The notes under the pieces were generated by a model. It worked only from the letters and a program-made list of their open reading frames with translations, ran no database searches and was not told the origin of the DNA. The translations under genes were made by a program, and so were the position numbers. From an uncultured Mycobacteriaceae bacterium (GTDB lineage Bacteria; Actinomycetota; Actinomycetes; Mycobacteriales; Mycobacteriaceae), in the NCBI GenBank assembly GCA_902826815.1, contig CADEGF010000008.1:1-64000 (forward strand): 64,000 bases of DNA, read 5' to 3'. The stretch's first letter is position 1; each line of letters starts with the position of its first letter. This document shows positions 1 to 64,000 of the stretch, one piece after another.

Positions 1-223
1 CTACCGCCGAACAGCGAGCTGTGGATAAAACCGCAACTGTGGATAACCGGGTCGCGGCGATCAGTCTTCAACGACAACACGGGGTCGACACGGACGGCGA
101 CAACGAGCCAGACACCCTGAAGTACAAGGTCGGGTCCGGCGAGACACCGCAACCGGCGCGCCGGTGTTCGGCGTAAGGCAGTGCACCTAGGCCAAAACTA
201 GACGCAGTCGCGCAGGGTCGGTG
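1..223. other. Left edge, no recognised gene
   Basis: An open plus-strand frame enters from the left edge and ends at a TAA at 174-176 (57 codons). Its translation has no family I recognise, so it may be the tail of a gene outside the window or just open frame. Two copies of TGTGGATAA (complement of the DnaA box TTATCCACA) lie at 20-28 and 38-46, 18 bp apart. No dnaA or dnaN is near, so I do not call an origin. Confidence 0.3.
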
Positions 224-811
224 CTAGCCGGCTTTGCGCTTCTTGCGTTTGACGGCGACCTTGCCCCACAGCGAGAAGCCGCGGACCTTCACCAGCGGTG
301 CGCCGAGCAGGCCACGTTCGGTGTCGAGATGGTCGAACGTGCCCATCACACCGTGACCACGCAGCTCGACGTTCACCTCCGGCGGCACGATGATCGTCTG
401 GCCGCCCATGATCGAGTATGTGCGGATCTCTACCTCGGGTGAGGTGAAGTCGGCGTAACGCAGGTCGACCACTCCGCCGCCCCAGAGTGCGAAGGTCGTC
501 AGTTTCCTCGGCACATTCCACCGACCGCGGCGCTCGAACCCGCTCATGATTGCCAGCAGAAGGGTCGACGGAGCTGGGTGACACGGCCCACCTCGGCGCC
601 CCGTGTTGATGGCGCCGGGGAGATCGGAGCTGACGCGCGAAACCTCGTCGTAGGTGGTGGCGGCGTAGACCTTCGCCAGCCGGGCCTCGTACTCGGTCAT
701 CGGAAGTTGCCCCGCCGCGGCGGCGTCGGCGAGGAGCTGCGCCGCCTGAATGCGATCGGTGTCCGCTGCGGGCTCCGACCGGTTTCGCGACGCTGGAGTG
801 CTCATCACCAT
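224..811 (-). CDS. DUF1707 domain protein
   Basis: About 195 aa. The N-terminal part (roughly residues 8-60) has the DUF1707 pattern: a run of hydrophilic residues, then ADAAAAGQLPMTEYEARLAK and an ATTYDEVSRVSSDLP segment. This domain is common in small actinobacterial proteins of unknown function. The C-terminal half is beta-rich with glycines (IRTYSIMGGQTIIVPP), like the LiaF/cell-wall-active antibiotic response fold. No membrane segment is visible. I chose the ATG at 811; an upstream GTG at 841 lacks a ribosome site. It lies 37 bp downstream of the NAD(P)-binding gene on the same strand. Likely counterpart of Rv0966c; the function is unknown. Confidence 0.8.
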   Translation of the reverse strand: MVMSTPASRNRSEPAADTDRIQAAQLLADAAAAGQLPMTEYEARLAKVYAATTYDEVSRVSSDLPGAINTGRRGGPCHPAPSTLLLAIMSGFERRGRWNVPRKLTTFALWGGGVVDLRYADFTSPEVEIRTYSIMGGQTIIVPPEVNVELRGHGVMGTFDHLDTERGLLGAPLVKVRGFSLWGKVAVKRKKRKAG

Positions 812-847
812 CGAGCCTACGGCGAAGCTAGGAAACTGCACAGGAGA

Positions 848-1609
848 TCACGTAGTTCGCGCCAGGTACTGCGCGAAGCCGATCGTCCCGACCGGGTTTG
901 CCGGGACGAGGTTTGCCCCCGACTTCAGACCAGCGATGATCCGACCAGGCACTGGCAGCGAAAGCACTCGTCGTCGGCTGCCCTGAGAAGTCAGGTACAG
1001 GCGCCCGAGTTCGTCGTGGCCGAACACCGCAGGGCCTCCGATGTCGTCGACGCGACCTGCGGGTCCTTGGTCGATGAGGGAGACCAGGTGGGCCGCGACG
1101 TCGCGGGTGTCGATGGGCTGGAATCGCACACCTTTGACCGCGATCAGCACGGGTGAGAACCGCTGGGCCGAGAATGTCGCCTCGATGAGGTCGTGGAATT
1201 GCGTGACGCGGACGATCGTGTGGCCGAGTCCCGACGCGGTCAGCGCCTCTTCGACGCGCAGCTTGGTCTTGTAATAGGACAGCGGAATGCGGTCGATCCC
1301 CGCGATCGACACGTAGATGATGTTGCTCGTTTTCGCGCGGCGCGCGGCGGAGATGAGGTTGGTGGCGGAGACGACGTCCTTGGCGCGGGTGCCCTGGGTC
1401 GCGCAGTGGATGACGGTGTCGATGCCTTTCAGCGCGGCGTCGATGCCCTCGCCGCTGAGCAGGTCGCCCTGCGCCCAGTTGACGCCGGTGTAGCCGACGT
1501 GAGATTTGCGGCTCAGCGCGCGGACGTTGTGGCCGGCCTCGGTGGCTTCGCCGACCACTCGGTGCCCGAGTGTGCCGGTCGCGCCGGTGACGAGAACTTC
1601 GCGAGCCAT
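848..1609 (-). CDS. NmrA-like NAD(P)H-binding protein
   Basis: 253 aa, a single Rossmann-type domain of the atypical short-chain dehydrogenase/NmrA group. The N-terminus REVLVTGATGTLGHRVV is the classical GxxGxxG dinucleotide site. VIHCATQGT and IIYVSIAGIDRIPLSYYKTK follow; the YYKTK segment is where extended SDRs keep the Tyr-x-x-x-Lys pair. Such proteins act as NAD(P)H sensors or epimerase/reductase-like enzymes in the cytosol. The substrate cannot be told from sequence. The gene reads toward the DUF1707 gene with a short gap and may be co-transcribed with it. Confidence 0.8.
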   Translation of the reverse strand: MAREVLVTGATGTLGHRVVGEATEAGHNVRALSRKSHVGYTGVNWAQGDLLSGEGIDAALKGIDTVIHCATQGTRAKDVVSATNLISAARRAKTSNIIYVSIAGIDRIPLSYYKTKLRVEEALTASGLGHTIVRVTQFHDLIEATFSAQRFSPVLIAVKGVRFQPIDTRDVAAHLVSLIDQGPAGRVDDIGGPAVFGHDELGRLYLTSQGSRRRVLSLPVPGRIIAGLKSGANLVPANPVGTIGFAQYLARTT

Positions 1610-1692
1610 CGGAAAACGACCCTACGCGCAAAAGAAAACGGACACCTGCGCGAAGCAGATGCCCGTTGACTTGTTAGGCGTTTGTTGAGGAT

Positions 1693-2031
1693 TTACTCGG
1701 GCTCGCGGGGTCCGTCCAGGAAGCCGCCCTTGCCCACGATGCTGTTCACGAAGGTCTGCGGCTGATCCAGGATGCCCATGCCGTCGTTGGTGCTCGGGTC
1801 GCCCGGCGTCTCGTCAGTGCCGTTGAGGAACGTGTTGACCGCAGTAAAGGGATCGGTCGTCGCCAAGAACGTTCCGACGTTCGCGTTCGTGACGCACTCG
1901 ACGCGCGCAGGCGTCAACGGGTCGGTCTCGTCGTTGCAGGCGGCAGATGCGGTGCCGGTGCCGCCGATGAAGCTGGCGAGGCCCAGCCCGACGCCCATGG
2001 CGCCAACGGCTGCGATTGACTTGATCTTCAT
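1693..2031 (-). CDS. small secreted protein of unknown function
   Basis: 112 aa with a clear Sec signal peptide: MKIKSIAAVGAMGVGLGLA, a hydrophobic core, and an A-S-A-type cleavage site before ACNDETD. The mature part is about 80 residues, acidic, rich in Asn/Thr/Pro, with two cysteines (CNDETD and VECVTN) that could form one disulfide. No enzyme motif is present. The ATG has a good ribosome site (AGGAGA just upstream). It is separated from echA7 by 409 bp that carry two identical palindromes, the nearer one about 155 bp upstream of this start. Confidence 0.7.
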   Translation of the reverse strand: MKIKSIAAVGAMGVGLGLASFIGGTGTASAACNDETDPLTPARVECVTNANVGTFLATTDPFTAVNTFLNGTDETPGDPSTNDGMGILDQPQTFVNSIVGKGGFLDGPREPE

Positions 2032-2185
2032 GGATCTCCTTGGTTCGAAGTTTTGATCGGTCCGCCGTTGCTCGCCGTTCAGTTAACACAATATAGCCCA
2101 TGACTCACCACATTGCGCAAGTACTTTCTCATTATCTCTGACGTCGGAAACTTCTGACCACTCGGAAGCCTTCTGAAACGATCCA

Positions 2186-2200
2186 GCAAACATTGTTTGC
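2186..2200. promoter_or_regulatory. palindromic operator candidate, copy 1
   Basis: GCAAACATTGTTTGC is a 15-bp inverted repeat, GCAAACA and TGTTTGC around one central base, typical in size for TetR-family operators. It lies about 155 bp upstream of the ATG at 2031. The cognate regulator is not evident here. Confidence 0.55.
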
Positions 2201-2392
2201 CACCGTGTCCCGATGCGGGAATCGCACCAAAGACGCTGGTAGGGGTGTACTTCACGGGTGTGGTTAGAGCAGGTGGTACGGCCTACCGACAACCTTTCGA
2301 TCCGGACGCCTCACTTGCTACCGGACGGGCGTGTCGGAGGCACGCGTAGGTGACTACGCCATTTCTCTTGCGCTTGTGACGCAGCGAAGCCA

Positions 2393-2407
2393 GCAAACAA
2401 TGTTTGC
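2393..2407. promoter_or_regulatory. palindromic operator candidate, copy 2
   Basis: GCAAACAATGTTTGC, exactly the reverse complement of the copy at 2186-2200, 207 bp away and just beyond the end of the echA7-like gene. Both copies are preceded by CCA on the plus strand. Two exact copies in one intergenic region argue against chance. Confidence 0.55.
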
Positions 2408-2440
2408 TCGCAGGGCTCCCGGAGGAGTCCCAGATACGGG

Positions 2441-3217
2441 TCAGCTGACCCAATTCGGCGGGCGTTTCTGCAGGAAAGAGAGCATTCCTTCGCGTGCCTC
2501 GTCAGAGACGAAGAGCTCGGCTGACTGCCTGGTCAGGGCCTCGGCGTGCTCGTCAAAGGCATCCAAAATCGGCCTGGTGGTCAGCGCCTTCGATGCGGCG
2601 AGGCCCTGCGGAGAGCCCTTCGCGATCTCCGCCGTCAGCCCGTTAACGGCCGCATTGACGTCGTCGACAGCGATCGTCACCAGGCCCATCTGCGCAGCCT
2701 CGTCGGCGCCGAACTTCTCGCCGGTCAGGAAATACCGGCCAGCGGCCCGCGCGGACATCTTCGGCAGCAGGGTGAGCGAGATGATCGACGGCGCCACGCC
2801 GATCCGCGCCTCGGTGAGCGCGAAGGTGCTGTTTCGGCCCGCGACGACGATGTCGCACGCCCCGACGAGCCCAAGGCCGCCGGCCCGGACATGGCCGTCG
2901 ATGGCCCCGATGACCGGCTGGGGCATCTCGAGGATCGACCGCAGCACCGACGTCAGCTGGCGCGCGTTGTCGGCGACCGTCTCCGCGGGATCGCCGCCGC
3001 TGGCGGCTGAGGATTCGGCCAGGTCGGCGCCCGCGCAGAACGTTCCTCCGGTGTGGCTCAGCACCACTGCCCGCACCGCGGAGTCGTCGGACGCATCGCA
3101 CAGCCCCTGGCGCAGCTGGCTGACGAGTGCCTTGGACAGCGCATTGCGGTTATCCGGCGAGTCCAGCGTGAGCCGCGCTACCGGACCTTGGACGGAGTAG
3201 TGGACGACGGTCTTCAT
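2441..3217 (-). CDS. echA7: enoyl-CoA hydratase/isomerase family protein
   Basis: 258 aa crotonase-fold protein. The oxyanion-hole segments are visible as HTGGTFCAGADL and HVRAGGLGLVGACDI, and the region ALTEARIGVAPSI carries the usual acidic residue. It would hydrate an enoyl-CoA (or act on a 3-methylglutaconyl-type CoA) in the cytosol. It is the last gene of a tight minus-strand operon: its ATG at 3217 touches the stop of the acyl-CoA dehydrogenase gene. Operon position matches M. tuberculosis echA7 (Rv0971c), which is why I use the symbol. The exact acyl substrate is an inference from the operon. Confidence 0.85.
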   Translation of the reverse strand: MKTVVHYSVQGPVARLTLDSPDNRNALSKALVSQLRQGLCDASDDSAVRAVVLSHTGGTFCAGADLAESSAASGGDPAETVADNARQLTSVLRSILEMPQPVIGAIDGHVRAGGLGLVGACDIVVAGRNSTFALTEARIGVAPSIISLTLLPKMSARAAGRYFLTGEKFGADEAAQMGLVTIAVDDVNAAVNGLTAEIAKGSPQGLAASKALTTRPILDAFDEHAEALTRQSAELFVSDEAREGMLSFLQKRPPNWVS

Positions 3218-4389
3218 CAGTACGAGCGTGGCAGACCAAGCGACGTCTGCGCCACGAAGTTGAGCACCATCTCACGGCTGACGGGCGCGATGCGCGCCAG
3301 CTTCGACGCCGTCACCGCAGCGGCGATGCCGTACTCCTTGGTCAGCCCGTTGCCACCGAGGGACTGCACGGCCTGGTCGACCGCGCGCACCGACGCCTCG
3401 CCCGCCGCGTACTTGGCCATGTTCGCCGCCTCCGCCGCGCCGACGTCATCGCCGCTGTCATAGAGCGTCGCGGCCTTCTGCATCATCAGCTTGGCGAGCT
3501 CGACCTCGATGTGGTTCTGCGCCAACGGATGTGACAGACCCTGGTGCGCGCCGATCGGCGTCTTCCACACCTGACGGGTCTTGACGTAGTCGACCGCCTT
3601 GTTGATCGCGAACCTGCCCATGCCTACCGCGCTGGCCGCGCCCATGATCCGCTCGGGGTTCAGGCCGGCGAACAGCTGCGCGATCGCGGCGTCCTCGGAG
3701 CCCACCAACGCGTCGGACGGAAGCCGGACGTCGTCGAGGAAGACCTGGAACTGGTTCTCCGGGCTGACGATTTCCATGTCGATCTTGGTCCAGGTGAATC
3801 CTGGGGTGTCGGTCGGCACGATGAACAGCGCAGGCCGCAGGTTGCCGGTTTTGGCCTCTTCCGTTCGACCGACGACGAGGACCGCCTGCGCCTGGTCGAC
3901 GCCGGAGATGTACACCTTCTGGCCGCTGAGGATCCAGTCGCTTCCGTCGCGACGGGCGGTGGTGGTGATGCGGTGGCTGTTCGATCCCGCATCGGGTTCG
4001 GTGATCGCGAAAGCCATCGTGATCGCGCCGTCGGCGATACCGGGCAGCCACCGCTTCTTCTGGTCGTCGGTGCCGAACTTGGCGATGATCGTGCCGTTGA
4101 TCGCGGGGGAGACCACCATCAGCAGCAGCGGGCAGCCGCCAGCCGACATCTCCTCCATCACGATGGCCAGTTCGTACATGCCCGCGCCGCCGCCGCCGTA
4201 CTCCTCGGGAAGGTTGACGCCGATGAAGCCGAGTTTGCCTGCCTCGTTCCACAATTCGTCGGTGTGCTCGTCGGCGCGCGCCTTCTCCAAGTAGTAGTCC
4301 TGGCCGTAGTTGGCGCACATCGCGGCCACTGACTTGCGCAGCGCCTGGCGCTCTTCGCTCTCGATGAAGCCGTTGTCGGTCTGTGTCAT
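3217..4389 (-). CDS. fadE12: acyl-CoA dehydrogenase, FadE12-like
   Basis: 390 aa, normal length for an acyl-CoA dehydrogenase. The fold signatures are present: the FAD/substrate-contact stretch AFAITEPDAGSNSHRITT, the SGQKVYISG strand, and the C-terminal helical region with QAVQSLGGNGLTKEYG. It would introduce an alpha-beta double bond in a branched acyl-CoA using FAD and electron-transfer flavoprotein. The start overlaps the end of accA2 by 4 bp, so translation is coupled. It corresponds by order and sequence to Rv0972c (fadE12). Confidence 0.88.
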   Translation of the reverse strand: MTQTDNGFIESEERQALRKSVAAMCANYGQDYYLEKARADEHTDELWNEAGKLGFIGVNLPEEYGGGGAGMYELAIVMEEMSAGGCPLLLMVVSPAINGTIIAKFGTDDQKKRWLPGIADGAITMAFAITEPDAGSNSHRITTTARRDGSDWILSGQKVYISGVDQAQAVLVVGRTEEAKTGNLRPALFIVPTDTPGFTWTKIDMEIVSPENQFQVFLDDVRLPSDALVGSEDAAIAQLFAGLNPERIMGAASAVGMGRFAINKAVDYVKTRQVWKTPIGAHQGLSHPLAQNHIEVELAKLMMQKAATLYDSGDDVGAAEAANMAKYAAGEASVRAVDQAVQSLGGNGLTKEYGIAAAVTASKLARIAPVSREMVLNFVAQTSLGLPRSY

Positions 4390-6368
4390 TGGGCGTCTCC
4401 TTGGGCGTCGTCCACACGGGCGAGTACTCGGGCCAATATCAAGCCGACGTCGACCTGCTGGCCGGGTTCGACGTTGAGTTCAACGAGCACGCCGTCACCC
4501 GGCGCGGCCACGGTGTGCTCCATCTTCATGGCTTCCATCCAGATCAGCGGCTGGCCCGCGGTCACGGTGTCGCCCACCGCGGCGCCGATGCGCAGCACCG
4601 AACCAGGCATCGGCGCCAGCAGCGAACCATGCGCGAGCGCGGCCGTCGGATCCGGGAACCGCGGCAGCGCAACGAGTTGCACAGGACCAAGCGGTGAGTC
4701 GACGAAGACGCTGTCCCCGTACCGCGCGACGTCGAACGGGCGGTCCACTCCGTCGACCGCAAGCACCACATGAGACGGTGACGCCGACACCAGGCTCACC
4801 GCGTCGTGGTCGGGAAGTTCGAGCCCGCCGCGGCCCAAGCGGTAGCGCACCTCATGCGTATCGCCCGCAATGTCGTCGAAGCGCTTGAGCTGGAACCCCG
4901 ACGTGACGTTGCGCCAGCCGCTGGGCGCTGCAGCGAATGCCGTTGCGGTCTGGCGATTCTCGGCGGCATCGGCAAGCGCGCCGACCAATGCCGAGAGCTC
5001 GACGGCACGCTGGTCGGCCAGCGGCGAGGCGAGCTCGGCAAGGCCGTGGGTGTCGAAGAACGCGGTATCGGTGGCTCCGTCGAGGAACGCCGGATGGCGC
5101 AGCACATTGACCAGAAGGTCGCGGTTGGTGCGCACGCCGTGAATGCGGGTGCGGGCCAGTGCGTCGGCCAGCAGGCCGGCGGCCTGACGCCGGATCGGCG
5201 CGTACGAGATGACCTTCGCCAGCATCGGGTCGTAGAACACCGAGACCTCGGACCCGTCGACGATGCCGGTGTCGACGCGGACACCGAGCCCGTCCAGCGA
5301 GCCGAATTCGGTTGTGGTGTTGGGTACTTTGAAGCGGTGCACCGGTCCTGCCTGTGGCTGCCAGCCCTTCGCTGGGTCCTCGGCATACAGCCGGGCCTCG
5401 ACGGAGTAGCCCCGCGCCGGTGGCGGTTCTGGGTCGAGGTGGCCGCCGTCGGCGACGAACAGTTGAAGGCCGACGAGGTCGAGGCCGGTGGTGGCCTCGG
5501 TAACGGGGTGCTCGACCTGTAGCCGGGTGTTCATCTCGAGGAAGAAGAAGTCCCCGCTCTCGTCAGCCATGAACTCGACGGTGCCCGCGCCGGTGTACCC
5601 GATCGCGGTCGCCGCGAGCCGGGCCGCGTCGAACAGCTTGTCCCGCATCCCCGGAGTGCGCTCGACGAGCGGTGAAGGCGCCTCTTCGATGATCTTCTGG
5701 TGACGCCGCTGGATGGAGCATTCGCGTTCGCCGACGGACCAGACGGTGCCGTGCTCGTCGGCGAGCACCTGCACCTCGACGTGGTGGCCGGTGGCGAGGT
5801 AGCGCTCGCAGAAGACGGTCGGGTCGCCGAACGCCGACTGCGCTTCGCGGCGCGCGGCCTCTACTTGCGCGGCCAGTTCGGATAGTTCGCGCACGACGCG
5901 CATGCCACGACCGCCGCCGCCCGCCGACGCCTTGATCAAGACCGGCAGTTGGTCAGCCGTCACGGTTTCGGCATCGAGTTCGTCGAGCACCGGAACGCCC
6001 GCCGCCGACATCATCTTCTTGGCTTCGATCTTGGAACCCATCGCGGCCACCGCGGCGACCGGAGGGCCGATCCACGCCAGGCCTGCGTCGAGCACCGCGG
6101 TCGCGAAGTCCGCGTTCTCGGACAGGAACCCATAGCCGGGGTGCACGGCGTCGGCGCCGGACGCCCGCGCCGCCGTGATCAACTGCTGGGCATCCAGGTA
6201 TCCGTTGCGGCCCTCGAGGCGTACCCGCGCATCGGCCTCGCCGACATGCGGTGAGCCTGCGTCGGGGTCGGTGTAGACGGCGACGGTGCCGATGCCGAGA
6301 CGACGGCAGGTGGCGAATACGCGGCGGGCGATCTCCCCGCGATTGGCGACCAAGACTCGCGTGATCAC
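4386..6368 (-). CDS. accA2: acyl-CoA carboxylase alpha subunit (biotin carboxylase + BCCP)
   Basis: 660 aa. Residues 1-450 are a biotin carboxylase: ITRVLVANRGEIARRVF start, glycine-rich ATP loop KASAGGGGRGMRVV, and the FFFLEMNTRLQVEHPVTE core. A linker follows, and the C-terminus is a biotin-carrier domain with EAMKMEHTV, the biotinylated lysine being about K615. It charges biotin with bicarbonate and ATP for the partner AccD2 to carboxylate an acyl-CoA. It is separated from accD2 by a hairpin repeat at 6381-6433. Counterpart of Rv0973c. Preference for 3-methylcrotonyl-, geranyl- or other acyl-CoA is not decidable from sequence. Confidence 0.92.
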   Translation of the reverse strand: MITRVLVANRGEIARRVFATCRRLGIGTVAVYTDPDAGSPHVGEADARVRLEGRNGYLDAQQLITAARASGADAVHPGYGFLSENADFATAVLDAGLAWIGPPVAAVAAMGSKIEAKKMMSAAGVPVLDELDAETVTADQLPVLIKASAGGGGRGMRVVRELSELAAQVEAARREAQSAFGDPTVFCERYLATGHHVEVQVLADEHGTVWSVGERECSIQRRHQKIIEEAPSPLVERTPGMRDKLFDAARLAATAIGYTGAGTVEFMADESGDFFFLEMNTRLQVEHPVTEATTGLDLVGLQLFVADGGHLDPEPPPARGYSVEARLYAEDPAKGWQPQAGPVHRFKVPNTTTEFGSLDGLGVRVDTGIVDGSEVSVFYDPMLAKVISYAPIRRQAAGLLADALARTRIHGVRTNRDLLVNVLRHPAFLDGATDTAFFDTHGLAELASPLADQRAVELSALVGALADAAENRQTATAFAAAPSGWRNVTSGFQLKRFDDIAGDTHEVRYRLGRGGLELPDHDAVSLVSASPSHVVLAVDGVDRPFDVARYGDSVFVDSPLGPVQLVALPRFPDPTAALAHGSLLAPMPGSVLRIGAAVGDTVTAGQPLIWMEAMKMEHTVAAPGDGVLVELNVEPGQQVDVGLILARVLARVDDAQGDAQ

Positions 6369-6380
6369 GTCGCTCCTCCT

Positions 6381-6433
6381 GCGATTTCGGCGCGGTTAGT
6401 CACGCTCACCGAGACTAAACGCGCCGAAATCGC
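6381..6433. repeat. long perfect-arm hairpin between accA2 and accD2
   Basis: Two 21-nt arms (6381-6401 and 6413-6433) pair with a single mismatch around an 11-nt loop containing ACGCTCACCG. The arms contain the core TTTCGGCGCG. A related element with the same loop core sits at 41251-41299, so this looks like a dispersed structured repeat. It could stabilise or attenuate the operon transcript. Confidence 0.75.
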
Positions 6434-6447
6434 CATCATGTGGGCGC

Positions 6448-8043
6448 TCACATCCGGAAGACGCCGAAGTTCGACGTCCCCTCGATCGGGCCACTGGCGA
6501 TGGCGGACAGACACATTCCCAGCACGGTGCGGGTATCGCGGGGGTCGATGACGCCGTCGTCGTACAGCATCCCCGACAGCACCATCGGCAGCGACTCGGC
6601 TTCGATCTGCCCCTCGACCGCGGCGCGCATGGCGGCGTCGGCGTCCTCGTCGACCTGTTGGCCGCGGGCCTCGGTGGCCGCGCGGCTGACGATCGACAGC
6701 ACGCCAGCAAGTTGCGCGCCGCCCATGACAGCGGACTTCGCGCTCGGCCATGCGAACAGGAAGCGTGGGTCGTAGGCGCGTCCGCACATGCCGTAGTGCC
6801 CCGCGCCGTATGACGCGCCGATCAGCAGCGAGATGTGCGGGACTGTCGAGTTCGAGACGGCGTTGATCATCATCGAACCGTGCTTGATCATCCCGCCTTC
6901 CTCGTATTTCTTGCCGACCATGTAACCGGTTGTGTTGTGCAGGAACAACAGTGGCGTGTCGGATCGGTTGGCCAACTGGATAAACTGGGTGGCCTTCTGC
7001 GACTCCTCGCTGAACAGCACGCCGCGGTGATTCGCCAGGATGCCGATCGGATAGCCGTACAGGTTGGCCCAGCCGGTCACCAGCGACGACCCGTAGAGCG
7101 GCTTGAACTCGTCGAACTGTGAGCCGTCGACGATGCGCGCGATCACGTCGCGCGGGTCGAACGGGATCCGCAGATCGGATGGCACGATGCCGAGCAGTTC
7201 GTCGGTGTCGAACAGCGGCTCGGAAACTGGCCCCGGCGTCGGCCCCTGTTTGCGCCAGTTCAGCCGCGCGACGATGCGGCGGCCGATGCGCAGTGCGTCG
7301 AGCTCGTCGAGGGCGAAGTAGTCGGCCAGACCCGAAACCCGGGCGTGCATCTCGGCACCGCCAAGCGACTCGTCGTCGGACTCCTCACCGGTGGCCATCT
7401 TCACTAGCGGCGGCCCGGCCAGGAACACCTTCGAGCGCTCCTTGATCATCACGACGTGGTCGGACATGCCGGGAATGTAGGCCCCGCCCGCGGTCGAGTT
7501 ACCGAACACCAGCGCGATGGTCGGGATGCCCGCCGCGGACAGCCGGGTCAGGTCGCGGAACATCTGCCCGCCGGGGACGAAGATCTGCTTCTGTGTCGGC
7601 AGATCGGCGCCGCCGGACTCCACCAGCGAGATCACGGGTAACCGGTTCGCCCATGCAATCTGGTTGGCCCGCAACACCTTCTTGAGCGTCCACGGGTTAC
7701 TGGTACCACCCTTGACCGTTGGGTCGTTGGAGACCAGCATGCACTCCACACCCTCGACCACGCCGATGCCGACGACGACGCTGGCGCCGATCTGGAAGTC
7801 GCTGCCGTAGGCGGCCAGCGCGCTCAGTTCCAGGAACGGGGAGTCGGGGTCGACCAGCATCTCGATGCGCTCGCGGGCGGTCATCTTGCCGCGGTCGTGA
7901 TGACGCGCGACGTACTTCTCGCCGCCGCCTGCCAGCGCCTTGGCGTGCTCGGCGTCGAGTTCGGCGAGCTTGGCCGTCATCGCCTCGGCGGCATCCACGT
8001 AGCCGGATGAACGCGGGTCGAGCGTGGACGCCAGTGTCGTCAT
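6448..8043 (-). CDS. accD2: acyl-CoA carboxylase beta subunit (carboxyltransferase)
   Basis: 531 aa carboxyltransferase of the propionyl/methylcrotonyl-CoA carboxylase beta family. It contains MTARERIEMLVDPDSPFLE, the acyl-CoA site VFGNSTAGGAYIPGMSDH, and the carboxybiotin-site glycines IGASYGAGHYGMCGRAYDP. The ATG at 8043 was chosen because it overlaps the fadE13 stop (ATGA) and begins MTTLASTLDP; the longer open frame upstream has no support. It works with AccA2. Counterpart of Rv0974c. The GASYGAGHYGM motif resembles methylcrotonyl/geranyl-CoA carboxylases, which favours a branched substrate; this is inference. Confidence 0.9.
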   Translation of the reverse strand: MTTLASTLDPRSSGYVDAAEAMTAKLAELDAEHAKALAGGGEKYVARHHDRGKMTARERIEMLVDPDSPFLELSALAAYGSDFQIGASVVVGIGVVEGVECMLVSNDPTVKGGTSNPWTLKKVLRANQIAWANRLPVISLVESGGADLPTQKQIFVPGGQMFRDLTRLSAAGIPTIALVFGNSTAGGAYIPGMSDHVVMIKERSKVFLAGPPLVKMATGEESDDESLGGAEMHARVSGLADYFALDELDALRIGRRIVARLNWRKQGPTPGPVSEPLFDTDELLGIVPSDLRIPFDPRDVIARIVDGSQFDEFKPLYGSSLVTGWANLYGYPIGILANHRGVLFSEESQKATQFIQLANRSDTPLLFLHNTTGYMVGKKYEEGGMIKHGSMMINAVSNSTVPHISLLIGASYGAGHYGMCGRAYDPRFLFAWPSAKSAVMGGAQLAGVLSIVSRAATEARGQQVDEDADAAMRAAVEGQIEAESLPMVLSGMLYDDGVIDPRDTRTVLGMCLSAIASGPIEGTSNFGVFRM

Positions 8044-9233
8044 GACTGGTATCCCAACATCTTGGCGGCCAGTGAGGTGAGGATTTCGGTTGTGCCGCCG
8101 CCGATCCCGAGGATCCGCATATCGCGGTACTGTCGTTCGATCTCGGATTCGGCCATGTAGCCCATCCCGCCGAAGAGTTGTACCGCCTGGTTGGCGACCC
8201 ACTCACCGGCCTCTACGGCGGTGTTCTTCGCGAAGCACACCTGAGTAATTAAGGAGTTCGTCTCTTGGCTGAATGTCGCCGCCGGGGCGGCTCCGGAAGC
8301 TAACTGCCGCTCGACGATGTTGCGGGTGTAGACACGGGCGACGTCGGTGCGGCGCGCCATCTCCGACAGCGTGTTCTGCACGGATTGCCTTGAGATCAGC
8401 GGCTTCCCGAACGTCTCCCGGTTGCGGCACCATTCGACGGTGAGGTCAAGGCAGCGCTGGGCGCTGGCATACGCCTGGGCGGCCAGGCCCACCCGCTCCG
8501 AGACGAAGGCGCCCGCGATCTGGGCGAAGCCGGTGTTCTCCACGCCGATCAAGTTCGCGGCGGGTACGCGCACGTCGGTGTAGGACAGCTCGGCGGTATC
8601 CGATGACCGCCAGCCCATCTTGTCGAGCTTGCGGGTGACTTGTAATCCAGGCGAGCAGCCGGGTCCGTCTTTCTCCACGACGATCAACGAAACACCCTCA
8701 GCGCCAGGGCCGCCCGTGCGTGCAGCCGTCACGACGAAGTCCGCCCGCACACCGGAGGTGATGTAGGTCTTCGCGCCGTTGATGATCCAATCGTCGCCGT
8801 CGCGGATGGCTTTAGTGGTGAGGTGCCCGACGTCGGAGCCACCGCCGGGTTCGGTGATCGCCAGCGAGCCTATCTTCTCGCCGCGCAGCGTGGGCCGCAC
8901 GTAGGTGTCGATCAACCGCTGGTCACCGGAGGCGATCATGTGCGGTACTGCGATGCCGCAGGTGAACAACGATGCGAACACGCCGCCCGGGGCGCCGGAG
9001 TAGTGCATCTCCTCGCAGATGGTCAGCGCGTCGGCGCCGTCGCCGCCGCCACCGCCGACGGCCTCGGGAAATGCCGCGCCGAGCAGGCCCGCCTCGCCGG
9101 CCTTCAGGTGCAGGTCGCGCGGCAGCATGCCGGACTGCTCCCACTCGTCGACGTGCGGAAGCACCTCACGTTCGGCGAAGGCGCGCACCGTCTTTCGCAG
9201 CTGTTCCCGCTCGGGGCTGTGCCAGATACTCAT
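8040..9233 (-). CDS. fadE13: acyl-CoA dehydrogenase, FadE13-like
   Basis: 397 aa acyl-CoA dehydrogenase. Typical segments are LAITEPGGGSDVGHLTTKA, WIINGAKTYITSG, and the C-terminal VQLFGGMGYMAESEIERQYRDMRI followed by GGGTTEI. The start ATG at 9233 gives MSIWHSPEREQLRK and overlaps the AtuA-like stop by 4 bp; the frame continues further upstream but without a credible start. The second dehydrogenase of the operon suggests two oxidation rounds or two chain lengths. Counterpart of Rv0975c. Confidence 0.9.
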   Translation of the reverse strand: MSIWHSPEREQLRKTVRAFAEREVLPHVDEWEQSGMLPRDLHLKAGEAGLLGAAFPEAVGGGGGDGADALTICEEMHYSGAPGGVFASLFTCGIAVPHMIASGDQRLIDTYVRPTLRGEKIGSLAITEPGGGSDVGHLTTKAIRDGDDWIINGAKTYITSGVRADFVVTAARTGGPGAEGVSLIVVEKDGPGCSPGLQVTRKLDKMGWRSSDTAELSYTDVRVPAANLIGVENTGFAQIAGAFVSERVGLAAQAYASAQRCLDLTVEWCRNRETFGKPLISRQSVQNTLSEMARRTDVARVYTRNIVERQLASGAAPAATFSQETNSLITQVCFAKNTAVEAGEWVANQAVQLFGGMGYMAESEIERQYRDMRILGIGGGTTEILTSLAAKMLGYQS

Positions 9234-10990
9234 ATGAGAAGACTCTCCGGGATGTCGATGTGTCGGCTGCGCAGCCACTCGCCGAGGCCCTTGGCCTGCG
9301 GATCGAAGCGCGCTTGGTAGGCCACCCCCTCGCCGAGGATGTCTTCGATGACGAAGTTCACCGCCCGCAGGTTGGGCAGCAGGTGACGAGTGACCTTCAG
9401 ATCGGCGGTCTCCGGAAGCAGCTCGCGGAGCTTCTCGACGGTGAGCGCATTGGAGAGCCACCGCCACTGATCAGTGGTGCGCACCCACACTCCGACGTTG
9501 GCGTTGCCGCCCTTGTCGCCGCTGCGGGCGCCCGCGATGCGGCCGAGCGGAACCCGTTGCGTCTCGCCGAACGGCAACGGTTCGGGAAGCGCGAACGGTG
9601 CGACGGCCTCCAGCGCCTTGGTCTCGCTCGCCGCAGGGATGTCGACGCGGGTGTCGTCGGCGTGCACCGCGACATGCGGTACCTCGGCCGCGTCGACGTA
9701 GCCCGGCGTGAACACCCCGTACACCTGGCCATCGCCCGGTGGGGCGGTGGTGGTGAAGCCTGGATAGCTCGCCAACGCCAATTCGACTGCGGCAGAGGAG
9801 AACTTGCGGCCGACGTTGGCGGGATCGGGGTCGCGCACCACGCAGTGCAGCAGCGCGCTCGCCGCCTCCTCGGTGTCGGCGTCGGGGTGGTCGGTGCGAG
9901 CAAGCGTCCACTCCAGCTCGGCGGGCTTGACGGTCAGGCCGGCCTCCAGCTGCCGGCGCACCAGATCGGCCTTGGCCTCGATGTCGAGCCCCGTCAGCAC
10001 GAACGTCATCGCGTTGCGGAAGCCGCCGATGCTGTTGAGCGACACCTTCAGGGTCGGCGGCGGCGGCTCGCCGCGCACACCGTCGATGCGCACGCGGTCG
10101 GCACCGTCGGGCGACAGCTCGATGCTGTCCATCCGCACCGTCACATCGGGATTCGCGTACCGGGCGCCGGTGATCTCGTACAGCAGCTGGGCGGTGACGG
10201 TGTCGACGCTGACCAGGCCGCCGGTCCCTGCGTGCTTGGTGATCACCGACCCGCCGTTGTCGTAGATCTCGGCCAGCGGGAAGCCCGCATACGTGAGATC
10301 TGGGATCTCGGTGAAGAACGCGAAGTTGCCGCCGGTCGCCTGAACCCCGCATTCGATCACGTGGCCCGCGGCCACCGCCCCGGCGAGCTGGTCGTAATCG
10401 TCACGGGCCCAATGGAAGTGGGCGGCAGCGGGGCCGACGATGACCGAGGCGTCGGTGACCCGGCCGGTGACGACGACGTCGGCGCCGCCTTTGAGGCAAT
10501 CCACGATGCCCCACGCGCCGAGGTAGGCGTTGGCGGCCAACGGCGTGCCTCCGCCAGATGTCGCCGCCGGAGCGGCTCCTCCGCCAGATGTCGCCGCCGG
10601 AGCGGCTCCGAGCCCCAGCTCGCCCGCACGCGCCACGAGGTCGTCGCCCTCGACGTGGGCGACCTTGGCCTGCAGGCCGAGGCGTTCGGCCAGTGCCCGC
10701 ACTGCGGTGGCGAGGCCCGCCGGGTTCAGCCCGCCCGCGTTGGCGACGATCTTCACGCCCCGATCGAGCGCGATGCCAAGGCACTCCTCGAGCTGGGTGA
10801 GGAAGGTCTTGGCATAGCCGCGCTCGGGGGACTTGGCCCGGTCGCGGGCCAGGATCAGCATGGTCAGCTCGGCGAGATAGTCACCGGTGATGTAGTCCAG
10901 GTCGCCGCCGGTCAGCATTTCGCGCATCGCCGCATGCCGATCGCCGTAGAACCCCGAGCAGTTACCGATGCGCACCGGTGCTGACGTCAC
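9230..10990 (-). CDS. AtuA-family protein (DUF1446), acyclic terpene utilisation-like
   Basis: 586 aa, first gene of the operon, GTG start. The N-terminal DUF1446/AtuA domain begins PVRIGNCSGFYGDRHAAMREML and contains DYITGDYLAELTM and GGADVVVTGRVTDAS. The C-terminal part holds LGRIAGARSGDKGGNANVGVW, typical of the AtuA C-terminal domain. In Pseudomonas, AtuA is required for growth on citronellol/geraniol but its reaction is unknown. Here it is followed by two acyl-CoA dehydrogenases, a biotin carboxylase pair and a crotonase, the same parts list as the Atu/Liu pathways. An exact 30-bp in-frame duplication gives a repeated AAPAATSGGG linker around residues 128-148. Confidence 0.85.
   Translation of the reverse strand: MTSAPVRIGNCSGFYGDRHAAMREMLTGGDLDYITGDYLAELTMLILARDRAKSPERGYAKTFLTQLEECLGIALDRGVKIVANAGGLNPAGLATAVRALAERLGLQAKVAHVEGDDLVARAGELGLGAAPAATSGGGAAPAATSGGGTPLAANAYLGAWGIVDCLKGGADVVVTGRVTDASVIVGPAAAHFHWARDDYDQLAGAVAAGHVIECGVQATGGNFAFFTEIPDLTYAGFPLAEIYDNGGSVITKHAGTGGLVSVDTVTAQLLYEITGARYANPDVTVRMDSIELSPDGADRVRIDGVRGEPPPPTLKVSLNSIGGFRNAMTFVLTGLDIEAKADLVRRQLEAGLTVKPAELEWTLARTDHPDADTEEAASALLHCVVRDPDPANVGRKFSSAAVELALASYPGFTTTAPPGDGQVYGVFTPGYVDAAEVPHVAVHADDTRVDIPAASETKALEAVAPFALPEPLPFGETQRVPLGRIAGARSGDKGGNANVGVWVRTTDQWRWLSNALTVEKLRELLPETADLKVTRHLLPNLRAVNFVIEDILGEGVAYQARFDPQAKGLGEWLRSRHIDIPESLLI
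10548..10607. repeat. exact 2 x 30-bp tandem duplication inside the AtuA-like gene
   Basis: Units 10548-10577 and 10578-10607 are identical and in frame, adding ten residues (AAPAATSGGG) twice. A related but diverged stretch (TGTCGCCGCCGGGGCGGCTCC) lies in fadE13 near 8275-8295, encoding GAAPAAT there too. Confidence 0.85.
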
Positions 10991-11020
10991 GCAGCCTCCT
11001 CATCGATCAGCGTGCCAACC

Positions 11021-11040
11021 AACCGGTAGGTTAACCGGTA
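11021..11040. promoter_or_regulatory. operator-like repeat upstream of the acyl-CoA operon
   Basis: AACCGGTA occurs at 11021-11028 and again at 11033-11040, a 12-bp period, with the palindrome GGTTAACC between them. It lies 30-50 bp upstream of the GTG at 10990, where a TetR-type repressor of a catabolic operon would bind. No regulator gene is adjacent. Confidence 0.5.
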
Positions 11041-11160
11041 CCTCCGGTCCGCCGTCAAGGCGCCCCCGACGGCGAACGTGGCCGAATAAAGCGCGCTCAA
11101 CGTGGGTATTCACCCCCGATTCGCGCAGTTCAAAGGCTACGCTCGGCGAAAGGGGTGTGT

Positions 11161-11352
11161 ATGGGTTGGCTTGCATGGGTCGTGCTGGCCGTCTTGGCGG
11201 CGGCCACGGTGGTCTGGCTCGTGCGCCGATTCCGCGCCGAGGGCCATCGAATCGACGAGATGGTGCGCGATTTCGACAGGGCCAACCCACGCCAAGAGCC
11301 CGGATCCCCGTCGCCCGCGCGACGGCTCGCAGGCCTGCGACGGCGGCGATAA
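11161..11352 (+). CDS. small single-pass membrane protein
   Basis: 63 aa. The N-terminal half is one transmembrane helix (WLAWVVLAVLAAATVVWLV). A basic, proline-containing cytoplasmic tail follows, RRFRAEGHRIDEMVRDFDRA, ending RRLAGLRRRR. The ATG at 11161 follows GAAAGG at a suitable distance; a GTG six bases earlier is possible. It is divergent from the acyl-CoA operon. The function is unknown. Confidence 0.6.
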   Translation: MGWLAWVVLAVLAAATVVWLVRRFRAEGHRIDEMVRDFDRANPRQEPGSPSPARRLAGLRRRR

Positions 11353-11400
11353 CCAGTGTTTTGCTGCGATTGGAGGCATTCGCAGCAACAATTCACAGCT

Positions 11401-11730
11401 ATGACAATTCGCTGTGTGAGCGCGAGCCTCGGTACCGCTTGCGCGCTCGGAATCGCACTCGCCGCGCCTGCCGCCGCCGATGAGCCCGGATATTTCGGGT
11501 ATTACGGCCTATCGTCCGAATATCCGCCGGGGACCTGCATCGACGTGCCGCAGATCGACATCGACGTCGACCAGCTGAAGAACCTGCGTCCGGTCCCGTG
11601 TGACAGCGGGTTCCGCGATGAACGGGTGGTGCAGTGGGCTTCGAGCGAGGCCGAATGCATCCAGCCGATCGATGCCACCATATGGACCGTCGACGGTGTG
11701 CTGTTGTGCACGGTCTGGGACTACACCTGA
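11401..11730 (+). CDS. small secreted cysteine-containing protein
   Basis: 109 aa with a signal peptide (MTIRCVSASLGTACALGIAL, cleavage after APAAA before DEPGYF). The mature part is about 80 residues with four cysteines (TCIDV, PCDSG, ECIQP, LCTVW), likely two disulfides, and an aromatic-rich start GYFGYYGLS. I chose ATG 11401 because it directly begins the signal peptide; the frame extends 15 codons further without a credible start. No enzyme motif is visible. It lies between a small membrane protein and rpmF. Confidence 0.65.
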   Translation: MTIRCVSASLGTACALGIALAAPAAADEPGYFGYYGLSSEYPPGTCIDVPQIDIDVDQLKNLRPVPCDSGFRDERVVQWASSEAECIQPIDATIWTVDGVLLCTVWDYT

Positions 11731-11840
11731 TCGGTGCCGCCCGCGGTTTTGGTGGCCGCGCACGTCACCGGCTATCCTGATAGGCAATTGCCGACGGAAG
11801 AACTTTGCGCGGCAGCACCCCTCAAGAGGAGCTTTTACCC

Positions 11841-12014
11841 ATGGCTGTGCCCAAGCGCCGGATGTCGCGCTCGAACACCCGTAGCCGCCGCTCGCAGTGG
11901 AAGGCCAAGCGCACCGAACTCGTCGGGGTCACGGTGGCAGGTCAGGAGCACAAGGTGCCGCGTCGTCTGCTCAAGGCTGCTCGCCTCGGGCTGATCGATC
12001 TCGACCGCCGTTAG
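11841..12014 (+). CDS. rpmF: 50S ribosomal protein L32
   Basis: 57 aa. [21 protein letters not shown] is the universal L32 start, ending [15 protein letters not shown]. It is a component of the large subunit near the peptidyl-transferase region. There are no cysteine pairs, so this is the zinc-free L32 form. The ribosome site AGAGGAG lies 11 nt before the ATG. It sits directly upstream of mprA as in M. tuberculosis. Confidence 0.95.
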
Positions 12015-12035
12015 CCGACGCGCGCTGCGGCGCGC

Positions 12036-12054
12036 CTCTCAGGTCACTCTCAGG
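12036..12054. promoter_or_regulatory. MprA box upstream of mprA
   Basis: CTCTCAGG occurs twice, at 12036-12043 and 12047-12054, an exact direct repeat with 11-bp period, 16 bp before the GTG of mprA. Loosely conserved direct repeats of this kind are the known MprA boxes, so autoregulation is expected. Confidence 0.75.
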
Positions 12055-12070
12055 CGATGGGTTAACACTG

Positions 12071-12763
12071 GTGGCCGTGCGAATTCTTGTCGTTGACGAC
12101 GACCGTGCCGTGCGCGAATCCCTTCGTCGCTCGCTTTCCTTCAACGGCTATTCCGTCGCCCTGGCCCAGGACGGCCTCGAAGCGCTTGACCTGATCTCCA
12201 GCGATCGGCCCGATGCATTGGTGCTGGACGTGATGATGCCGAAGCTCGACGGCCTCGAGGTGTGCCGCCAGCTCCGCAGCACCGGCGACGATCTGCCCAT
12301 CCTGGTGCTCACCGCCCGCGACTCGGTGTCCGAGCGCGTCGCAGGCCTCGACGCCGGCGCCGACGACTACCTGCCCAAGCCGTTCGCGCTCGAAGAACTG
12401 CTCGCGCGCATGCGTGCGTTGCTGCGTCGCACCACGCTCGACGAAAACGGCGAATCGCCTGCGATGACGTTCGCCGACCTGAGCCTTGACCCGGTGACCC
12501 GCGAGGTCACCCGCGGAACACGCCAGATCAGCCTGACTCGCACCGAGTTCGCGCTGCTGGAAATGCTGATCGCCAACCCCCGGCGCGTGCTCACCCGCAG
12601 TCGCATCCTCGAGGAAGTGTGGGGATTCGACTTTCCGACCTCGGGCAACGCGCTCGAGGTCTATGTCGGCTATCTACGTCGCAAGACGGAAGCAGAGGGT
12701 GAGTCGCGGCTGATCCACACCGTTCGCGGAGTGGGTTACGTGCTGCGTGAGACACCTCCGTAA
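12071..12763 (+). CDS. mprA: response regulator MprA
   Basis: 230 aa OmpR/PhoB-type regulator. The receiver domain (1-120) has [12 protein letters not shown], the phospho-acceptor Asp at D53 in LVLDVMMP, and the DDYLPKPF lysine. The winged-helix domain (about 130-228) has [24 protein letters not shown] and [11 protein letters not shown]. MprA responds to envelope stress and controls mprAB, pepD and sigma-factor genes. I chose GTG 12071 ([11 protein letters not shown]) over longer frames. Its stop overlaps the mprB start (TAATG), so the two are co-translated. Confidence 0.95.
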
Positions 12764-14229
12764 TGGCTGCATTTCGACCACTTCCGTTCCGGCCCAGTTC
12801 GCTTCCAGAACCCAGCTCGCTGTCACTGCGCTGGCGGGTGATGCTGCTCGCGATGTCGATGGTCGCGATGGTCGTCGTGCTGATGGCCCTCGCCGTCTAC
12901 GTCGTGGTGTCCAGGGCGCTCTACGACGACATCGACAACCAGCTGCACAGCCGGGCCCGGCTGCTCATCGAAAGCGGTTCGCTGGCATCCGATCCCGGTA
13001 AGGCCATCGAGGGCACCGCCTACTCCGACGTCAACGCGATGCTGGTGAACCCAGGCCGCTCGATCTACACCGCCAACCAGGAAGGCCAGACGCTGCCGAT
13101 CGGCAAGCCGGAGAAGGACGTGATGTCCGGTCAGCTGTTGCTGTCGCTGCGCACCGCCAACCATCAGCGCGTGCTGGCCGTGCACCTGAACAACGGCAGT
13201 TCGTTGTTGATCTCCAAGAGCCTGGCCCCCACCAGCAAGGTGCTCAAACGGCTGGGCACGGTGCTGCTCATCGTCGGCGGCATCGGGGTGGCGATCGCGG
13301 CATTCGCAGGCGGCATGGTGGCCCGCGCGGGCCTGAGACCCGTGGCCCGATTAACCGAGGCCGCCGAACGGGTGGCCCGCACCGACGATCTGCGCCCGAT
13401 ACCAGTGCTGGGCAGCGACGAACTCGCCCGTCTCACACAGGCTTTCAACATGATGCTGCGAGGGCTTGCCGAATCGCGTGAACGCCAGGCCCGCCTGGTC
13501 ACCGACGCGGGCCACGAGCTGCGCACCCCGCTGACGTCGTTGCGCACCAACGTCGAACTGCTGATGGCCTCCCAGGAACCCGGCGCGCCCCGGATCCCCG
13601 AGCAGGAGATGGTCGATCTGCGGGCCGACGTCATCGCCCAGATCGAGGAATTATCAACGCTGGTAGGTGATTTGGTGGACCTCACGCGTGGCGAGGCAGG
13701 CGACGTCGTGCATGAGCCCGTGGACATGTCGGAGGTCATCGACCGCTGCCTCGAGCGGGTGAGACGGCGTCGCAACGACATCGAGTTCGACGTCAACGTG
13801 ATCCCCTGGCAGGTGTACGGCGACGCGGCAGGGCTGTCGCGGGCGGTGCTCAACCTGCTCGACAACGCCGCCAAGTGGAGCCCGCCCAACGGCAGGGTCG
13901 GCGTTCGGCTGACGCAGACCGATCCCGTCCACGCCGAGCTCGTCGTCTCCGACCGCGGCCCCGGGATCCCGCCACATGAACGCGGCCTGGTTTTCGAGCG
14001 GTTCTACCGCTCGACGGCGGCCAGGGCCATGCCGGGCTCGGGCCTCGGGCTGGCCATCGTCAAACAGGTCGTGCTCAAACACGGCGGCGCGCTGCGGGTG
14101 GAGGACACCGTGCGGGGCGGCCAACCGCCAGGCACCTCGTTCTACGTCCTGCTGCCCGGCCGGGTGATTTCCCCGACACGGCCCGTCGAGATCGCGACAC
14201 AACCGGTTGCCAGCGCCGACAATGGGTAG
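12763..14229 (+). CDS. mprB: sensor histidine kinase MprB
   Basis: 488 aa. Membrane helix 1 (about 25-50, VMLLAMSMVAMVVVLMAL), an extracytoplasmic loop to about 160, helix 2 (TVLLIVGGIGVAIAAFAGGM), then HAMP. The dimerisation domain has DAGHELRTPLTSLRT with phospho-acceptor H251. The ATPase domain has the N-box NLLDNAAKWSPP, the G-boxes DRGPGIPP and GSGLGLAIVK. The loop senses envelope stress, and in M. tuberculosis it interacts with DnaK. Partner of MprA and followed by pepD, an MprA target. Confidence 0.95.
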   Translation: MAAFRPLPFRPSSLPEPSSLSLRWRVMLLAMSMVAMVVVLMALAVYVVVSRALYDDIDNQLHSRARLLIESGSLASDPGKAIEGTAYSDVNAMLVNPGRSIYTANQEGQTLPIGKPEKDVMSGQLLLSLRTANHQRVLAVHLNNGSSLLISKSLAPTSKVLKRLGTVLLIVGGIGVAIAAFAGGMVARAGLRPVARLTEAAERVARTDDLRPIPVLGSDELARLTQAFNMMLRGLAESRERQARLVTDAGHELRTPLTSLRTNVELLMASQEPGAPRIPEQEMVDLRADVIAQIEELSTLVGDLVDLTRGEAGDVVHEPVDMSEVIDRCLERVRRRRNDIEFDVNVIPWQVYGDAAGLSRAVLNLLDNAAKWSPPNGRVGVRLTQTDPVHAELVVSDRGPGIPPHERGLVFERFYRSTAARAMPGSGLGLAIVKQVVLKHGGALRVEDTVRGGQPPGTSFYVLLPGRVISPTRPVEIATQPVASADNG

Positions 14230-14266
14230 ACCGTCGAAGACAACTTGGGGACGTGCGGAGAACAAT

Positions 14267-14284
14267 CTCTAAGTGGATTCTCAG
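14267..14284. promoter_or_regulatory. degenerate MprA box upstream of pepD
   Basis: CTCTAAG at 14267-14273 and TTCTCAG at 14278-14284 repeat with the same 11-bp period as the box before mprA. This fits direct control of pepD by MprA. Confidence 0.5.
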
Positions 14285-14368
14285 CCCATCCGGGCACCGT
14301 AAAGACGCGGTACTTCGTTGTAGAGGTGTCGGAGCTGCCCGAACTGAAAGAAATGAGCCCGTAGGGAC

Positions 14369-15667
14369 ATGACGAACCACCCGAGGTACTCCCCGCCGCC
14401 GCAGCCGCACGGTCGGGGGCATACCGGCTACCAGCAGCAGCAGCCCTACGACTGGCGCTATGCGACCCAACAGCAGCAGCACGCGCAGCAACAGCGCGGT
14501 CAGCAGTACGCCTATCGGCAGCAGCCCTACGACCCCTACCGCGGCGCTCCGCAGCCGCCACCCCAGCAGCGTCCCCCGCACCCGCCGCAGAAGCGTTCGC
14601 GTGCAGGTGCCATGACCGTCGGCGCGCTGGCGATCGCCGTCGTGTCGGCAGGCATCGGCGGCGGCGTCGCCCTGATGGCCAAGCCCGACAACGCCTCCCC
14701 CGCAACGCAGATCACCGCGGCACCGAGCGTGCCCGCGGCCAGCCTGCCCGCCGGATCCGTCGAACAGGTCGCGGCCAAGGTGGTGCCGAGCGTCGTGAAG
14801 CTGGAGACCGATATGGGCCGGGCGTCCGAAGAGGGGTCGGGCATCATCCTGTCCTCTGACGGGCTGATCCTCACCAACAACCACGTCGTCGCAGGCGGCA
14901 AGGGCGGCGACACCACGATCACCTTCGCCGACGGCCGGACCACCAAGTTCACGATCGTCGGCACCGATCCGAGCAGCGATATCGCAGTCGTGAAGGCCGA
15001 CGGCGTCTCCGACCTCACCCCGATCACCATCGGCTCGTCAGCCGACCTCAAGGTCGGTCAGGACGTGGTGGCGATCGGTTCACCCCTCGGGCTGGAAGGC
15101 ACCGTCACCACCGGCATCATCAGCGCGCTGAACCGCCCGGTCGCCGCGGGCGGGGACATCCGCAACCAGAACACCGTGCTCGACGCGATCCAGACCGACG
15201 CCGCGATCAACCCGGGCAACTCGGGTGGCGCGCTGGTGAACATGAACGGCGAGCTGGTCGGTGTGAATTCGGCGATCGCCACCCTCGGCGGCGATTCCGT
15301 CGACGCGCAGAGCGGCTCGATCGGACTCGGTTTCGCGATCCCGATCGATCAGGCCAAACGCATCGCCGACGAGCTGATTCAGAGCGGCAACGCCTCGCAC
15401 GCCTCGCTTGGCGTCCAGGTCGGCAACAATTCGTCCGGGCCAGGAGCCAAGATCGTCGAGGTCACCGGCGGTGGCGCCGCCGCCGCGGCCGGCCTGCCGA
15501 GCGGAGTCGTGGTGACCAAGGTCGACGACCGGGTCATCGGCAGCGCCGACGCGCTCGTCGCCGCCGTCCGATCGAAGGCACCAGGGGAGAAGGTCACGCT
15601 GACCTACCTCGACCCGTCGGGTAAACCGCAGACCGTGCAGGTGACGCTGGGCAAGGCCCAGCAGTGA
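14369..15667 (+). CDS. pepD: HtrA-like serine protease PepD
   Basis: 432 aa. Order: a Pro/Gln-rich cytoplasmic tail (1-75, many QQQ), one membrane helix (MTVGALAIAVVSAGIGGGVA), a trypsin-like protease domain, and a C-terminal PDZ domain. The catalytic triad is readable: H172 in TNNHVVAGG, D204 in SSDIAVVK, S285 in NPGNSGGAL. It is a periplasmic quality-control protease/chaperone that feeds back on MprAB and SigE signalling. The Gln-rich tail is longer and more repetitive than usual. Counterpart of Rv0983. Confidence 0.95.
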   Translation: MTNHPRYSPPPQPHGRGHTGYQQQQPYDWRYATQQQQHAQQQRGQQYAYRQQPYDPYRGAPQPPPQQRPPHPPQKRSRAGAMTVGALAIAVVSAGIGGGVALMAKPDNASPATQITAAPSVPAASLPAGSVEQVAAKVVPSVVKLETDMGRASEEGSGIILSSDGLILTNNHVVAGGKGGDTTITFADGRTTKFTIVGTDPSSDIAVVKADGVSDLTPITIGSSADLKVGQDVVAIGSPLGLEGTVTTGIISALNRPVAAGGDIRNQNTVLDAIQTDAAINPGNSGGALVNMNGELVGVNSAIATLGGDSVDAQSGSIGLGFAIPIDQAKRIADELIQSGNASHASLGVQVGNNSSGPGAKIVEVTGGGAAAAAGLPSGVVVTKVDDRVIGSADALVAAVRSKAPGEKVTLTYLDPSGKPQTVQVTLGKAQQ

Positions 15668-15750
15668 TCGAGGCTGGGATCAATGGGCTGGGCACGCCGA
15701 CGTTGAGAGTGGCCGCGCCCTCGTCCGCCGCCGGATATACGGTGACACTC

Positions 15751-16245
15751 ATGGAACAGCCAGCGGAGTTGGTCGGCCGGGCACTTGTCATCGTCGTCGA
15801 CGACCGGACAGCGCACGGCGAGGAGGACCACAGCGGTCCGTTGGTCACCGAACTGCTTCACGAGGCGAGCTTCGTCGTCGACGGCGTCGTGGTGGTGTCG
15901 TCCGACGAGGTGGAGATCCGCAATGCCCTGAACACGGCCGTCATCGGCGGCGTCGACCTGGTGGTGTCGGTCGGTGGCACCGGGGTGACGCCGCGGGATG
16001 TGACGCCGGAGGCCACCGTCGACATCCTGGACCGCGAGCTTCTCGGCATCGCCGAGGCGTTACGCGCGTCCGGCCTGGCCGCGGGGATCGTCGAGGCCGG
16101 GCTGTCGCGCGGCCTTGCCGGAATCTCCGGCAGCACGCTCGTCGTGAACATCGCAGGCTCGCGCTCAGCGGTCCGCGACGGCATGGCGACACTGAACCCG
16201 CTGGCCACTCAGATCATCGGTCAGCTATCCAGCTTGGAGATCTAG
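15751..16245 (+). CDS. moaB2: MogA/MoaB-family molybdopterin protein
   Basis: 164 aa from ATG 15751 (a GTG nine bases upstream is an alternative; the open frame reaches back to the pepD stop). The MoaB/Mog signature is clear: VVSVGGTGVTPRDVTPEAT binds molybdopterin, and SRGLAGISGSTLVVNIAGS closes the site. Mog-type proteins adenylate molybdopterin before metal insertion. It is transcribed with pepD as in M. tuberculosis (Rv0984). The protease and the cofactor step have no known functional link. Confidence 0.88.
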   Translation: MEQPAELVGRALVIVVDDRTAHGEEDHSGPLVTELLHEASFVVDGVVVVSSDEVEIRNALNTAVIGGVDLVVSVGGTGVTPRDVTPEATVDILDRELLGIAEALRASGLAAGIVEAGLSRGLAGISGSTLVVNIAGSRSAVRDGMATLNPLATQIIGQLSSLEI

Positions 16246-16350
16246 ATAAGTCCGGTTCCTGCTGGAACAGCGTCTGCGGCTAGCAGGCGCAGCATCTTTA
16301 TGGCAATGCCCGCTGTGTTACGCGATGGTGAAGAGATGGCCTTCTTAGAA

Positions 16351-16366
16351 TGTGATCTTGGTCACA
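16351..16366. promoter_or_regulatory. CRP (cAMP receptor protein) site
   Basis: TGTGATCTTGGTCACA is a perfect match to the mycobacterial CRP consensus TGTGA-N6-TCACA. It ends 13 bp before the GTG of the 52-aa gene, so binding there would more likely block than activate transcription unless the start lies further downstream. Confidence 0.8.
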
Positions 16367-16379
16367 CAGAGGGGCGCTT

Positions 16380-16538
16380 GTGACCTCCTCCGCTAATTCC
16401 GCTCGCGACGCAGTTAACAAGATTTTCGGCGAGGAACTGCCGCAGGCATCGTCCGATGAGCGGGAAACTGATTCGGCCGCTGCGGACTCCGAGCATGAGA
16501 ACTGGTTGCGGAACAATGTTCCGCCTCATCATGAATGA
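16380..16538 (+). CDS. 52-aa acidic small protein
   Basis: GTG start preceded by GAGGGG at good spacing; stop TGA at 16536-16538. The product begins MTSSANSARDAVNKIFGEEL and ends WLRNNVPPHHE. It is acidic, has no signal peptide or membrane helix, and one predicted short helix (ARDAVNKIFGEEL). I believe similar small proteins occur in other mycobacteria but cannot confirm this here. The coding evidence is the start context, the codon-position GC pattern and an adjoining CRP site. Function unknown. Confidence 0.65.
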   Translation: MTSSANSARDAVNKIFGEELPQASSDERETDSAAADSEHENWLRNNVPPHHE

Positions 16539-16929
16539 CCGTTCAACTCACGCTAATCGCAAGTAATTGCAGGTGAGATAGCCCAGTGACAGGACCTGTC
16601 AGCTGTGTGCAGGGGTCGCGAGGCCAGTGCTGGACACTGTTGTCGCAGGTGTATGGCGTCGGCGTGTCTGAGACGGAACACCCTTAGGTCCAGCAAACTC
16701 GCGCCGGTTACCGACAGGCATTGCGACACGTACCCCTCCGCGTTGCCGGTGTGATGCCGTCCCGTTATGTTCCTCCTGTCAACGATGAGCAAAACGTAAG
16801 AAGAACATGTGGACTTTCTCATTTGTCGCACGTGTGACGCTTGCGTCGTGTGTGGTGTAGGCGTACTAACCAGCACGGCCAACAACTCGGTGATCCGCAA
16901 GGTTCACCGCCGACAGAGCTAGGGAGAAC
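16539..16929. other. long promoter/leader region of the porin gene
   Basis: 391 bp without a gene. Msp porin genes are known for distal promoters and long 5' leaders, and this space fits. TGTCGCACGTGTGACG at 16824-16839 is an imperfect inverted repeat of unknown role. AGGGAGAAC just before the ATG at 16930 is the ribosome site. Confidence 0.5.
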
Positions 16930-17565
16930 ATGAAGGCAATCAGTCGGGTGCTGATCGCGATGGTCGCCGCCATCGCGGCTCTTTTCGTAAGCACCGGTAC
17001 CTCACATGCGGGGCTGGACAACGAGCTGAGCCTTGTTGACGGTCAGGATCGGACGTTGACGATCCAGCAGTGGGACACCTTCCTCAACGGCGTGTTTCCG
17101 CTGGACCGCAACCGGCTGACCCGCGAGTGGTTCCACTCGGGTCGCGCCAAGTACAACGTCGCAGGCCCCGGTGCCGACGAGTTCGAGGGCACGCTGGAGC
17201 TGGGCTACCAGATCGGCTTCCCGTGGTCGCTGGGCGTCGGCATCAACTTCAGCTACACCACCCCCAACATCCTGCTCGACGACGTCTCGCTGTTCCCGGT
17301 CTTCAACCCGCTGGGCTCGGTCATCACACCCAACCTGTTCCCCGGCGTGTCGATCAGCGCTGACCTGGGTAACGGCCCCGGCATCCAAGAGGTTGCCACC
17401 TTCTCGGTTGACGTGGCAGGCCCGCAGGGCGGCGTTGCGGTCTCCAACGCGCACGGCACCGTGACCGGTGCGGCCGGTGGTGTGCTGCTGCGTCCGTTCG
17501 CCCGCCTGATCTCGTCGGCCGGTGACAGCGTCACCACCTACGGCGAGCCATGGGATATGCAGTAA
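16930..17565 (+). CDS. MspA-family outer-membrane porin
   Basis: 211 aa: a 27-aa signal peptide (MKAISRVLIAMVAAIAALFV...SHA) and a 184-aa mature chain starting GLDNELSLVD, the same size as MspA. It forms an octameric goblet in the mycolic-acid membrane that admits small hydrophilic nutrients. In MspA the pore constriction is D90-D91-G92-D93; here mature residues 90-93 read D-D-V-S, followed by LFPVFNPLG instead of the usual ITAPPFGLN-type loop, so the third acidic ring is lost. Elsewhere it is nearly MspA. Only fast growers carry these porins. Confidence 0.93.
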   Translation: MKAISRVLIAMVAAIAALFVSTGTSHAGLDNELSLVDGQDRTLTIQQWDTFLNGVFPLDRNRLTREWFHSGRAKYNVAGPGADEFEGTLELGYQIGFPWSLGVGINFSYTTPNILLDDVSLFPVFNPLGSVITPNLFPGVSISADLGNGPGIQEVATFSVDVAGPQGGVAVSNAHGTVTGAAGGVLLRPFARLISSAGDSVTTYGEPWDMQ

Positions 17566-17582
17566 CTCCCTGCTAGTCATAC

Positions 17583-17617
17583 AAAACAGCCCCCGGCCGA
17601 AAGCCGGGGGCTGTTTT
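17583..17617. terminator. strong bidirectional terminator between porin and mscL
   Basis: Two perfect 15-nt arms (17583-17597 and 17603-17617, containing CAGCCCCCGGC) flank a 5-nt CGAAA loop. A-run and T-run lie at the outer ends, so it can stop transcription from both converging genes. Confidence 0.92.
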
Positions 17618-17628
17618 GCGCGCAGGTA

Positions 17629-18066
17629 CTACTTGTCGGTCTTGTCGGCTTCGAGGACAGCTGCAGCGCCATGCTTTCCTGAGGCGTTGCCGTTCTGCGC
17701 CTCCAGGAGGTCGCGGATCTCGGTGAGAATCGTCAGCTCGGTCTCTTCCTCCTCGACCTTCTTGTCGAGTGACTTGAGTTTCTTGTACGGCACGATGATC
17801 ACGAAGTAGACGACGGCCGCGACGATGAGGAAGTTGATCGCCGCCGAGAGCACCGCGTTGAGATCGATGAATTGATCTCCGCCGATCGGGATCTTCAGGA
17901 GGCCGTACTCCTGGTCCCCGCCTGCGCCAACGCGATCGATCAGCGGCTGGACGACATGGTCGGTGAACGCGGTGACCAGTCCTGTGAACGCGGCACCGAT
18001 GACCACCGCGGTCGCGAGGTCGATCACGTTGCCTCGGGCAATGAACTCCTTGAAGCCCTTCAACAT
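17629..18066 (-). CDS. mscL: large-conductance mechanosensitive channel
   Basis: 145 aa. The N-terminal amphipathic helix and TM1 are typical of MscL: GFKEFIARGNVIDLATAVVIGAAFTGLV. After a periplasmic loop, TM2 is LSAAINFLIVAAVVYFVIIVPYKKL, followed by a charged C-terminal bundle with EEEETELTILTEIRDLLEAQNG. It opens on hypo-osmotic shock to release solutes. It converges with the porin gene and shares its terminator. The order moaB2-mscL recalls Rv0984-Rv0985c, with the small gene and porin inserted. Confidence 0.95.
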   Translation of the reverse strand: MLKGFKEFIARGNVIDLATAVVIGAAFTGLVTAFTDHVVQPLIDRVGAGGDQEYGLLKIPIGGDQFIDLNAVLSAAINFLIVAAVVYFVIIVPYKKLKSLDKKVEEEETELTILTEIRDLLEAQNGNASGKHGAAAVLEADKTDK

Positions 18067-18145
18067 GCGTGGGAATCCTTCCTACTGTCGTAGTGCGATC
18101 CGATCGAGAGAATTGCCACGTTAGTCCCACAAGGCCCCCATGAGC

Positions 18146-18793
18146 TCAGTGAAACGTCAGTGTCACCGCCTGCATCAACGTGGCGCCCGCGACATCGTTG
18201 GCGGCGTGGGCGGGCAATGCGACGAGGACGACGCGGTCGCCGGCTGCGCCAGGCCCCTTCTGCTTCTCCGAAACCAACACCACGACGGCGTCGGTGGCCA
18301 CCACCCGTGGATCGACATCGTCGTCGGCGGCCGCGAGGACGTCCACCACGTCACCCGGCCGCACGAGGTCCAACAAGGCGGTGTCGGAGAGATGCAGGGG
18401 CACGATGCGGGCGTCCCGGCCCGCCGCCAGCGCAGCCAGCCGGGGACCGAGCAGTCGGACATCGGTCAGCACCTCGCCGCGGCGAGCGGGGCCGGCCAGG
18501 GTCGAGCCGACCACCTTGTCGACGGCGGTTGAAGCTCCGTCGGGAACGGTTGCAGTCAAACGCTTTTCGAGCTTGAGGTCTGCTGCGGTCAGTTCGATGC
18601 CGGGGGACAGGTCACGCGCGGCCACCACGATGTCGGCCTGGTCGCCGTGCGGATCGGCTCGCAACGCGGTGATCGCGGAGAGCACAACGAGGCCTGCCGC
18701 TGCCGCCCTGCGGGCGGCGATGGTGCGCGTCCAATCCGGCCGCCAGTCATGAATGAGCCGGCTCAACACCGACGGATTGAGTGATTCCCCCAT
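18146..18793 (-). CDS. SAF-domain protein (CpaB/RcpC-like)
   Basis: 215 aa. A membrane helix near residues 24-42 (RTIAARRAAAAGLVVLSAIT), then an SAF domain: DIVVAARDLSPGIELTAADLKLEKR followed by GPARRGEVLTDVRL. A second region RPGDVVDVLAA...VVLVSEKQ completes the CpaB-like fold. CpaB proteins assemble Flp pili in other bacteria; no pilus genes are near, so the role is open. It lies directly before ruc on the same strand with a 69-bp gap. Likely the Rv0990c counterpart. Confidence 0.75.
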   Translation of the reverse strand: MGESLNPSVLSRLIHDWRPDWTRTIAARRAAAAGLVVLSAITALRADPHGDQADIVVAARDLSPGIELTAADLKLEKRLTATVPDGASTAVDKVVGSTLAGPARRGEVLTDVRLLGPRLAALAAGRDARIVPLHLSDTALLDLVRPGDVVDVLAAADDDVDPRVVATDAVVVLVSEKQKGPGAAGDRVVLVALPAHAANDVAGATLMQAVTLTFH

Positions 18794-18862
18794 GCCGCCA
18801 CGCTAGGCAGCAGAACATCCCGACGGGCGCGCCGTCACGACGGCTGTGGATAACTGTGTGGG

Positions 18863-19225
18863 TCAGCTGGAAGCTGCGGCAGCCTTGGTCGAGGAGCTCG
18901 AGCTGCTGTCCGACTTCGATGAGCTCGAGGCGGAGCTGTCCGACTTCGTCGACTCGGACTTCTTCTCGGTCGAGCCCGACGACGAGCTCGACGAGCTCGA
19001 GGACTCGGAGCTGCCGTTCGATGAGCCGTTGGACGAGCTCTTGGCCGCCTCGCGGCTGTCGTTGCGGTAGAAGCCGCTGCCCTTGAAGACCACGCCGACC
19101 TTGCCGAACAGCTTGCGCAGACGCCCGTCGCACTCGGGGCACTCGGTCAGCGCGTCGTCGCTGAAGGCCTGCACCAAGTCGAACTTGTTGTCGCACTCGG
19201 TGCACGCATAAGAATAGGTAGGCAC
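18863..19225 (-). CDS. ruc: FmdB-type zinc-ribbon redox chaperone (Ruc)
   Basis: 120 aa, GTG start with CGGAGGG upstream. Residues 1-45 form a zinc ribbon with C8-x2-C11 and C29-x2-C32 (YACTEC, ECPECDG). Residues 55-120 are a disordered, low-complexity Ser/Asn/Lys tail. This matches Rv0991c, named Ruc, a redox-regulated chaperone: oxidation releases zinc and the disordered tail is needed for binding clients. The tail is unusually serine-rich here and its DNA is a run of TCG/AGC-type codons, so its length may vary between strains. Confidence 0.85.
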   Translation of the reverse strand: MPTYSYACTECDNKFDLVQAFSDDALTECPECDGRLRKLFGKVGVVFKGSGFYRNDSREAAKSSSNGSSNGSSESSSSSSSSSGSTEKKSESTKSDSSASSSSKSDSSSSSSTKAAAASS

Positions 19226-19291
19226 GAAAAAAACCCTCCGTGATGGTCTAACTACTTAGCACTCTACCGGCTTAAGTGCTAGAACCGCTAT

Positions 19292-20014
19292 GTGGGCCGT
19301 GTCATTCCCGTGCTGGTTGGCCTGTTCGTGCTCGGAATCGGGGTGGCGATCTGGCTGCATTTCCAGGACGAGCCCGCGGCCAGGCCGCCGGATGCCTCGC
19401 CACGGCCGACAACATCGCAACCGACGGCCATCCCGCCCGGCACCCCCGCCTTCGACGCCGCACGCGCAACGCTGAACCGGCTGCCGGTCAAGGGCTGGGA
19501 CCGTGTCACCGATTACGCCCGCTACCGCTTCGGTGACACGTGGAGCGACGACGTCAACGTCGAGTTCGGCCACAACGGCTGCAACACCCGCGACGACATC
19601 CTGCGCCGCGACCTGGCGGACCTGGTCGTGCGTCCCGGCACCTGCTACGCGCAGAGCGGCGTGCTGCACGACCCCTATACGGACCAGACGATCCCGTTCA
19701 CCCGCGGCCCTACGACGTCGGACGTCGTGCAGATCGACCACCTGGTGTCGCTGTCGGACGCCTGGTACAAGGGTGCACGCGAATGGGACGACCAACGTCG
19801 CCGCGACTTCGCCAACGATCCGCGCAACCTGTTGGCCGTCGGTGCACAAGCCAACTTCAACAAGGCATTTCGCGATGCCACCGCGTGGCTGCCGACCAAC
19901 GAGGCGTTCCGCTGCGAGTTCGTCGCGCGCCAGATCGACGTCAAGGCCGCCTACGGGCTGTGGCTTTCGGCGAACGAGAAGCGGGCCATGCGCGACGTGC
20001 TTGCGCGCTGTTAG
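19292..20014 (+). CDS. secreted or membrane-anchored HNH-family protein (DUF1524)
   Basis: 240 aa, GTG start. An N-terminal hydrophobic segment (VIPVLVGLFVLGIGVAIWL) serves as signal or anchor, then a proline-rich linker. The DUF1524/HNH domain has VVQIDHLVSLSDAWYKGA, with the histidine of the His-Me motif, and RDFANDPRNLLAVGAQANFNKA, holding the closing Asn residues. Extracellular actinobacterial relatives are presumed nucleases. The ATG two bases upstream is in another frame. It is divergent from ruc and convergent with the cyclo-ligase gene. Confidence 0.8.
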   Translation: MGRVIPVLVGLFVLGIGVAIWLHFQDEPAARPPDASPRPTTSQPTAIPPGTPAFDAARATLNRLPVKGWDRVTDYARYRFGDTWSDDVNVEFGHNGCNTRDDILRRDLADLVVRPGTCYAQSGVLHDPYTDQTIPFTRGPTTSDVVQIDHLVSLSDAWYKGAREWDDQRRRDFANDPRNLLAVGAQANFNKAFRDATAWLPTNEAFRCEFVARQIDVKAAYGLWLSANEKRAMRDVLARC

Positions 20015-20019
20015 CCCAG

Positions 20020-20613
20020 TTAGCCGAGTTGGCCGAGCGCGACGAGGCCTTGGCGCGGCGTCAGCGCGTGCGTCATCGGGACGTCGTGCGGTTCGGCGGG
20101 CAGTTCCTCGACGAGCTCGTCGTCTCGGACCACCGCGACAAGCCGCGCGGCCGGGCCCGCAAGCCGTAGCGTCCTGTCGTAGAAACCCGCACCTCTTCCG
20201 AGCCGCGCCCCGGCCCGGTCGACGGCCAGCGCGGGCACGAACACGACGCCGGCCTCTGCGATCGCCTCGGCGGGCAGCCACGGCGCCTGCGGCTCCCGAA
20301 GTCCCATTCGGGCGGCGACGAGGCCGTCGGGTCGGTACTCACCCCACTGCATCGGCAGCGGTACGCCGTCGGCGTCACTACGAGCGACGGGGAGCAGGAC
20401 CCGCTTGTCGAGCCGTAACAGCGTGTCCAACAGGGCGATTGAGCCCGGTTCGAATGCGATCGGCACGTAGGCGCAGACCGTTTGCCCGTCGCCGACCACA
20501 TCCGGTAGATGGCCGCACAAGGCGTCGGCCTCGGCGTCGTGAACGTCCGGGGTGACCGCGCGTCGGGCCGCGAGGATCGCCGCCCGCATCTCGGCCTTGG
20601 TCCCGGATCCCAC
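20020..20613 (-). CDS. 5-formyltetrahydrofolate cyclo-ligase
   Basis: 197 aa. It converts 5-formyl-THF plus ATP to 5,10-methenyl-THF in the cytosol. Family marks are the basic N-terminus KAEMRAAILAARRAVTP, the acidic IALLDTLLRLDKRVLLP region, and the C-terminal phosphate loop LGRGAGFYDRTLR. The length is normal. Start codon GTG at 20613. It lies between the HNH gene and galU as does Rv0992c. Its start region is 63 bp from galU in divergent orientation, so the two share a promoter zone. Confidence 0.9.
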   Translation of the reverse strand: MGSGTKAEMRAAILAARRAVTPDVHDAEADALCGHLPDVVGDGQTVCAYVPIAFEPGSIALLDTLLRLDKRVLLPVARSDADGVPLPMQWGEYRPDGLVAARMGLREPQAPWLPAEAIAEAGVVFVPALAVDRAGARLGRGAGFYDRTLRLAGPAARLVAVVRDDELVEELPAEPHDVPMTHALTPRQGLVALGQLG

Positions 20614-20676
20614 GTGTTCACGATGTCATGGTGCCGACACGGGTGGCGCATAACGGGATGGCGATACTGTGGGGCG

Positions 20677-21588
20677 ATGAACCGCGCCCAGGTCTCCATT
20701 CCGCGCACGGCTGTCGTGCCGGCCGCCGGCTTGGGGACCCGTTTCCTGCCCGCGACGAAGACGGTGCCCAAGGAGCTGCTGCCCGTCGTCGACACCCCGG
20801 GCATCGAGCTGGTCGCCGCGGAAGCGGCGGAGGGAGGCGCGGAGCGGCTGATCATCGTCACCTCCGAAGGCAAGGACGGCGTCGTCGCCCACTTCGTGGA
20901 GGACCTCGTCCTCGAGGGCACGCTGGAGGAGCGCGGCAAGAAGTCGATGCTGGAGAAGGTCCGGCGCGCGCCAGGTCTGATCAAGGTGGAATCGGTCGTG
21001 CAGGCCGAACCGCTCGGGCTCGGCCATGCCGTCAGCTGCGTCGAACCCGTCCTGTTGCCCGACGAGGACGCCATCGCGGTGCTGCTGCCCGACGACCTTG
21101 TGCTGCCGACCGGGGTGCTCGAGACGATGTCGAAGGTGCGGGCCAAGCGCGGCGGTTCGGTGCTGTGCGCCATCGAGGTGCCGAAGGAAGAGATCAGCGC
21201 CTACGGCGTATTCGACGTCGAGCCCGTCGCAGATACCAACAATCCCAACGTGTTACGGGTCAAGGGGATGTTCGAGAAGCCCAAGGCCGAGGATGCGCCG
21301 TCGCCGTATGCCGCCGCGGGCCGGTATGTGCTCGACCGCAAGATCTTCGATGCGCTGCGTCGGGTGCCCCGCGGTGCGGGCGGTGAGATCCAGCTGACGG
21401 ACGCGATCGCGCTGCTGATCAACGAGGGCCATCCCGTGCACGTCGTGGTGCATCGCGGTGATCGACACGACCTGGGAAATCCCGGAGGCTACCTCAAGGC
21501 TGCGGTTGACTTTGCATTGCAGCGCGACGACTACGGCCCGGAACTGCGGCGGTGGTTGGTGGAACGGTTGGGCCTGGTCGACTGCTGA
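20677..21588 (+). CDS. galU: UTP-glucose-1-phosphate uridylyltransferase
   Basis: 303 aa. The nucleotidyl-transferase motif AVVPAAGLGTRFLPATKTVPKELLP is at the N-terminus, with the metal-binding LLPDD further on and FEKPKAEDAPSPYAAAGRYVL near the sugar site. It makes UDP-glucose for trehalose, cell-wall polysaccharides and glycolipids. I chose ATG 20677 (MNRAQVSIPRTA); a longer open frame upstream overlaps the cyclo-ligase gene. It starts the galU-glp-rimJ gene run. Confidence 0.95.
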   Translation: MNRAQVSIPRTAVVPAAGLGTRFLPATKTVPKELLPVVDTPGIELVAAEAAEGGAERLIIVTSEGKDGVVAHFVEDLVLEGTLEERGKKSMLEKVRRAPGLIKVESVVQAEPLGLGHAVSCVEPVLLPDEDAIAVLLPDDLVLPTGVLETMSKVRAKRGGSVLCAIEVPKEEISAYGVFDVEPVADTNNPNVLRVKGMFEKPKAEDAPSPYAAAGRYVLDRKIFDALRRVPRGAGGEIQLTDAIALLINEGHPVHVVVHRGDRHDLGNPGGYLKAAVDFALQRDDYGPELRRWLVERLGLVDC

Positions 21589-21624
21589 CACGTCTGACGG
21601 CCCCGCGACGGAGAAAGGCGTCTT

Positions 21625-22917
21625 GTGCGTTCGGTTGAGGAGCAACAGGCACGAGTCACGGCCGCTGCGGTAGCCCCCCGGCCGGTGCGCGTCGCGATCG
21701 CGGAGGCCCAAGGCCTGATGTGCGCCGAGGAAGTGGTCACCGAGCGTCCGCTGCCCGGCTTCGACCAGGCGGCGATCGACGGGTACGCGGTGCGCAGCGT
21801 CGATGTGCTCGGCGTGACGCCGATACGGGGCGCCGAGGAGGATCAGGCCGGCGACGACGAGATGGGCGACGACGCGGGCGAACAACAGGTCAGCCTGCCC
21901 GTGATGGGCACGATTTCGGCGGGTGAGCGCACGCCCTCGCGACTGCAGCCGAGGCAGGCCGCTCGCGTGCAGACCGGCGCTCCGATGCCGACGCTCGCCG
22001 ATGCGGTGCTTCCGCTGCGCTGGACCGACGGCGGAGAGTCACGGGTGAAGGTGTTGCGGCCGGTGCGCTCGGGCGCCTATGTCCGCCGCACGGGCGACGA
22101 CGTCCAACCCGGCGATGTGGCGGTGCGCTCTGGCACGATCATCGGCGCGGCGCAGGTCGGGCTGCTTGCGGCGGTTGGTCGCGAACGCGTGCTTGTGCAT
22201 CCGCGGCCGCGGCTGTCGGTGTTGAGCGTCGGCGGCGAGCTGGTCGACACCTCCCGCACGCCAGGCAACGGCCAGGTCTACGACGTCAACTCGTATGCGC
22301 TCGCCGCTGCGGGCCGCGATGCGGGCGCCGAGGTGAACCGCGTCGGCATCGTCGACACCGATCCCAAGGAACTGCGCGACGTCGTCGAGGGGCAGGTGAA
22401 TCGGGCCGAGGTGGTGGTGATCGCCGGGGCCGTCGGTGGTGCGGCGGCCGAGAGCGTCCGCACGGTGCTCGCCGAACTGGGCGATATGGAAGTGACCCGG
22501 ATCGCGATGCACCCGGGTTCGGTCCAGGGGTTCGGCCAGCTCGGCGTCGAGGGCGTTCCGGTGTTTCTGCTGCCTGCCAACCCGGTCAGCGCGCTTGTGG
22601 TGTTCGAGGTGATGGTGCGGCCGCTGATCAGGCTGTCGCTGGGTAAGCGCCAGCCGTTGCGGCGGGTTGTGCAGGCCCGCGCGCTGTCGCCGATCACGTC
22701 GGTGGCGGGGCGGAAGGGGTATCTGCGCGGGCAGTTGATGCGCGATCAGGACACCGGCGAGTACCTAGTGCAGGCGCTCGGCGGGGCGCCTGGGGCGTCG
22801 TCGCATCTGCTGGCGACGCTGGCCGAAGCGAATTGTCTTGTGATGGTTCCCAGCGAGGCCGAGGAGGTTCGCACCGGTGAGATCGTCGACGTCGCCTTCC
22901 TAGCGCAGCGCGGTTGA
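21625..22917 (+). CDS. glp: MoeA/gephyrin-like divisome protein Glp
   Basis: 430 aa, GTG start with GAGAAAGG upstream. All MoeA domains are present: VTERPLPGFDQAAIDGYAV, RLQPRQAARVQTGAPMP, the molybdopterin-binding VLSVGGELVD...YDVNSYALAAAGRDAG, and FLLPANPVSALVVFEVMVRP. An acidic insert (EEDQAGDDEMGDDAGEQQ) interrupts domain I. M. tuberculosis calls this gene moeA1 (Rv0994). In corynebacteria the ortholog Glp works in division with its membrane receptor GlpR, encoded here at 24767. A moonlighting or purely divisome role is therefore likely. Confidence 0.85.
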   Translation: MRSVEEQQARVTAAAVAPRPVRVAIAEAQGLMCAEEVVTERPLPGFDQAAIDGYAVRSVDVLGVTPIRGAEEDQAGDDEMGDDAGEQQVSLPVMGTISAGERTPSRLQPRQAARVQTGAPMPTLADAVLPLRWTDGGESRVKVLRPVRSGAYVRRTGDDVQPGDVAVRSGTIIGAAQVGLLAAVGRERVLVHPRPRLSVLSVGGELVDTSRTPGNGQVYDVNSYALAAAGRDAGAEVNRVGIVDTDPKELRDVVEGQVNRAEVVVIAGAVGGAAAESVRTVLAELGDMEVTRIAMHPGSVQGFGQLGVEGVPVFLLPANPVSALVVFEVMVRPLIRLSLGKRQPLRRVVQARALSPITSVAGRKGYLRGQLMRDQDTGEYLVQALGGAPGASSHLLATLAEANCLVMVPSEAEEVRTGEIVDVAFLAQRG

Positions 22918-23585
22918 GCGACAATCCCGTCGTGAGCCTGTGGCGTTCGTCCCCCGCCCATCCAGGCTGGCCGACGCCTGTCGGACCGCTCCGGGTGCCT
23001 GGCGGCGTGGTCGGCCTACGGCCGGTACGGCTGCGCGACGGCGCGGTGTGGAGCCGCATCAGGTTGGCCGATCGCGCGCATCTGGAGCCGTGGGAGCCCA
23101 GTACGGAAGTCAATTGGGATGTGCGACACGCGATTTCGCAGTGGCCGTCGGTCTGCTCGGGACTGCGGTCCGAAGCCCGCAAGGGGCGGATGCTGCCGTA
23201 CGTGATCGAGGTCGACGGTGAGTTCGGTGGCCAGCTGACCATCGGGAACGTCACGCATGGTGCATTGCGGTCGGCATGGATCGGCTACTGGGTGGCCACG
23301 TCGCACATCGGCGGGGGCGTGGCGACCGCGGCGCTGGCGCTGGGGATGGATCACGCGTTCGGCCCGGTTCGGTTGCATCGGCTGGAGGCGACGGTGCGGC
23401 CGGAGAACGCCGCGAGCCGCGCCGTGCTCGCGAAGGCCGGGTTTCGCGAGGAGGGCCTGCTGAAGCGCTATCTCGAGGTCGACGGCGCCTGGCGCGATCA
23501 TCTGCTGGTGGCGGTCACCGTCGAGGAGATCCAAGGGTCGGTGACGTCGCTGCTGATCCGCGACGGCCACGCCAACTGGGCCTAG
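22914..23585 (+). CDS. rimJ: GNAT acetyltransferase, RimJ-like
   Basis: 223 aa from a TTG that overlaps the glp stop; a GTG at 22932 giving MSLWRSSP is an equally good start. It is a GNAT fold with VGLRPVRLRDGAVWSRIR at the beginning, the acetyl-CoA segment VATSHIGGGVATAALALGMDHAF, and LEATVRPENAASRAVLAKAGFREEG. RimJ-type enzymes acetylate protein N-termini, classically ribosomal S5; the substrate here is unproven. Counterpart of Rv0995 and probably co-transcribed with galU and glp. Confidence 0.85.
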   Translation: MSDNPVVSLWRSSPAHPGWPTPVGPLRVPGGVVGLRPVRLRDGAVWSRIRLADRAHLEPWEPSTEVNWDVRHAISQWPSVCSGLRSEARKGRMLPYVIEVDGEFGGQLTIGNVTHGALRSAWIGYWVATSHIGGGVATAALALGMDHAFGPVRLHRLEATVRPENAASRAVLAKAGFREEGLLKRYLEVDGAWRDHLLVAVTVEEIQGSVTSLLIRDGHANWA

Positions 23586-23652
23586 GTCGCTGGCGAGGGT
23601 GTCGGTTGTGCGGTTTCATACGCAGCCCGCCGGCGCGTCCAAATCCGCACAA

Positions 23653-24528
23653 TCACCACGTCTTGGGGCACCCGCGGGCTATGAGTGCAGCGCCGACGCG
23701 GTTGAGGAGCAGCCGCCAGCCGTGCTGCACCATGCCGCTGGTGGCCTTGAAGTCCTGCCAGCCCAGTTCGGGCAATCGCGTGAATCGCTCGGCGTCCCAA
23801 TGTCGTTGTCTGGCGTTGGTGTAGTGGTGTGCGCCTTCGAAGTCCACGCCGACGAGGTAGTCGCGCCAGCCCATGTCGATGACTGCGACGAGGACGCCGT
23901 ATTTGTCGACGACGGGTATCTGGGTCTGCGGTGGCGGAAAACCGTTGAGCACGAAGAGCAATCGCGTCCGCGACTCCCACGGCGATTCCGCCCCGCGGTC
24001 GACCAGATCGAGCGTGCGGCGAAGTTGCGTCAGGCCGCGGACCCCGGGATGTACGGCGGCCACGGACTCGATATCGCGAACCTTGACGTCGGTGGCGTTC
24101 ATCAGTGCGTCGACACGCTGAACGCCCGCGACGAGTTCGAGACGTCTGCCGACATCGAAGGCGGTGCGCGCGGCGGTCGTCACACCCATCCCGTCGACGC
24201 GCTGAATCTCGCATGCCGTGACGGCATCGGTGTGCACGTCCAGCATCGGCGGTGGCCGCCGGTTGGTGTGGATCAACTCGGCAGGCAGTCCCGGCTCGAT
24301 CCACTTCGTGCCCAGCATCGCAGCGGCCGACAAGCCGGCGACGATGCCGAGCCGAGACGACCACAGCCAAGCCGCCTTTGCCCGCTGAGCTGCGGATAGC
24401 TCCGCGCCCTTTGGGATGTGAACGGCTGGATAAACCGGTGTGTAGAACCGGCACAGCTCGCGCACCGACAGCAAGCCGGCTGCGACGGCGTCCCAACCGC
24501 GCAGCGGCCATTCCCATTCGTCCCCCAT
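23653..24528 (-). CDS. DUF559/AbiEi-like protein
   Basis: 291 aa from ATG 24528 (MGDEWEWPLRG). The N-terminal part resembles AbiEi-type winged-helix antitoxin relatives (LLSVRELCRFYTPVYPAVHIPKGAELSAAQRAKAAWLWS). The C-terminal part is a DUF559/endonuclease-like fold with VDKYGVLVAVIDMGWRDYLVGVDFEGAHHY, where D...DFEG could be nuclease acids. Proteins of this kind occur in many copies in actinobacteria. No toxin partner is adjacent. It is inserted between rimJ and glpR, which are close in M. tuberculosis. Confidence 0.7.
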   Translation of the reverse strand: MGDEWEWPLRGWDAVAAGLLSVRELCRFYTPVYPAVHIPKGAELSAAQRAKAAWLWSSRLGIVAGLSAAAMLGTKWIEPGLPAELIHTNRRPPPMLDVHTDAVTACEIQRVDGMGVTTAARTAFDVGRRLELVAGVQRVDALMNATDVKVRDIESVAAVHPGVRGLTQLRRTLDLVDRGAESPWESRTRLLFVLNGFPPPQTQIPVVDKYGVLVAVIDMGWRDYLVGVDFEGAHHYTNARQRHWDAERFTRLPELGWQDFKATSGMVQHGWRLLLNRVGAALIARGCPKTW

Positions 24529-24766
24529 GGCGGGAGCGTGCCGTCGGCCTCCGACAGCACTGGCCGACTGTGCCGATTTATCCACAGTTTCGGCGTTTCG
24601 CGTACGACACCGCACAGTCGCCGGGCCTAAGAACCCTGTGGCAAATGTGGCATAAGTGACTGTTGGTGCTTGTCAGCAGGGAATTACAGGTGTGTAATTG
24701 TCTCGGCGCGCCAACGATGGATGCGCTGGTCACGGACCTAGCCTGATGGGGAAAGGAGCAGGCGCA

Positions 24767-25849
24767 ATGCCAAGCATCCCCCAATCACTCCTCTGGATCT
24801 CTCTTGTCGTGCTCTGGCTCTTCGTGCTGGTCCCGATGTTGATCAGCAAGCGCGACGCCGTGAGGCGGACGAGCGATGTGGCGCTGGCGACGCGGGTCCT
24901 CAACACGACGACCAGTGCACGCCTGCTCAAGCGCGGGGGACCGGCATCCGGGCACCGCAGCGATCCGGATTGGCGGCCGTCCGAGGACGAGCTTGACGAG
25001 ACCTTCGACGACGACGCGTACGACGACGACTACGAGGCCGAAGAATCCGAAGAAGAAGACGACTCGGAGAAGACGGTGGTGCTCGCAGCACCTGTCGTCG
25101 AACCGGAGGCCGAGGAGCTCGCCGAAAGCGACGAGCTGACACTGAATTTCGAGGCATCCGAAGGCTCCAAGGCACCCGAAGAGCCAGAAGACGTCGCGGA
25201 GGTCGTCGAGGCCGTCGCAGAGGTCCAAGAGGTCGCAGAGGTCCAAGAGGTCGAGGAGAACGTCGACACCGCGATCTACGAAGTCGCGACCGACGAATAC
25301 GAAGACGAGGACGACGGCACCGCCGACGAGTACGAGTATGTCGAGGACTCGTCGGGCATCGAGGACCAGGCGGACAGTGAACCGCAGCCGGCGGCCACGA
25401 CGGCGTCCCAACGGCGGGGGCGCTACGACCCGGCGAAGGCCGCGGCGATCAGCGCCCGCAAGTACAAGTTCCGCAAGCGGATGCTGGCGTTCCTGACGCT
25501 GGTGATGCTGGGTTCCTCCGCGGCCGCGTATTTCTTGGCGGCCACCGCGGCGCCGTGGGGCTGGTACGTCTGCGGTGGCACGGGCGCGGTGACGCTGCTC
25601 TACCTGGGGTATCTGCGGCGCCAGACGCGTATCGAGGAACGGCTGCGCCGTCGGCGCGTGCAGCGGATGGCGCGGTCGCGGCTCGGCGTGGAGAACACCG
25701 AGGACCGCGACCTCGACCTGGTGCCGTCGCGCCTGCGCAGACCGGGCGCGGTGGTGCTGGAAATCGACGACGAGGACCCGATGTTCGAGCACCTCGACTA
25801 TGCACCGGCGGCCCGCGAGTACTACCTGCCGAGGGCGGCCGGGCAGTAG
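24767..25849 (+). CDS. glpR: divisome membrane receptor GlpR/SepX
   Basis: 360 aa. ATG 24767 has AAAGGAG upstream. One N-terminal membrane helix (SLLWISLVVLWLFVLVPMLI) is followed by a long, very acidic, disordered region (about 70-225, many D/E pairs). Two more helices follow (RMLAFLTLVMLGSSAAAYFLA and WGWYVCGGTGAVTLLYLGYL) and a basic then acidic tail. This layout fits GlpR of corynebacteria and SepX of Streptomyces, membrane partners of Glp and FtsZ-associated proteins. Counterpart of Rv0996. The near-identical EVQEVAEVQEVEE stretch comes from short in-frame repeats. Confidence 0.82.
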   Translation: MPSIPQSLLWISLVVLWLFVLVPMLISKRDAVRRTSDVALATRVLNTTTSARLLKRGGPASGHRSDPDWRPSEDELDETFDDDAYDDDYEAEESEEEDDSEKTVVLAAPVVEPEAEELAESDELTLNFEASEGSKAPEEPEDVAEVVEAVAEVQEVAEVQEVEENVDTAIYEVATDEYEDEDDGTADEYEYVEDSSGIEDQADSEPQPAATTASQRRGRYDPAKAAAISARKYKFRKRMLAFLTLVMLGSSAAAYFLAATAAPWGWYVCGGTGAVTLLYLGYLRRQTRIEERLRRRRVQRMARSRLGVENTEDRDLDLVPSRLRRPGAVVLEIDDEDPMFEHLDYAPAAREYYLPRAAGQ

Positions 25850-25912
25850 GGCGCGGGACCTGCAGCCGGTTTCTACGGCGGCGGATTGACTGGTAGCCTG
25901 TGCTACCGACCA

Positions 25913-25985
25913 GGGGCTATGGCGCAGTTGGTAGCGCGCCTCGTTCGCATCGAGGAGGTCAGGGGTTCGAATCCCCTTAGCTCCA
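25913..25985 (+). tRNA. tRNA-Ala(CGC)
   Basis: 73 nt, CCA not encoded. The acceptor stem GGGGCTA pairs with TAGCTCC and includes the G3-U70 wobble that identifies alanine tRNAs. The anticodon stem CCTCG/CGAGG holds loop TTCGCAT with anticodon CGC. The T arm has GGTTCGAATCC. It reads GCG alanine codons. It marks the left border of the accessory block. Confidence 0.96.
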
Positions 25986-25996
25986 CCCTCGGTTAC

Positions 25997-26027
25997 AAAT
26001 CGCCTCGGCCATCGGCCGGGGCGATTT
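25997..26027 (+). terminator. terminator after tRNA-Ala
   Basis: Arms 25997-26010 and 26014-26027 (AAATCGCC and GGCGATTTT at the outer ends) pair with one mismatch around a 3-nt loop and end in TTTT. Confidence 0.85.
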
Positions 26028-26204
26028 TGTTGGTCGCGGCCGCCCGGGGCTTGGAATCGGACTTGTCGTCATCAGCAATCTCGTGGTTTCTGCCCGAGGG
26101 TTCGACCGGCAGGAGGCGCAGCCCGTTATCGAGCCTCGGCGGTATGGAAATCCTTCGTAGATGACCAGTTCCGACGCGGCGAAGCATCCGCTCACAGCCG
26201 GATT

Positions 26205-26396
26205 TTGCCCGTCACGCTCATCGCGGCGACGGCCATGTTCGGCGCTAGCGCAGTTGTCGCAGATCCCGGCATCGTCCGCGCCTTAGCCGAGTGGGATATC
26301 GGGGAGTACGACGAGTGCATGGCAGGCGAGCGACCACGCCGAGATCCTGGCCGATCCGCAGACTCGTGTAACGCTTCGCCCCTTCGTGCGCACTGA
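26205..26396 (+). CDS. possible small secreted protein, perhaps decayed
   Basis: 63 codons from a TTG. The first 20 residues (MPVTLIAATAMFGASAVVADP) look like a signal peptide lacking its basic N-terminus, and the next segment (LAEWDIGEYDECMAGE) resembles mature starts of small mycobacterial secreted proteins. After about residue 40 the sequence turns Arg/Ser-rich and loses character, suggesting a frameshift or truncation. The surrounding 26,028-26,437 holds no other convincing gene. A 64-codon minus-strand frame at 25993-26187 has no supporting features. Confidence 0.3.
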   Translation: MPVTLIAATAMFGASAVVADPGIVRALAEWDIGEYDECMAGERPRRDPGRSADSCNASPLRAH

Positions 26397-26437
26397 GCAT
26401 TCACAACGACTGTTCACGTGTTTGAAGGGAGCCAATC

Positions 26438-26932
26438 ATGACCGACATCATCGCGAGGGGCGCCACCGCCGCGCGGCGCGTGTCCTTGATCGACAACCTG
26501 GGTGCCAACCTGACTCGCTACGGCCTCGTCGTCGTCATCGGGTGGATCGGCCTGATGAAGTTCACCGCGTTCGAGGCGCGCGGCATCGAACCGCTCGTCG
26601 CCAACAGCCCGTTCATGAGTTGGCTATACGACATCTTTTCGGTGACCACGTTCTCCGCGCTTGTCGGCGTGTTAGAGGTCGCCGCCGCGGTGCTGCTTGC
26701 GATCAAGCTGTGGGCGCCGCGCATTTCCGCCGTCGGCAGTGTGATCTCTATCGGCCTGTTCGTCGCGACGCTCAGCTTCCTGTTCACCACTCCCGGCGTA
26801 TTCGAGGCGTCGCAAGGCGGCTTCCCGATGCTGTCCACGTCCGGCCAGTTCCTGATCAAGGACGTCGTGCTGCTCGGAGCGTCGGTGTGGACCCTGGCGG
26901 ATGCGCTTCGATCGGCCAAGGCGGTTGGTTGA
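26438..26932 (+). CDS. DUF417 (YkgB/RclC-like) membrane protein
   Basis: 164 aa with four membrane helices: LTRYGLVVVIGWIGLMKF, TTFSALVGVLEVAAAVLLAI, ISAVGSVISIGLFVATLSFLF and IKDVVLLGASVWTLADAL. WIGLMKFTAFEARGIEPLVANSPF is the DUF417 hallmark. In E. coli the relative RclC belongs to the reactive-chlorine stress response. GAAGGGAG precedes the ATG. It overlaps or abuts the sigma-factor gene, so this may be an inner-membrane stress protein governed by that sigma factor; this is inference. Confidence 0.82.
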   Translation: MTDIIARGATAARRVSLIDNLGANLTRYGLVVVIGWIGLMKFTAFEARGIEPLVANSPFMSWLYDIFSVTTFSALVGVLEVAAAVLLAIKLWAPRISAVGSVISIGLFVATLSFLFTTPGVFEASQGGFPMLSTSGQFLIKDVVLLGASVWTLADALRSAKAVG

Positions 26933-27588
26933 CCGGATACGCTGTGGCCGAAATGACAAGGGCTGCCAGCGATGAAACCGCTCTCGTCACCGCTTTGAAG
27001 GCAGGCGACGAGGCGGTCTTCGCCGAACTGGTGGATCTGCACACCCCGTCGATGTTGCGCGTCGCCCACGGATACGTTCGGCGCTACGAGACCGCCGAAG
27101 AAGTGGTGCAGGAAGCATGGATCGCGCTGCTGAAGGGCATCGGCAAGTTCGAGGGCAGATCTTCGCTTCGCACATGGCTTTTCACAGTCCTGATCAACAT
27201 CGCCAAGACGCGCGGAATCCGCGACAGACGCGATGCAGAGGTTGAGATCCTGGCGTTCACCGGGGGCACCGTCGATCCGGCGCGCTTCCGACCCTCAGAT
27301 GACCAATATCCGGGGCACTGGCGAGCCGATGAGGTGCCCTCGCCGTTCCCCGATACGCCTGAGGGTTCGGTGCTCGGCGACGAACTGGTCGCCGTCGCGC
27401 AGCGCGAACTCGAGAAGCTTCCCGAAAAACAGAGGTTGGTCGTCACGATGCGCGACATGCTGGACCTCGACTCCGCGGAGGTACGCGAACTCTTGGACAT
27501 CAGCGTCGCCAACCAGCGTGTGCTTCTACACCGCGGCCGCGCGGCTGTGCGGCAGGTGCTCGAAGACTATGTGAAGGAGTCGAAGTGA
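26929..27588 (+). CDS. ECF-type RNA polymerase sigma factor
   Basis: 219 aa from TTG 26929, which overlaps the upstream stop and has AAGGCGG in front; GTG 26944 and ATG 26953 are alternatives. Region 2 is visible as ALKAGDEAVFAELVDLHTPSML and YETAEEVVQEAWIALLKGIGKFEGRSSLRTWLF, and region 4 as LEKLPEKQRLVVTMRDMLDLDSAEVRELLDIS. The linker between them is longer than usual (about 60 residues). It is followed at once by its zinc anti-sigma gene, so its regulon probably includes the DUF417 gene and itself. Confidence 0.88.
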   Translation: MTGYAVAEMTRAASDETALVTALKAGDEAVFAELVDLHTPSMLRVAHGYVRRYETAEEVVQEAWIALLKGIGKFEGRSSLRTWLFTVLINIAKTRGIRDRRDAEVEILAFTGGTVDPARFRPSDDQYPGHWRADEVPSPFPDTPEGSVLGDELVAVAQRELEKLPEKQRLVVTMRDMLDLDSAEVRELLDISVANQRVLLHRGRAAVRQVLEDYVKESK

Positions 27589-27827
27589 CCGGTGCCATGG
27601 ACTGCAACGAGCTCGTCGAACTCGTCACCGCCTACCTCGACGGATCGCTGGACGCTGACGCTCGGTCCCGATTCGATGTGCACCTGCTGGAATGCGACGG
27701 TTGCGCGAACTATCTGCAGCAGTTCCGTGCCACGGTCGACACGCTGGGCAGGATCGACGAGGACACCATCGATCCAGCATTTCGTGACCGGCTGCTCGAC
27801 ACATACCGGGACTTCAAGAAGGCATAG
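27585..27827 (+). CDS. zinc-finger anti-sigma factor
   Basis: 80 aa. The zf-HC2 motif reads C7...H33-x3-C37-x2-C40 (HLLECDGC), the zinc-associated anti-sigma fold. The rest is helical with no membrane segment, so it is a soluble redox- or zinc-sensing anti-sigma. The GTG start overlaps the sigma stop by 4 bp, giving coupled 1:1 synthesis; ATG 27597 is an alternative start. Confidence 0.85.
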   Translation: MTGAMDCNELVELVTAYLDGSLDADARSRFDVHLLECDGCANYLQQFRATVDTLGRIDEDTIDPAFRDRLLDTYRDFKKA

Positions 27828-27858
27828 GACCCGCAAAAACGGGTAGGGCCGTTATTTC

Positions 27859-27880
27859 TATCCGTGGATGCGGATATGAT
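27859..27880 (+). promoter_or_regulatory. promoter with inverted repeat for the molybdate pair
   Basis: TATCCG (27859-27864) and CGGATA (27871-27876) form an inverted repeat with 6-bp spacer. TATGAT at 27875-27880 is a near-perfect -10, and the GTG at 27887 lies 7 bases beyond it, where the transcript should start. A leaderless mRNA is therefore likely, and a regulator on the repeat would cover the -10. Confidence 0.55.
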
Positions 27881-27886
27881 GCGGCC

Positions 27887-28294
27887 GTGTCGATGATTCG
27901 AATCCGGGACGCCGCTGATCTGTTGGGCGTCAGCGACGACACCGTCCGCCGTTGGATCGACGACGGATCGCTGCCCGTCGAGCAGGATCAGTCCGGCCGC
28001 AAAGTGATCCCCGGTAGTGCGCTGGCCGAATTCGCTATCTCGAACTCGGGCGCTGCGCCGAAAGAGCCGTTGGGCATCGCCAGCTCTGCGCGCAATCGAT
28101 TCACCGGGCTCGTCACCAAGGTCGCAATCGACGGGGTGATGGCCCAGGTGGAAATGAAGTGCGGCCCCTTCACCGTCGTATCACTGATGAGCGCGGATGC
28201 CGCGCGCGAACTCAGGCTCGAGCCCGGCAGCGTCGCCGTGGCCGTCGTCAAAGCCACCACCGTGATCGTGGAAACCCCTGGAGGACAGTCGTGA
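27887..28294 (+). CDS. HTH-TOBE molybdate-binding regulator
   Basis: 135 aa. Residues 1-60 are a MerR/excisionase-like helix-turn-helix (IRIRDAADLLGVSDDTVRRWIDDG). Residues 65-130 are a TOBE/molbindin domain (RNRFTGLVTKVAIDGVMAQVEMKCG...VSLMSADAARELRLEPGSVAVAVVKA) that binds molybdate. It would report molybdate levels and control transport. It overlaps modA by 4 bp. The inverted repeat upstream could be its own operator. Confidence 0.88.
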   Translation: MSMIRIRDAADLLGVSDDTVRRWIDDGSLPVEQDQSGRKVIPGSALAEFAISNSGAAPKEPLGIASSARNRFTGLVTKVAIDGVMAQVEMKCGPFTVVSLMSADAARELRLEPGSVAVAVVKATTVIVETPGGQS

Positions 28295-29079
28295 AACTGG
28301 TAGTGCGCATTGCCGCAGTGGCCGCCGTCGTCGGCCTTGCGGTCGCCGGGTGTGGCTCGTCGGACGAGGCGTCCTCGCCGACATCGACGAGCGGGGCGCC
28401 CGAAGGAGGAAAGCTCATCGTCTACGCGGCCGCGTCTCTGAAGAAGACCTTCACCGAGATCGGCGAGCAGTTCAAGACCGACAATCCGGGCAGCGACGTC
28501 GAGTTCTCCTTTGCCGGATCCTCCGATCTGGTAACCCAATTGACGCAGGGCGCACCCGCAGATGTGTTCGCGTCAGCCGACACGAAGAACATGGACAAGG
28601 CGGCCAAGGCGGATCTGCTGGAGGGCGAGCCGGTGAACTTCGCCTCCAATACGCTGACGATCGTCACGGCGCCGGGCAATCCGAAGAACATCGCATCGTT
28701 CAAGGACCTCGCGCAACCGGGTTTGTTCGTCGTGGTGTGTGCGCCGCAGGTGCCGTGCGGATCGGCGACGGAGAAGGTCGAGAAAGCGACTGGCGTGCAA
28801 CTGAATCCGGTCAGCGAGGAATCTCAGGTGACTGACGTGCTTGGCAAGGTGACCTCCGGTGAGGCCGACGCGGGGCTCGTCTACGTCACCGATGCGCAGG
28901 GTGCCGGTGACAAGGTGGCCGCAGTGAATTTCCCGGAGTCAGCGGACGCGGTGAACACCTATCCGGTCGCCGTGCTCAAGCAGTCGAAGCAACAGGAGCT
29001 GGCCGGCAAGTTCGTCGACCTCGCGACCGGCGAGGCGGGCCAAAAGATCCTGGGCGCAGCGGGTTTCGCCAAGCCGTAA
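28291..29079 (+). CDS. modA: molybdate-binding lipoprotein ModA
   Basis: 262 aa, GTG start. Signal and lipobox are clear: VVGLAVAGCGSS, with Cys21 as the likely lipid site. The mature chain begins KLIVYAAASLKKTFTEIGEQF and has EFSFAGSSDLVTQLTQGAPADVFASAD, the oxyanion-binding pattern of ModA. It captures molybdate outside the membrane for an ABC importer. The usual modB and modC genes are missing: a convergent tetR follows 6 bp later. It must use a permease encoded elsewhere or be a remnant. Confidence 0.9.
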   Translation: MKLVVRIAAVAAVVGLAVAGCGSSDEASSPTSTSGAPEGGKLIVYAAASLKKTFTEIGEQFKTDNPGSDVEFSFAGSSDLVTQLTQGAPADVFASADTKNMDKAAKADLLEGEPVNFASNTLTIVTAPGNPKNIASFKDLAQPGLFVVVCAPQVPCGSATEKVEKATGVQLNPVSEESQVTDVLGKVTSGEADAGLVYVTDAQGAGDKVAAVNFPESADAVNTYPVAVLKQSKQQELAGKFVDLATGEAGQKILGAAGFAKP

Positions 29080-29085
29080 CTCTCG

Positions 29086-29724
29086 TCAGTCGCCGCGGTG
29101 CAGGAAGCCGTGCAGGGTCGCCTGGACGAGTTCGTCGACGATCGCATCACGTGACGGTGGTTTGGTTCCGAAGAAGCTCGACCGCAGCGCGACCATGCCG
29201 ACGATCATCGCCATGGTCGAATGCGCGGCCAGATCCGGCTGGCTCGATTGAAGTCCGCGCAACTGCATGCCCTCGACGCTGATCTGTCCGAGCACCCCGA
29301 GGGCCCGCCTGATGTCGGCGATGCCCGCGTCGGCGATCTCGTCCTCGCTGAACGCCTCCGATGCGACCAGCGTGAGCAGTAACCCACGATGCTCGACGAC
29401 CACGTCGTAGACCCGTTCGACGAAATGGCGCGCCAGGTCCTCTTCTCGGGTGTTGTCGTGGTCGATGGTCTGCCACGTCTTGCCGAACTCGTCGACGATG
29501 CTCGTGAACGGAAGGACCAGCGCCTCGCGAAACAGGCCGGCCTTGGAGCCGAAGTGGCGGAACAGGAGGTACTCGGTGACGCCCGCACTCTCGGCGATCT
29601 CGCGCGTCGTGGTGCTGCGGTAGTCCTTGCGCGCGAACAGCTCGCGGGCCGCGTCGAGCAGAAGCCGACGGGGTTCGCCGCGGGGTCTGCGGACAGCCCG
29701 AGCCGACGACTTCACAGCGCTCAC
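29086..29724 (-). CDS. TetR-family regulator
   Basis: 212 aa from GTG 29724 (MSAVKSSARAVRRPRG); a TTG at 29742 is possible. The helix-turn-helix is RSTTTREIAESAGVTEYLLFRHFGSKAGLFREAL (about residues 36-70); the rest is a helical ligand domain without recognisable specificity. It is divergent from the small peptide-AveC-P450 genes, and a perfect inverted repeat lies between (29751-29766), so it very probably represses that unit and itself. The same motif recurs before the LLM gene at 42469. Confidence 0.88.
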   Translation of the reverse strand: MSAVKSSARAVRRPRGEPRRLLLDAARELFARKDYRSTTTREIAESAGVTEYLLFRHFGSKAGLFREALVLPFTSIVDEFGKTWQTIDHDNTREEDLARHFVERVYDVVVEHRGLLLTLVASEAFSEDEIADAGIADIRRALGVLGQISVEGMQLRGLQSSQPDLAAHSTMAMIVGMVALRSSFFGTKPPSRDAIVDELVQATLHGFLHRGD

Positions 29725-29748
29725 GATAGTGGCCTTGACCAACCCATT

Positions 29749-29770
29749 TTAATAGTGTCCACTATTATCA
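29749..29770. promoter_or_regulatory. operator/-10 of the AveC-P450 unit
   Basis: AATAGTGTCCACTATT (29751-29766) is an inverted repeat with 7-bp arms; TATTAT at 29763-29768 can serve as -10. 18 of 22 positions are identical to 42443-42464. The most likely ligand protein is the adjacent TetR. Confidence 0.75.
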
Positions 29771-29886
29771 TGGGTCAACTCATCATGCTCGGCACACTGT
29801 TCGGGCTGATCGCCGTGATTTTCGGCCTCGTGCTGTACTTCGACCCCGAAGCGCGCGGCGCCGCGGGTAACGAGCGCGAGCAGTGA
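29770..29886 (+). CDS. 38-aa single-pass membrane peptide
   Basis: MGQLIMLGTLFGLIAVIFGL is a membrane helix, followed by VLYFDPEARG and a charged end (NEREQ). Its TGA overlaps the GTG of the AveC-like gene (GTGA), so the two are translationally coupled. If the -10 at 29763-29768 is used, the real start is the second methionine at 29785. It may be an accessory subunit of the AveC-like protein; that is inference. Confidence 0.6.
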   Translation: MGQLIMLGTLFGLIAVIFGLVLYFDPEARGAAGNEREQ

Positions 29887-30668
29887 GCACCGAACTGTCG
29901 CCGCTACTGACGGCGTCCGTGATCTTCGGCTGGGCCAGCGGCATCCTGTTCCTCCTCGCAGGCATCTACCTGAGCGTCCGCAATCGCCGTCTGCACCCGC
30001 TACTCCTGTTGTGTATCTCGGCGATCTCGTTCTCGTGGATCGAGGCGCCCTACGACTGGGCGATGTACGCGCAGTTCCCGCCCGCACTGCCCCGCATGCC
30101 GTCGTGGTGGCCGTTGAACATGACGTGGGGCGGGCTGCCCTCGTCTGTGCCCCTTGGGTACATCGGCTACTTCTGCCTGCCCGCTGTGACCGGTGCCGCG
30201 ATCGGGCGACGGCTCATCGCGCGGTTCGGCTGGCGCCAGCCGGTCACGTATCTGACCGTTGGTCTCGTCATCGGCTTCTGCTGGGCACTGGTTTTCAATG
30301 CCGGCCTCGGCGCTCGGCTCGGAGTCTTTTACTACGCCTACGTGATTCCCGGACTTGGCCTGTTCGAGGGGACGCTGCACCAGTACCCCATCTACGACGC
30401 CATCGCCATGGGCATCCAGATGATGGTGTTCACCTACCTGCTCGGCCGAAAGGACTCCGAAGGGCGCAACGTCATCGAAATGTGGTCGGACAAGGTGTCG
30501 GCGACCCGTGTTCAGTCGGCAATCGTGTCCATCGTCGCGGTGATCGTCATCGGAAACGTGCTCTACGCATCGGTTTTCGCACCCCACCTCGTCACCAAGC
30601 AGCTCGGCTACGTGACCTCGGGAACGGGTGAGCAGCTGTTCCCCGGGGTCGAAAACCAACCACGATGA
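29883..30668 (+). CDS. AveC-like polytopic membrane protein (copy 1)
   Basis: 261 aa with about six to seven membrane helices (e.g. VIFGWASGILFLLAGIYL, LLLLCISAISFSWIEAPYDW, VTYLTVGLVIGFCWALVF). The stretch SWIEAPYDWAMYAQFPPALP with FEGTLHQYPIYDA matches what mycobacterial genomes call spirocyclase AveC family. AveC of Streptomyces shapes spiroketals in avermectin synthesis, but the mycobacterial members have no known reaction. It is coupled to the P450 gene (ATGA overlap). A longer relative is encoded at 53039, also near P450 genes, so an AveC/P450 partnership is likely. Confidence 0.75.
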   Translation: MSTELSPLLTASVIFGWASGILFLLAGIYLSVRNRRLHPLLLLCISAISFSWIEAPYDWAMYAQFPPALPRMPSWWPLNMTWGGLPSSVPLGYIGYFCLPAVTGAAIGRRLIARFGWRQPVTYLTVGLVIGFCWALVFNAGLGARLGVFYYAYVIPGLGLFEGTLHQYPIYDAIAMGIQMMVFTYLLGRKDSEGRNVIEMWSDKVSATRVQSAIVSIVAVIVIGNVLYASVFAPHLVTKQLGYVTSGTGEQLFPGVENQPR

Positions 30669-31849
30669 CGGCCGATCTGTACTACGACCCGTTCGACTAC
30701 GCGATCGACGACGATCCGTATCCGGTGTGGAAACGGATGCGTGCAGAAGCGCCTCTGTATTTCAACGAGAAATACAACTTCTATGCGCTGAGCCGCTATC
30801 AGGACGTCGCACGTGCGCTTCCGGATTGGCAGACGTACCGGTCCGGTCGGGGCACCACGGCAGACATCCTGTTCAGTGGCATCGAGGTGCCGCCGGGCAT
30901 CCTGCTGTTCGAGGACCCGCCCCTGCACGATCTGCACCGTCGCCTGCTGTCGCGGGTCTTCACGCCGCGGCGGATGCTGGCCGTCGAAGATCTGGTACGC
31001 GAATTCTGCGTCAGCGCACTGGATCCCCTGCGTGATGCCGACGGCTTCGACTTCGTCACCGACCTCGGCGCCTTCATGCCGATGCGGACGATCGGGTACC
31101 TGCTCGGCATTCCAGAGGAAGGCCAGCAGCAGATCCGCGACCGCAACGACAAGAGCATCACCATCGCGGCGGATCAGGGTGACCTGAGCCAGACGATCAT
31201 CGCGGATTCGATCGCGATGTTCGCCGAGTACATCGAGTGGCGCGCAACGCATCCCTCCGACGACCTGATGACCGAACTGCTCAACGCCGAGATCGAGGAA
31301 GCCGACGGCACCCGTCGCCGCCTCGAACGCACCGAGGTGCTCGCGTACACGGCGATGATCGCGGGGGCGGGAAACGAGACCACCGCTCGGCTGATCGGGT
31401 TCATGGGTCAACTGCTCGGTGAACATCCCGACCAGCGACACGAACTCGCTGCCGATCCGACGCTGATCCCGTCGGCCGTGGAGGAGACGCTGCGGTTCGA
31501 GCCGCCGTCGCCGGTACAGGCGCGCTATGTCGCCGCTGACGTCGAGCACTACGGGCGCACGGTCGCCGAGGGCTCCTACATGTTGTTGCTCAACGGCTCG
31601 GCCAACCGCGACGCGGCGAAGTTCGATGATCCCGACCGCTACGACATCCATCGGACCGGCGGTCATCTGAGCTTCGGGCAGGGGCTGCACTTCTGCCTCG
31701 GCTCGGCACTGGCCCGGCTCGAAGGACGGATCGCGTTCGAAGAAGTCCTCAAGCGATGGACGGATTGGGACGTCGATTACGCGAACGCCGCCATGGCGCA
31801 CACGTCCAGCGTGCGCGGCTGGGCGCGGATGCCGGTGAAGGTTCGATAA
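30665..31849 (+). CDS. cytochrome P450 (copy 1 of a paralog pair)
   Basis: 394 aa. The I-helix motif AGAGNETT, the ExxR pair in VEETLRFEPP, and the heme loop FGQGLHFCLGSALAR with ligand Cys344 are all intact. It is a soluble class I P450 that would hydroxylate a lipid-like substrate with ferredoxin partners. It is strikingly similar along its whole length to the P450 at 45583 (shared start YYDPF/YDYAIDDDPYP, APLYFNEKYNFYALSRY, PPGI, HSSVRGW-type end), so the two come from a duplication. It is the last gene of the peptide-AveC-P450 unit. Confidence 0.92.
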   Translation: MTADLYYDPFDYAIDDDPYPVWKRMRAEAPLYFNEKYNFYALSRYQDVARALPDWQTYRSGRGTTADILFSGIEVPPGILLFEDPPLHDLHRRLLSRVFTPRRMLAVEDLVREFCVSALDPLRDADGFDFVTDLGAFMPMRTIGYLLGIPEEGQQQIRDRNDKSITIAADQGDLSQTIIADSIAMFAEYIEWRATHPSDDLMTELLNAEIEEADGTRRRLERTEVLAYTAMIAGAGNETTARLIGFMGQLLGEHPDQRHELAADPTLIPSAVEETLRFEPPSPVQARYVAADVEHYGRTVAEGSYMLLLNGSANRDAAKFDDPDRYDIHRTGGHLSFGQGLHFCLGSALARLEGRIAFEEVLKRWTDWDVDYANAAMAHTSSVRGWARMPVKVR

Positions 31850-31884
31850 AGCGCGAGGACGCTGGCGAACATCTGGCCCGACTA

Positions 31885-31902
31885 TGTCGCACAGGTGCGA
31901 CA
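31885..31902. repeat. 18-bp perfect palindrome after the P450
   Basis: TGTCGCACAGGTGCGACA: 8-bp arms around AG, starting 36 bp after the P450 stop. There is no T-run, so it is not a standard terminator; an operator or mRNA-end stabiliser are options. Confidence 0.6.
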
Positions 31903-32122
31903 CCTAGAAGAGTTTCGTCGCATTGGGCGTGCGCAGCCTACGCCGAGTGGGAAGTTATCGGTCGCGAAATGCTCTGCAGTGCTACGTAACTGGCCACTCG
32001 GACACGAAAGAATCTCGAGCCACCTACCGTGCATTTACCACGGCTGCCGCAGGGAGGCGCGATGGCGGCATGAGCACAACCCAATACGTCGCGATGCGGA
32101 TTCAGCGAACGCGTCCGCGGTA

Positions 32123-32151
32123 TTGACCAATTATTGCTATTTTTAGATAAT
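32123..32151 (+). promoter_or_regulatory. strong SigA-type promoter upstream of mce
   Basis: TTGACC (32123-32128), 17-bp AT-rich spacer, GATAAT (32146-32151): close to the vegetative consensus. It gives a leader of about 225 nt before mceA. The rest of 31,903-32,381 holds no convincing gene; the 83-codon frames there lack ribosome sites and coding character. Confidence 0.6.
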
Positions 32152-32257
32152 AGCCGTCGTCCCAGGCAGAGGCCGCTTACCCCAGGGGGATCGATGCAGG
32201 CTCACCCACGGTGCCGATGTCGGGGCCTGCCCGGGGTGAAACCGAGCATCGCGAGGC

Positions 32258-32287
32258 TTGACCAAATATCTGTTCCGCCGGTAAAGT
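32258..32287 (+). promoter_or_regulatory. second mce promoter with embedded operator
   Basis: TTGACC (32258-32263), 18-bp spacer, TAAAGT (32282-32287). GACCAAATATCTGTTC at 32260-32275 is the shared operator motif, identical in 16 of 16 positions to the copy at 49221-49236 on the other strand. A repressor there would sit between -35 and -10. Confidence 0.7.
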
Positions 32288-32381
32288 CGCCGCCCGGACC
32301 GGGGGTATCCGCATCACGTCAGTGGGGGCACGGTGAAACTCTTCCAACCTGGAGCCGCGTGAGCGCGCGAATGGTGATGGG

Positions 32382-33569
32382 GTGACGGGCCGAGCGCTGC
32401 GCCCGCTGATGGGCGTCGCCACCGTTGTCGCGATCGTCGCGGTGGTCGTCCTCGCCGCGACCCTGTTCCGCGGCGGGTTCACCGACAGCGTTCCCGTGAC
32501 GGTGGTGTCCCCGCGCGCCGGGCTGGTGATGAACCCCGACGCCAAGGTGCAGATCCGCGGGGTCCAGGTGGGCAAGGTCGCGTCGATCGAGCAGCTGCCC
32601 AGCGGCGAGGCCGCGATTCACCTGGCGATGGATCCGAAGCGGATGAACGCGATACCCGCGAACGTGCTCGTCGATATCGCATCGACGACGGTGTTCGGCG
32701 CCAAGTACGTCCAGTTCGTGTTCCCGCCCGACCCGTCGCCGGAATCGCTGCGGGCAGGGCAGGTGCTCGCCGCCAAGCACGTGATGGTCGAAATCAACAC
32801 CGTGTTCGAGAACCTCACGTCGGTGCTGTCCAAGATCGACCCGCCGAAGCTCAACGAAGCCCTCGGCGGCATCGCGCAGGCCGTCAACGGACGCGGCGAG
32901 AAGATCGGCCAGATGCTGACCGACCTTGACGCGTATCTGGCGAAGATCGAACCGAGCCTGCCCGCGCTCAGCCAGGACCTCGAGGTGGCGCCTGAGGTTC
33001 TGCAGGCCTACGGCGATGCCGCGCCCGACTTCGTCACCGTCGCCGACAACGCGGCGCGGATCAGCGACACGATCGTCGACCAGGATCAGAATCTCGACGC
33101 CGCACTCGTCAGCGTCACCGGCCTAGCCGACATCGGCAACGACGTGATCGGCACCAACCGCCAGCCACTCGCCGACGTACTTCACCTTTTGGTGCCCACC
33201 ACCGACCTGCTGAACAAGTACAACCAGGCGCTGTGGTGCGGGCTGTCAGGGATGGTCAACGCCTCGGCCCGGCCACCGCTGAAGGAGCCTGGTGTGGTGG
33301 TGCTCGCGGGCTTCCTGTGGGGGCAGGAGCGCTACCGCTACCCGATGGACCTGCCGAAGGCCGGCGCGACGGGCGGTCCGCAGTGCACCGGTCTGCCGAA
33401 CCTGCCGTTCGAAAGCGTGCCCCCATATGTCGTCGCCGACACCGGCACCAACCCGTGGCGGCGTACCTATCCGGGCATCGTGCTGAATGCCGAAGCGATC
33501 AAGAACATCATGTTCGGTCACGTCGACGGGCCGCCGCGGAACACGTACCAGATCGGGCAGCCCGGATGA
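32382..33569 (+). CDS. MCE-family protein, MceA-type
   Basis: 395 aa, GTG start. An N-terminal membrane anchor (LMGVATVVAIVAVVVLAATLF) is followed by the MCE domain (about 35-115: VTVVSPRAGLVMNPDAKVQIRGVQVGKV) and a long helical region that forms the needle in Mce complexes; the end has GYLP-like conserved PNLPFESVPPYVVADTGTNPW. Mce proteins form a hexameric lipid tunnel from outer to inner membrane. As the first gene of the operon it normally follows yrbEA and yrbEB, but here none precede it. A four-codon ATG-start frame (ATGGTGATGGGGTGA) overlaps its start. Confidence 0.93.
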   Translation: MTGRALRPLMGVATVVAIVAVVVLAATLFRGGFTDSVPVTVVSPRAGLVMNPDAKVQIRGVQVGKVASIEQLPSGEAAIHLAMDPKRMNAIPANVLVDIASTTVFGAKYVQFVFPPDPSPESLRAGQVLAAKHVMVEINTVFENLTSVLSKIDPPKLNEALGGIAQAVNGRGEKIGQMLTDLDAYLAKIEPSLPALSQDLEVAPEVLQAYGDAAPDFVTVADNAARISDTIVDQDQNLDAALVSVTGLADIGNDVIGTNRQPLADVLHLLVPTTDLLNKYNQALWCGLSGMVNASARPPLKEPGVVVLAGFLWGQERYRYPMDLPKAGATGGPQCTGLPNLPFESVPPYVVADTGTNPWRRTYPGIVLNAEAIKNIMFGHVDGPPRNTYQIGQPG

Positions 33570-34591
33570 GGCGCTCGCTGCGGCCAACCCTGGTCAAGTT
33601 CGGGGTCTTCGGCGTCGTCATGGCTGTGATGACCGCGTGCCTGTTCTTCATCTTCGGGCAGTACCAGACGGGTTCGACGAAGAACTACTCCGCGGTTTTC
33701 AAGGATGCCTCGCGCGTCGAGGTCGGGCAGTCGGTGCGTGTCGGCGGGATGCGGGTCGGGACGGTCAACGGCGTCAAGCTCCAGAAGGACAAGACAGCCC
33801 TCATCACGTTTGACGCCGATCCCGCCGTCCAGATGACCGACGGCACCCGGGTGGCTGTGCGCTATCTCAATCTCGTCGGCGACCGGTATCTGGAGCTGAT
33901 CGACGGTCCAGGTGAGCGCAAGTTGCCGCCAGGATCGCAGATCCCCGCGGAGCGGACTGCGGGGGCATTGGATCTCGACCTGCTTCTCGGCGGCCTCAAA
34001 CCCGTTATCCGAGGCCTCAATCCGCAGGACGTGAACGCGTTGTCGGCGTCGCTGATCCAGATCTTCCAGGGCCAGGGCGGCACCCTGCAGTCGCTGCTGT
34101 CCAACACGTCGGGGTTCACCACCGCGCTGGCCGAACACAACCAGACGATCCAGGCGCTGATCGATAACCTGCGTACGCTTTTGGCGACCCTCACCAAGGA
34201 GGGCGACAAGTTCTCCGCCACGATCGCCAAGCTGGAGACGTTGGTGACTGCGCTTGCGGCGGAGAAGGATCCGATCGGCACGGCCATCGAGTCGCTGAAC
34301 AACGGCAGCGCTTCGGTGGCCGACCTGCTCACCGATGCCCGGCCTCCGCTGAAGGGCACCGTCGACCAGTTGAACCGGTTGGTCACCAACATGGACGGCC
34401 AGAAGGACCGTCTCGATTCGGCATTGCAGAAAGCGCCGGAGAACTACCGCAAGCTGATCCGCACCGGGTCCTACGGCAGCTTCTTCAACTACTACATCTG
34501 CGAACTCAAATGGCGGGTGACCGACCTTCAGGGCCGCACCGCCGAGTTCCCATGGATCAAGCAGGAATCGGGGAGGTGCACCGAGCCCTGA
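33566..34591 (+). CDS. MCE-family protein, MceB-type
   Basis: 341 aa. Anchor helix FGVFGVVMAVMTACLFFIFG, MCE domain with SAVFKDASRVEVGQSVRVGGMRVGTVNGV, then coiled helices (AEHNQTIQALIDNLRTLLATL) and a conserved end, SYGSFFNYYICELKWRVTDLQG, which is diagnostic for MceB. ATG overlaps the mceA stop by 4 bp. It contributes one subunit of the heteromeric Mce tube. Confidence 0.93.
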   Translation: MRRSLRPTLVKFGVFGVVMAVMTACLFFIFGQYQTGSTKNYSAVFKDASRVEVGQSVRVGGMRVGTVNGVKLQKDKTALITFDADPAVQMTDGTRVAVRYLNLVGDRYLELIDGPGERKLPPGSQIPAERTAGALDLDLLLGGLKPVIRGLNPQDVNALSASLIQIFQGQGGTLQSLLSNTSGFTTALAEHNQTIQALIDNLRTLLATLTKEGDKFSATIAKLETLVTALAAEKDPIGTAIESLNNGSASVADLLTDARPPLKGTVDQLNRLVTNMDGQKDRLDSALQKAPENYRKLIRTGSYGSFFNYYICELKWRVTDLQGRTAEFPWIKQESGRCTEP

Positions 34592-35694
34592 TGCTGAGAT
34601 ACCGTGGAAGCAAGCTTGTTCGGACGGGGTTCATGGGTGTCGTCCTGTCGATCCTCATCGTGCTGATCGGACTGTCTCCTGAGACGTTGACGTCCATGGC
34701 GACGGCGCTGCGCTATCAGGCGCAGTTCTCCGATGCGGGTGGCCTGACACCGGGCAACGACGTGACGATCGCCGGAATCAAGGTCGGCAGCGTTTCGGAT
34801 GTCTCCCTGCAGGGACGCAACGCGCTGGTGACGTTCGCCATCGACGGCACGGTCGAACTCGGTTCGAATACGACGGCACACGTGCGGACCGGGACGCTTC
34901 TCGGTGAACGAGTCCTCACGCTGGAGTCCGCAGGCGACGGCACCATGCACCCGATGGACGTCATCCCGGTGTCGCGGACCGCGTCGCCGTATTCGCTCAC
35001 CGAAGCGGTCAGCGAGCTCACCACCAACACCGCGGGCACCGACACCGCGTCCCTGAACCAATCGCTCGATACGCTGTCGGAGACGCTGGATCAGGTTGCG
35101 CCACAACTGGGTCCGGCGTTCGACGGGATCACCAAGCTGTCGCACGCCATCAACGACCGTGACGATTCGCTGAGCACGCTGCTCAAGGACGGCGCCGACG
35201 TCACCAAGATCCTGTCCGACCGCAGCGCACAGGTGAACGCCCTGATCCTCAATGGCAATGACCTCGTCGGCGTGCTCAACGAACGCCGCCGGGCGATCGT
35301 CGAATTGCTGGTCCACACGTCGGCGTTGGCGAAGCAGCTGAAGGGTCTGATCAACGACAACGAGGAGAAGCTGGCGCCGACGCTGGACAAGCTCAATGCG
35401 GTGACGGCGATCCTGGAGAAGAACCGCGACAACATCGCCAAGGCGCTGCCAGGCCTGGCGAAGTTCCAGACGACGCTCGGCGAGACGATCGGCAACGGTC
35501 CGTACTACCAGGCCTACATCCCCAACATCTTCTTCGGCGAGCTACTGCAGCCCTTCTTTGACTACGCGTTCGGTTTCCGGCGGGGAACCAACGCGGGCCA
35601 GCCACCCGACAACGCCGGCCCGCGTGCCGAAATTCCGTTCCCGTACAACGGGATTCCGCAGGAGAACGAGAAGTGGGGGCCGCCGCCGCCATGA
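34591..35694 (+). CDS. MCE-family protein, MceC-type
   Basis: 367 aa. Anchor helix TGFMGVVLSILIVLIGLSPE, MCE domain YQAQFSDAGGLTPGNDVTIAGIKVGSV, long helical middle part, and conserved YYQAYIPNIFFGELLQPFFDYAFGF. The C-terminus is a short proline-rich tail (NEKWGPPPP). It starts within the mceB stop (TGATG). Residues 20-100 would form the membrane-proximal ring. Confidence 0.93.
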   Translation: MLRYRGSKLVRTGFMGVVLSILIVLIGLSPETLTSMATALRYQAQFSDAGGLTPGNDVTIAGIKVGSVSDVSLQGRNALVTFAIDGTVELGSNTTAHVRTGTLLGERVLTLESAGDGTMHPMDVIPVSRTASPYSLTEAVSELTTNTAGTDTASLNQSLDTLSETLDQVAPQLGPAFDGITKLSHAINDRDDSLSTLLKDGADVTKILSDRSAQVNALILNGNDLVGVLNERRRAIVELLVHTSALAKQLKGLINDNEEKLAPTLDKLNAVTAILEKNRDNIAKALPGLAKFQTTLGETIGNGPYYQAYIPNIFFGELLQPFFDYAFGFRRGTNAGQPPDNAGPRAEIPFPYNGIPQENEKWGPPPP

Positions 35695-37085
35695 CTCGAA
35701 ACCGGCTCGTGAAACTCTCCCTTGCGGCGCTGCTCGCCGTGGCGCTCGTCGGCGGTGTCGCCGTCGTCGTCCAGCAGGCGTTCTTCAAGCCCAACACGAT
35801 CACCGCGTACTTCACCAAGACGGTCGCCATCTATCCCGGTGACGAGGTCCGCATCGCCGGAGTAAAAGTGGGCTCCATCGACTCGATCGAGCCGATGGGC
35901 ACGCAGGCGAAGATGACACTGCGCGTCAAGCGCAACATCTCGGTTCCCGCAGACGCCAAGGCCGTCATCGTCGCGCAGAACCTGATCTCGGCCCGCTATG
36001 TCCAGCTCGCGCCCGCCTACGAATCCGGCCCGACGATGCGCGACGGCGCCGTGATTCCACTCGACCGCACGGCGATCCCCGTCGAGTGGGATGAAGTGAA
36101 AGAACAGTTGATGCGGCTGGCGACCGAACTTGGCCCGGACAAAGGGGTTTCGACGGGCTCCGTCGGGCGGTTCATCGACAGCGCCGCCAACGCCCTTGAC
36201 GGCAACGGGGACAAGCTGCGCCAGACGCTGGCACAGCTGTCCGGCGTCGGACGGATTCTGGCCGACGGCAGCGGGAACATCGTCGACACCATCACCAACC
36301 TGCAGACCTTCGTCACCGCGCTTCGTGACAGCAACGACCAGATAGTGCAGTTCCAGGACAGGTTCGCGACGTTGACCAGCGTGGTCGACAACAGCAGGAC
36401 GGACCTCGATGCCGCGCTGACGAACCTGTCCGAGGTCGTCGGCGATACCCAACGTTTCATCGAGGGCACGCGAGACAAGACCGCCGAACAGATTCGGTTG
36501 CTCGCGGGCGTCACCCAGAACCTGGCCGATCACCGCCTTGACCTCGAGAATGTCCTCCACATCGCGCCGCACTCGATTGCCAACGCCGTCAACATGTTCG
36601 ACCCGCGCACGGGTGCCGCCAGCGGTGTCTTCGTGCTGAACAACCTGTCGAACCCGGTGTGGGCGATCTGCACCATGATCGGCGCGCTTGAGAATGTGAC
36701 ATCCCCTGAGACGGGCAAGCTCTGCGCCCAGTACGCAGGCCCTGCGCTGAACTCGATCGACATCAACAGCATCCCCGTTCCGTTCAACCCGTTCCTGTCG
36801 GGTAACCCGCCGGACTACATGCTCAGGTATTCCGAGGACAGGCTCCGGCCGGAGAACGAAGGGCAGCCGCCTCCGCCCCCCACCGACCCGCCCTCGGTTT
36901 CCGCGTACACGGGTGCGGGCGATATACCGCCGCCGCCGGGCTATGGGCCGCCGCCAGGGCCGCCTGCGCCGCCTGGGCCGCCTGCGCCGTCGCTGCAGGA
37001 CATGCTCCTGCCTGCGGAGGCGCCTCCGCCGCCGGGTGACGTGCCGCCGGATGCGCCGCCTGCGACTGACGGGACGCCGCCATGA
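35691..37085 (+). CDS. MCE-family protein, MceD-type
   Basis: 464 aa from ATG 35691 (MTRNRLVKLS). Anchor helix SLAALLAVALVGGVAVVVQQ, MCE domain ITAYFTKTVAIYPGDEVRIAGVKVGSIDSI, helical needle part, then CAQYAGPALNSIDINSIPVPFNP. The C-terminal 80 residues are proline-rich (PPPPTDPPS, PPGPPAPPGPP), which in Mce proteins probably spans or contacts the cell wall. It overlaps mceC by 4 bp. Confidence 0.93.
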   Translation: MTRNRLVKLSLAALLAVALVGGVAVVVQQAFFKPNTITAYFTKTVAIYPGDEVRIAGVKVGSIDSIEPMGTQAKMTLRVKRNISVPADAKAVIVAQNLISARYVQLAPAYESGPTMRDGAVIPLDRTAIPVEWDEVKEQLMRLATELGPDKGVSTGSVGRFIDSAANALDGNGDKLRQTLAQLSGVGRILADGSGNIVDTITNLQTFVTALRDSNDQIVQFQDRFATLTSVVDNSRTDLDAALTNLSEVVGDTQRFIEGTRDKTAEQIRLLAGVTQNLADHRLDLENVLHIAPHSIANAVNMFDPRTGAASGVFVLNNLSNPVWAICTMIGALENVTSPETGKLCAQYAGPALNSIDINSIPVPFNPFLSGNPPDYMLRYSEDRLRPENEGQPPPPPTDPPSVSAYTGAGDIPPPPGYGPPPGPPAPPGPPAPSLQDMLLPAEAPPPPGDVPPDAPPATDGTPP

Positions 37086-38329
37086 TTGCCGCAGCGAGGC
37101 GGAGTGAGCATCGCAGCGACGCAGGAGCGAGGAGCGGAGCGACAACGCAGCGCGGCAACGTCGAACGGAGGAGCGGGCGTCGGCTGCTCGCGATCGGCTG
37201 CAGCGTCATGGTGACGGTCACCGGGTGCGCGTTCCAAGGTGTGAACTCGCTACCGCTACCCGGCGCGGTCGGACGTGGTGGCGGTGCGGCCGTCTACCAT
37301 GTCGAGCTCGCGAATGTCGGCACGCTCGAATCGAATTCGCCGGTGCTGATCGACGATGTCGTCGTCGGCAGCGTCGGCAGGATGCGATTGCACGGCTGGC
37401 ACATCGACCTGGATCTATCGCTCAAGCCCGACGCCATCGTGCCCGCCAACGCCGTGGCGACGGTCGGGCAGACGAGCCTGCTCGGGTCGATGCACGTGGC
37501 GCTCGACCCGCCACCGGGTGACGCGCCGAACGGGCGCCTGAAGCCCGGCTCAACGATCGGCCTGAACAGTTCGTCGACCTACCCGTCGACCGAGCAGACG
37601 TTGTCGTCGCTGGCGGCCGTGGTCAACGGCGGCGGCCTCGGACAGGTCGGCGACATCGTGCACAACTTCAACATCGCGTTGAGCGGTCGCGGGGATGTCG
37701 TCCGCGATCTGATCGCCCGACTCGACACTTTCGTCGGAACGCTCTATCAACAGCGCGACAACATCATCGCGACCGTCACCGAACTGAACCGGTTCGCGTC
37801 CACGCTCGGCGGGCAGCAGGAAGTGCTGACGCGTGCGCTGAACAAGATCCCGCCCGCGCTGGACGTGCTGATCAAGGAGCGGCCGAGGCTCACCACCGCA
37901 CTGGAGAAGCTGGGCACGCTGAGCGAGACCGTTTCGGGGCTCGTCAACGACACGCAGGCCGACCTTGTCACGAACCTGCAGAATCTCGAGCCCACGCTCA
38001 AGGCGCTGGCCGATGTCGGCCCGGAGATCGACACCGCCCTCGCCTACGTCCCGACGTTCCCGTTGACCCAGAACCTGATCGACCGCGGCGTTCGTGGCGA
38101 CTACGTGAACCTGTGGGTCACAGTCGATCTCACCAACGCCCGTCTCAAGCGGGGGCTGCTGCTCGGCACGCGTCTCGGCCAGGACCGGGCGTCGATGATC
38201 CCTGCGCCCGGCGATGCCGGCTACGACGCCTACTACACCAAGTTCCCGCTCGGCGTCGGCACGTCACCACCGTTCGGACCGATCCCGAACGCGGACGCCG
38301 CGCCATGGGAGCCCGGGGGTGGTGGCTGA
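37082..38329 (+). CDS. MCE-family lipoprotein, MceE-type
   Basis: 415 aa. The lipobox MVTVTGCAF places the lipid-bearing cysteine at residue 49. MCE domain: VYHVELANVGTLESNSPVLIDDVVVGSVGRM. In front of the signal peptide is an unusual 33-residue Arg/Ser/Ala-rich extension encoded by the repetitive DNA 37090-37180 (GAGGCGGAGTGAGC-like units). No nearer start codon would leave a working signal peptide, so the extension appears to be translated. The fifth gene of the operon is the lipoprotein, as in other mce loci. Confidence 0.9.
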   Translation: MIAAARRSEHRSDAGARSGATTQRGNVERRSGRRLLAIGCSVMVTVTGCAFQGVNSLPLPGAVGRGGGAAVYHVELANVGTLESNSPVLIDDVVVGSVGRMRLHGWHIDLDLSLKPDAIVPANAVATVGQTSLLGSMHVALDPPPGDAPNGRLKPGSTIGLNSSSTYPSTEQTLSSLAAVVNGGGLGQVGDIVHNFNIALSGRGDVVRDLIARLDTFVGTLYQQRDNIIATVTELNRFASTLGGQQEVLTRALNKIPPALDVLIKERPRLTTALEKLGTLSETVSGLVNDTQADLVTNLQNLEPTLKALADVGPEIDTALAYVPTFPLTQNLIDRGVRGDYVNLWVTVDLTNARLKRGLLLGTRLGQDRASMIPAPGDAGYDAYYTKFPLGVGTSPPFGPIPNADAAPWEPGGGG

Positions 38330-39951
38330 TGCTCACGCGCTTCGTCCGGATCCAGCTCGCGATCTTCACGATCGCGTCGGTTGTCGGCGTCTTGGTGATG
38401 GTGTTCGCCTACATGCAGGCACCGACGTTGCTCGGGATCGGTCGAATCACCGTCACGCTCGAATTGCCCGCGTCGGGCGGGCTTTACCGATTCTCCAACG
38501 TGACGTACCGCGGCGTCGAGGTCGGCAAGGTGACGAGGATGGACGTGTCGCGGACGCAGGCCACCGCGACGCTGTCGCTTGGCACGTCGCCGAAGATTCC
38601 GGCCGACCTGGAAGCCGAGGTGCGCAGCGTGTCGGCGGTCGGCGAACAGTACGTGGAACTGATGCCGCGCACGGATTCTCCGCCGTATCTTCAGGACGGG
38701 TCGGTGATCGCCATGTCCGACACCAAGATTCCGCAGCCCGTCGGGCCGATGCTGGACCAGGTCAGCACGCTGATCAACAGCGTGCCCAAGGAGAAGTTGA
38801 GCGGGCTGGTCAACGAGTCGTTCAACGCGTTCAACGGCGCCGGTTTCGACCTCGGCTCGCTCTTCGACTCGTCGGCGAAGATCTCCGGCGATCTGAACAC
38901 GGTGTCGGATCAGACCACGACGCTGATCCAGGACAGTGGGCCGCTTCTCGATTCGCAAGCGCAGACGACCGATTCACTGCGGACCTGGGCGAGAAGCCTT
39001 GCCGGGATCACCGGTCAGGTGGTGGCGAACGACCCACAGGTGCGCACCCTGTTGCAGGAGGGGCCGCCCGCGGCGAGTGAGGTGACGCGACTGCTCGATC
39101 AGGTGAAGCCGACCCTGCCCGTTCTGTTGGCGAACCTCACCACCTTCGGGCAGGTGGCGGTGACCTACCACCCGTCACTCGAGCAGGTGCTGGTGTTGCT
39201 GCCGCCGTTCGTCGGTGATGTTCTGTCCTCGGCTCCCGAGAACAACCCGACCGGTATCCCGTTGGGAGACTTCAGGGTGCAGCTGGGCGACGGGCCGCCG
39301 TGCACCGTCGGGTTCCTGCCACCGTCGCAGTGGCGTTCGCCTGCCGACCTGACCACGGTCGACACGCCGGACGGGCTGTATTGCAAGCTGCCGCAGGATG
39401 CTCCGATCGTTGTGCGCGGAGCGCGCAACTCGCCGTGCATGGGTGTCCCTGGCAAGCGTGCGCCGACGGTGCAGGAGTGTTACAGCGACAAGCCCTACAC
39501 TCCGCTGGCGGTGCGGCAGCACGCGCTGGGACCGTATCCGATCGACCCGAATCTGATCGCACAAGGCATTCCCCCCGACAGCCGTGTCGACGAAGGCCAA
39601 AGGCTCTACGCGCCAGTGGAAGGCACCCCGATGCCGCCAGGGGCGGTGGTCCCGTCGAGCCCACCGCCGGACGCAGCCCCACCCGGTGCCCCACCACCAC
39701 CGCCAGAGGCGCCTGCACCACCCGCGCCGCCCGCCCAGGTATTCCCGCCGATGGATACCGGAGGAGCGGTGGCCGCGACGCCGAGTTCGTTCGGCGCGAA
39801 TGCTTCGACGCCTGGGCCGTCGGTCGCTGTCGCCCACTACGATCCGCAGACCGGGCAGTACGCCGCGCCGGACGGCGAGGTCTTCCGTCAGCAGGACCTC
39901 GTCGACCCGGCCAAGTCGTGGCAGGACCTGATCTACAAGGCGGACGTATGA
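38329..39951 (+). CDS. MCE-family protein, MceF-type
   Basis: 540 aa. Anchor helix VRIQLAIFTIASVVGVLVMVFAY, MCE domain TLLGIGRITVTLELPASGGLYRFSNVTYRGVEVGKV, long helix region, and a cysteine-containing segment (PCTVGFLPPSQWRSP, NSPCMGVPGKRAPTVQECYSD). The last 130 residues are proline-rich (PPPDAAPPGAPPPPPEAP) and end YDPQTGQYAAPDGEVFRQQDL, a conserved MceF tail. It starts within the mceE stop (TGATG). It completes a standard A-F set. Confidence 0.93.
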   Translation: MLTRFVRIQLAIFTIASVVGVLVMVFAYMQAPTLLGIGRITVTLELPASGGLYRFSNVTYRGVEVGKVTRMDVSRTQATATLSLGTSPKIPADLEAEVRSVSAVGEQYVELMPRTDSPPYLQDGSVIAMSDTKIPQPVGPMLDQVSTLINSVPKEKLSGLVNESFNAFNGAGFDLGSLFDSSAKISGDLNTVSDQTTTLIQDSGPLLDSQAQTTDSLRTWARSLAGITGQVVANDPQVRTLLQEGPPAASEVTRLLDQVKPTLPVLLANLTTFGQVAVTYHPSLEQVLVLLPPFVGDVLSSAPENNPTGIPLGDFRVQLGDGPPCTVGFLPPSQWRSPADLTTVDTPDGLYCKLPQDAPIVVRGARNSPCMGVPGKRAPTVQECYSDKPYTPLAVRQHALGPYPIDPNLIAQGIPPDSRVDEGQRLYAPVEGTPMPPGAVVPSSPPPDAAPPGAPPPPPEAPAPPAPPAQVFPPMDTGGAVAATPSSFGANASTPGPSVAVAHYDPQTGQYAAPDGEVFRQQDLVDPAKSWQDLIYKADV

Positions 39952-40442
39952 GGCTTGCGCCCTTGAAGTTTGGAGTCACCGTCGGCTTCGCCGCCGCAGT
40001 TCTGGTCGGTGCGCCGGCAAGCCACGCGGATCCCGGCGACGGCATCGCATTGAACGGCACCTACACGGCGTTCTCCGACGGCGTGTGGGCGAAGACCAAC
40101 GACTCCTCTCACGACGAGCGCAGCGTGACGCAGACGTGGACTGTCACGTCGACGTGCAGCACCTTCCAGGACTGCACCGGCCGGGTGACCAGCGACCAGG
40201 GCTGGAGTGCGGACATGAAATACCTGAGCGGCAGCTGGATCGTTCGCCGCACTGTGGACAACTGGGAGCCCTGCATCGACGGTACCGCGACGCCGGGGGA
40301 GCAGGTCTTCACATTCAACAAGGGCTACCCGGATCCGTTTCCGATGAAGGGCTGGGACACGACGACGGGTCCGAGCGGAGCGTGCGGATACAACAAGCAG
40401 CTCGATGTGCGGATGCCGTTCACACTGACCCCGGTCGGGTGA
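39948..40442 (+). CDS. secreted Mce-associated protein
   Basis: 164 aa with a signal peptide (MRLAPLKFGVTVGFAAAVLV, cleavage after SHA before DPGDG). The mature part is beta-rich with Trp and Cys (TWTVTSTCSTFQDCTGRVTSDQGW, NWEPCIDG, GACGYN), likely two disulfides. It overlaps mceF by 4 bp and so belongs to the operon. Its position is that of the small exported partners often placed after mceF. No enzyme motif; it may cap or load the Mce tunnel. Confidence 0.75.
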   Translation: MRLAPLKFGVTVGFAAAVLVGAPASHADPGDGIALNGTYTAFSDGVWAKTNDSSHDERSVTQTWTVTSTCSTFQDCTGRVTSDQGWSADMKYLSGSWIVRRTVDNWEPCIDGTATPGEQVFTFNKGYPDPFPMKGWDTTTGPSGACGYNKQLDVRMPFTLTPVG

Positions 40443-41266
40443 GCAATCGCTTGCGCACGCAGGAACCAGATCGATCGCTGCGGTACGTCGCCGTGATCAT
40501 GCCGCGGGGAAAGGGTTTGGCGACGCGGCGACTTCGGCTGTCCCGCATCGTCGCAGCCGGTGCTGAGCGCGTACTCGGTCTGCGTGATGTCGAGGTGGCC
40601 CGAATATCGCCGACAGCTCGCGTGCGAATTCACCGGCCCGTGGGTTCGACCGGGCCGCTGCCCGGGTCGGCGCGCGCCGGGGACCGCAAGGCGCGACGGA
40701 TGGCGGACCGCCTGGGTGCTGCAGTGGTCGCCGTCGACTACCGCCTCGCCCCCGGAACATCCATATCCGGCGGCCATCGACGACTGCTACGCCGCGTTGG
40801 AGTGGCTTGTGGCGCAGCCAGATATCGCTTCTGGTCGGATAGTCGTGTCCGGTGTCAGCGCCGGGGGCGGGCTGGCCGCGGCATTGACGCTGAGATGCGT
40901 CGACACTGGATTGGTGAAGCTCGCAGGCCAGGTGCTGCAGTATCCGATGCTCGACGATCGGACCGCGCTGAAGTCAGGCACCTCCGCCCTAGGCTGGACG
41001 CCTGACGACAACAGATTCGGTTGGCAGTCCTACCTGCCTATCGCCCCCGGCGCCGACGCGGTCAGCGCCTATGCGGCCCCCGCTCGCCGGTCTGACCTCG
41101 CGGGCCTGCCGCCGACGTGGATCGGCGTTGGCACGGCGGACCTGTTCCACGACGAAGCTGTCGATTACGCGGCGCGCCTTCGGGCCGCAGGGGTTTCCAC
41201 CCAACTCGACGTCGTCCCTGGTGCCTGCGCGCGATGCAGCAGTTTCTTGCGAATCCGGCGCGCTAA
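40439..41266 (+). pseudogene. alpha/beta hydrolase (HSL/esterase type) remnant
   Basis: The GTG overlaps the previous stop (GTGA), so this was the next operon gene. The first frame gives MPRGKGLATRRLRLSRIV and RKARRMADRLGAAVVAVDYRLAP. At that point an extra base in the CCCCC near 40747-40751 shifts to the frame reading EHPYPAAIDDCYAALEW and VVSGVSAGGGLAAALTL (G-x-S-A-G). The HGGG oxyanion segment expected between about 40660 and 40680 is missing. A second shift near 41220-41235 leads to MQQFLANPAR and a TAA at 41264. Three lesions make a working enzyme unlikely. Confidence 0.75.
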
Positions 41267-41299
41267 ACGACGCTCACGGTGGGTTGGCGCGCCGAATTC
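41251..41299. repeat. hairpin repeat related to 6381-6433
   Basis: Arms 41251-41268 and 41282-41299 pair with three mismatches around a 13-nt loop (GACGCTCACGGTG). Core GGCGCGCTAAAC and the loop ACGCTCAC are shared with the element at 6381-6433. It covers the ends of the hydrolase remnant and of the convergent oxidoreductase gene, and probably acts as their terminator. Confidence 0.65.
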
Positions 41300-42395
41300 A
41301 CGAGAAGGCGCCGCGTGGGATGGTGAGCGGCAGGTCGACCGAACTGAGCAGACCTGGCTGCGCCGCAACGACATACGGCACCGCGTTGACGACCCGCATC
41401 GCCGTCGCAACCATCGCGCCTGCGCCCGACGTCATGCTCTCGATGCCGGCTTTCTTCCGGTCGCGCAGCGTGACGTCGAACGAGCAGTCGATGTCGGGGG
41501 TGCCGGTGATCACCACTCGGTAGCCGAGGGCGTTGGGCAGCGTCGGCCAGTCGGGTGCCACGTCGGGCGCCAACCGGGTGACGTGTTCGATGACGATCGC
41601 TTCCTTCCCGTCGACGACGCCGATCGCCTGCATCCGCAAAGCTCCGCCGGTGCCTGCCTCGACGGTACCCATCGCGACCTCCAGCGTCCGCTCCGTCGCT
41701 GCGCGGTCGAACGTCTCGCGGACCTCCTGGACCTCGACGCCGAGCGCTTCGGCGATCATCCGGATCTGGCCCTGCCACTCGCCTGCGATAGCGCCGGGGA
41801 AGCCGATCCACGGCTCGTAATCCATCGGACGGCCGAATCCCAGTGCGTCGCTCATGATGTCGGGCACGCCGTAGTCGTCGTACAGACCGATCTCATAGGC
41901 GTGGATCTTCTCGATCTGCGACGACTGGGTGCTCAGCACAAGCGGTAGATAGTCAGCCGCGAACCCCGGCTCGATACCGGATGCGTACAGCGACACCTGG
42001 CCCTCTTTGGCAGCGGCGACGAGTTGGTCGCGCCATTCGGCAGGCTCATAGGCGTGCGGGTTGACCAACCGCGTGGTGCTCGTCGTCACCACATTGATGC
42101 CCGCGCTGAGCAGCTTGACGTAGTCCGGGACGGCGAGCGCGTCGCGCTCGGGACCGCTGGCCGCGTAGATGACACAGTCCGGCTTGAGGGCGATCAGCGC
42201 ATCGGCGTCATTGGTGGTTGCCACGCCGATCGGGTCGCCGTTGGCGAGTTCCCCGGCGTCGCGGCCGACCTTGTCCTCGGAGTGCACCCACACCCCGACG
42301 AGGTCGAGGTTGGGCCGTTGATGAATGGCGCGAATCGCGATGGATCCGATGCCCCCTGTCGACCACACCACGACGCGGTTCTGACCGTCTGCCAT
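41298..42395 (-). CDS. DAP-dehydrogenase-like NAD(P)-dependent oxidoreductase (copy 1)
   Basis: 365 aa from ATG 42395 (GGAGGAAC upstream). The Rossmann part begins RVVVWSTGGIGSIAIRAIHQRP; the C-terminal domain is of the diaminopimelate-dehydrogenase/dihydrodipicolinate-reductase-like type (ASGIEPGFAADYLPLVL, GFGRPMDYEPW). Actinobacteria carry many such proteins, annotated as NAD(P)H-dependent amine dehydrogenase family, mostly in lipid or sterol gene clusters, with unknown substrates. It is clearly paralogous to 43454-44530. It diverges from the LLM gene at 42469 over a promoter carrying both operator types. Confidence 0.82.
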   Translation of the reverse strand: MADGQNRVVVWSTGGIGSIAIRAIHQRPNLDLVGVWVHSEDKVGRDAGELANGDPIGVATTNDADALIALKPDCVIYAASGPERDALAVPDYVKLLSAGINVVTTSTTRLVNPHAYEPAEWRDQLVAAAKEGQVSLYASGIEPGFAADYLPLVLSTQSSQIEKIHAYEIGLYDDYGVPDIMSDALGFGRPMDYEPWIGFPGAIAGEWQGQIRMIAEALGVEVQEVRETFDRAATERTLEVAMGTVEAGTGGALRMQAIGVVDGKEAIVIEHVTRLAPDVAPDWPTLPNALGYRVVITGTPDIDCSFDVTLRDRKKAGIESMTSGAGAMVATAMRVVNAVPYVVAAQPGLLSSVDLPLTIPRGAFS

Positions 42396-42421
42396 CGTTC
42401 CTCCAAGGTCCGCAGGGCTTC

Positions 42422-42437
42422 GACCTAACATCTGTTC
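42422..42437. promoter_or_regulatory. shared operator motif, 42.4-kb divergent promoter
   Basis: GACCTAACATCTGTTC, 14 of 16 identical to the copy before mceA. It lies 27 bp upstream of the minus-strand ATG (42395) and 31 bp upstream of the plus-strand ATG (42469). Confidence 0.65.
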
Positions 42438-42442
42438 CGAAA

Positions 42443-42464
42443 TTAACAGTGAGTACTATTATCA
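42443..42464 (+). promoter_or_regulatory. second operator type with -10, LLM promoter
   Basis: TTAACAGTG (42443-42451) and ACTATTATCA (42455-42464) match the element at 29749-29770 in 18 of 22 positions. TATTAT at 42457-42462 is a -10 exactly placed for transcription to begin at the ATG 42469, i.e. a leaderless mRNA. Confidence 0.68.
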
Positions 42465-42468
42465 GTCA

Positions 42469-43440
42469 ATGTTCACGGTCAGGTTCGACATGCGCGCACC
42501 CTCCTCCTGGGCGCCGACGACGGACCTCTACCCGGCCGCGATCGATATGTGTGCCTGGGCGGAATCTCGCGGAGCGAACGTCGCCGTGCTGTCCGAGCAT
42601 CACGGCGCCGAGGACAACCACCTGCCGTCGCCGATCGTGCTGGCATCCGCGATCGCGGCCAGAACCGAGCGGCTGGCGATCATGCTGGCGGCGGTGGTGC
42701 TGCCGTTCTGGGATCCGGTGCGGCTGGCCGAGGACATGGCTGTGCTGGACATCATCAGCAAGGGCCGGGTGTCCTACGCGTTCGGGATCGGGCACCGTGC
42801 GCAGGAGTACGAGCACTTCGGCGTCGACATCCGGCGGCGAGGCAGGCTGGCCGACGAGAAGCTGGATATCCTGCGGCAGCTGCTGAAGAGCGAACCCGTG
42901 ATCATCGACGGCAGGCGCATTCACGTGACGCCCGCGTGCACGTCACCCGGCGGCCCGTTCATCATGGTCGCCGGTGGCAGCGAAGCCGCAGTGAAACGCG
43001 CGGCCAGACACGGTCTCGGCATGGTCCTGCAGACGAACCAGGGTGGGCTGAAGGAGTTGTACGAGAACGAATGTCGGGCGCACGGCCACGAGCCCGGCTT
43101 CGTTGCGCTTCCCGCTGACAATGCGCCGACCGCGGTGTTCGTCGCGGACGACGTCGAAAGGGCGTGGGATGAGCTTGGCCCGCACCTGCTGCACGACGCG
43201 GTGACCGCCGCTGAGTACCGGCACGGCGTCGCCGGGGTGGCCAGTATTTCCCGCGCCACCGATGTCGACGGGCTGCGAACCGCCGACGGCCCGTATCGGG
43301 TCTTCACCGTCGACGAGGCTGTCGACTACATGCGCACGGGGCAGGCACTCCCGCTCGCACCGCTCTGCGGCGGCGTGCCGCCGGATGTGGCGTGGCCGTA
43401 TCTGGAACGCGCCGCCGAAGCCGCGGCCCGCATCGGCTGA
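42469..43440 (+). CDS. LLM-class flavin-dependent oxidoreductase (copy 1)
   Basis: 323 aa, luciferase-like TIM barrel. Recognisable parts are NVAVLSEHHGAEDNHLPSP, WDPVRLAEDMAVLDIISKGRVSYAFGIG, and PFIMVAGGSEAAVKRAARHGLG. Such enzymes use FMN or F420; EEH/HGAEDN-type loops occur in both, so the cofactor is open. It is the first gene of a plus-strand run LLM-oxidoreductase-LLM-P450. Its promoter appears leaderless and under two different regulators. Paralog at 44615. Confidence 0.87.
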   Translation: MFTVRFDMRAPSSWAPTTDLYPAAIDMCAWAESRGANVAVLSEHHGAEDNHLPSPIVLASAIAARTERLAIMLAAVVLPFWDPVRLAEDMAVLDIISKGRVSYAFGIGHRAQEYEHFGVDIRRRGRLADEKLDILRQLLKSEPVIIDGRRIHVTPACTSPGGPFIMVAGGSEAAVKRAARHGLGMVLQTNQGGLKELYENECRAHGHEPGFVALPADNAPTAVFVADDVERAWDELGPHLLHDAVTAAEYRHGVAGVASISRATDVDGLRTADGPYRVFTVDEAVDYMRTGQALPLAPLCGGVPPDVAWPYLERAAEAAARIG

Positions 43441-43453
43441 CCGAAGGAGAACC

Positions 43454-44530
43454 ATGAACGCAGGCTCGAGTCGCGTTGTCGTCTGGTCGACGGGCGGTGT
43501 CGGCTCCATCGCCGTCGACGCCGTACACCGCCGCCCCGATCTCGACCTCGTAGGCGTCTGGGTGCATTCGCCGGACAAGGTCGGCCGCGACGCAGGCGAA
43601 CTCGCAGGCGGTGAAACGATCGGCCTTGCGGCGACCAACGATGCCGACGCGCTGATCGCCCTGCGGCCGGATGCCGTCGTCTACGCGGCATGCGGGCCAG
43701 AACGCGACGCCGGCGCCGTTCCCGAGTATCTGCGCCTGCTCGAAGCCGGAATCAACGTGGTGTCAACGACATCGACCAGCCTGGTGTACCCGCCGGCCTT
43801 CTACTCACCGGAATGGCGTGAACTACTGGAGTCGGCGGCGAAGACGGGTAACGCGTCGTTCTACGCGTCGGGCATCTTTCCCGGATTCGGCTCGGATCAG
43901 CTGGCGCTACTGCTGGCGACACAGTCGAAGAAGATCAGGTGCATCAAGGCCACCGAGGTCGCGCTCAACGACCACTACCCGGTCGCCGACATCATGATGA
44001 ACGGTATGGGGTTCGGCCACCCGCTCGACTTCGAACCGATGCTGAAGACTCCCGGCTTCATCGAAATGGCCTGGAAGGCACCGATTCACCTGATGGCCGA
44101 CGGCCTCGGCGTCGAGGTCGAGGAGGTGCGCGGCTCGCTCGACCGACGGCTGACCGACCGCGACATCGAAGTCGCATTCGGAACCATCAAGGCCGGAACG
44201 TGCGGGGCGGTCCTCACCAGAGCCGCGGGGGTGGTCAACGGCCGGGAGGCGATCGTGATCGAGCACATCATCCGGATGGCGCGCGACGTCGCACCCGACT
44301 GGCTGGCGTCGGAGTTCGACGCCACCTACCGCGTCGACATCGAGGGGGAACCCGACATCCACTGCGCGATGAACCTTGGCGCGGCGGAAGGACACGGTGC
44401 GGGCCGGGCCGCGATGGCCGCCACCGCCATGCGCGTCGTCAACGCCATCCCCTATGTGATCGACGCGCCTGCGGGGCTGCTCAGCTCGCTCGACATGCCG
44501 AACACGTTGCCTCGGCACGCATTCGATTGA
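43454..44530 (+). CDS. DAP-dehydrogenase-like oxidoreductase (copy 2)
   Basis: 358 aa. Nearly the same start as copy 1 (VVVWSTGGVGSIAVDAVHRRPDL, GVWVHSPDKVGRDAGELAGG) and the same C-terminal layout (YASGIFPGFGSDQLALLLA, GFGHPLDFEP). ATG 43454 has GAAGGAGAACC in front, 13 bp after the LLM stop. The two copies share cofactor-binding residues but differ around the presumed active site (GIEPGFAADY versus GIFPGFGSDQ), so they probably act on different intermediates. Confidence 0.82.
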   Translation: MNAGSSRVVVWSTGGVGSIAVDAVHRRPDLDLVGVWVHSPDKVGRDAGELAGGETIGLAATNDADALIALRPDAVVYAACGPERDAGAVPEYLRLLEAGINVVSTTSTSLVYPPAFYSPEWRELLESAAKTGNASFYASGIFPGFGSDQLALLLATQSKKIRCIKATEVALNDHYPVADIMMNGMGFGHPLDFEPMLKTPGFIEMAWKAPIHLMADGLGVEVEEVRGSLDRRLTDRDIEVAFGTIKAGTCGAVLTRAAGVVNGREAIVIEHIIRMARDVAPDWLASEFDATYRVDIEGEPDIHCAMNLGAAEGHGAGRAAMAATAMRVVNAIPYVIDAPAGLLSSLDMPNTLPRHAFD

Positions 44531-44614
44531 CCGCGACTCGCGATTTCTGCACCACGGTCGTGATTTCGCTGCTAGAACAGCCATAAGGCGCAAATCGAGA
44601 AAACGGGAGGCGTC

Positions 44615-45586
44615 ATGTACATGCTCCGCTTCGATATGCGCGCGCCGGAAATCGGTGCGCCAACGGTGGAGTTGTACTCCGCCGCAACGGATATGTGCGA
44701 ATGGGCCGAGAACCACGGCGCCCTCGCCGCGGTCCTGTGCGAACACCACGGCGCGCAGGACGGCTACCTGCCGTCGCCGCTCATCCTTGCCTCCGCGATC
44801 GCGGCCCGCACCCGAGGCCTTCCGCTGAGCCTGATCCTTCTGCTGCCGTTCTACGACCCGGTCCGGCTCGCCGAGGACATGGCGGTACTCGACATCATCA
44901 GCAAAGGCCGGGCCTCCTACATCCTCGCGCTGGGCTACCGGCCGGAGGAGTTCGAACACTTCGGCGTCGACATCAGGACCCGCGGGCGCATCGCCGACGA
45001 GAAGCTGGCGCTGTTGCGCGAACTCCTCTCGGGCGAGGCGATATTCGAGGGTCGCCGCATCAACCCCACACCTGCACCGCACACCTCGGGTGGACCGATG
45101 CTGATGTGGGGCGGAGGTTCGGTTGCGGCGGCGCGGCGGGCGGGCCGGTACGGGCTTGGCATGCTCGGCAACGCGAACGTCGACGGTATGCACGAGGCCT
45201 ACCAGGAGGCGTGCCGCCAGCACGGACACGAGCCAGGGCCGATATTCCTGCCGGACCGCGAGACGCCTTCGGTCTGCTTCGTCGCCGACGACGTCGACAA
45301 GGCGTGGGACGAGATCGGGCGATACCTGCTCCACGATGTCCGCGCGTACGCCGACTGGAATCCCGGCAACAACTACTCCGCGGGCTTCTCCGATGTGACG
45401 ACCGTCGAGGAACTGCGGGCCAATCCGACGTCGCACCGGATCTACAGCGTTGAAGAAGCCAAGGCGCGGGTGCGGGCGGGCGAGGTGCTCAACCTGTCGC
45501 CGCTGTGCGGCGGAGTGCCGCCTGAGCTCGCATGGCCCTATCTGAAGCGGGTCGGAGAGGTGGTCATGTCCGAGGTGACGCAGTGA
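44615..45586 (+). CDS. LLM-class flavin-dependent oxidoreductase (copy 2)
   Basis: 323 aa, the same length as copy 1, with matching segments MLRFDMRAPEIGAPTVELYSA, VLCEHHGAQDGYLPSPLILASAIAART, DPVRLAEDMAVLDIISKGRAS and LSPLCGGVPPELAWPYL. It begins after an 84-bp gap with a GGGAGG ribosome site. Its stop overlaps the P450 start (GTGA), so it is coupled to the P450. Likely a monooxygenase or dehydrogenase acting in series with that P450. Confidence 0.87.
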   Translation: MYMLRFDMRAPEIGAPTVELYSAATDMCEWAENHGALAAVLCEHHGAQDGYLPSPLILASAIAARTRGLPLSLILLLPFYDPVRLAEDMAVLDIISKGRASYILALGYRPEEFEHFGVDIRTRGRIADEKLALLRELLSGEAIFEGRRINPTPAPHTSGGPMLMWGGGSVAAARRAGRYGLGMLGNANVDGMHEAYQEACRQHGHEPGPIFLPDRETPSVCFVADDVDKAWDEIGRYLLHDVRAYADWNPGNNYSAGFSDVTTVEELRANPTSHRIYSVEEAKARVRAGEVLNLSPLCGGVPPELAWPYLKRVGEVVMSEVTQ

Positions 45587-46779
45587 CCGGCGCCAGCGCG
45601 GTCGACGTCTATTACGACCCCTACGATTTCGCGATCGACGACGACCCCTACCCGACGTGGAAGCGGCTACGCGACGAGGCGCCGCTGTATTTCAACGAGA
45701 AGTACAACTTCTACGCGTTGAGCCGGTATGAGGATGTGGCGCGCGAACTGCACAACTGGGAGACCTACCGATCCGGGCGCGGCACGACGATGGACATCAT
45801 CCTTGCCGACATCGAGCTGCCACCTGGCATCATCCTTTTCGAGGATCCGCCGATTCATGACCTTCATCGACGCTTGCTGTCAAGGGTTTTCACGCCGCGG
45901 CGGATGGAGGCGATTGAGCCGTTGACGCGCCAATACTGCGAGCGTGCCCTCGATCCTCTTGTCGATTCGGACCGATTCGACTTCATCGCCGACATCGGCG
46001 CGCAGATCCCGATGCGCACGATCGGGTACCTGCTCGGTATCCCCGAACAGAACCAGGAGTCGATCCGCGACACCTCCAACAATGCGCTTACGCTCACCGA
46101 GGGCGAGTTCGGCGGTGCGCGCGCGGACCTGTTCGAGAACAGTAACGAGTTGTTCGCCGAATACATCGACTGGCGGGCCGACCATCCATCCGACGACCTG
46201 ATGACCCAGCTGCTCAATGCGGAGCTGGAGGAAGACGGCGAAATGCGTCGGCTCACCCGCACCGAGGTGCTGATGTACACCGGCATGGTCGCGGGCGCGG
46301 GCAACGAGACGACGACCAGGCTGATCGGCTTCGCCGGGCAACTCCTCGCCGAGAATCCCGATCAGCGAGGCGAATTGGCGAATGATCACTCGTTGATCCC
46401 GCGCGCGATCGAGGAGCTGCTGCGCTACGAGGCACCGTCACCCGTACAGGCTCGCTGCGTGGCCCACGACGTCGAGTGCCGTGGCCAGCTGATTCCAGCG
46501 GGTTCGGTGATGCTGCTGCTGAACGGGTCGGCGAACCGCGACGAGCGCCACTATCCCGACCCCGACCGCTTCGACATCCACCGCGGCGCAGCGCATCTGT
46601 CGTTCGGGCAGGGGCTGCACTTCTGCCTCGGCTCGGCGCTGGCCCGCATGCAGGCCCGGGTCGTGCTGGAGGAAGTGCTGAAGCGCTGGCCGGACTGGGA
46701 AGTGGACTACGACAACGCCGAGAAGGCGCACACCTCGAGTGTTCGCGGTTGGTCGAAGCTGCCCGTCATGCTCGGCTAG
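45583..46779 (+). CDS. cytochrome P450 (copy 2 of the paralog pair)
   Basis: 398 aa. Motifs: I-helix AGAGNETTTR, ExxR in IEELLRYEAP, heme loop FGQGLHFCLGSALARMQ with Cys348. Long stretches match the P450 at 30665 (APLYFNEKYNFYALSRY, HDLHRRLLSRVFTPRRM, HTSSVRGW). The last 14 bp overlap the 3' end of the convergent Mce3R-like gene. It ends the LLM-oxidoreductase-LLM-P450 unit. Confidence 0.92.
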   Translation: MTGASAVDVYYDPYDFAIDDDPYPTWKRLRDEAPLYFNEKYNFYALSRYEDVARELHNWETYRSGRGTTMDIILADIELPPGIILFEDPPIHDLHRRLLSRVFTPRRMEAIEPLTRQYCERALDPLVDSDRFDFIADIGAQIPMRTIGYLLGIPEQNQESIRDTSNNALTLTEGEFGGARADLFENSNELFAEYIDWRADHPSDDLMTQLLNAELEEDGEMRRLTRTEVLMYTGMVAGAGNETTTRLIGFAGQLLAENPDQRGELANDHSLIPRAIEELLRYEAPSPVQARCVAHDVECRGQLIPAGSVMLLLNGSANRDERHYPDPDRFDIHRGAAHLSFGQGLHFCLGSALARMQARVVLEEVLKRWPDWEVDYDNAEKAHTSSVRGWSKLPVMLG

Positions 46780-48052
46780 CGGTGACGCCGCGCAGCATCG
46801 TGTCGCGCTGATGGATGAGCGAGGCGCGTGTGCCCAGTTCGTGAAGGATGTTCTCGGGGATCCAGCCGACCCCGATGACCGAGCGGGCAAGCGTCTCGTT
46901 CGCCGGGCTGTCGATCGTCACCTCACCGGAGCGAATGCCCTCGGCCAGAAGGGTTTTCATCTGCCGAACGCGTTTGGCGAAAAGCCAGCCGATGTTCGGT
47001 GCATCCGGGGGAGTCTGGCGCATCCACGCCAGCTGGATCCGGAACTCATCGCCGAAACGGTCGAGGACGTTGGTGTTGACCCAGCTCAACGCATCGAGCT
47101 TCTCGATCACCGTCGAGTTCGAGCGCAACACGCGGGTCCACCCCTCGGCGACCTTCTCGCCGAACGACTGCATGATCGACGCCAGCAGTTGATCCTTCGA
47201 GCCGATCAGGCGGTACACCGTGCCGGTGCCGAGCTGCGCGGCCGATGCGATATCCCTGATGGTCGTGACCTCGTAGCCCTTGCGGCCGAACTCCGCACGT
47301 GCGACGGCACGGACATGGGCCGCCTTGTCGCCCGGTTCGGCGTCGGCATCGTCGCTCCACGACTTCACCACGTCGTCGGCGGCGATGAATGCCGCCGACC
47401 GGTCGAGCTGTGCATCGGTCGGTGAACCGGTGGCCAATCCCTCCAACAGGATTCGGCACAGCAGGTCGGCCAGCTTGTCGGCGCTGGCGTTATAGCGGAT
47501 GACCTCGAGACCGACCCGCAGCATGTCCTGGACGATGCGGTCGGCAAGGACTGGCAGGTCGACATCGGATCGCAGATAGCCGCTCCAGCGGGCCGCGCGA
47601 AGCGTCTGCACCATCGCTTCCATGATCGCCGTCGGCCGCTGCAGGGCCAGCGCGGTGAGATCCTTGTTGGGGCCGTGCCCCTCGTAGAACGTCATCTGCA
47701 ACGCCGCGCCGTGCGTCACCGCGCACTGTGCGATGGCCGCGCTGAGATCGACGATCTGGTCGAACGCAGGCCGCGCCGACGGGTCGTCGAGTTTTACCTG
47801 GGCGGTCTCGGCGATGCGGTCCAGATCGGTGTGATATCGATTGAGCAGCTCGACGAGGATCGCTTCCTTGGATTCGAAGTGGTGATAGAGGCTGCCGGGA
47901 AGGATCCCCGCGGCATCCGCGATCTCCTGAAGCGAGGTGCGTAGACCGGAGCTGGCGATCAGTGCCGCCGCGGTTTGCAGAATCTCGGTCCGCCTGGTGC
48001 CGTCGTCGTAGGCGTGTCCGGCGTTCTTTGGCGTCACCGGTGGACGCCCCAC
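46766..48052 (-). CDS. Mce3R-like double TetR regulator
   Basis: 428 aa from GTG 48052 (GGAGG four bases upstream). Two complete TetR modules lie in tandem: HTH 1 at about 38-59 (RTSLQEIADAAGILPGSLYHHF) and HTH 2 at about 263-283 (TTIRDIASAAQLGTGTVYRL), each followed by a helical ligand domain. This double design is that of M. tuberculosis Mce3R, which represses the mce3 operon and lipid-metabolism genes. The open frame runs far upstream antisense to the SDR gene, which I reject. A motif copy in its own promoter (48097-48112) suggests autoregulation and control of the five other motif-bearing promoters. Confidence 0.85.
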   Translation of the reverse strand: MGRPPVTPKNAGHAYDDGTRRTEILQTAAALIASSGLRTSLQEIADAAGILPGSLYHHFESKEAILVELLNRYHTDLDRIAETAQVKLDDPSARPAFDQIVDLSAAIAQCAVTHGAALQMTFYEGHGPNKDLTALALQRPTAIMEAMVQTLRAARWSGYLRSDVDLPVLADRIVQDMLRVGLEVIRYNASADKLADLLCRILLEGLATGSPTDAQLDRSAAFIAADDVVKSWSDDADAEPGDKAAHVRAVARAEFGRKGYEVTTIRDIASAAQLGTGTVYRLIGSKDQLLASIMQSFGEKVAEGWTRVLRSNSTVIEKLDALSWVNTNVLDRFGDEFRIQLAWMRQTPPDAPNIGWLFAKRVRQMKTLLAEGIRSGEVTIDSPANETLARSVIGVGWIPENILHELGTRASLIHQRDTMLRGVTASRA

Positions 48053-48096
48053 AACACCTCCACGGCTTCTGACTCCCGTCGCGGGTTTGCCTGACT

Positions 48097-48112
48097 GACC
48101 CAATGTTTGGTT
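48097..48112. promoter_or_regulatory. shared operator motif at the Mce3R-like gene
   Basis: On the minus strand AACCAAACATTGGGTC, 14 of 16 positions fitting the motif RACCWAAYATYTGTTC; here it is nearly palindromic (ACCAAACATTGGGT). It lies 45 bp before the GTG. Confidence 0.6.
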
Positions 48113-48163
48113 AACGCTACCAGTCACGGGCTTGCGGTGGTACGGCTGATGACGAGCGGGAGC

Positions 48164-48228
48164 CCCGCGAAACGGAAACTGCGCAGGTCCGCTCTCGCAC
48201 TTTCGGTACTGGAATGTCGTTTCGCGGG
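48164..48228. repeat. inverted repeat after the SDR gene
   Basis: CCCGCGAAAC (48164-48173) and GTTTCGCGGG (48219-48228), perfect 10-bp arms around a 45-nt loop. It probably ends the SDR transcript before the Mce3R-like gene. Arms resemble the GCGAAA part of the hairpin at 57868-57929. Confidence 0.5.
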
Positions 48229-48237
48229 AATGCCACC

Positions 48238-49170
48238 TCAGCCCGGGGAGCCGCCCAGTCGTTCCGTGACCTCGAAGACCTCTTCGTAGTTCGTCTCCGG
48301 GATCGTGAACTTCTCCGTCGCGGAGATCTCGGCGATGCTGGCGGCGACGTCGTCGACCGTCGGTTCGGAGCCGCGCTCGGCCAACCAGCCCTTCGTCAGC
48401 CCGATGAAGACCCGGGCGTAGCGCCCGCCGATGGCCGAGTAGTTGCGATGGCTGAATTCGCAGGCCCTGCTGGCCAGGTACACCACCATCGGCGTCACCA
48501 GCTCCGGCCTGATCATGTCGAGGAAGCCCGACTCTTCGAGCGCTCTGATGTCGCCGACGGTTTCGGTCACCATCCGTGAGAAGCCGGTCGGCAGAACGGT
48601 GTTCGCGAGGATCCCGTGTGGCGCGCCTTCGAGCGCGATGATGTTGGTCAGCCCGACCAGACCGGCCTTCGCCGCGGCGTAGTGGGCCTCGAGGTGCTGG
48701 CCGAACATCCCCGCCGTTGACGAGATGAAGACGAACCGGCCGTAGCCCTGCTTCTTCATCACCCGGAACGCCGGCTGCGCGAGGTAGAAGCCGCCGTCGA
48801 GGTGCACAGCCAGCATGCGCCGCCAATCGTCGGGCGTCATCTCGTCGAACGCGATGCTGTTGAAGATGCCCGCATTGCTGACCACCGCGTCGAGCCGTCC
48901 GAAGCTCTCGACGGCGGTCGCCACGATCGCCTCGCCGCCCTCGGGGCTGTCGACGGAATCGTGCGACGAGACAGCCGTCCCGCCCGCCGCGGTGATCTCC
49001 GCAACTACCTGGTCAGCCACCGATGCGTCGGCGCCGTCACCGTGCATGGTTCCGCCGAGGTCGTTGACGACGACCGAGGCGCCGCGTCGCGCCAACTCCA
49101 TTGCGTAGAGCCGGCCGAGTCCCCTGCCCGCGCCGGTGACGACCGCGACCTGACCGTCGAAATCGATCAT
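48238..49170 (-). CDS. short-chain dehydrogenase/reductase
   Basis: 310 aa. Motifs: VAVVTGAGRGLGRLYAMELA (cofactor), VSNAGIF, catalytic FISSTAGMFGQHLEAHYAAAKAG (S, Y-x-x-x-K). After the fold comes a 40-residue C-terminal extension (SEPTVDDVAASIAEISATEKF). The closest known style is the hydroxyacyl-CoA/17-beta-hydroxysteroid dehydrogenase-4-type SDRs (GASVVVNDLGG). ATG 49170 has GGAGGAAG in front. It is transcribed from the operator-bearing promoter at 49209-49238, divergent from the VWA gene. Confidence 0.88.
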   Translation of the reverse strand: MIDFDGQVAVVTGAGRGLGRLYAMELARRGASVVVNDLGGTMHGDGADASVADQVVAEITAAGGTAVSSHDSVDSPEGGEAIVATAVESFGRLDAVVSNAGIFNSIAFDEMTPDDWRRMLAVHLDGGFYLAQPAFRVMKKQGYGRFVFISSTAGMFGQHLEAHYAAAKAGLVGLTNIIALEGAPHGILANTVLPTGFSRMVTETVGDIRALEESGFLDMIRPELVTPMVVYLASRACEFSHRNYSAIGGRYARVFIGLTKGWLAERGSEPTVDDVAASIAEISATEKFTIPETNYEEVFEVTERLGGSPG

Positions 49171-49208
49171 GGCTTCCTCCCGCGTGCGTTGACTGGCATC
49201 GCGTGCGG

Positions 49209-49238
49209 ACACTACGGTCGGAACAGATATTTGGTCAA
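49209..49238 (-). promoter_or_regulatory. SDR promoter with embedded operator
   Basis: On the minus strand TTGACC (49238-49233), 18-bp spacer, TAGTGT (49214-49209). The motif GACCAAATATCTGTTC occupies 49236-49221, the same geometry as the mce promoter. The predicted start is about 30 bp before ATG 49170. The VWA gene starts 29 bp on the other side. Confidence 0.7.
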
Positions 49239-49264
49239 TTATGGGCTCGCGGTCGGAGGTGCTC

Positions 49265-50950
49265 GTGGCGAAGCTCCCAGACGACGAGCGCCTGCAGGCG
49301 TTGGGCATGCTGGCTTCTGCGCTGGCCGGCCGGGCCGTCGCCGTCGCGCCGCTCCAGCAGGGCGAGCCGTCGTGGACAGACGGCCAGACGGTCCACGTCG
49401 ATCCGGCGGATGGCCCGCGCGCCAATCTCGAGTCGGTGGCCGTGCACGCATCGCTGATCGCCGCCGGCAGCCTCGACTCGGAGGTGATGGGCTCGCTGGT
49501 TCGACGCCCGCGGATCGCCAACCGCTATCTGTCCATCGAAGGACGGCGCGCACTCGCCGCCAACGCCGGCCTGCTGCCCCGCGCACTGGCGCACCTGCTG
49601 GATCCCGGATCGGCGTCACGCACCGATGCGCCCCAAACCTCGCTGTCGTTGGCCTCTGGCAAGGGTGCGATCGACGACGCGCCCACGTGCTTCGGCGTGA
49701 TCCGGGCGAAGAAGGTGCTGGCGGTCGGCGCTCGCGCGGCCGCGCAGTCGAAAGGCGAAGCTGCGGGCCACGTTCCGCGTCGCGAATCTGCCGAGGCGCT
49801 GGAGGAACTCGACGACGACATCGACGATGTCGACGATCCGGATCTTTTCACCAGCCCCGTCGGCGGCGGTGGCTTCATCGGCAAGTGGCTCAAGAAGATG
49901 TTGTCGTCGGCGCGCCAATCGGGCAGCGGGGACGGTCCCCCCGGTGCTGATTCGCCGACGCACCGCACGAATTCGGCCAACCGAGGCGGATATTCGGTGG
50001 TCTCCACGGCCACCGTCGCATCCGAAGAAGTCCCCGACATCAAGACCGACGGCGTCAAGTACCCGGAGTGGGACGTCGAGCACCGCAGGTATCGCCCCGA
50101 CTGGTGCACCGTGCGCGAGGTCGATCCGAAGATCAAGGCATCGGCGGCGCAGGCCATCGACGGCGCTATCGGCGTGCGACGCCCGTTGGCACGGCTCGGG
50201 ATGGGTCTGCACCGGCGACATCGGCAGCCGCAAGGCGACGACATCGACATCGACGCCGCCGTCGAGGCGCGCGTGGAGGTGATGGCCGGGTCGGCGCCTG
50301 ACGAAGCCGTGTATCTCGACAGTCTGCGGCGCCGACGCGACCTGTCGGTGCTGCTGCTGCTCGATGTCTCCGGCTCGACGGCAGAACCGGGGACGGTCGG
50401 CCGCACCGTCCATCAACAGCAGCGCGCCGCCGTCGCCGACCTGACCGTGGCCCTGCACGATCTCGGCGACCGCGTTGCGCTCTACGCCTACTACTCACAG
50501 GGCCGCGCGGCGGTCACCGTGATGCCGGTCAAGCAGTTCGACGACCATCTGGATGCTCGGGTCATGCGGCGGTTGAACAGCCTTGAGCCAGGGGCGTATT
50601 CGCGTCTCGGCGCGGCGATCCGGCATGGGTCGACGGTCCTTGAAAGCCGCGGCGGAACCTCGCGTCGGCTGCTCGTCGTCCTTTCCGACGGGCTTGCCTA
50701 CGACCACGGGTACGAGCGTGCCTACGGTGCGGCGGACGCTCGCCGCGCTCTGACAGAGGCGCGGCGTCGGGGGACTGGATGCGTGTGCCTGACGGTCGGG
50801 GCGGGTACCGACGCCGGGGTGCTGCGGAAGGTGTTCGGCAGTGCCGCGCACGCGACGATCGGCAGGCCGGAGCAGCTCGGCGCGGTGATCGGCCCGATGT
50901 TCCGTTCGGCGTTGCGGTCCGCGGAAGTGCGCCGTCGGGTTTCATCATGA
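49265..50950 (+). CDS. VWA-domain protein, NorD/CbbO-like
   Basis: 561 aa from GTG 49265, chosen for GGAGG five bases upstream; an ATG at 49241 lacks a ribosome site. The N-terminal half is poorly conserved, with an acidic run (EELDDDIDDVDDPD). The C-terminal 200 residues are a von Willebrand A domain with the MIDAS motif D367-x-S-x-S (LLLDVSGSTAEPG) and LLVVLSDGLAYDHGYERAYG. NorD/CbbO proteins pair with MoxR ATPases to activate metal enzymes. The ATPase is the next gene. Confidence 0.85.
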   Translation: MAKLPDDERLQALGMLASALAGRAVAVAPLQQGEPSWTDGQTVHVDPADGPRANLESVAVHASLIAAGSLDSEVMGSLVRRPRIANRYLSIEGRRALAANAGLLPRALAHLLDPGSASRTDAPQTSLSLASGKGAIDDAPTCFGVIRAKKVLAVGARAAAQSKGEAAGHVPRRESAEALEELDDDIDDVDDPDLFTSPVGGGGFIGKWLKKMLSSARQSGSGDGPPGADSPTHRTNSANRGGYSVVSTATVASEEVPDIKTDGVKYPEWDVEHRRYRPDWCTVREVDPKIKASAAQAIDGAIGVRRPLARLGMGLHRRHRQPQGDDIDIDAAVEARVEVMAGSAPDEAVYLDSLRRRRDLSVLLLLDVSGSTAEPGTVGRTVHQQQRAAVADLTVALHDLGDRVALYAYYSQGRAAVTVMPVKQFDDHLDARVMRRLNSLEPGAYSRLGAAIRHGSTVLESRGGTSRRLLVVLSDGLAYDHGYERAYGAADARRALTEARRRGTGCVCLTVGAGTDAGVLRKVFGSAAHATIGRPEQLGAVIGPMFRSALRSAEVRRRVSS

Positions 50951-50957
50951 CTTTGGA

Positions 50958-50987
50958 TTGAAACAAACATCTGTTCCGCGTTAGGCT
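50958..50987 (+). promoter_or_regulatory. ATPase promoter with embedded operator
   Basis: TTGAAA (50958-50963), 18-bp spacer, TAGGCT (50982-50987). The motif variant AAACAAACATCTGTTC lies at 50961-50976, again between -35 and -10. It starts 8 bp after the VWA stop, so the ATPase has its own controlled promoter. Confidence 0.65.
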
Positions 50988-51024
50988 GCGTGGGCGCAAT
51001 GAGGCGACAGACGGAAGGGGCGAG

Positions 51025-51864
51025 ATGGGCAACGAGCCCGGGCTCGTACACCAGAACGGCGCGATGTCGACGGTTGGCAGGTCGCGTCCCTACTACCAGG
51101 CGACAGGCAACGAGGAGGCCGTCTTCAAGGCGGCTTACCGGCAGGGTCTTTCGCTGGTCCTCAAAGGGCCGACGGGATGCGGCAAGACCCGCTTCGTCGA
51201 AGCAATGGCCCACGACCTCGGCAGGCCGCTGATCACCGTCGCCTGCCATGACGACCTGACGACCGCCGACCTGGTCGGGCGCTATCTGCTGCGTGGGGAC
51301 GAGACGGTGTGGGTCGACGGTCCGCTGACCCACGCCGTGCGCGAGGGAGCGATCTGCTACCTCGACGAGGTCGTCGAAGCGCGCCAGGACACCACCGTCG
51401 TACTGCATCCCCTCGCGGATTACCGTCGCCAGCTGCCCATTGAGCGCCTCGGCATCACGCTGGACGCGGCGCCGGGATTCGGCCTCGTGGTGTCGTACAA
51501 CCCCGGTTACCAGAGCGTCCTGAAGGACCTCAAAGACTCGACAAGGCAGCGGATGGTGGCCATCGAGTTCGGATTCCCCCCACCGGATGTGGAGGAGGGG
51601 ATCGTCGAGCGCGAAGCGGGCGTCGAGAAGGCCACCGCCGTCGAGCTGGTCCGGTTCGGGCAGGCGATCCGGCGTCTCGAGACCGGAGGCCTGCGCGAGG
51701 TCGCGTCGACGCGGGTCCTCATCGCAGCGGGCCGCCTCATCGCGGAAGGGCTGACCGTCCCCGAAGCGGCACGAGCCGCGATCGCAGGGCCGCTGACTGA
51801 CGATCCGTCGGTCGGCCGGGGGCTCAACGAGTTGATCGACGTGTATCTCGCCGCAGGCGATTGA
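51025..51864 (+). CDS. MoxR-type AAA+ ATPase, NorQ/CbbQ-like
   Basis: 279 aa. Walker A GPTGCGKT (K54), Walker B ICYLDEV (D114, E115), sensor region VVSYNPGYQSVLKDLKDSTRQR with Asn and the arginine-rich end; the last 80 residues resemble the CbbQ/NirQ C-terminal domain. These ring ATPases work with a VWA partner to remodel a metal enzyme (Rubisco, NO reductase). No such client is encoded nearby; the P450s, LLM enzymes or a protein elsewhere are candidates. GGAAGGGG precedes the ATG. Confidence 0.9.
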   Translation: MGNEPGLVHQNGAMSTVGRSRPYYQATGNEEAVFKAAYRQGLSLVLKGPTGCGKTRFVEAMAHDLGRPLITVACHDDLTTADLVGRYLLRGDETVWVDGPLTHAVREGAICYLDEVVEARQDTTVVLHPLADYRRQLPIERLGITLDAAPGFGLVVSYNPGYQSVLKDLKDSTRQRMVAIEFGFPPPDVEEGIVEREAGVEKATAVELVRFGQAIRRLETGGLREVASTRVLIAAGRLIAEGLTVPEAARAAIAGPLTDDPSVGRGLNELIDVYLAAGD

Positions 51865-51907
51865 CGCTGCTCGGCACCGCCGTTACTGTCTGAACAAATA
51901 TTAGGTT
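51861..51907 (+). promoter_or_regulatory. promoter plus operator of the binding-protein operon
   Basis: TTGACG (51861-51866), 17-bp spacer, TACTGT (51884-51889), then GAACAAATATTAGGTT (51892-51907), the shared motif in inverse orientation over the predicted start. The -35 begins at the ATPase stop. Confidence 0.62.
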
Positions 51908-51921
51908 TCAACGGAGGCCGG

Positions 51922-53037
51922 ATGTCCTACGAGAGCACAGCCGAACCCATCAAGGTGGGTTACCTGATGGACTTCACGCTGCCGCCCGGTTTTCCCGAGG
52001 AATTGCTGGCGTCGTTCACGCAGACCTTTGACCTGGTCTTCGAAGAGGCCGTCGAACACGGCCTGATCGACCGGCCCGTGCAGATGATCTACCGCGAGGT
52101 GGAAGGGCTGCCCAAGGGTTCGGTCAAGGCGGTGATCGACGCGTACGCAGATCTGGTCGACGAGGGCTGCCTGGTCGTGTTCGGTCCGAACATCACCGAC
52201 AACTGCGTGCCGGTGCGCGAGGCGATCGAGGAGCGCTTCAAGGTGCCCGCGATCAGCGTCACTGGCACCGACGACTGGCTGGGTGAATGGACGTTCGCCT
52301 TCCCCCAGGGTTCGATGACCGACGAACCGATCTTCCTGACCGACTTGGTGGCGAAGCGGGGACTGACCGAGATCGGGGTGCTCGTCGAACAGAGCCTGAT
52401 CGGCGACAGCTACCTGAAGAATCTGCGCAGCGCGTGTGCCCGTAAGGGTGTCCGCATCGTCGCGGAGGCGGCGATCGCGCAGACGGCGCAGGACATCAAC
52501 GAGGCCGTCAGCACGCTGTACGAGGCCAAAGCCCAGGCGATCGTTCACCTCGGTTTCGGATTCGGGATCGTCTTCATCAACCCCGCGCTCGAGGCCGTCG
52601 GTTGGGACCCGCCGCGATTCACCACAACGGCGTTTCAGAACGCGTGGGTCAATCCGATCATGTGGAACGCGTTCCTCGGATGGGTCGGGGTTGACCAGTA
52701 CGACGAGAACAACCCCGTCGGACAAGCCTGGCTGGACCGGTATGCGAAGAGGTACGACGGCAGCCGTCCCGAGTACTGCGTTTCGGTCGTCAATCACGAT
52801 GTCGCGGCCACATTGGTCCGTGCCTTCTCCGATGCTCATCCGCTGAGCCCGCGCGGGGTCAAGGAAGCGCTGGAACGGGTCAAGATGATGCCCGCTGCCT
52901 CTGGCGCGCCGGGAACCCGTGTGTCGCTTGGCAAATGGACTCGGCGTGCGTGGATGGGGTCTGGCTACCTGGTGGCTCGGACGCTCGATCCCGACGGCAT
53001 CAACTCTGCGCTGGTCGACCGATTCGGGGAGGATTGA
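51922..53037 (+). CDS. type-1 periplasmic-binding-fold protein without signal peptide
   Basis: 371 aa. The fold is that of branched-chain amino acid/amide ABC binding proteins (IKVGYLMDFTLPPGFPEELLASF, VVFGPNITDNCVPVREAIEE, IGVLVEQSLIGDSYLKNLR). The N-terminus MSYESTAEPIKVGYL has no signal sequence or lipobox, and no permease or ATPase genes are near. It is therefore probably cytosolic, as a ligand sensor or carrier, not a transporter part. It starts the operon binding protein-AveC-SDR-aldehyde dehydrogenase-P450-P450. AGGCCGG precedes the ATG. Confidence 0.8.
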   Translation: MSYESTAEPIKVGYLMDFTLPPGFPEELLASFTQTFDLVFEEAVEHGLIDRPVQMIYREVEGLPKGSVKAVIDAYADLVDEGCLVVFGPNITDNCVPVREAIEERFKVPAISVTGTDDWLGEWTFAFPQGSMTDEPIFLTDLVAKRGLTEIGVLVEQSLIGDSYLKNLRSACARKGVRIVAEAAIAQTAQDINEAVSTLYEAKAQAIVHLGFGFGIVFINPALEAVGWDPPRFTTTAFQNAWVNPIMWNAFLGWVGVDQYDENNPVGQAWLDRYAKRYDGSRPEYCVSVVNHDVAATLVRAFSDAHPLSPRGVKEALERVKMMPAASGAPGTRVSLGKWTRRAWMGSGYLVARTLDPDGINSALVDRFGED

Positions 53038-53038
53038 C

Positions 53039-54178
53039 ATGACAACTCAGGAATCCACCCCGCTCGAATCACAGGCCGATTCGCCGGGCCAGGGGCGCAA
53101 ACGCCCTAATTGGGGCCGAGTCATCGCCCTGTTCGCGTGGCTCGGGTTCCTCGGCTTGTTTCTCACCGTCGGGCGGGTGGCCGTCGACCCGCGCGTGGCC
53201 AACCCGAATGTCGAGGGTCGGCCGCGGCCGGTCCAGTTCCTGACGGCGTTCGACCACTGGCAGGTCATCCCGCAGGTCGGCGCCTTGATCATGGTCGTGG
53301 CACTGACCGTCGTCTTCATCCGCGGTTGGCGTCGCAACCCCGGCAGCCCAGTGCTTTTGATGGTGTTGGTGACGACGCTGATCGTGTGGCAGGACCCGAT
53401 CATGAACTGGTCGCCATACGCGGTGTACAACCCGGCGCTGATGCACTGGCCGGAATCCTGGTACCTGATCATGATGTCGCCGACCGTCGAACCGTTCATC
53501 GTGTTCGGCTACGTGACGTTCTACTTCGGCCCGTACTTCCCGGCGATCTGGATCCTCCGCAAGATGCAGGCCAAGCGCGGTCCGGAGGCGTTCGTCGCCC
53601 GCCATCCGCTGATCAGCCTGGGTGCACTGGTCTTGGTGATCGGCTTCATCTTCGACGCCATCCTGGAGATCAGCCTGGTGCGCACCGGGCTGTACATCTA
53701 CTCCCAGGCGATCCCGTTCGGAACGTTGTTCCCTGGCAGCACTTTCCAGTTTCCGCTGATCTGGGAATCGCTGTCGGTGACGTTCGTGATGGTCCCGGCG
53801 GCCATCCTGGTCTACCGCGACGATACGGGAAAGTCGGTGGCGGAGAAGCTGGCCGCGAAAGCCAAGCTGTTCCCCTCGAAGCCGGTACTCGGCACGTTCC
53901 TGGTGATGTTCGCGATCATCAACGTGTCGTACTTCGCCTACGGCGGGTGGTTCTGGGCGATCAAGGCCAGCGGGCTGGCCACATCGGTTGCCTGCCCGTG
54001 GCCGTACCCGGAGGCCAAAGTGTATGACCCGCAGGGGTACTACGAGCAGAACGGGGCCGAAGGCCCGTACTCGGTCGGCAAGTGGTCCACCTGGCAACAG
54101 GGTCTGCCGGACGGTCGGCCCGACGTCGAACTGGGTAGCAAGAGCATGAGATGTGCGACGGAAAGCGCGAATGGGTGA
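53039..54178 (+). CDS. AveC-like polytopic membrane protein (copy 2)
   Basis: 379 aa, about seven membrane helices (VIALFAWLGFLGLFLTVGRV, LIMVVALTVVFI, LISLGALVLVIGFIFDAILEI and others). WQDPIMNWSPYAVYNPALMHWP and GSTFQFPLIWESLSVTFVMVP are typical of the mycobacterial AveC-like family. It has a 45-residue polar N-terminus that copy 1 lacks. ATG 53039 lies 1 bp after the binding-protein stop. It sits ahead of an SDR, an aldehyde dehydrogenase and two P450s, repeating the AveC/P450 pairing seen at 29883-31849. Confidence 0.78.
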   Translation: MTTQESTPLESQADSPGQGRKRPNWGRVIALFAWLGFLGLFLTVGRVAVDPRVANPNVEGRPRPVQFLTAFDHWQVIPQVGALIMVVALTVVFIRGWRRNPGSPVLLMVLVTTLIVWQDPIMNWSPYAVYNPALMHWPESWYLIMMSPTVEPFIVFGYVTFYFGPYFPAIWILRKMQAKRGPEAFVARHPLISLGALVLVIGFIFDAILEISLVRTGLYIYSQAIPFGTLFPGSTFQFPLIWESLSVTFVMVPAAILVYRDDTGKSVAEKLAAKAKLFPSKPVLGTFLVMFAIINVSYFAYGGWFWAIKASGLATSVACPWPYPEAKVYDPQGYYEQNGAEGPYSVGKWSTWQQGLPDGRPDVELGSKSMRCATESANG

Positions 54179-55136
54179 TGAGTTCTCGCCCGAAGAACAG
54201 ACGATGACCGAACCTAGATCCGTCGTCATCACCGGAGCCTCACGGGGACTCGGGTTGGCGTCCGCGTCGCTGCTGTACAAGCGCGGCTGGCGGGTCGTCG
54301 CGGCGATGCGGTCGGTTGATGCGGGCATGGAGAAGCTGCGCGGGGCGACCGGAGCGGGTGCCGACGATCCGCGGCTGATCGGCGTCACGCTGGACCTCAC
54401 CGACGCGGCTTCGGTTGCCGCAGCGGCGAAGTCGATCATCGAAACCGTCGGCGCCCCGTATGCAGTTGTGCACAATGCGGGCATCTCCGCGGCGGGAATG
54501 ATCGAAGAGGCTCCGATGAGCCTGTGGGAAACCATGTTCGCCACCAACATCTTCGGGCCGGTAGCGCTGACGAAGGCGTTGCTGCCGTCGATGCGGGCGG
54601 CGGGCTTGGGCCGCATCGTGCTGATCTCGAGTGCGGGTGGAGTGCGCGGAATGCCTGCGACCGCACCGTATTCCGCCGTCAAGGGCGCGCTGGAACGATG
54701 GGGCGAATCGATGGCCGGTGAGGTCGCCCCGTTCGGCATCGGGGTGACGATCCTGGTGACCGGCACGTACGACACCGAGATCATCACCGACGCGGGCACC
54801 ACCGACAGCCGAGTCCTCGACGGCCCGTATGCCCGCCATCACCGCACCATGGACAAGCGTGGGCGAGAAGCGATGAAGCGGGCGGCCAGAGCACCGGATC
54901 TCTTCGCCACCGGACTGGCGCAGGCACTGGAGAGCAACAAGCCGTTCGTCCGGAGGTCCGTCGGACCCGACGCGCGGCTGCTGATGATCGCCAACCGGCT
55001 GCTTCCCAGTGCCGGGATGCACACGGTGACGCGGCTGATGATGGGAATCCCGCGATTCGGGGCCTTGGGCGGTACGCCCGCCGCGACCATGGGAACACCA
55101 GACCCGAGCACTCAGGAGAGCGACAAGAATGGCTGA
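54171..55136 (+). CDS. short-chain dehydrogenase/reductase
   Basis: 321 aa from ATG 54171 (GGAAAG upstream, overlapping the AveC stop); ATG 54204, giving MTEPRSVVITGAS, is an alternative. Motifs: VVITGASRGLGLASASLL, HNAGISAAGMIEE, ISSAGGVRGMPATAPYSAVKGALE (S, Y-x-x-x-K). The C-terminus is longer than in classical SDRs. It probably oxidises or reduces an alcohol/ketone made by the pathway P450s. It overlaps the aldehyde dehydrogenase start by 8 bp. Confidence 0.87.
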   Translation: MGDEFSPEEQTMTEPRSVVITGASRGLGLASASLLYKRGWRVVAAMRSVDAGMEKLRGATGAGADDPRLIGVTLDLTDAASVAAAAKSIIETVGAPYAVVHNAGISAAGMIEEAPMSLWETMFATNIFGPVALTKALLPSMRAAGLGRIVLISSAGGVRGMPATAPYSAVKGALERWGESMAGEVAPFGIGVTILVTGTYDTEIITDAGTTDSRVLDGPYARHHRTMDKRGREAMKRAARAPDLFATGLAQALESNKPFVRRSVGPDARLLMIANRLLPSAGMHTVTRLMMGIPRFGALGGTPAATMGTPDPSTQESDKNG

Positions 55137-56613
55137 CAGTCCCACGGTTCGCTTCGAATCCAAGATGATGATCGACGGCAAGCTCGTCGACGGATCGTCC
55201 GGCGCCTTCACCAATATCAACCCGGCCACCGAAGAGGTCATCGGTGAGGTCGCCGACGCGTCGAAAGGCGATATGCGTCGCGCCATCGACGCGGCCAGGC
55301 GAGCATTCGACGAGACGACCTGGTCCACCGATCACGCGTTCCGGCAGAAGTGCCTGCTGCAACTTCAGGATGCGATCGAGTCGGAACAGGAAGAGCTCCG
55401 TGAGGAACTCATCCTCGAAGTCGGGTGCCCGAGGGCCATCACCTACGGGCCACAACTCGACGCTCCGCTGGCCGACGGGCTGCGGTATCCGGCCAAGCTG
55501 ATCGATGAATACCCCTGGGAGACATCGCTTGGCGACGCGATGATCTCACTCACCGGTGTCAACACCACAAGGGTGGTGTGGCGCGAACCCGTCGGCGTTG
55601 TCGGCGCGATCGTGCCGTGGAACTTCCCGTTCGAGGTCACCATCCAGAAGCTCGGCCAGGCAATGGCAACCGGCAACACCATCGTGTTGAAGCCTGCGCC
55701 GAACACGCCCTTCAACGCGACGCGACTGGGCAGGCTCATCGCCGAGAAGACCGATATCCCGGCGGGAGTCGTCAATGTCGTCACCGCGTCGGACCATTTC
55801 GTCGGCGAAGAGCTCACGCTTTCGCCGAAGGTCGACCTGATCTCGTTCACCGGATCCACCGTCGTCGGCAAGCGCATCATGGAGAAGGGCGCGGCCACGA
55901 TGAAGCGCCTTTTCCTCGAGCTCGGCGGCAAGTCGGCCACCATCGTGCTCGAGGACGCCGACTTCGCGGTCGGCTGCATGATGGGCATCGCGCCGTGCAT
56001 GCACGCAGGGCAGGGTTGCGCCAACCCCACCCGGATGCTCCTGCCGCGGTCCAGGTACGACGAAGGCGTCGAGATCTTGAGGGGGATCTACGAAAGCCAG
56101 ATGCCGGGCGACCCACAGGATCCGGGCACATTGTGTGGTCCGGTCATCTCGGATCGGCAGCGGCAGCGGGTGCTCGGCTATATCCAGAAGGGCGTCGACG
56201 AAGGTGCGACCGCGCTCGTCGGCGGCCCCGACGCACCGACCGGCTTCGACAAGGGATTCTACGTCAGGCCAACACTTTTCACCGATGTCGACAATTCGAT
56301 GACCATCGCTCAGGAAGAGATATTCGGGCCGGTCCTCACGGTGATCCCGTACGACGACGAGGACGACGCGGTGCGGATCGCCAACGACAGCCCGTATGGG
56401 CTCGCGGGCAACGTGATGGCCGGAACGCTCGAGCGTGCGATCTCGGTAGGGAAGCGGCTGCGCGCAGGCTTCATCGGCCTCAACGGCACGGTGGGCTACG
56501 GCGCCGACACACCGTTCGGCGGATACAAGGACAGCGGTGTCGGCAGACAGAACGGCACCTGCGGATTCGACCAGTACACAGAAGTGAAATCGATGGCCTA
56601 CCCGGCCCAATAG
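55129..56613 (+). CDS. aldehyde dehydrogenase
   Basis: 494 aa. NAD-binding and catalytic parts are intact: VGAIVPWNFPFEVTIQKLG, FTGSTVVGKRIM, ELGGKSATIV with general base E264, and GQGCANPTRM with the nucleophile C297; [18 protein letters not shown] and GLNGTVGYGADTPFGGYKDSG close the fold. It oxidises an aldehyde to acid with NAD(P). It is translated from an overlap with the SDR, so alcohol-to-aldehyde-to-acid chemistry in sequence is plausible. Confidence 0.92.
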   Translation: MADSPTVRFESKMMIDGKLVDGSSGAFTNINPATEEVIGEVADASKGDMRRAIDAARRAFDETTWSTDHAFRQKCLLQLQDAIESEQEELREELILEVGCPRAITYGPQLDAPLADGLRYPAKLIDEYPWETSLGDAMISLTGVNTTRVVWREPVGVVGAIVPWNFPFEVTIQKLGQAMATGNTIVLKPAPNTPFNATRLGRLIAEKTDIPAGVVNVVTASDHFVGEELTLSPKVDLISFTGSTVVGKRIMEKGAATMKRLFLELGGKSATIVLEDADFAVGCMMGIAPCMHAGQGCANPTRMLLPRSRYDEGVEILRGIYESQMPGDPQDPGTLCGPVISDRQRQRVLGYIQKGVDEGATALVGGPDAPTGFDKGFYVRPTLFTDVDNSMTIAQEEIFGPVLTVIPYDDEDDAVRIANDSPYGLAGNVMAGTLERAISVGKRLRAGFIGLNGTVGYGADTPFGGYKDSGVGRQNGTCGFDQYTEVKSMAYPAQ

Positions 56614-56636
56614 CGTTGTACCTGAAGGAGCCAGAA

Positions 56637-57893
56637 TTGTCAGATCTGTACTCGGACCTCGGAGACCTCGAGGATTTCGGGGCGTTCGACGACGTCGTCT
56701 CGGGCAACGTCCGGGACCCGTACCCCGAGTTGGCCAAACAGCGCCGCGAGACGCCGATCCAGCGCATCGACATGTCCGCGATGCCGGGCGAGGAGGGCAA
56801 GCCCGTCTTCATCGTGTATCGGCACGAGGACATCCAACAGATGCTGCGCGACAACGAGACGTTCTCGTCGAACGCCGTCATCCAGATCTTCGGTGATGTG
56901 CTCGGCCACGGCGTGATGCTCGGCATGGACGAACCTGTGCACGGCAGGCTCCGGTCGCTGGTGACCAAGGCGTTCACTCAGAAGGCGCTTGTGCGTTGGG
57001 AAGACGAGATCGTCGGGCGCATCGGCAACGAACTGATCGACCATTTCGCCTCGGACGGCAAGACGGATCTGGTCAAGTCGTTCACCTTCCCGTACCCGAC
57101 CCGCATCATCGCCGCGCTGCTCGGCTTGCCGGAGGAGGACTTCCCGCAGTTCCAGCGGTGGTCGATCTCGATGCTCAGCTTCACCGTCAACCCGGAACGC
57201 GGCCGAACGGCGTCGCAGGCGCTTGTCGACTACTTCAAGCCGATCCTGGCCGAACGTCGGGCGCATCCGCGCGAGGACCTGATCAGTAGCCTCGCGGGGG
57301 CCGAGATCGACGGGCACAAGCTCGACGACGAGGACATCTACTCCTTTATCCGGCTGCTGCTCCCCGCGGGAGTGGAGACCACCTACCGGTCGCTGGGGAA
57401 CCTGTTGTTCGGCCTGCTGACCAACACCGACCAACTCGATGCGGTTCGGGCGGACCGCACGCTGCTACCCCAGGCGATCGAGGAAGCGGTGCGCTGGGAT
57501 GCGCCGCTGCTGAACATCACCAGGGTGTCGACGCGCGACACCGAACTCGGCGGTGTGCCGATCCCGCAGGGGTGTTCGGTGATGCCGATGCTGGGCGCAG
57601 CCAACCGGCAGGAGGACCGGTATCCCGACCCGGATCGCTTCGACATCTTCCGGCAGGCGAAGGTTCCCATCAGCTGGGGACACGGGGTCCATGTCTGCCT
57701 GGGCATGCACTTGGCGCGGCTCGAGATGCGTACCGCGATAAACCTCTTGCTTGACCGGCTGCCCAACCTGCGGCTGGACCCCGACGGCGACGATCCCCAC
57801 ATCCGCGGCATGGTGTTCCGCTCGCCGACGTCGCTGCCGGTGCTCTTCGACGCCGCCCCCGTTCCCCCGCGAGCAGACGCGAAAACCCCCTGA
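56637..57893 (+). CDS. cytochrome P450
   Basis: 418 aa from TTG 56637 with GAAGGAG upstream. I-helix LPAGVETTYR, ExxR in IEEAVRWDAP, heme loop WGHGVHVCLGMHLAR with Cys354. It is not closely similar to the 30665/45583 pair. The last eight residues (PPRADAKTP region) and the stop codon lie within the left arm of the hairpin at 57868-57929, so the element has supplied the gene's 3' end. It is separated from the next P450 by that hairpin. Confidence 0.92.
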   Translation: MSDLYSDLGDLEDFGAFDDVVSGNVRDPYPELAKQRRETPIQRIDMSAMPGEEGKPVFIVYRHEDIQQMLRDNETFSSNAVIQIFGDVLGHGVMLGMDEPVHGRLRSLVTKAFTQKALVRWEDEIVGRIGNELIDHFASDGKTDLVKSFTFPYPTRIIAALLGLPEEDFPQFQRWSISMLSFTVNPERGRTASQALVDYFKPILAERRAHPREDLISSLAGAEIDGHKLDDEDIYSFIRLLLPAGVETTYRSLGNLLFGLLTNTDQLDAVRADRTLLPQAIEEAVRWDAPLLNITRVSTRDTELGGVPIPQGCSVMPMLGAANRQEDRYPDPDRFDIFRQAKVPISWGHGVHVCLGMHLARLEMRTAINLLLDRLPNLRLDPDGDDPHIRGMVFRSPTSLPVLFDAAPVPPRADAKTP

Positions 57894-57929
57894 AAGTGCC
57901 GAAATTGGGGGCTTTCGCGTCTGCTCGCG
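57868..57929. repeat. long inverted repeat overlapping the P450 3' end
   Basis: Arms 57868-57884 and 57913-57929 (CGCGAGCAGACGCGAAA and its complement) are perfect over 17 bp, and a C5/G5 pairing (57886-57890, 57907-57911) extends the stem inward. The loop is 16 nt. It could be a mobile REP-type element or an attenuator between the two P450 genes. Confidence 0.85.
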
Positions 57930-57937
57930 AGGAGAAA

Positions 57938-57958
57938 ATGACAAGGAATCACACGTGA
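57938..57958 (+). CDS. possible 6-codon leader ORF
   Basis: GAGGAG-AAA-ATG opens MTRNHT and its TGA overlaps the GTG of the P450 gene at 57955 (GTGA). It has the better ribosome site of the two, so translation of the P450 may be coupled to it. Confidence 0.3.
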   Translation: MTRNHT

Positions 57959-59220
57959 CCGACTTCGAAACAGTCGACTTCTTCACCGACGAGGCTCTCG
58001 TTCCGGATCCGTACCCGTACTTCGACCATCTGCGATCGAAATGTCCTGTCACACAGGCGACGCCGTTCAACCTGCTTGCGGTCACCGGATACGAGGAGGC
58101 GCTGGCCGTCTACAAGGATCCGGCGTTCTCGTCGTGCGTCTCGGTGGCTGGGCCGTTCTCGGGGCTACCGTTCGGGCCCGGCGGTGACGACGTCTCCGAG
58201 CTGATCGAGGAACACCGCATGGCGGTGCCGATGAGCGAGCACATCACCACGCAGGACCCGCCGCTGCACACCCGGACCAGGGGGCTGATGAACAAGCTCA
58301 TCACCCCGAAGCGCCTCAAGGAGAACGAGGACTTCATGTGGCGGCTGGCCGACGAACAGCTCGATAAGTTCGTCGATCGGGGTTCGTGCGAATTCCTCGA
58401 GGACTACGCGAAGCCGTTCTCGCTCTTGGTGATCGCCGATCTGCTCGGCGTGCCTGCCGAGGACCACGACGAGTTTCGTGCCGTCTTCGCAGGCGAGCTG
58501 GTCGGCCAGCTCGGCGAGGAAGCACCGACCGCGCACAACCCGTTGCAGTGGCTGAACGACAAGTTCCACGCCTACATCGAGAACCGCAGGCGCGAGCCGC
58601 AGGGTGACGTGCTGACCGAGTTGGCGCTGGCCAAGTACGAGGACGGGTCGACGCCCGACATCGACGACGTGATGAACCTGTCGACGTTCCTGTTCGCCGC
58701 AGGGACCGAAACCACCACGAAGCTGGTCAGTTCCGCGATGCGCATCATCGCGGAGAACCCGGAGTACGAGAGGCTTCTGCGCGAGGATCGCGGCCGCATC
58801 CCGGCGTTCCTCGAAGAGACGCTGCGGATGGAGAGCCCTGTCAAATCGCACTTCCGGTTGGCGCGCACGTCGACGACCATCGGGGAGACCGAGATACCCG
58901 CAGGCACCACGGTGATGGTGCTACCCGGAGCCTGCAACCGGGATGCGCGAAAGTTCGACGATCCCGACACATTCCGTCCCGACCGCCGCAATGTGCGCGA
59001 GCAGATCGCGTTCATCCGCGGGGTGCATTCCTGCCCGGGTGCCCCGTTGGCGCGCTCGGAGGGCCGCATCTCGCTGAGCCGGATCCTCGACCGGATGACC
59101 GACTTCCGGATCTCGGAGGAACACCACGGGCCTGCGGAGGCGCGGAAGTACGCCTACGAGCCGACCTTCATCATGCGGGGACTCGCCGAACTACACCTGG
59201 AGTTCAAGCCGATCCCGTAA
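57955..59220 (+). CDS. cytochrome P450
   Basis: 421 aa from GTG 57955 (AAGGAA upstream). I-helix FLFAAGTETTTK, ExxR in LEETLRMESP, heme loop FIRGVHSCPGAPLAR with Cys360. The substrate-recognition part has TTQDPPLHTRTRGLMNKLITPKRL. The C-terminus (EFKPIP) matches families acting on larger hydrophobic substrates, but I cannot assign a CYP number. It is the last gene of the operon that began at 51922. Confidence 0.92.
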   Translation: MTDFETVDFFTDEALVPDPYPYFDHLRSKCPVTQATPFNLLAVTGYEEALAVYKDPAFSSCVSVAGPFSGLPFGPGGDDVSELIEEHRMAVPMSEHITTQDPPLHTRTRGLMNKLITPKRLKENEDFMWRLADEQLDKFVDRGSCEFLEDYAKPFSLLVIADLLGVPAEDHDEFRAVFAGELVGQLGEEAPTAHNPLQWLNDKFHAYIENRRREPQGDVLTELALAKYEDGSTPDIDDVMNLSTFLFAAGTETTTKLVSSAMRIIAENPEYERLLREDRGRIPAFLEETLRMESPVKSHFRLARTSTTIGETEIPAGTTVMVLPGACNRDARKFDDPDTFRPDRRNVREQIAFIRGVHSCPGAPLARSEGRISLSRILDRMTDFRISEEHHGPAEARKYAYEPTFIMRGLAELHLEFKPIP

Positions 59221-59247
59221 TCGCGGGCTTATCGCTACGTTGTTCAC

Positions 59248-60726
59248 ATGAGCGGGTTGGCGGCCAACTATGCGGGCCGACTGGCGGGCGCATACCTGCT
59301 GTCGATCACCGCGGCCGTCGCCATCCTGATCCCGCTGGGCGGCGAGGCGCTTGTGGGGGCGCAGAACTACTTCAGCCAGAGAAACATCATCGGTTCGGCG
59401 GTGCTGGTCGCCGTCGGAACCGTGGTGATCGCGATCGGCGGCGTGCTGAACATCCTGCCGACATTGCGATGGTTCATTCCCGGCCGCGAGCCTGATGAGC
59501 GTCAGCGAAAGTCGTTGACGCGACTGCTCGGTCGACAGTGCGTGCTGCTGGCGGGAACCTGGGCGGCCAGTGGAGCGATCTCCGTCGGGCTGAACTACGA
59601 CGGCGGCGTCGGCATCATCGTGCCGACGGCAGTCGGGGTCGTGCTTGGCGGTGCGGCGGCTGCAGGCATCGGGCTGCTGCTGACGATAGACATCGTCAGG
59701 CCCATGCTGGCCGCCGCCACGAATGCTTCCGAGCGACTCATCGCGGCACCGGGTGTGTGGGCGCGGCTCATCCTGCTGTGGCTGCTGTCCAGCGCATTGC
59801 CGTGCCTGGTCATCGTCGCCGTCGTCGTCGTCCGTGCGAACGGCTGGATCATCCCGAAAACGGCTTCGGTGGACATCGTGGTGCTGGTGATCGCGCTCGC
59901 CGCGGTGGTGCTCGGACTGCCGACGATGATCCTCACGTCGAGGTCGATCTCCGACCCGATCGGCGAGGTCGTCGACGCCATGGCCGAGGTCGAGAAGGGC
60001 GAGTTGGACACCGAGATAGCCGTCTTCGAGCGTTCCGAAATCGGCAGGCTGCAAAGCGGATTCAACAGAATGGTGGCCGGGTTGGCCGAGCGCGAGCGGG
60101 TCCGCGACCTGTTCGGCCGTCACGTCGGCGCCAACGTCGCCCGTCGGGCCATCGAAGAGGGCGCGACCATGTCGGGCGACGTCGAGGAGGTGGCGATCCT
60201 TTTCATCGACCTGACCGGTTCGACGGAGTTGGCCACCAGCTATCCGCCGCAGAAGGTGGCCGAGGTGCTCAACGACTTCTTCCGGATCGTCGTCAACGCC
60301 GTCGACGCAGGCGACGGGATGATCAACAAGTTCCAGGGCGACGCCGCGCTCGCCGTTTTCGGCGCGCCCTTCCACACCGAGGGCGCAGCTTCTGCGGCGC
60401 TGGCGACCGCCCGCACCCTCGGCGAGCAGTTGCGTGAGCTGCCGCTGGTCGACTTCGGGATCGGCGTTTCGGCGGGTTCGGTCTTCGCGGGCAACATCGG
60501 CGCCGAGAACCGCTACGAGTACACGGTCATCGGCGACCCGGTCAACGAGGCCGCACGGCTGGCCGATCTCGCGAAGTCGTCGGATCGGCGGATTCTCTGC
60601 TCGGCAGCGGCGATCGAACGGGCCGATGCCGCCGAACGCAAGCACTGGGCCGCCAAGGGCAGCGAGGTGTTGCGCGGGCGATCGGAGGCGACGGAGATCT
60701 CAGCACCCGACGCGATGGGGCGGTAG
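59248..60726 (+). CDS. membrane class III adenylate cyclase
   Basis: 492 aa. Six membrane helices in the first 225 residues (e.g. GAYLLSITAAVAILIPLGG, VLLAGTWAASGAISVGL, LVIVAVVVVRANGW), then HAMP (about 227-280) and the catalytic domain. Metal-binding D321 (FIDLTGS) and D365 are present, K361 (NKFQGDA) reads adenine, and D430, N433, R437 (GDPVNEAAR) complete the ATP site, so it should be active as a homodimer. It resembles the Rv1318c-Rv1320c/Rv3645 group. The next gene, 9 bp later, encodes a cAMP-binding acetyltransferase. Confidence 0.92.
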   Translation: MSGLAANYAGRLAGAYLLSITAAVAILIPLGGEALVGAQNYFSQRNIIGSAVLVAVGTVVIAIGGVLNILPTLRWFIPGREPDERQRKSLTRLLGRQCVLLAGTWAASGAISVGLNYDGGVGIIVPTAVGVVLGGAAAAGIGLLLTIDIVRPMLAAATNASERLIAAPGVWARLILLWLLSSALPCLVIVAVVVVRANGWIIPKTASVDIVVLVIALAAVVLGLPTMILTSRSISDPIGEVVDAMAEVEKGELDTEIAVFERSEIGRLQSGFNRMVAGLAERERVRDLFGRHVGANVARRAIEEGATMSGDVEEVAILFIDLTGSTELATSYPPQKVAEVLNDFFRIVVNAVDAGDGMINKFQGDAALAVFGAPFHTEGAASAALATARTLGEQLRELPLVDFGIGVSAGSVFAGNIGAENRYEYTVIGDPVNEAARLADLAKSSDRRILCSAAAIERADAAERKHWAAKGSEVLRGRSEATEISAPDAMGR

Positions 60727-61733
<1,007 letters not shown>

Positions 61734-61734
<1 letters not shown>

Positions 61735-62552
61735 TGCGGCCACCTTTGAGCAAGGACACTCGGCTGTGCATCTCACTGGCCGCCAGGCCGAGCAATATCG
61801 GCACGCGGTTTCACAACTATCTCTACGACCTGCTCGGGCTCGACTTCATCTACAAGGCGTTCACCACCACCGATATCGTCGCCGCTATCGGCGGCGTGCG
61901 CGCGCTCGGGATGCGCGGCTGCTCGGTGTCGATGCCGTTCAAGCAGGACGTCATTCCGCTCGTCGACACGGTCGAGGACTCCGCGCGAGCGATCAACGCC
62001 GTCAACACGATCGTCAACGACGACGGACATCTGACCGCGTCGAACACCGACTACATCGCGGTGCAGCGGCTCATCGACGAGCACGGGCTCGACGGCTCAA
62101 AGTCGGTGCTCATCCACGGCAGCGGGGGAATGGCCAGCGCAGTGGGTGCGGCGTTCCGGGACAACGGTTTCCACAATGGGGTGGTGGTCGCCCGCAATGA
62201 AGAGGCGGGCGGGGCGCTGGCGCGTCAACTCGACTACGACTACGCGACCGAGGTCGGGCCGCGGACGGCGGACGTCATCGTCAACGTGACGCCGATCGGA
62301 ATGGCAGGCGGTCCCGAGGCACAGTCGAGCCCGTTCGACACGTCGACGATCGCCAAGGCGCACACCGTCTTCGACGTGGTCGCACTGCCGTCGGAGACAA
62401 CGCTGATCCTGGCGGCCCGCGACGCAGGGGTGAATGTCATCACCGGAGGCGAGGTGATCGCCCTGCAGGCCGCCGAACAGTTCGAGCGCTATACGGGTGT
62501 GCGGCCGACGGCCGAGCAGGTGGCCGACGCGTCGGCGATATCGCGCGCCTGA
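61734..62552 (+). CDS. shikimate dehydrogenase-like protein
   Basis: 272 aa. The substrate domain begins RPPLSKDTRLCISLAARPSNIG, with GCSVSMPFKQDVIPLVD corresponding to the AroE NVTxPxK motif (Ser-Met-Pro-Phe-Lys here). The NADP domain has VLIHGSGGMASAVGAAF. It is probably a YdiB/AroE-like relative and not the biosynthetic AroE, because SVSMPFK deviates from NVTIPHK. Its ATG overlaps the pat stop (TGATG). Confidence 0.82.
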
Positions 62553-62589
62553 CCGCTACCACGGTTACGGCGCAGGCGCCGTGCGGTCA
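62550..62589. terminator. nested hairpin between convergent genes
   Basis: TGACCGC (62550-62556) pairs with GCGGTCA (62583-62589), and inside it ACGGCGC-AG-GCGCCGT (62567-62582) forms a second perfect stem. It overlaps both stop codons; there is no T-run, so it may act as a barrier and not a classical terminator. Confidence 0.45.
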
Positions 62590-63311
62590 GAGGGGACCGC
62601 ACGCCGCAGGGAGCCGACCACCAGACGGGCGCGGGCAAGCTCGGTGGCCTGCACTTCAGGTGCTTGATCGGTAACACGCAGGAAGTCGCGAATCTCCGCC
62701 AGCACCCGCGGGTTTCGTCCTCGCAGTCCGCCAATGATCGTCGCGACACGGGCGTCCAGCTCGGCCTCTGGTGCAACCTCGCTGACGATACCGATTTCCA
62801 AAGCGCGATGCGCGTCGATGTGCTCGCCGGTCACGGCGAGATGCAACGCCTCACGCCTGCCGACGAGCTGAGGCAGCCACGCCAAAACCAGGAAGGGGGC
62901 CAGGTCGATATTGACCTCGGGAAACCAGAACGACGCGTCAGACGAGGCGACCGCGAAATCGCTGAGGGCCGCCAGGCCGACACCGAAGCCGGCCGCATCG
63001 CCGTGTACCCGGGCCACTGACACCAGTCGAGTGCTGCGCAGCGCGGAGTTCACTGCAACGAGGCGATCGACCTCCGACGGAAGCTCTTCCACAGACGCCG
63101 CGGTACGTTCGCGGCCGAGGCAGAACTGCGCACGATCGGACGTCAAAACCACGACGGATGCGGCCTCCGGTGGCGACGAAAGCAGTTGAGCCAGCTCGTC
63201 GCAGGCCCGCAGTGACAACAGTCCGTCGCTGGACAATGGCAGGGTGGCGGTGAGAACCGCACCGTCCAGCGAGTGGCGCAGCGCTTCTTGGTGTGGGGTT
63301 TGAATTGTCAT
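62565..63311 (-). CDS. enoyl-CoA hydratase/isomerase family protein
   Basis: 248 aa crotonase fold, but with altered active-site signatures: FCLGRER replaces the usual AGAD oxyanion segment, and AAGFGVGLAALSDFAVAS replaces the GGG-xx-CD element. The WFPEVNIDLAPFLVLAWLPQLVG part keeps the fold. It may be a decarboxylase or lyase of the family or a non-hydratase. It lies 14 bp beyond the aldehyde dehydrogenase gene on the same strand, likely one operon. Confidence 0.8.
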   Translation of the reverse strand: MTIQTPHQEALRHSLDGAVLTATLPLSSDGLLSLRACDELAQLLSSPPEAASVVVLTSDRAQFCLGRERTAASVEELPSEVDRLVAVNSALRSTRLVSVARVHGDAAGFGVGLAALSDFAVASSDASFWFPEVNIDLAPFLVLAWLPQLVGRREALHLAVTGEHIDAHRALEIGIVSEVAPEAELDARVATIIGGLRGRNPRVLAEIRDFLRVTDQAPEVQATELARARLVVGSLRRAVPSDRTAPAP

Positions 63312-63325
63312 GGATGGCCTTTCTT

Positions 63326-64000
63326 TCAGTTGAGGCGGTCTTGGCCGACTCCGGCGTACCAGTCGACGTCAGATGAACTCGTGCGGATGGTGACGCTGCG
63401 GACCTCGGTGAAGTCGTGGAACGATTCCCAGCCGCCTTCTCGACCCTGGCCGCTTTCGCGGATACCGCCCCAGGGGGAACTGGGATCGAGCCTGTGATGG
63501 TCGTTGACCCACACGATGCCGTGCTCCAGGCGCGACGCCACCCGGTGCGCGCGGGCGACATCTCTTGTCCAGATCGACGATCCCAGACCGTAATCGGAGT
63601 CGTTGGCAATCGCGACGGCTTCGTTCTCGTCGGTGAACGGGATGGCCACCAGCACGGGCCCGAAGATCTCTTCGCGGGCGATCCGCATCGAGTTTTTGAC
63701 CCCGCGCAGGACGGTCGGCTTGACGAAGTAACCGTCCAAGCCCGGCACGTGAGCGGCTTCCCCGCCGGTGGCGACGGTGGCGCCTTCCTGCACGCCGAGC
63801 GCCACGTAGTCCAGGATGCGTTTGCGTGCGCGGTCCGAGATCACCGGTCCAAGCTGGGTGTCGGCTCGGGCTGGATCACCGATGCGGATCGCTTCCGCCT
63901 CGGCCGATAATGCAGCCACGAAGTCGTCGTAGATGGAGGACTGCACGAGCAGTCGGGTGCCGGCGATGCAGGTTTGTCCGGCGCCGATGAAGCCACCGAA
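63326..64000 (-). CDS. aldehyde dehydrogenase, 5' end outside the window
   Basis: C-terminal 224 residues of an aldehyde dehydrogenase, cut by the right edge. [17 protein letters not shown] contains the catalytic cysteine near the edge; [21 protein letters not shown] and the cofactor-closing [27 protein letters not shown] follow. The [17 protein letters not shown] pattern suits betaine- or hydroxymuconic-semialdehyde-type members. It is followed by the atypical crotonase gene. Confidence 0.88.

Follow-up and report, generated by a model that had tools for sequence, protein, structure and literature searches.

The window (the whole 64,000-nucleotide stretch of DNA that was analysed, from contig CADEGF010000008.1 of an uncultured Mycobacteriaceae bacterium) contains a block of about 20 kb of lipid-uptake and oxidation genes, in which a common motif is found in six control regions. 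The genes are listed below with their respective domains.

32382..39951, plus strand, mceA-mceF (MlaD and Mce4_CUP1 domains)
41298..42395, minus strand, DapB1, a diaminopentanoate-dehydrogenase-like oxidoreductase (PF19328, PF01113)
42469..43440, plus strand, LLM1, a luciferase-like monooxygenase (PF00296)
43457..44530, plus strand, DapB2, a second DapB-like oxidoreductase, start uncertain (PF19328)
44615..45586, plus strand, LLM2, a second luciferase-like monooxygenase (PF00296)
45583..46779, plus strand, cytochrome P450 (PF00067)
46766..48052, minus strand, double TetR regulator of 428 aa (two TetR_N stretches, PF00440), candidate binder of the six sites
48238..49170, minus strand, short-chain dehydrogenase, SDR (PF00106)
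49241..50950, plus strand, VWA-domain protein, CoxE-like (PF13519, PF05762)
51025..51864, plus strand, AAA ATPase of the CbbQ/NirQ/NorQ type, start possibly at 51064 (PF07728, PF08406)
51922..53037, plus strand, protein with a periplasmic-binding-protein fold (PF13458)
53036..54178, plus strand, AveC-like membrane protein, start uncertain, the downstream gene of the binding-protein unit (PF17198)

The two PF00440 stretches in the 46766-48052 product bear out the first-pass annotation, in which a double TetR was reported amid the motif set. No match to a YrbE/MlaE permease was detected on the contig carrying the mce genes, and within the same genome PF02405 was found only on contigs C17, C26 and C55. 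No leader peptide was apparent in the binding protein (51922..53037), as judged by eye from its N-terminus.

The motif had been described as a 16-bp imperfect palindrome with the consensus RACCWAAYATYTGTTC, and all six reported copies were recovered by direct inspection at the same coordinates and on the same strands. They are given below as candidate operators.

32260..32275, plus strand, operator 1, GACCAAATATCTGTTC, exact, upstream of mceA
42422..42437, plus strand, operator 2, GACCTAACATCTGTTC, exact, in the divergent DapB1-like/LLM1 promoter region
48097..48112, minus strand, operator 3, AACCAAACATTGGGTC, two mismatches and the most diverged, 44 bp upstream of the double TetR gene
49221..49236, minus strand, operator 4, GACCAAATATCTGTTC, exact, between the SDR (minus) and VWA (plus) genes
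50961..50976, plus strand, operator 5, AAACAAACATCTGTTC, one mismatch, upstream of the AAA ATPase gene
51892..51907, minus strand, operator 6, AACCTAATATTTGTTC, exact, upstream of the binding-protein gene

The consensus thus holds literally for four of the six copies (chance expectation 0.00 in 100 shuffles) and fails for those at 50961 and 48097. All copies are intergenic, as had been claimed, provided that DapB1 starts at 42395; the longest DapB1 ORF (from the ATG at 42431) would overlap the 42422 site, and the product from 42395 spans the family domains. With up to three mismatches allowed, nine matches at seven places were found in the window (0.86 expected, 2 in the largest shuffle), two of them being reverse readings of the same sites, and the sole additional place was 56314-56329 (minus strand). 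Genome-wide, 13 sites were obtained at up to two mismatches, six of them in the block, but this level is noisy because the reversed-pattern control gave 4. When a weighted profile was built from 70 sites of other species, the six window copies ranked 1 to 6 in the 6.87-Mb genome (150 of 241 first-look candidates scored), the sixth at 12.8 bits and the seventh-ranked site, near C1:102975, at 12.7 bits. Both the pattern scan and the weighted profile, each applied to the whole genome, therefore place the concentration of the motif in the block, and the motif was not equally common elsewhere.

Promoter boxes were located at three of the sites, each with a spacing of 18 bp: at operator 1 (-35 TTGACC, 32258-32263; -10 TAAAGT, 32282-32287), on the minus strand at operator 4 (-35 TTGACC, 49233-49238; -10 TAGTGT, 49209-49214) and at operator 5 (-35 TTGAAA, 50958-50963; -10 TAGGCT, 50982-50987). 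The TTGAMM-18-TANNNT geometry noted earlier at three of the sites is thus present, but the operator overlaps the -35 box and does not lie cleanly between the two. At operator 6, the opposite strand carries TAGGTT as a possible -10 box of the binding-protein gene.

Across 80 loci of double-TetR orthologues, 318 sites were found at up to two mismatches, and none with the reversed pattern; a mapped start was close by for 255 of the 318, and one was inside a mapped gene. At least one site was present in 78 of the loci, and in the other two (L052 and L064) the protein and some block genes were present with no site at up to two mismatches. In the aligned promoter regions the motif columns were 0.87-0.998 conserved versus 0.44-0.59 outside, values that are inflated because the footprint sites were chosen with the consensus of the first-pass annotation; other 16-column stretches in the same alignments reached 0.63-0.92. 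The highest value was that of operator 4 (0.998 in 53 sequences versus 0.59 outside), and at the regulator promoter 0.87 was obtained versus 0.44 outside.

At individual promoters, a site lay near LLM1 in 17/17 and near DapB1 in 9/9 loci with the upstream region covered, at the ATPase promoter in 57/63, at the binding-protein promoter in 53/63 (with TANNNT within the operator in 37 of the 53) and near the double-TetR start in 47/80. The operator kept one direction at the promoters of the ATPase, SDR, VWA and binding-protein genes, but upstream of the regulator itself its direction varied (29 opposite, 21 same); the LLM1 site of the window is opposite in direction to that of most relatives (17 opposite, 3 same). 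The two halves differed consistently: of 255 sites, just 54 were palindromic at the pair 3/14. Upstream of mceA orthologues (73-90% identity) the site was found at 117-133 bp in 9/9, with one mismatch in two and three mismatches in seven. Among 21 mceA paralogues, one of which (L263) was cut at a contig end, no site was found at this distance when up to three mismatches in 600 bp were allowed, and two carried a site elsewhere within the 600 bp (L257, exact, at 285 bp; L261, three mismatches, at 505 bp).

The overlap with promoter boxes at several genes would also be expected if the motif were a conserved sigma-factor element of the promoter and not an operator. Indeed, 44/44 of the SDR-side sites and 56/57 of the ATPase-promoter sites were combined with boxes. 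However, it is mainly spacer sequence that is conserved, the motif is found in both directions and its register against the boxes is not constant, and genomes lacking the double TetR hardly ever carry the exact form. A pure promoter element was accordingly rejected, and this reading is considered very improbable.

Orthologues of the double TetR were detected in 69 of 118 genomes of the same genus and also in four Nocardia; no relative was found in plasmid records at E<=1e-20. The exact motif was present in 68 of these 69 genomes versus 1 of the 49 without the protein (uncorrected for kinship), and in a family-wide draw it occurred in 25 of the 29 genomes that encode a close double TetR (at least 44% identity) versus 0 of 272 others. 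Of all exact sites, 127/141 lay within 20 kb of a double TetR, in about 0.5% of the sequence. In another genus, exact sites adjoin double TetRs of 45-46% identity, around which the core genes of the window were absent (14-15 kb examined). The motif goes wherever the double-TetR gene goes, and it is thus probably the binding site of that repressor. As judged from sequence comparison, footprinting in 80 loci and co-occurrence in 118 genomes lend strong support to the predicted link of motif and protein.

Since the regulator and the block are linked, the co-occurrence partly reflects shared inheritance; the close block ATPase, too, is missing from most genomes without the double TetR. The same linkage would confound the comparison if a regulator encoded elsewhere bound the motif and the double TetR merely resided in a conserved block. 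At the unlinked promoter of an amidohydrolase, a site occurred in 3 of the 66 regions taken from double-TetR genomes and in none of the 24 taken from other genomes, a difference that does not discriminate between the two readings (p=0.39; 90 hand-picked regions, the best or second match per genome, of about 126 matches). Against a separate regulator, the motif also accompanies double TetRs whose blocks differ in gene content, among them the 45-46%-identical proteins of the other genus, and the operator shares its register with that of KstR2, a relative of the N-terminal half of the protein. In addition, one genome (G243, locus L124) with relatives of the ATPase (77%) and VWA protein (47%) and no double TetR had no site at up to two mismatches in 9 kb, although this is a single case. 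A separate regulator is therefore regarded as unlikely, and the double TetR is retained as the candidate binder.

The first-pass annotation had called the regulator and its regulon Mce3R-like. Mce3R (Rv1963c) of Mycobacterium tuberculosis is described, in the available text of PMC11667970, as one polypeptide with two TetR units that is encoded within its own regulon, an mce operon with lipid and redox enzymes, and the same text cites 204 putative double-TFR proteins predicted in Actinomycetes. The class is defined by the Mce3R architecture, two TetR_N domains in a chain of about 400 aa that is collinear with Mce3R; its members would also be expected to have a W-shaped asymmetric fold, in which a single operator takes both heads of the same protomer, and an asymmetric operator contacted by two dissimilar helix-turn-helices. 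With two TetR_N domains in 428 aa and collinearity with Mce3R, the window protein shares the architecture of these putative proteins and is a member of the class. The likeness in design thus stands: a two-TetR single chain, a candidate regulator inside its set, an mce operon with lipid and redox enzymes, and a profile alignment in which 282 columns are collinear (probability 98.6%, identity 23%).

These features could also suggest an orthologue of Mce3R, with the block as the Mce3 regulon of the organism. However, the identity to Mce3R is only about 25%, no Mce3R orthologue was found in the organism's own genome at E<=1e-20, and both proteins coexist in 18 of the 22 genomes (of 118) with a true Mce3R. 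The exact motif was found in 0/4 genomes with Mce3R only and in 51/51 with the window-type double TetR only, a double dissociation, and 12 Mce3R loci (3.4 kb, 1.5 kb on either side of the query match) had no site at up to two mismatches. The operator form differs as well: for Mce3R the available text of PMC11667970 gives a 25-bp element that is not palindromic and is present twice, at a distance of 53 bp, versus a single near-palindrome of 16 bp at each of the window promoters. The aligned regions upstream of Mce3R looked like coding sequence and no operator was derived from them. When the PDB was searched with the family profile, 2ibd (86 bits) and KstR2 (74 bits) scored above Mce3R (9b7y, 60 bits). 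Orthology with Mce3R was rejected on these grounds and is considered extremely improbable.

KstR2, a TetR repressor of cholesterol catabolism genes, is a relative of the N-terminal half of the window protein, and the recognition segment GSLYHHF is common to both. Its operator, given as the true palindrome AnCAAGnnCTTGnT in the available text of PMC3068626, has the half AnCAA in the same register (A-n-C) as the window motif, but the latter lacks the G and the symmetry of AnCAAGnnCTTGnT. KstR2 is a single-TetR chain (PDB 4w97, 200 residues), whereas the window protein has two TetR units and does not fall within the KstR2 family, defined as a single-TetR chain on AnCAAGnnCTTGnT. In the literature searched (including the available text of PMC11667970, PMC2277422, PMC10843139, PMC4482099 and PMC3068626; subscription journals lay outside the search), no report on the protein, block or motif and no published operator or regulon of this double-TetR subfamily was found, and Mce3R was the only double-TetR protein found with a described structure and operator.

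The top six genome matches all lie in the block, the weak site at the regulator's own promoter included. It is considered highly likely from the sequence comparisons that a single local regulon under its own control has the six sites as its operators, with the double TetR of 46766-48052 as its ligand-responsive regulator, by which the regulon is probably repressed. In the proposed mechanism, one polypeptide would carry two unlike TetR units, of which the N-terminal, KstR2-like helix-turn-helix would probably contact the ACCWAA half and the C-terminal one the opposite AACARA half; two unlike helix-turn-helices would thus account for a near-palindromic operator of fixed direction. The bound protein would cover the -35 box at the mceA, SDR and ATPase promoters or, in front of the binding-protein gene, a -10 box on the opposite strand, would exclude RNA polymerase, and may be released by a lipid-like compound, either a substrate or an intermediate of the Mce/P450/LLM/SDR pathway. 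The site at 48097 is a candidate autoregulatory site of the double TetR, and autoregulation through this site, the most diverged of the six, is probably weaker for that reason.

Alternatively, the double TetR might bind the sites and activate, or act both ways. The operators, however, overlap -35 or -10 boxes, the usual position of a repressor, and the relatives KstR2 and Mce3R are repressors according to the available text of PMC3068626 and PMC11667970, respectively; activation is thus judged improbable and repression is preferred. With somewhat less confidence than for the regulon itself, the protein is suggested to represent a second double-TetR lineage, separate from Mce3R, which would recognise a directional near-palindrome with a -35 or -10 hexamer inside and would control a lipid uptake and oxidation block with an mce operon that has no YrbE of its own. 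A subfamily distinct from Mce3R thereby gains a precise candidate operator and a defined promoter set, and the candidate operators mark the block genes likely to be switched on together. The constant operator direction at most promoters offers a clean handle on DNA recognition by a two-headed single chain.

Several distal sites were tried as extra members. The 2-mismatch sites L007, L010, L011 and L013 were inside longer open frames and, together with L012, were treated as chance. The site at C15:83538 in the organism's own genome lies upstream of the amidohydrolase gene (PF04909), divergent from a CMD-family gene; on the counts given above, the amidohydrolase was rejected as a conserved member. 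An exact site is present at the same amidohydrolase promoter in genome G326, 439 kb from its double TetR. Another site of the own genome, near C1:102973, lies upstream of an SDR gene and looked like an additional regulon member.

Six copies of one 16-bp near-palindromic motif had been claimed in the first-pass annotation, at 32260(+), 42422(+), 48097(-), 49221(-), 50961(+) and 51892(-); four of them were exact to the consensus stated there, and those at 50961 and 48097 carried one and two mismatches, respectively. An exact match was found in 0/100 dinucleotide shuffles of the window. The whole genome (6.87 Mb, 141 contigs) was searched at up to two mismatches and gave 13 sites, six of them inside the block, and four sites for the reversed pattern as a control, so isolated two-mismatch sites carry little meaning. 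A sequence-only profile was constructed from 130 distinct 22-mers around the start-proximal sites of the orthologue loci, of which 70 were drawn at random and aligned, with the window sites left out. Among the 150 of 241 first-look candidates that were scored, seven places were returned from the genome (E up to 10), with the six window sites at ranks 1-6 (18.6 to 12.8 bits) and C1:102975, on another contig, at rank 7 (12.7 bits). Since the profile sites had been chosen with the earlier consensus, this ranking was taken as a measure of specificity and not as an independent discovery.

The candidate binder of these sites is the product of 46766-48052(-), a double TetR of 428 aa with two TetR_N domains, for which the closest named relative by regulator was Mycolicibacterium stellerae (88% identity; the host's own records possibly lay outside the search). 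In a family draw of 301 genomes, the regulator was matched in 46, with 29 close (at least 44% identity) and 17 distant (28-33%) matches. The exact motif was present in 25/29 genomes with a close double TetR versus 0/272 others (Fisher p=1.1e-32), and in a genus draw of 118 genomes in 68/69 with the double TetR versus 1/49 without it (p=7.5e-31), the two draws overlapping in genomes and the p values ignoring relatedness. None of the 17 family-draw genomes with only a distant double TetR had the exact motif, and the four close-double-TetR genomes without it had one- or two-mismatch sites within a region of 16-19 kb containing the gene. The sole motif-positive genus-draw genome without the double TetR was G304 (84% complete, 720 contigs), in which four sites lay on two short contigs bearing block genes; its regulator may be absent from the assembly only. 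In the genus draw, 127/141 exact sites had a close double TetR no more than 20 kb away, a zone that makes up about 0.5% of the sequence (mean genome of 5.6 Mb assumed), and of the other 14, 13 were on contigs without a close double TetR and one was 439 kb away.

For the footprint across relatives, the best 80 of 420 relatives from a scan of the species-genome collection were used (L044-L123; hosts Mycolicibacterium, Mycobacterium or Mycobacteriaceae, together with four Nocardia). In these 1.60 Mb, 318 sites with no more than two mismatches were found, of which 122 were exact, 93 had one mismatch and 103 had two; the reversed pattern occurred 0 times at the same threshold. Near a mapped start lay 255 of the sites and within a mapped gene one, the other 63 being without assignment because the mapping covered only genes related to those of the window. 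At least one site was present in 78/80 loci; L052 and L064 had the double TetR and lacked sites when two mismatches were allowed.

Loci with a site among those holding the upstream stretch (among all 80 for the double TetR), and motif-column agreement in MAFFT alignments
ATPase: 57/63; agreement 0.962 (58 sequences)
Binding protein: 53/63; agreement 0.961 (54 sequences)
VWA protein: 52/54; agreement for VWA/SDR 0.998 (53 sequences)
SDR: 44/54; aligned with VWA
LLM1: 17/17; agreement 0.931 (18 sequences)
DapB1: 9/9
Double TetR's own gene: 47/80; agreement 0.872 (48 sequences)

Outside the motif columns of the same five alignments the agreement was 0.44-0.59, and the best non-motif stretch of 16 columns reached 0.63-0.92, the top value being in the binding-protein alignment. 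Sites were rare or absent at other mapped genes (e.g. P450_56, 2/37; SDR54, 3/62; ALDH, 2/34; DapB2, 3/22; AveC53, 0/56). Most of the 80 loci did not extend to the mceA site, which was examined separately in 12 named genomes. Orthologues of mceA (73-90% identity) in nine of these had a site 117-133 bp upstream in 9/9, with one mismatch in two and three mismatches in seven. Paralogous mceA genes, one of the 21 being cut at a contig end, had a site within 600 bp upstream in 2/21 (at 285 and 505 bp) and at 117-133 bp in 0/21.

The linkage of regulator and block was broken only in part, not fully. The best points against it were L127 and L128, loci of another genus with 45-46%-identical double TetRs, where exact sites were present and the window's core genes were absent from the fetched stretch, and L124, a single block relative without the regulator and likewise without a site. 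The exact site of L127 adjoins two amidohydrolase-family genes, and the longest reading of one would span it. An unlinked amidohydrolase promoter had a site in 3/66 regions of double-TetR genomes versus 0/24 others, sporadically across genomes. A two-mismatch site in the window's own genome (L009:1501-1516) lies upstream of an amidohydrolase, divergent from a CMD-family gene, and G326 has an exact site (L150:4349-4364) ahead of the corresponding amidohydrolase gene, at a distance of 439 kb from the regulator and again with a divergent CMD-family gene.

The Mce3R-like identity proposed in the annotation was examined with a piece of Mce3R (PDB 9b7y) as query against the 118 genus-draw genomes. 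An orthologue was found in 22/118 (73-91% identity over the query piece), 18 of which also had the window-type double TetR, and none was found in the window's genome at E<=1e-20. The exact motif was present in 0/4 Mce3R-only genomes versus 51/51 window-type-only genomes, and 12 Mce3R loci of 3.4 kb were free of sites with two mismatches or fewer, three of them having one three-mismatch site each. The window protein is collinear with Mce3R but only about 25% identical to it, and with the window-family profile 2ibd and KstR2 ranked above Mce3R in the PDB. The low identity, the missing orthologue and the absence of the motif from the four Mce3R-only genomes make it very unlikely that the regulator is Mce3R. 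The Mce3R operator is described in PMC11667970 as 25 bp, non-palindromic and in two copies 53 bp apart.

Among the 255 start-proximal sites, palindromic pairing held for positions 2/15 in 249, 4/13 in 255 and 7/10 in 253, and for 3/14 in only 54; the halves ACCWAA and AACARA therefore have a common skeleton with consistent differences. Site direction was fixed at the ATPase (57/57 same), SDR (44/44 same), VWA (54/54 opposite) and binding protein (53/55 opposite), looser at LLM1 (17 opposite, 3 same) and mixed at the double TetR's own start (29 opposite, 21 same). Both the half differences and the fixed direction would be accounted for by a single polypeptide whose two heads are not alike. The skeleton is in register with the KstR2 operator, AnCAAGnnCTTGnT (PMC3068626). 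KstR2 also has the recognition segment GSLYHHF of the N-terminal half, which does not vary among 31 relatives of the double TetR; we infer that the N-terminal head would read the ACCWAA half. The putative autoregulatory site 48097-48112 is a variant, AACCAAAYATTGGGTC, also present in loci L048, L066, L081 and L102, with a right half resembling the left half, and may be bound in a different way.

TTG-17/18-TANNNT boxes were combined with the operator at 56/57 ATPase sites and 44/44 SDR sites, and an other-strand TANNNT lay inside the operator at 17/17 opposite-direction LLM1 sites and 37/53 binding-protein sites; in the window it was present at the binding protein and not at LLM1, where the site is in the other direction. 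Since operator and promoter boxes are combined, steric repression by the regulator on the operator would, judged from sequence, be the simplest mechanism.

The block encodes Mce proteins, P450s, luciferase-like monooxygenases, DapB-like oxidoreductases, SDRs, an aldehyde dehydrogenase, AveC-like proteins and a VWA/AAA pair, a gene content suggesting that a lipophilic compound is taken up and oxidized. The mceA-F genes (32382-39951) have no YrbE/MlaE permease genes ahead, and the six MlaE matches of the genome occur two by two, on C17, C26 and C55; the Mce system may depend on a permease encoded elsewhere, or a different membrane protein may serve instead. Two AveC-like proteins (PF17198; 29883-30668 and 53036-54178) flank the block, both with P450 or oxidoreductase genes close by. 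Within the oxidoreductase block, 49241-51864 encodes a CoxE-like VWA protein together with an AAA ATPase of the CbbQ/NorQ type, which has further relatives on C10 (66%) and C15 (49%). Pairs of this type are usually activases, so one enzyme of the block may need metal or cofactor loading. The product of 51922-53037 has a periplasmic-binding-protein fold (PF13458), its own operator and no leader peptide evident by eye, and might carry or sense a ligand in the cytosol. The two DapB-LLM pairs at 41298-45586, the first of which is divergent, are a duplicated module.
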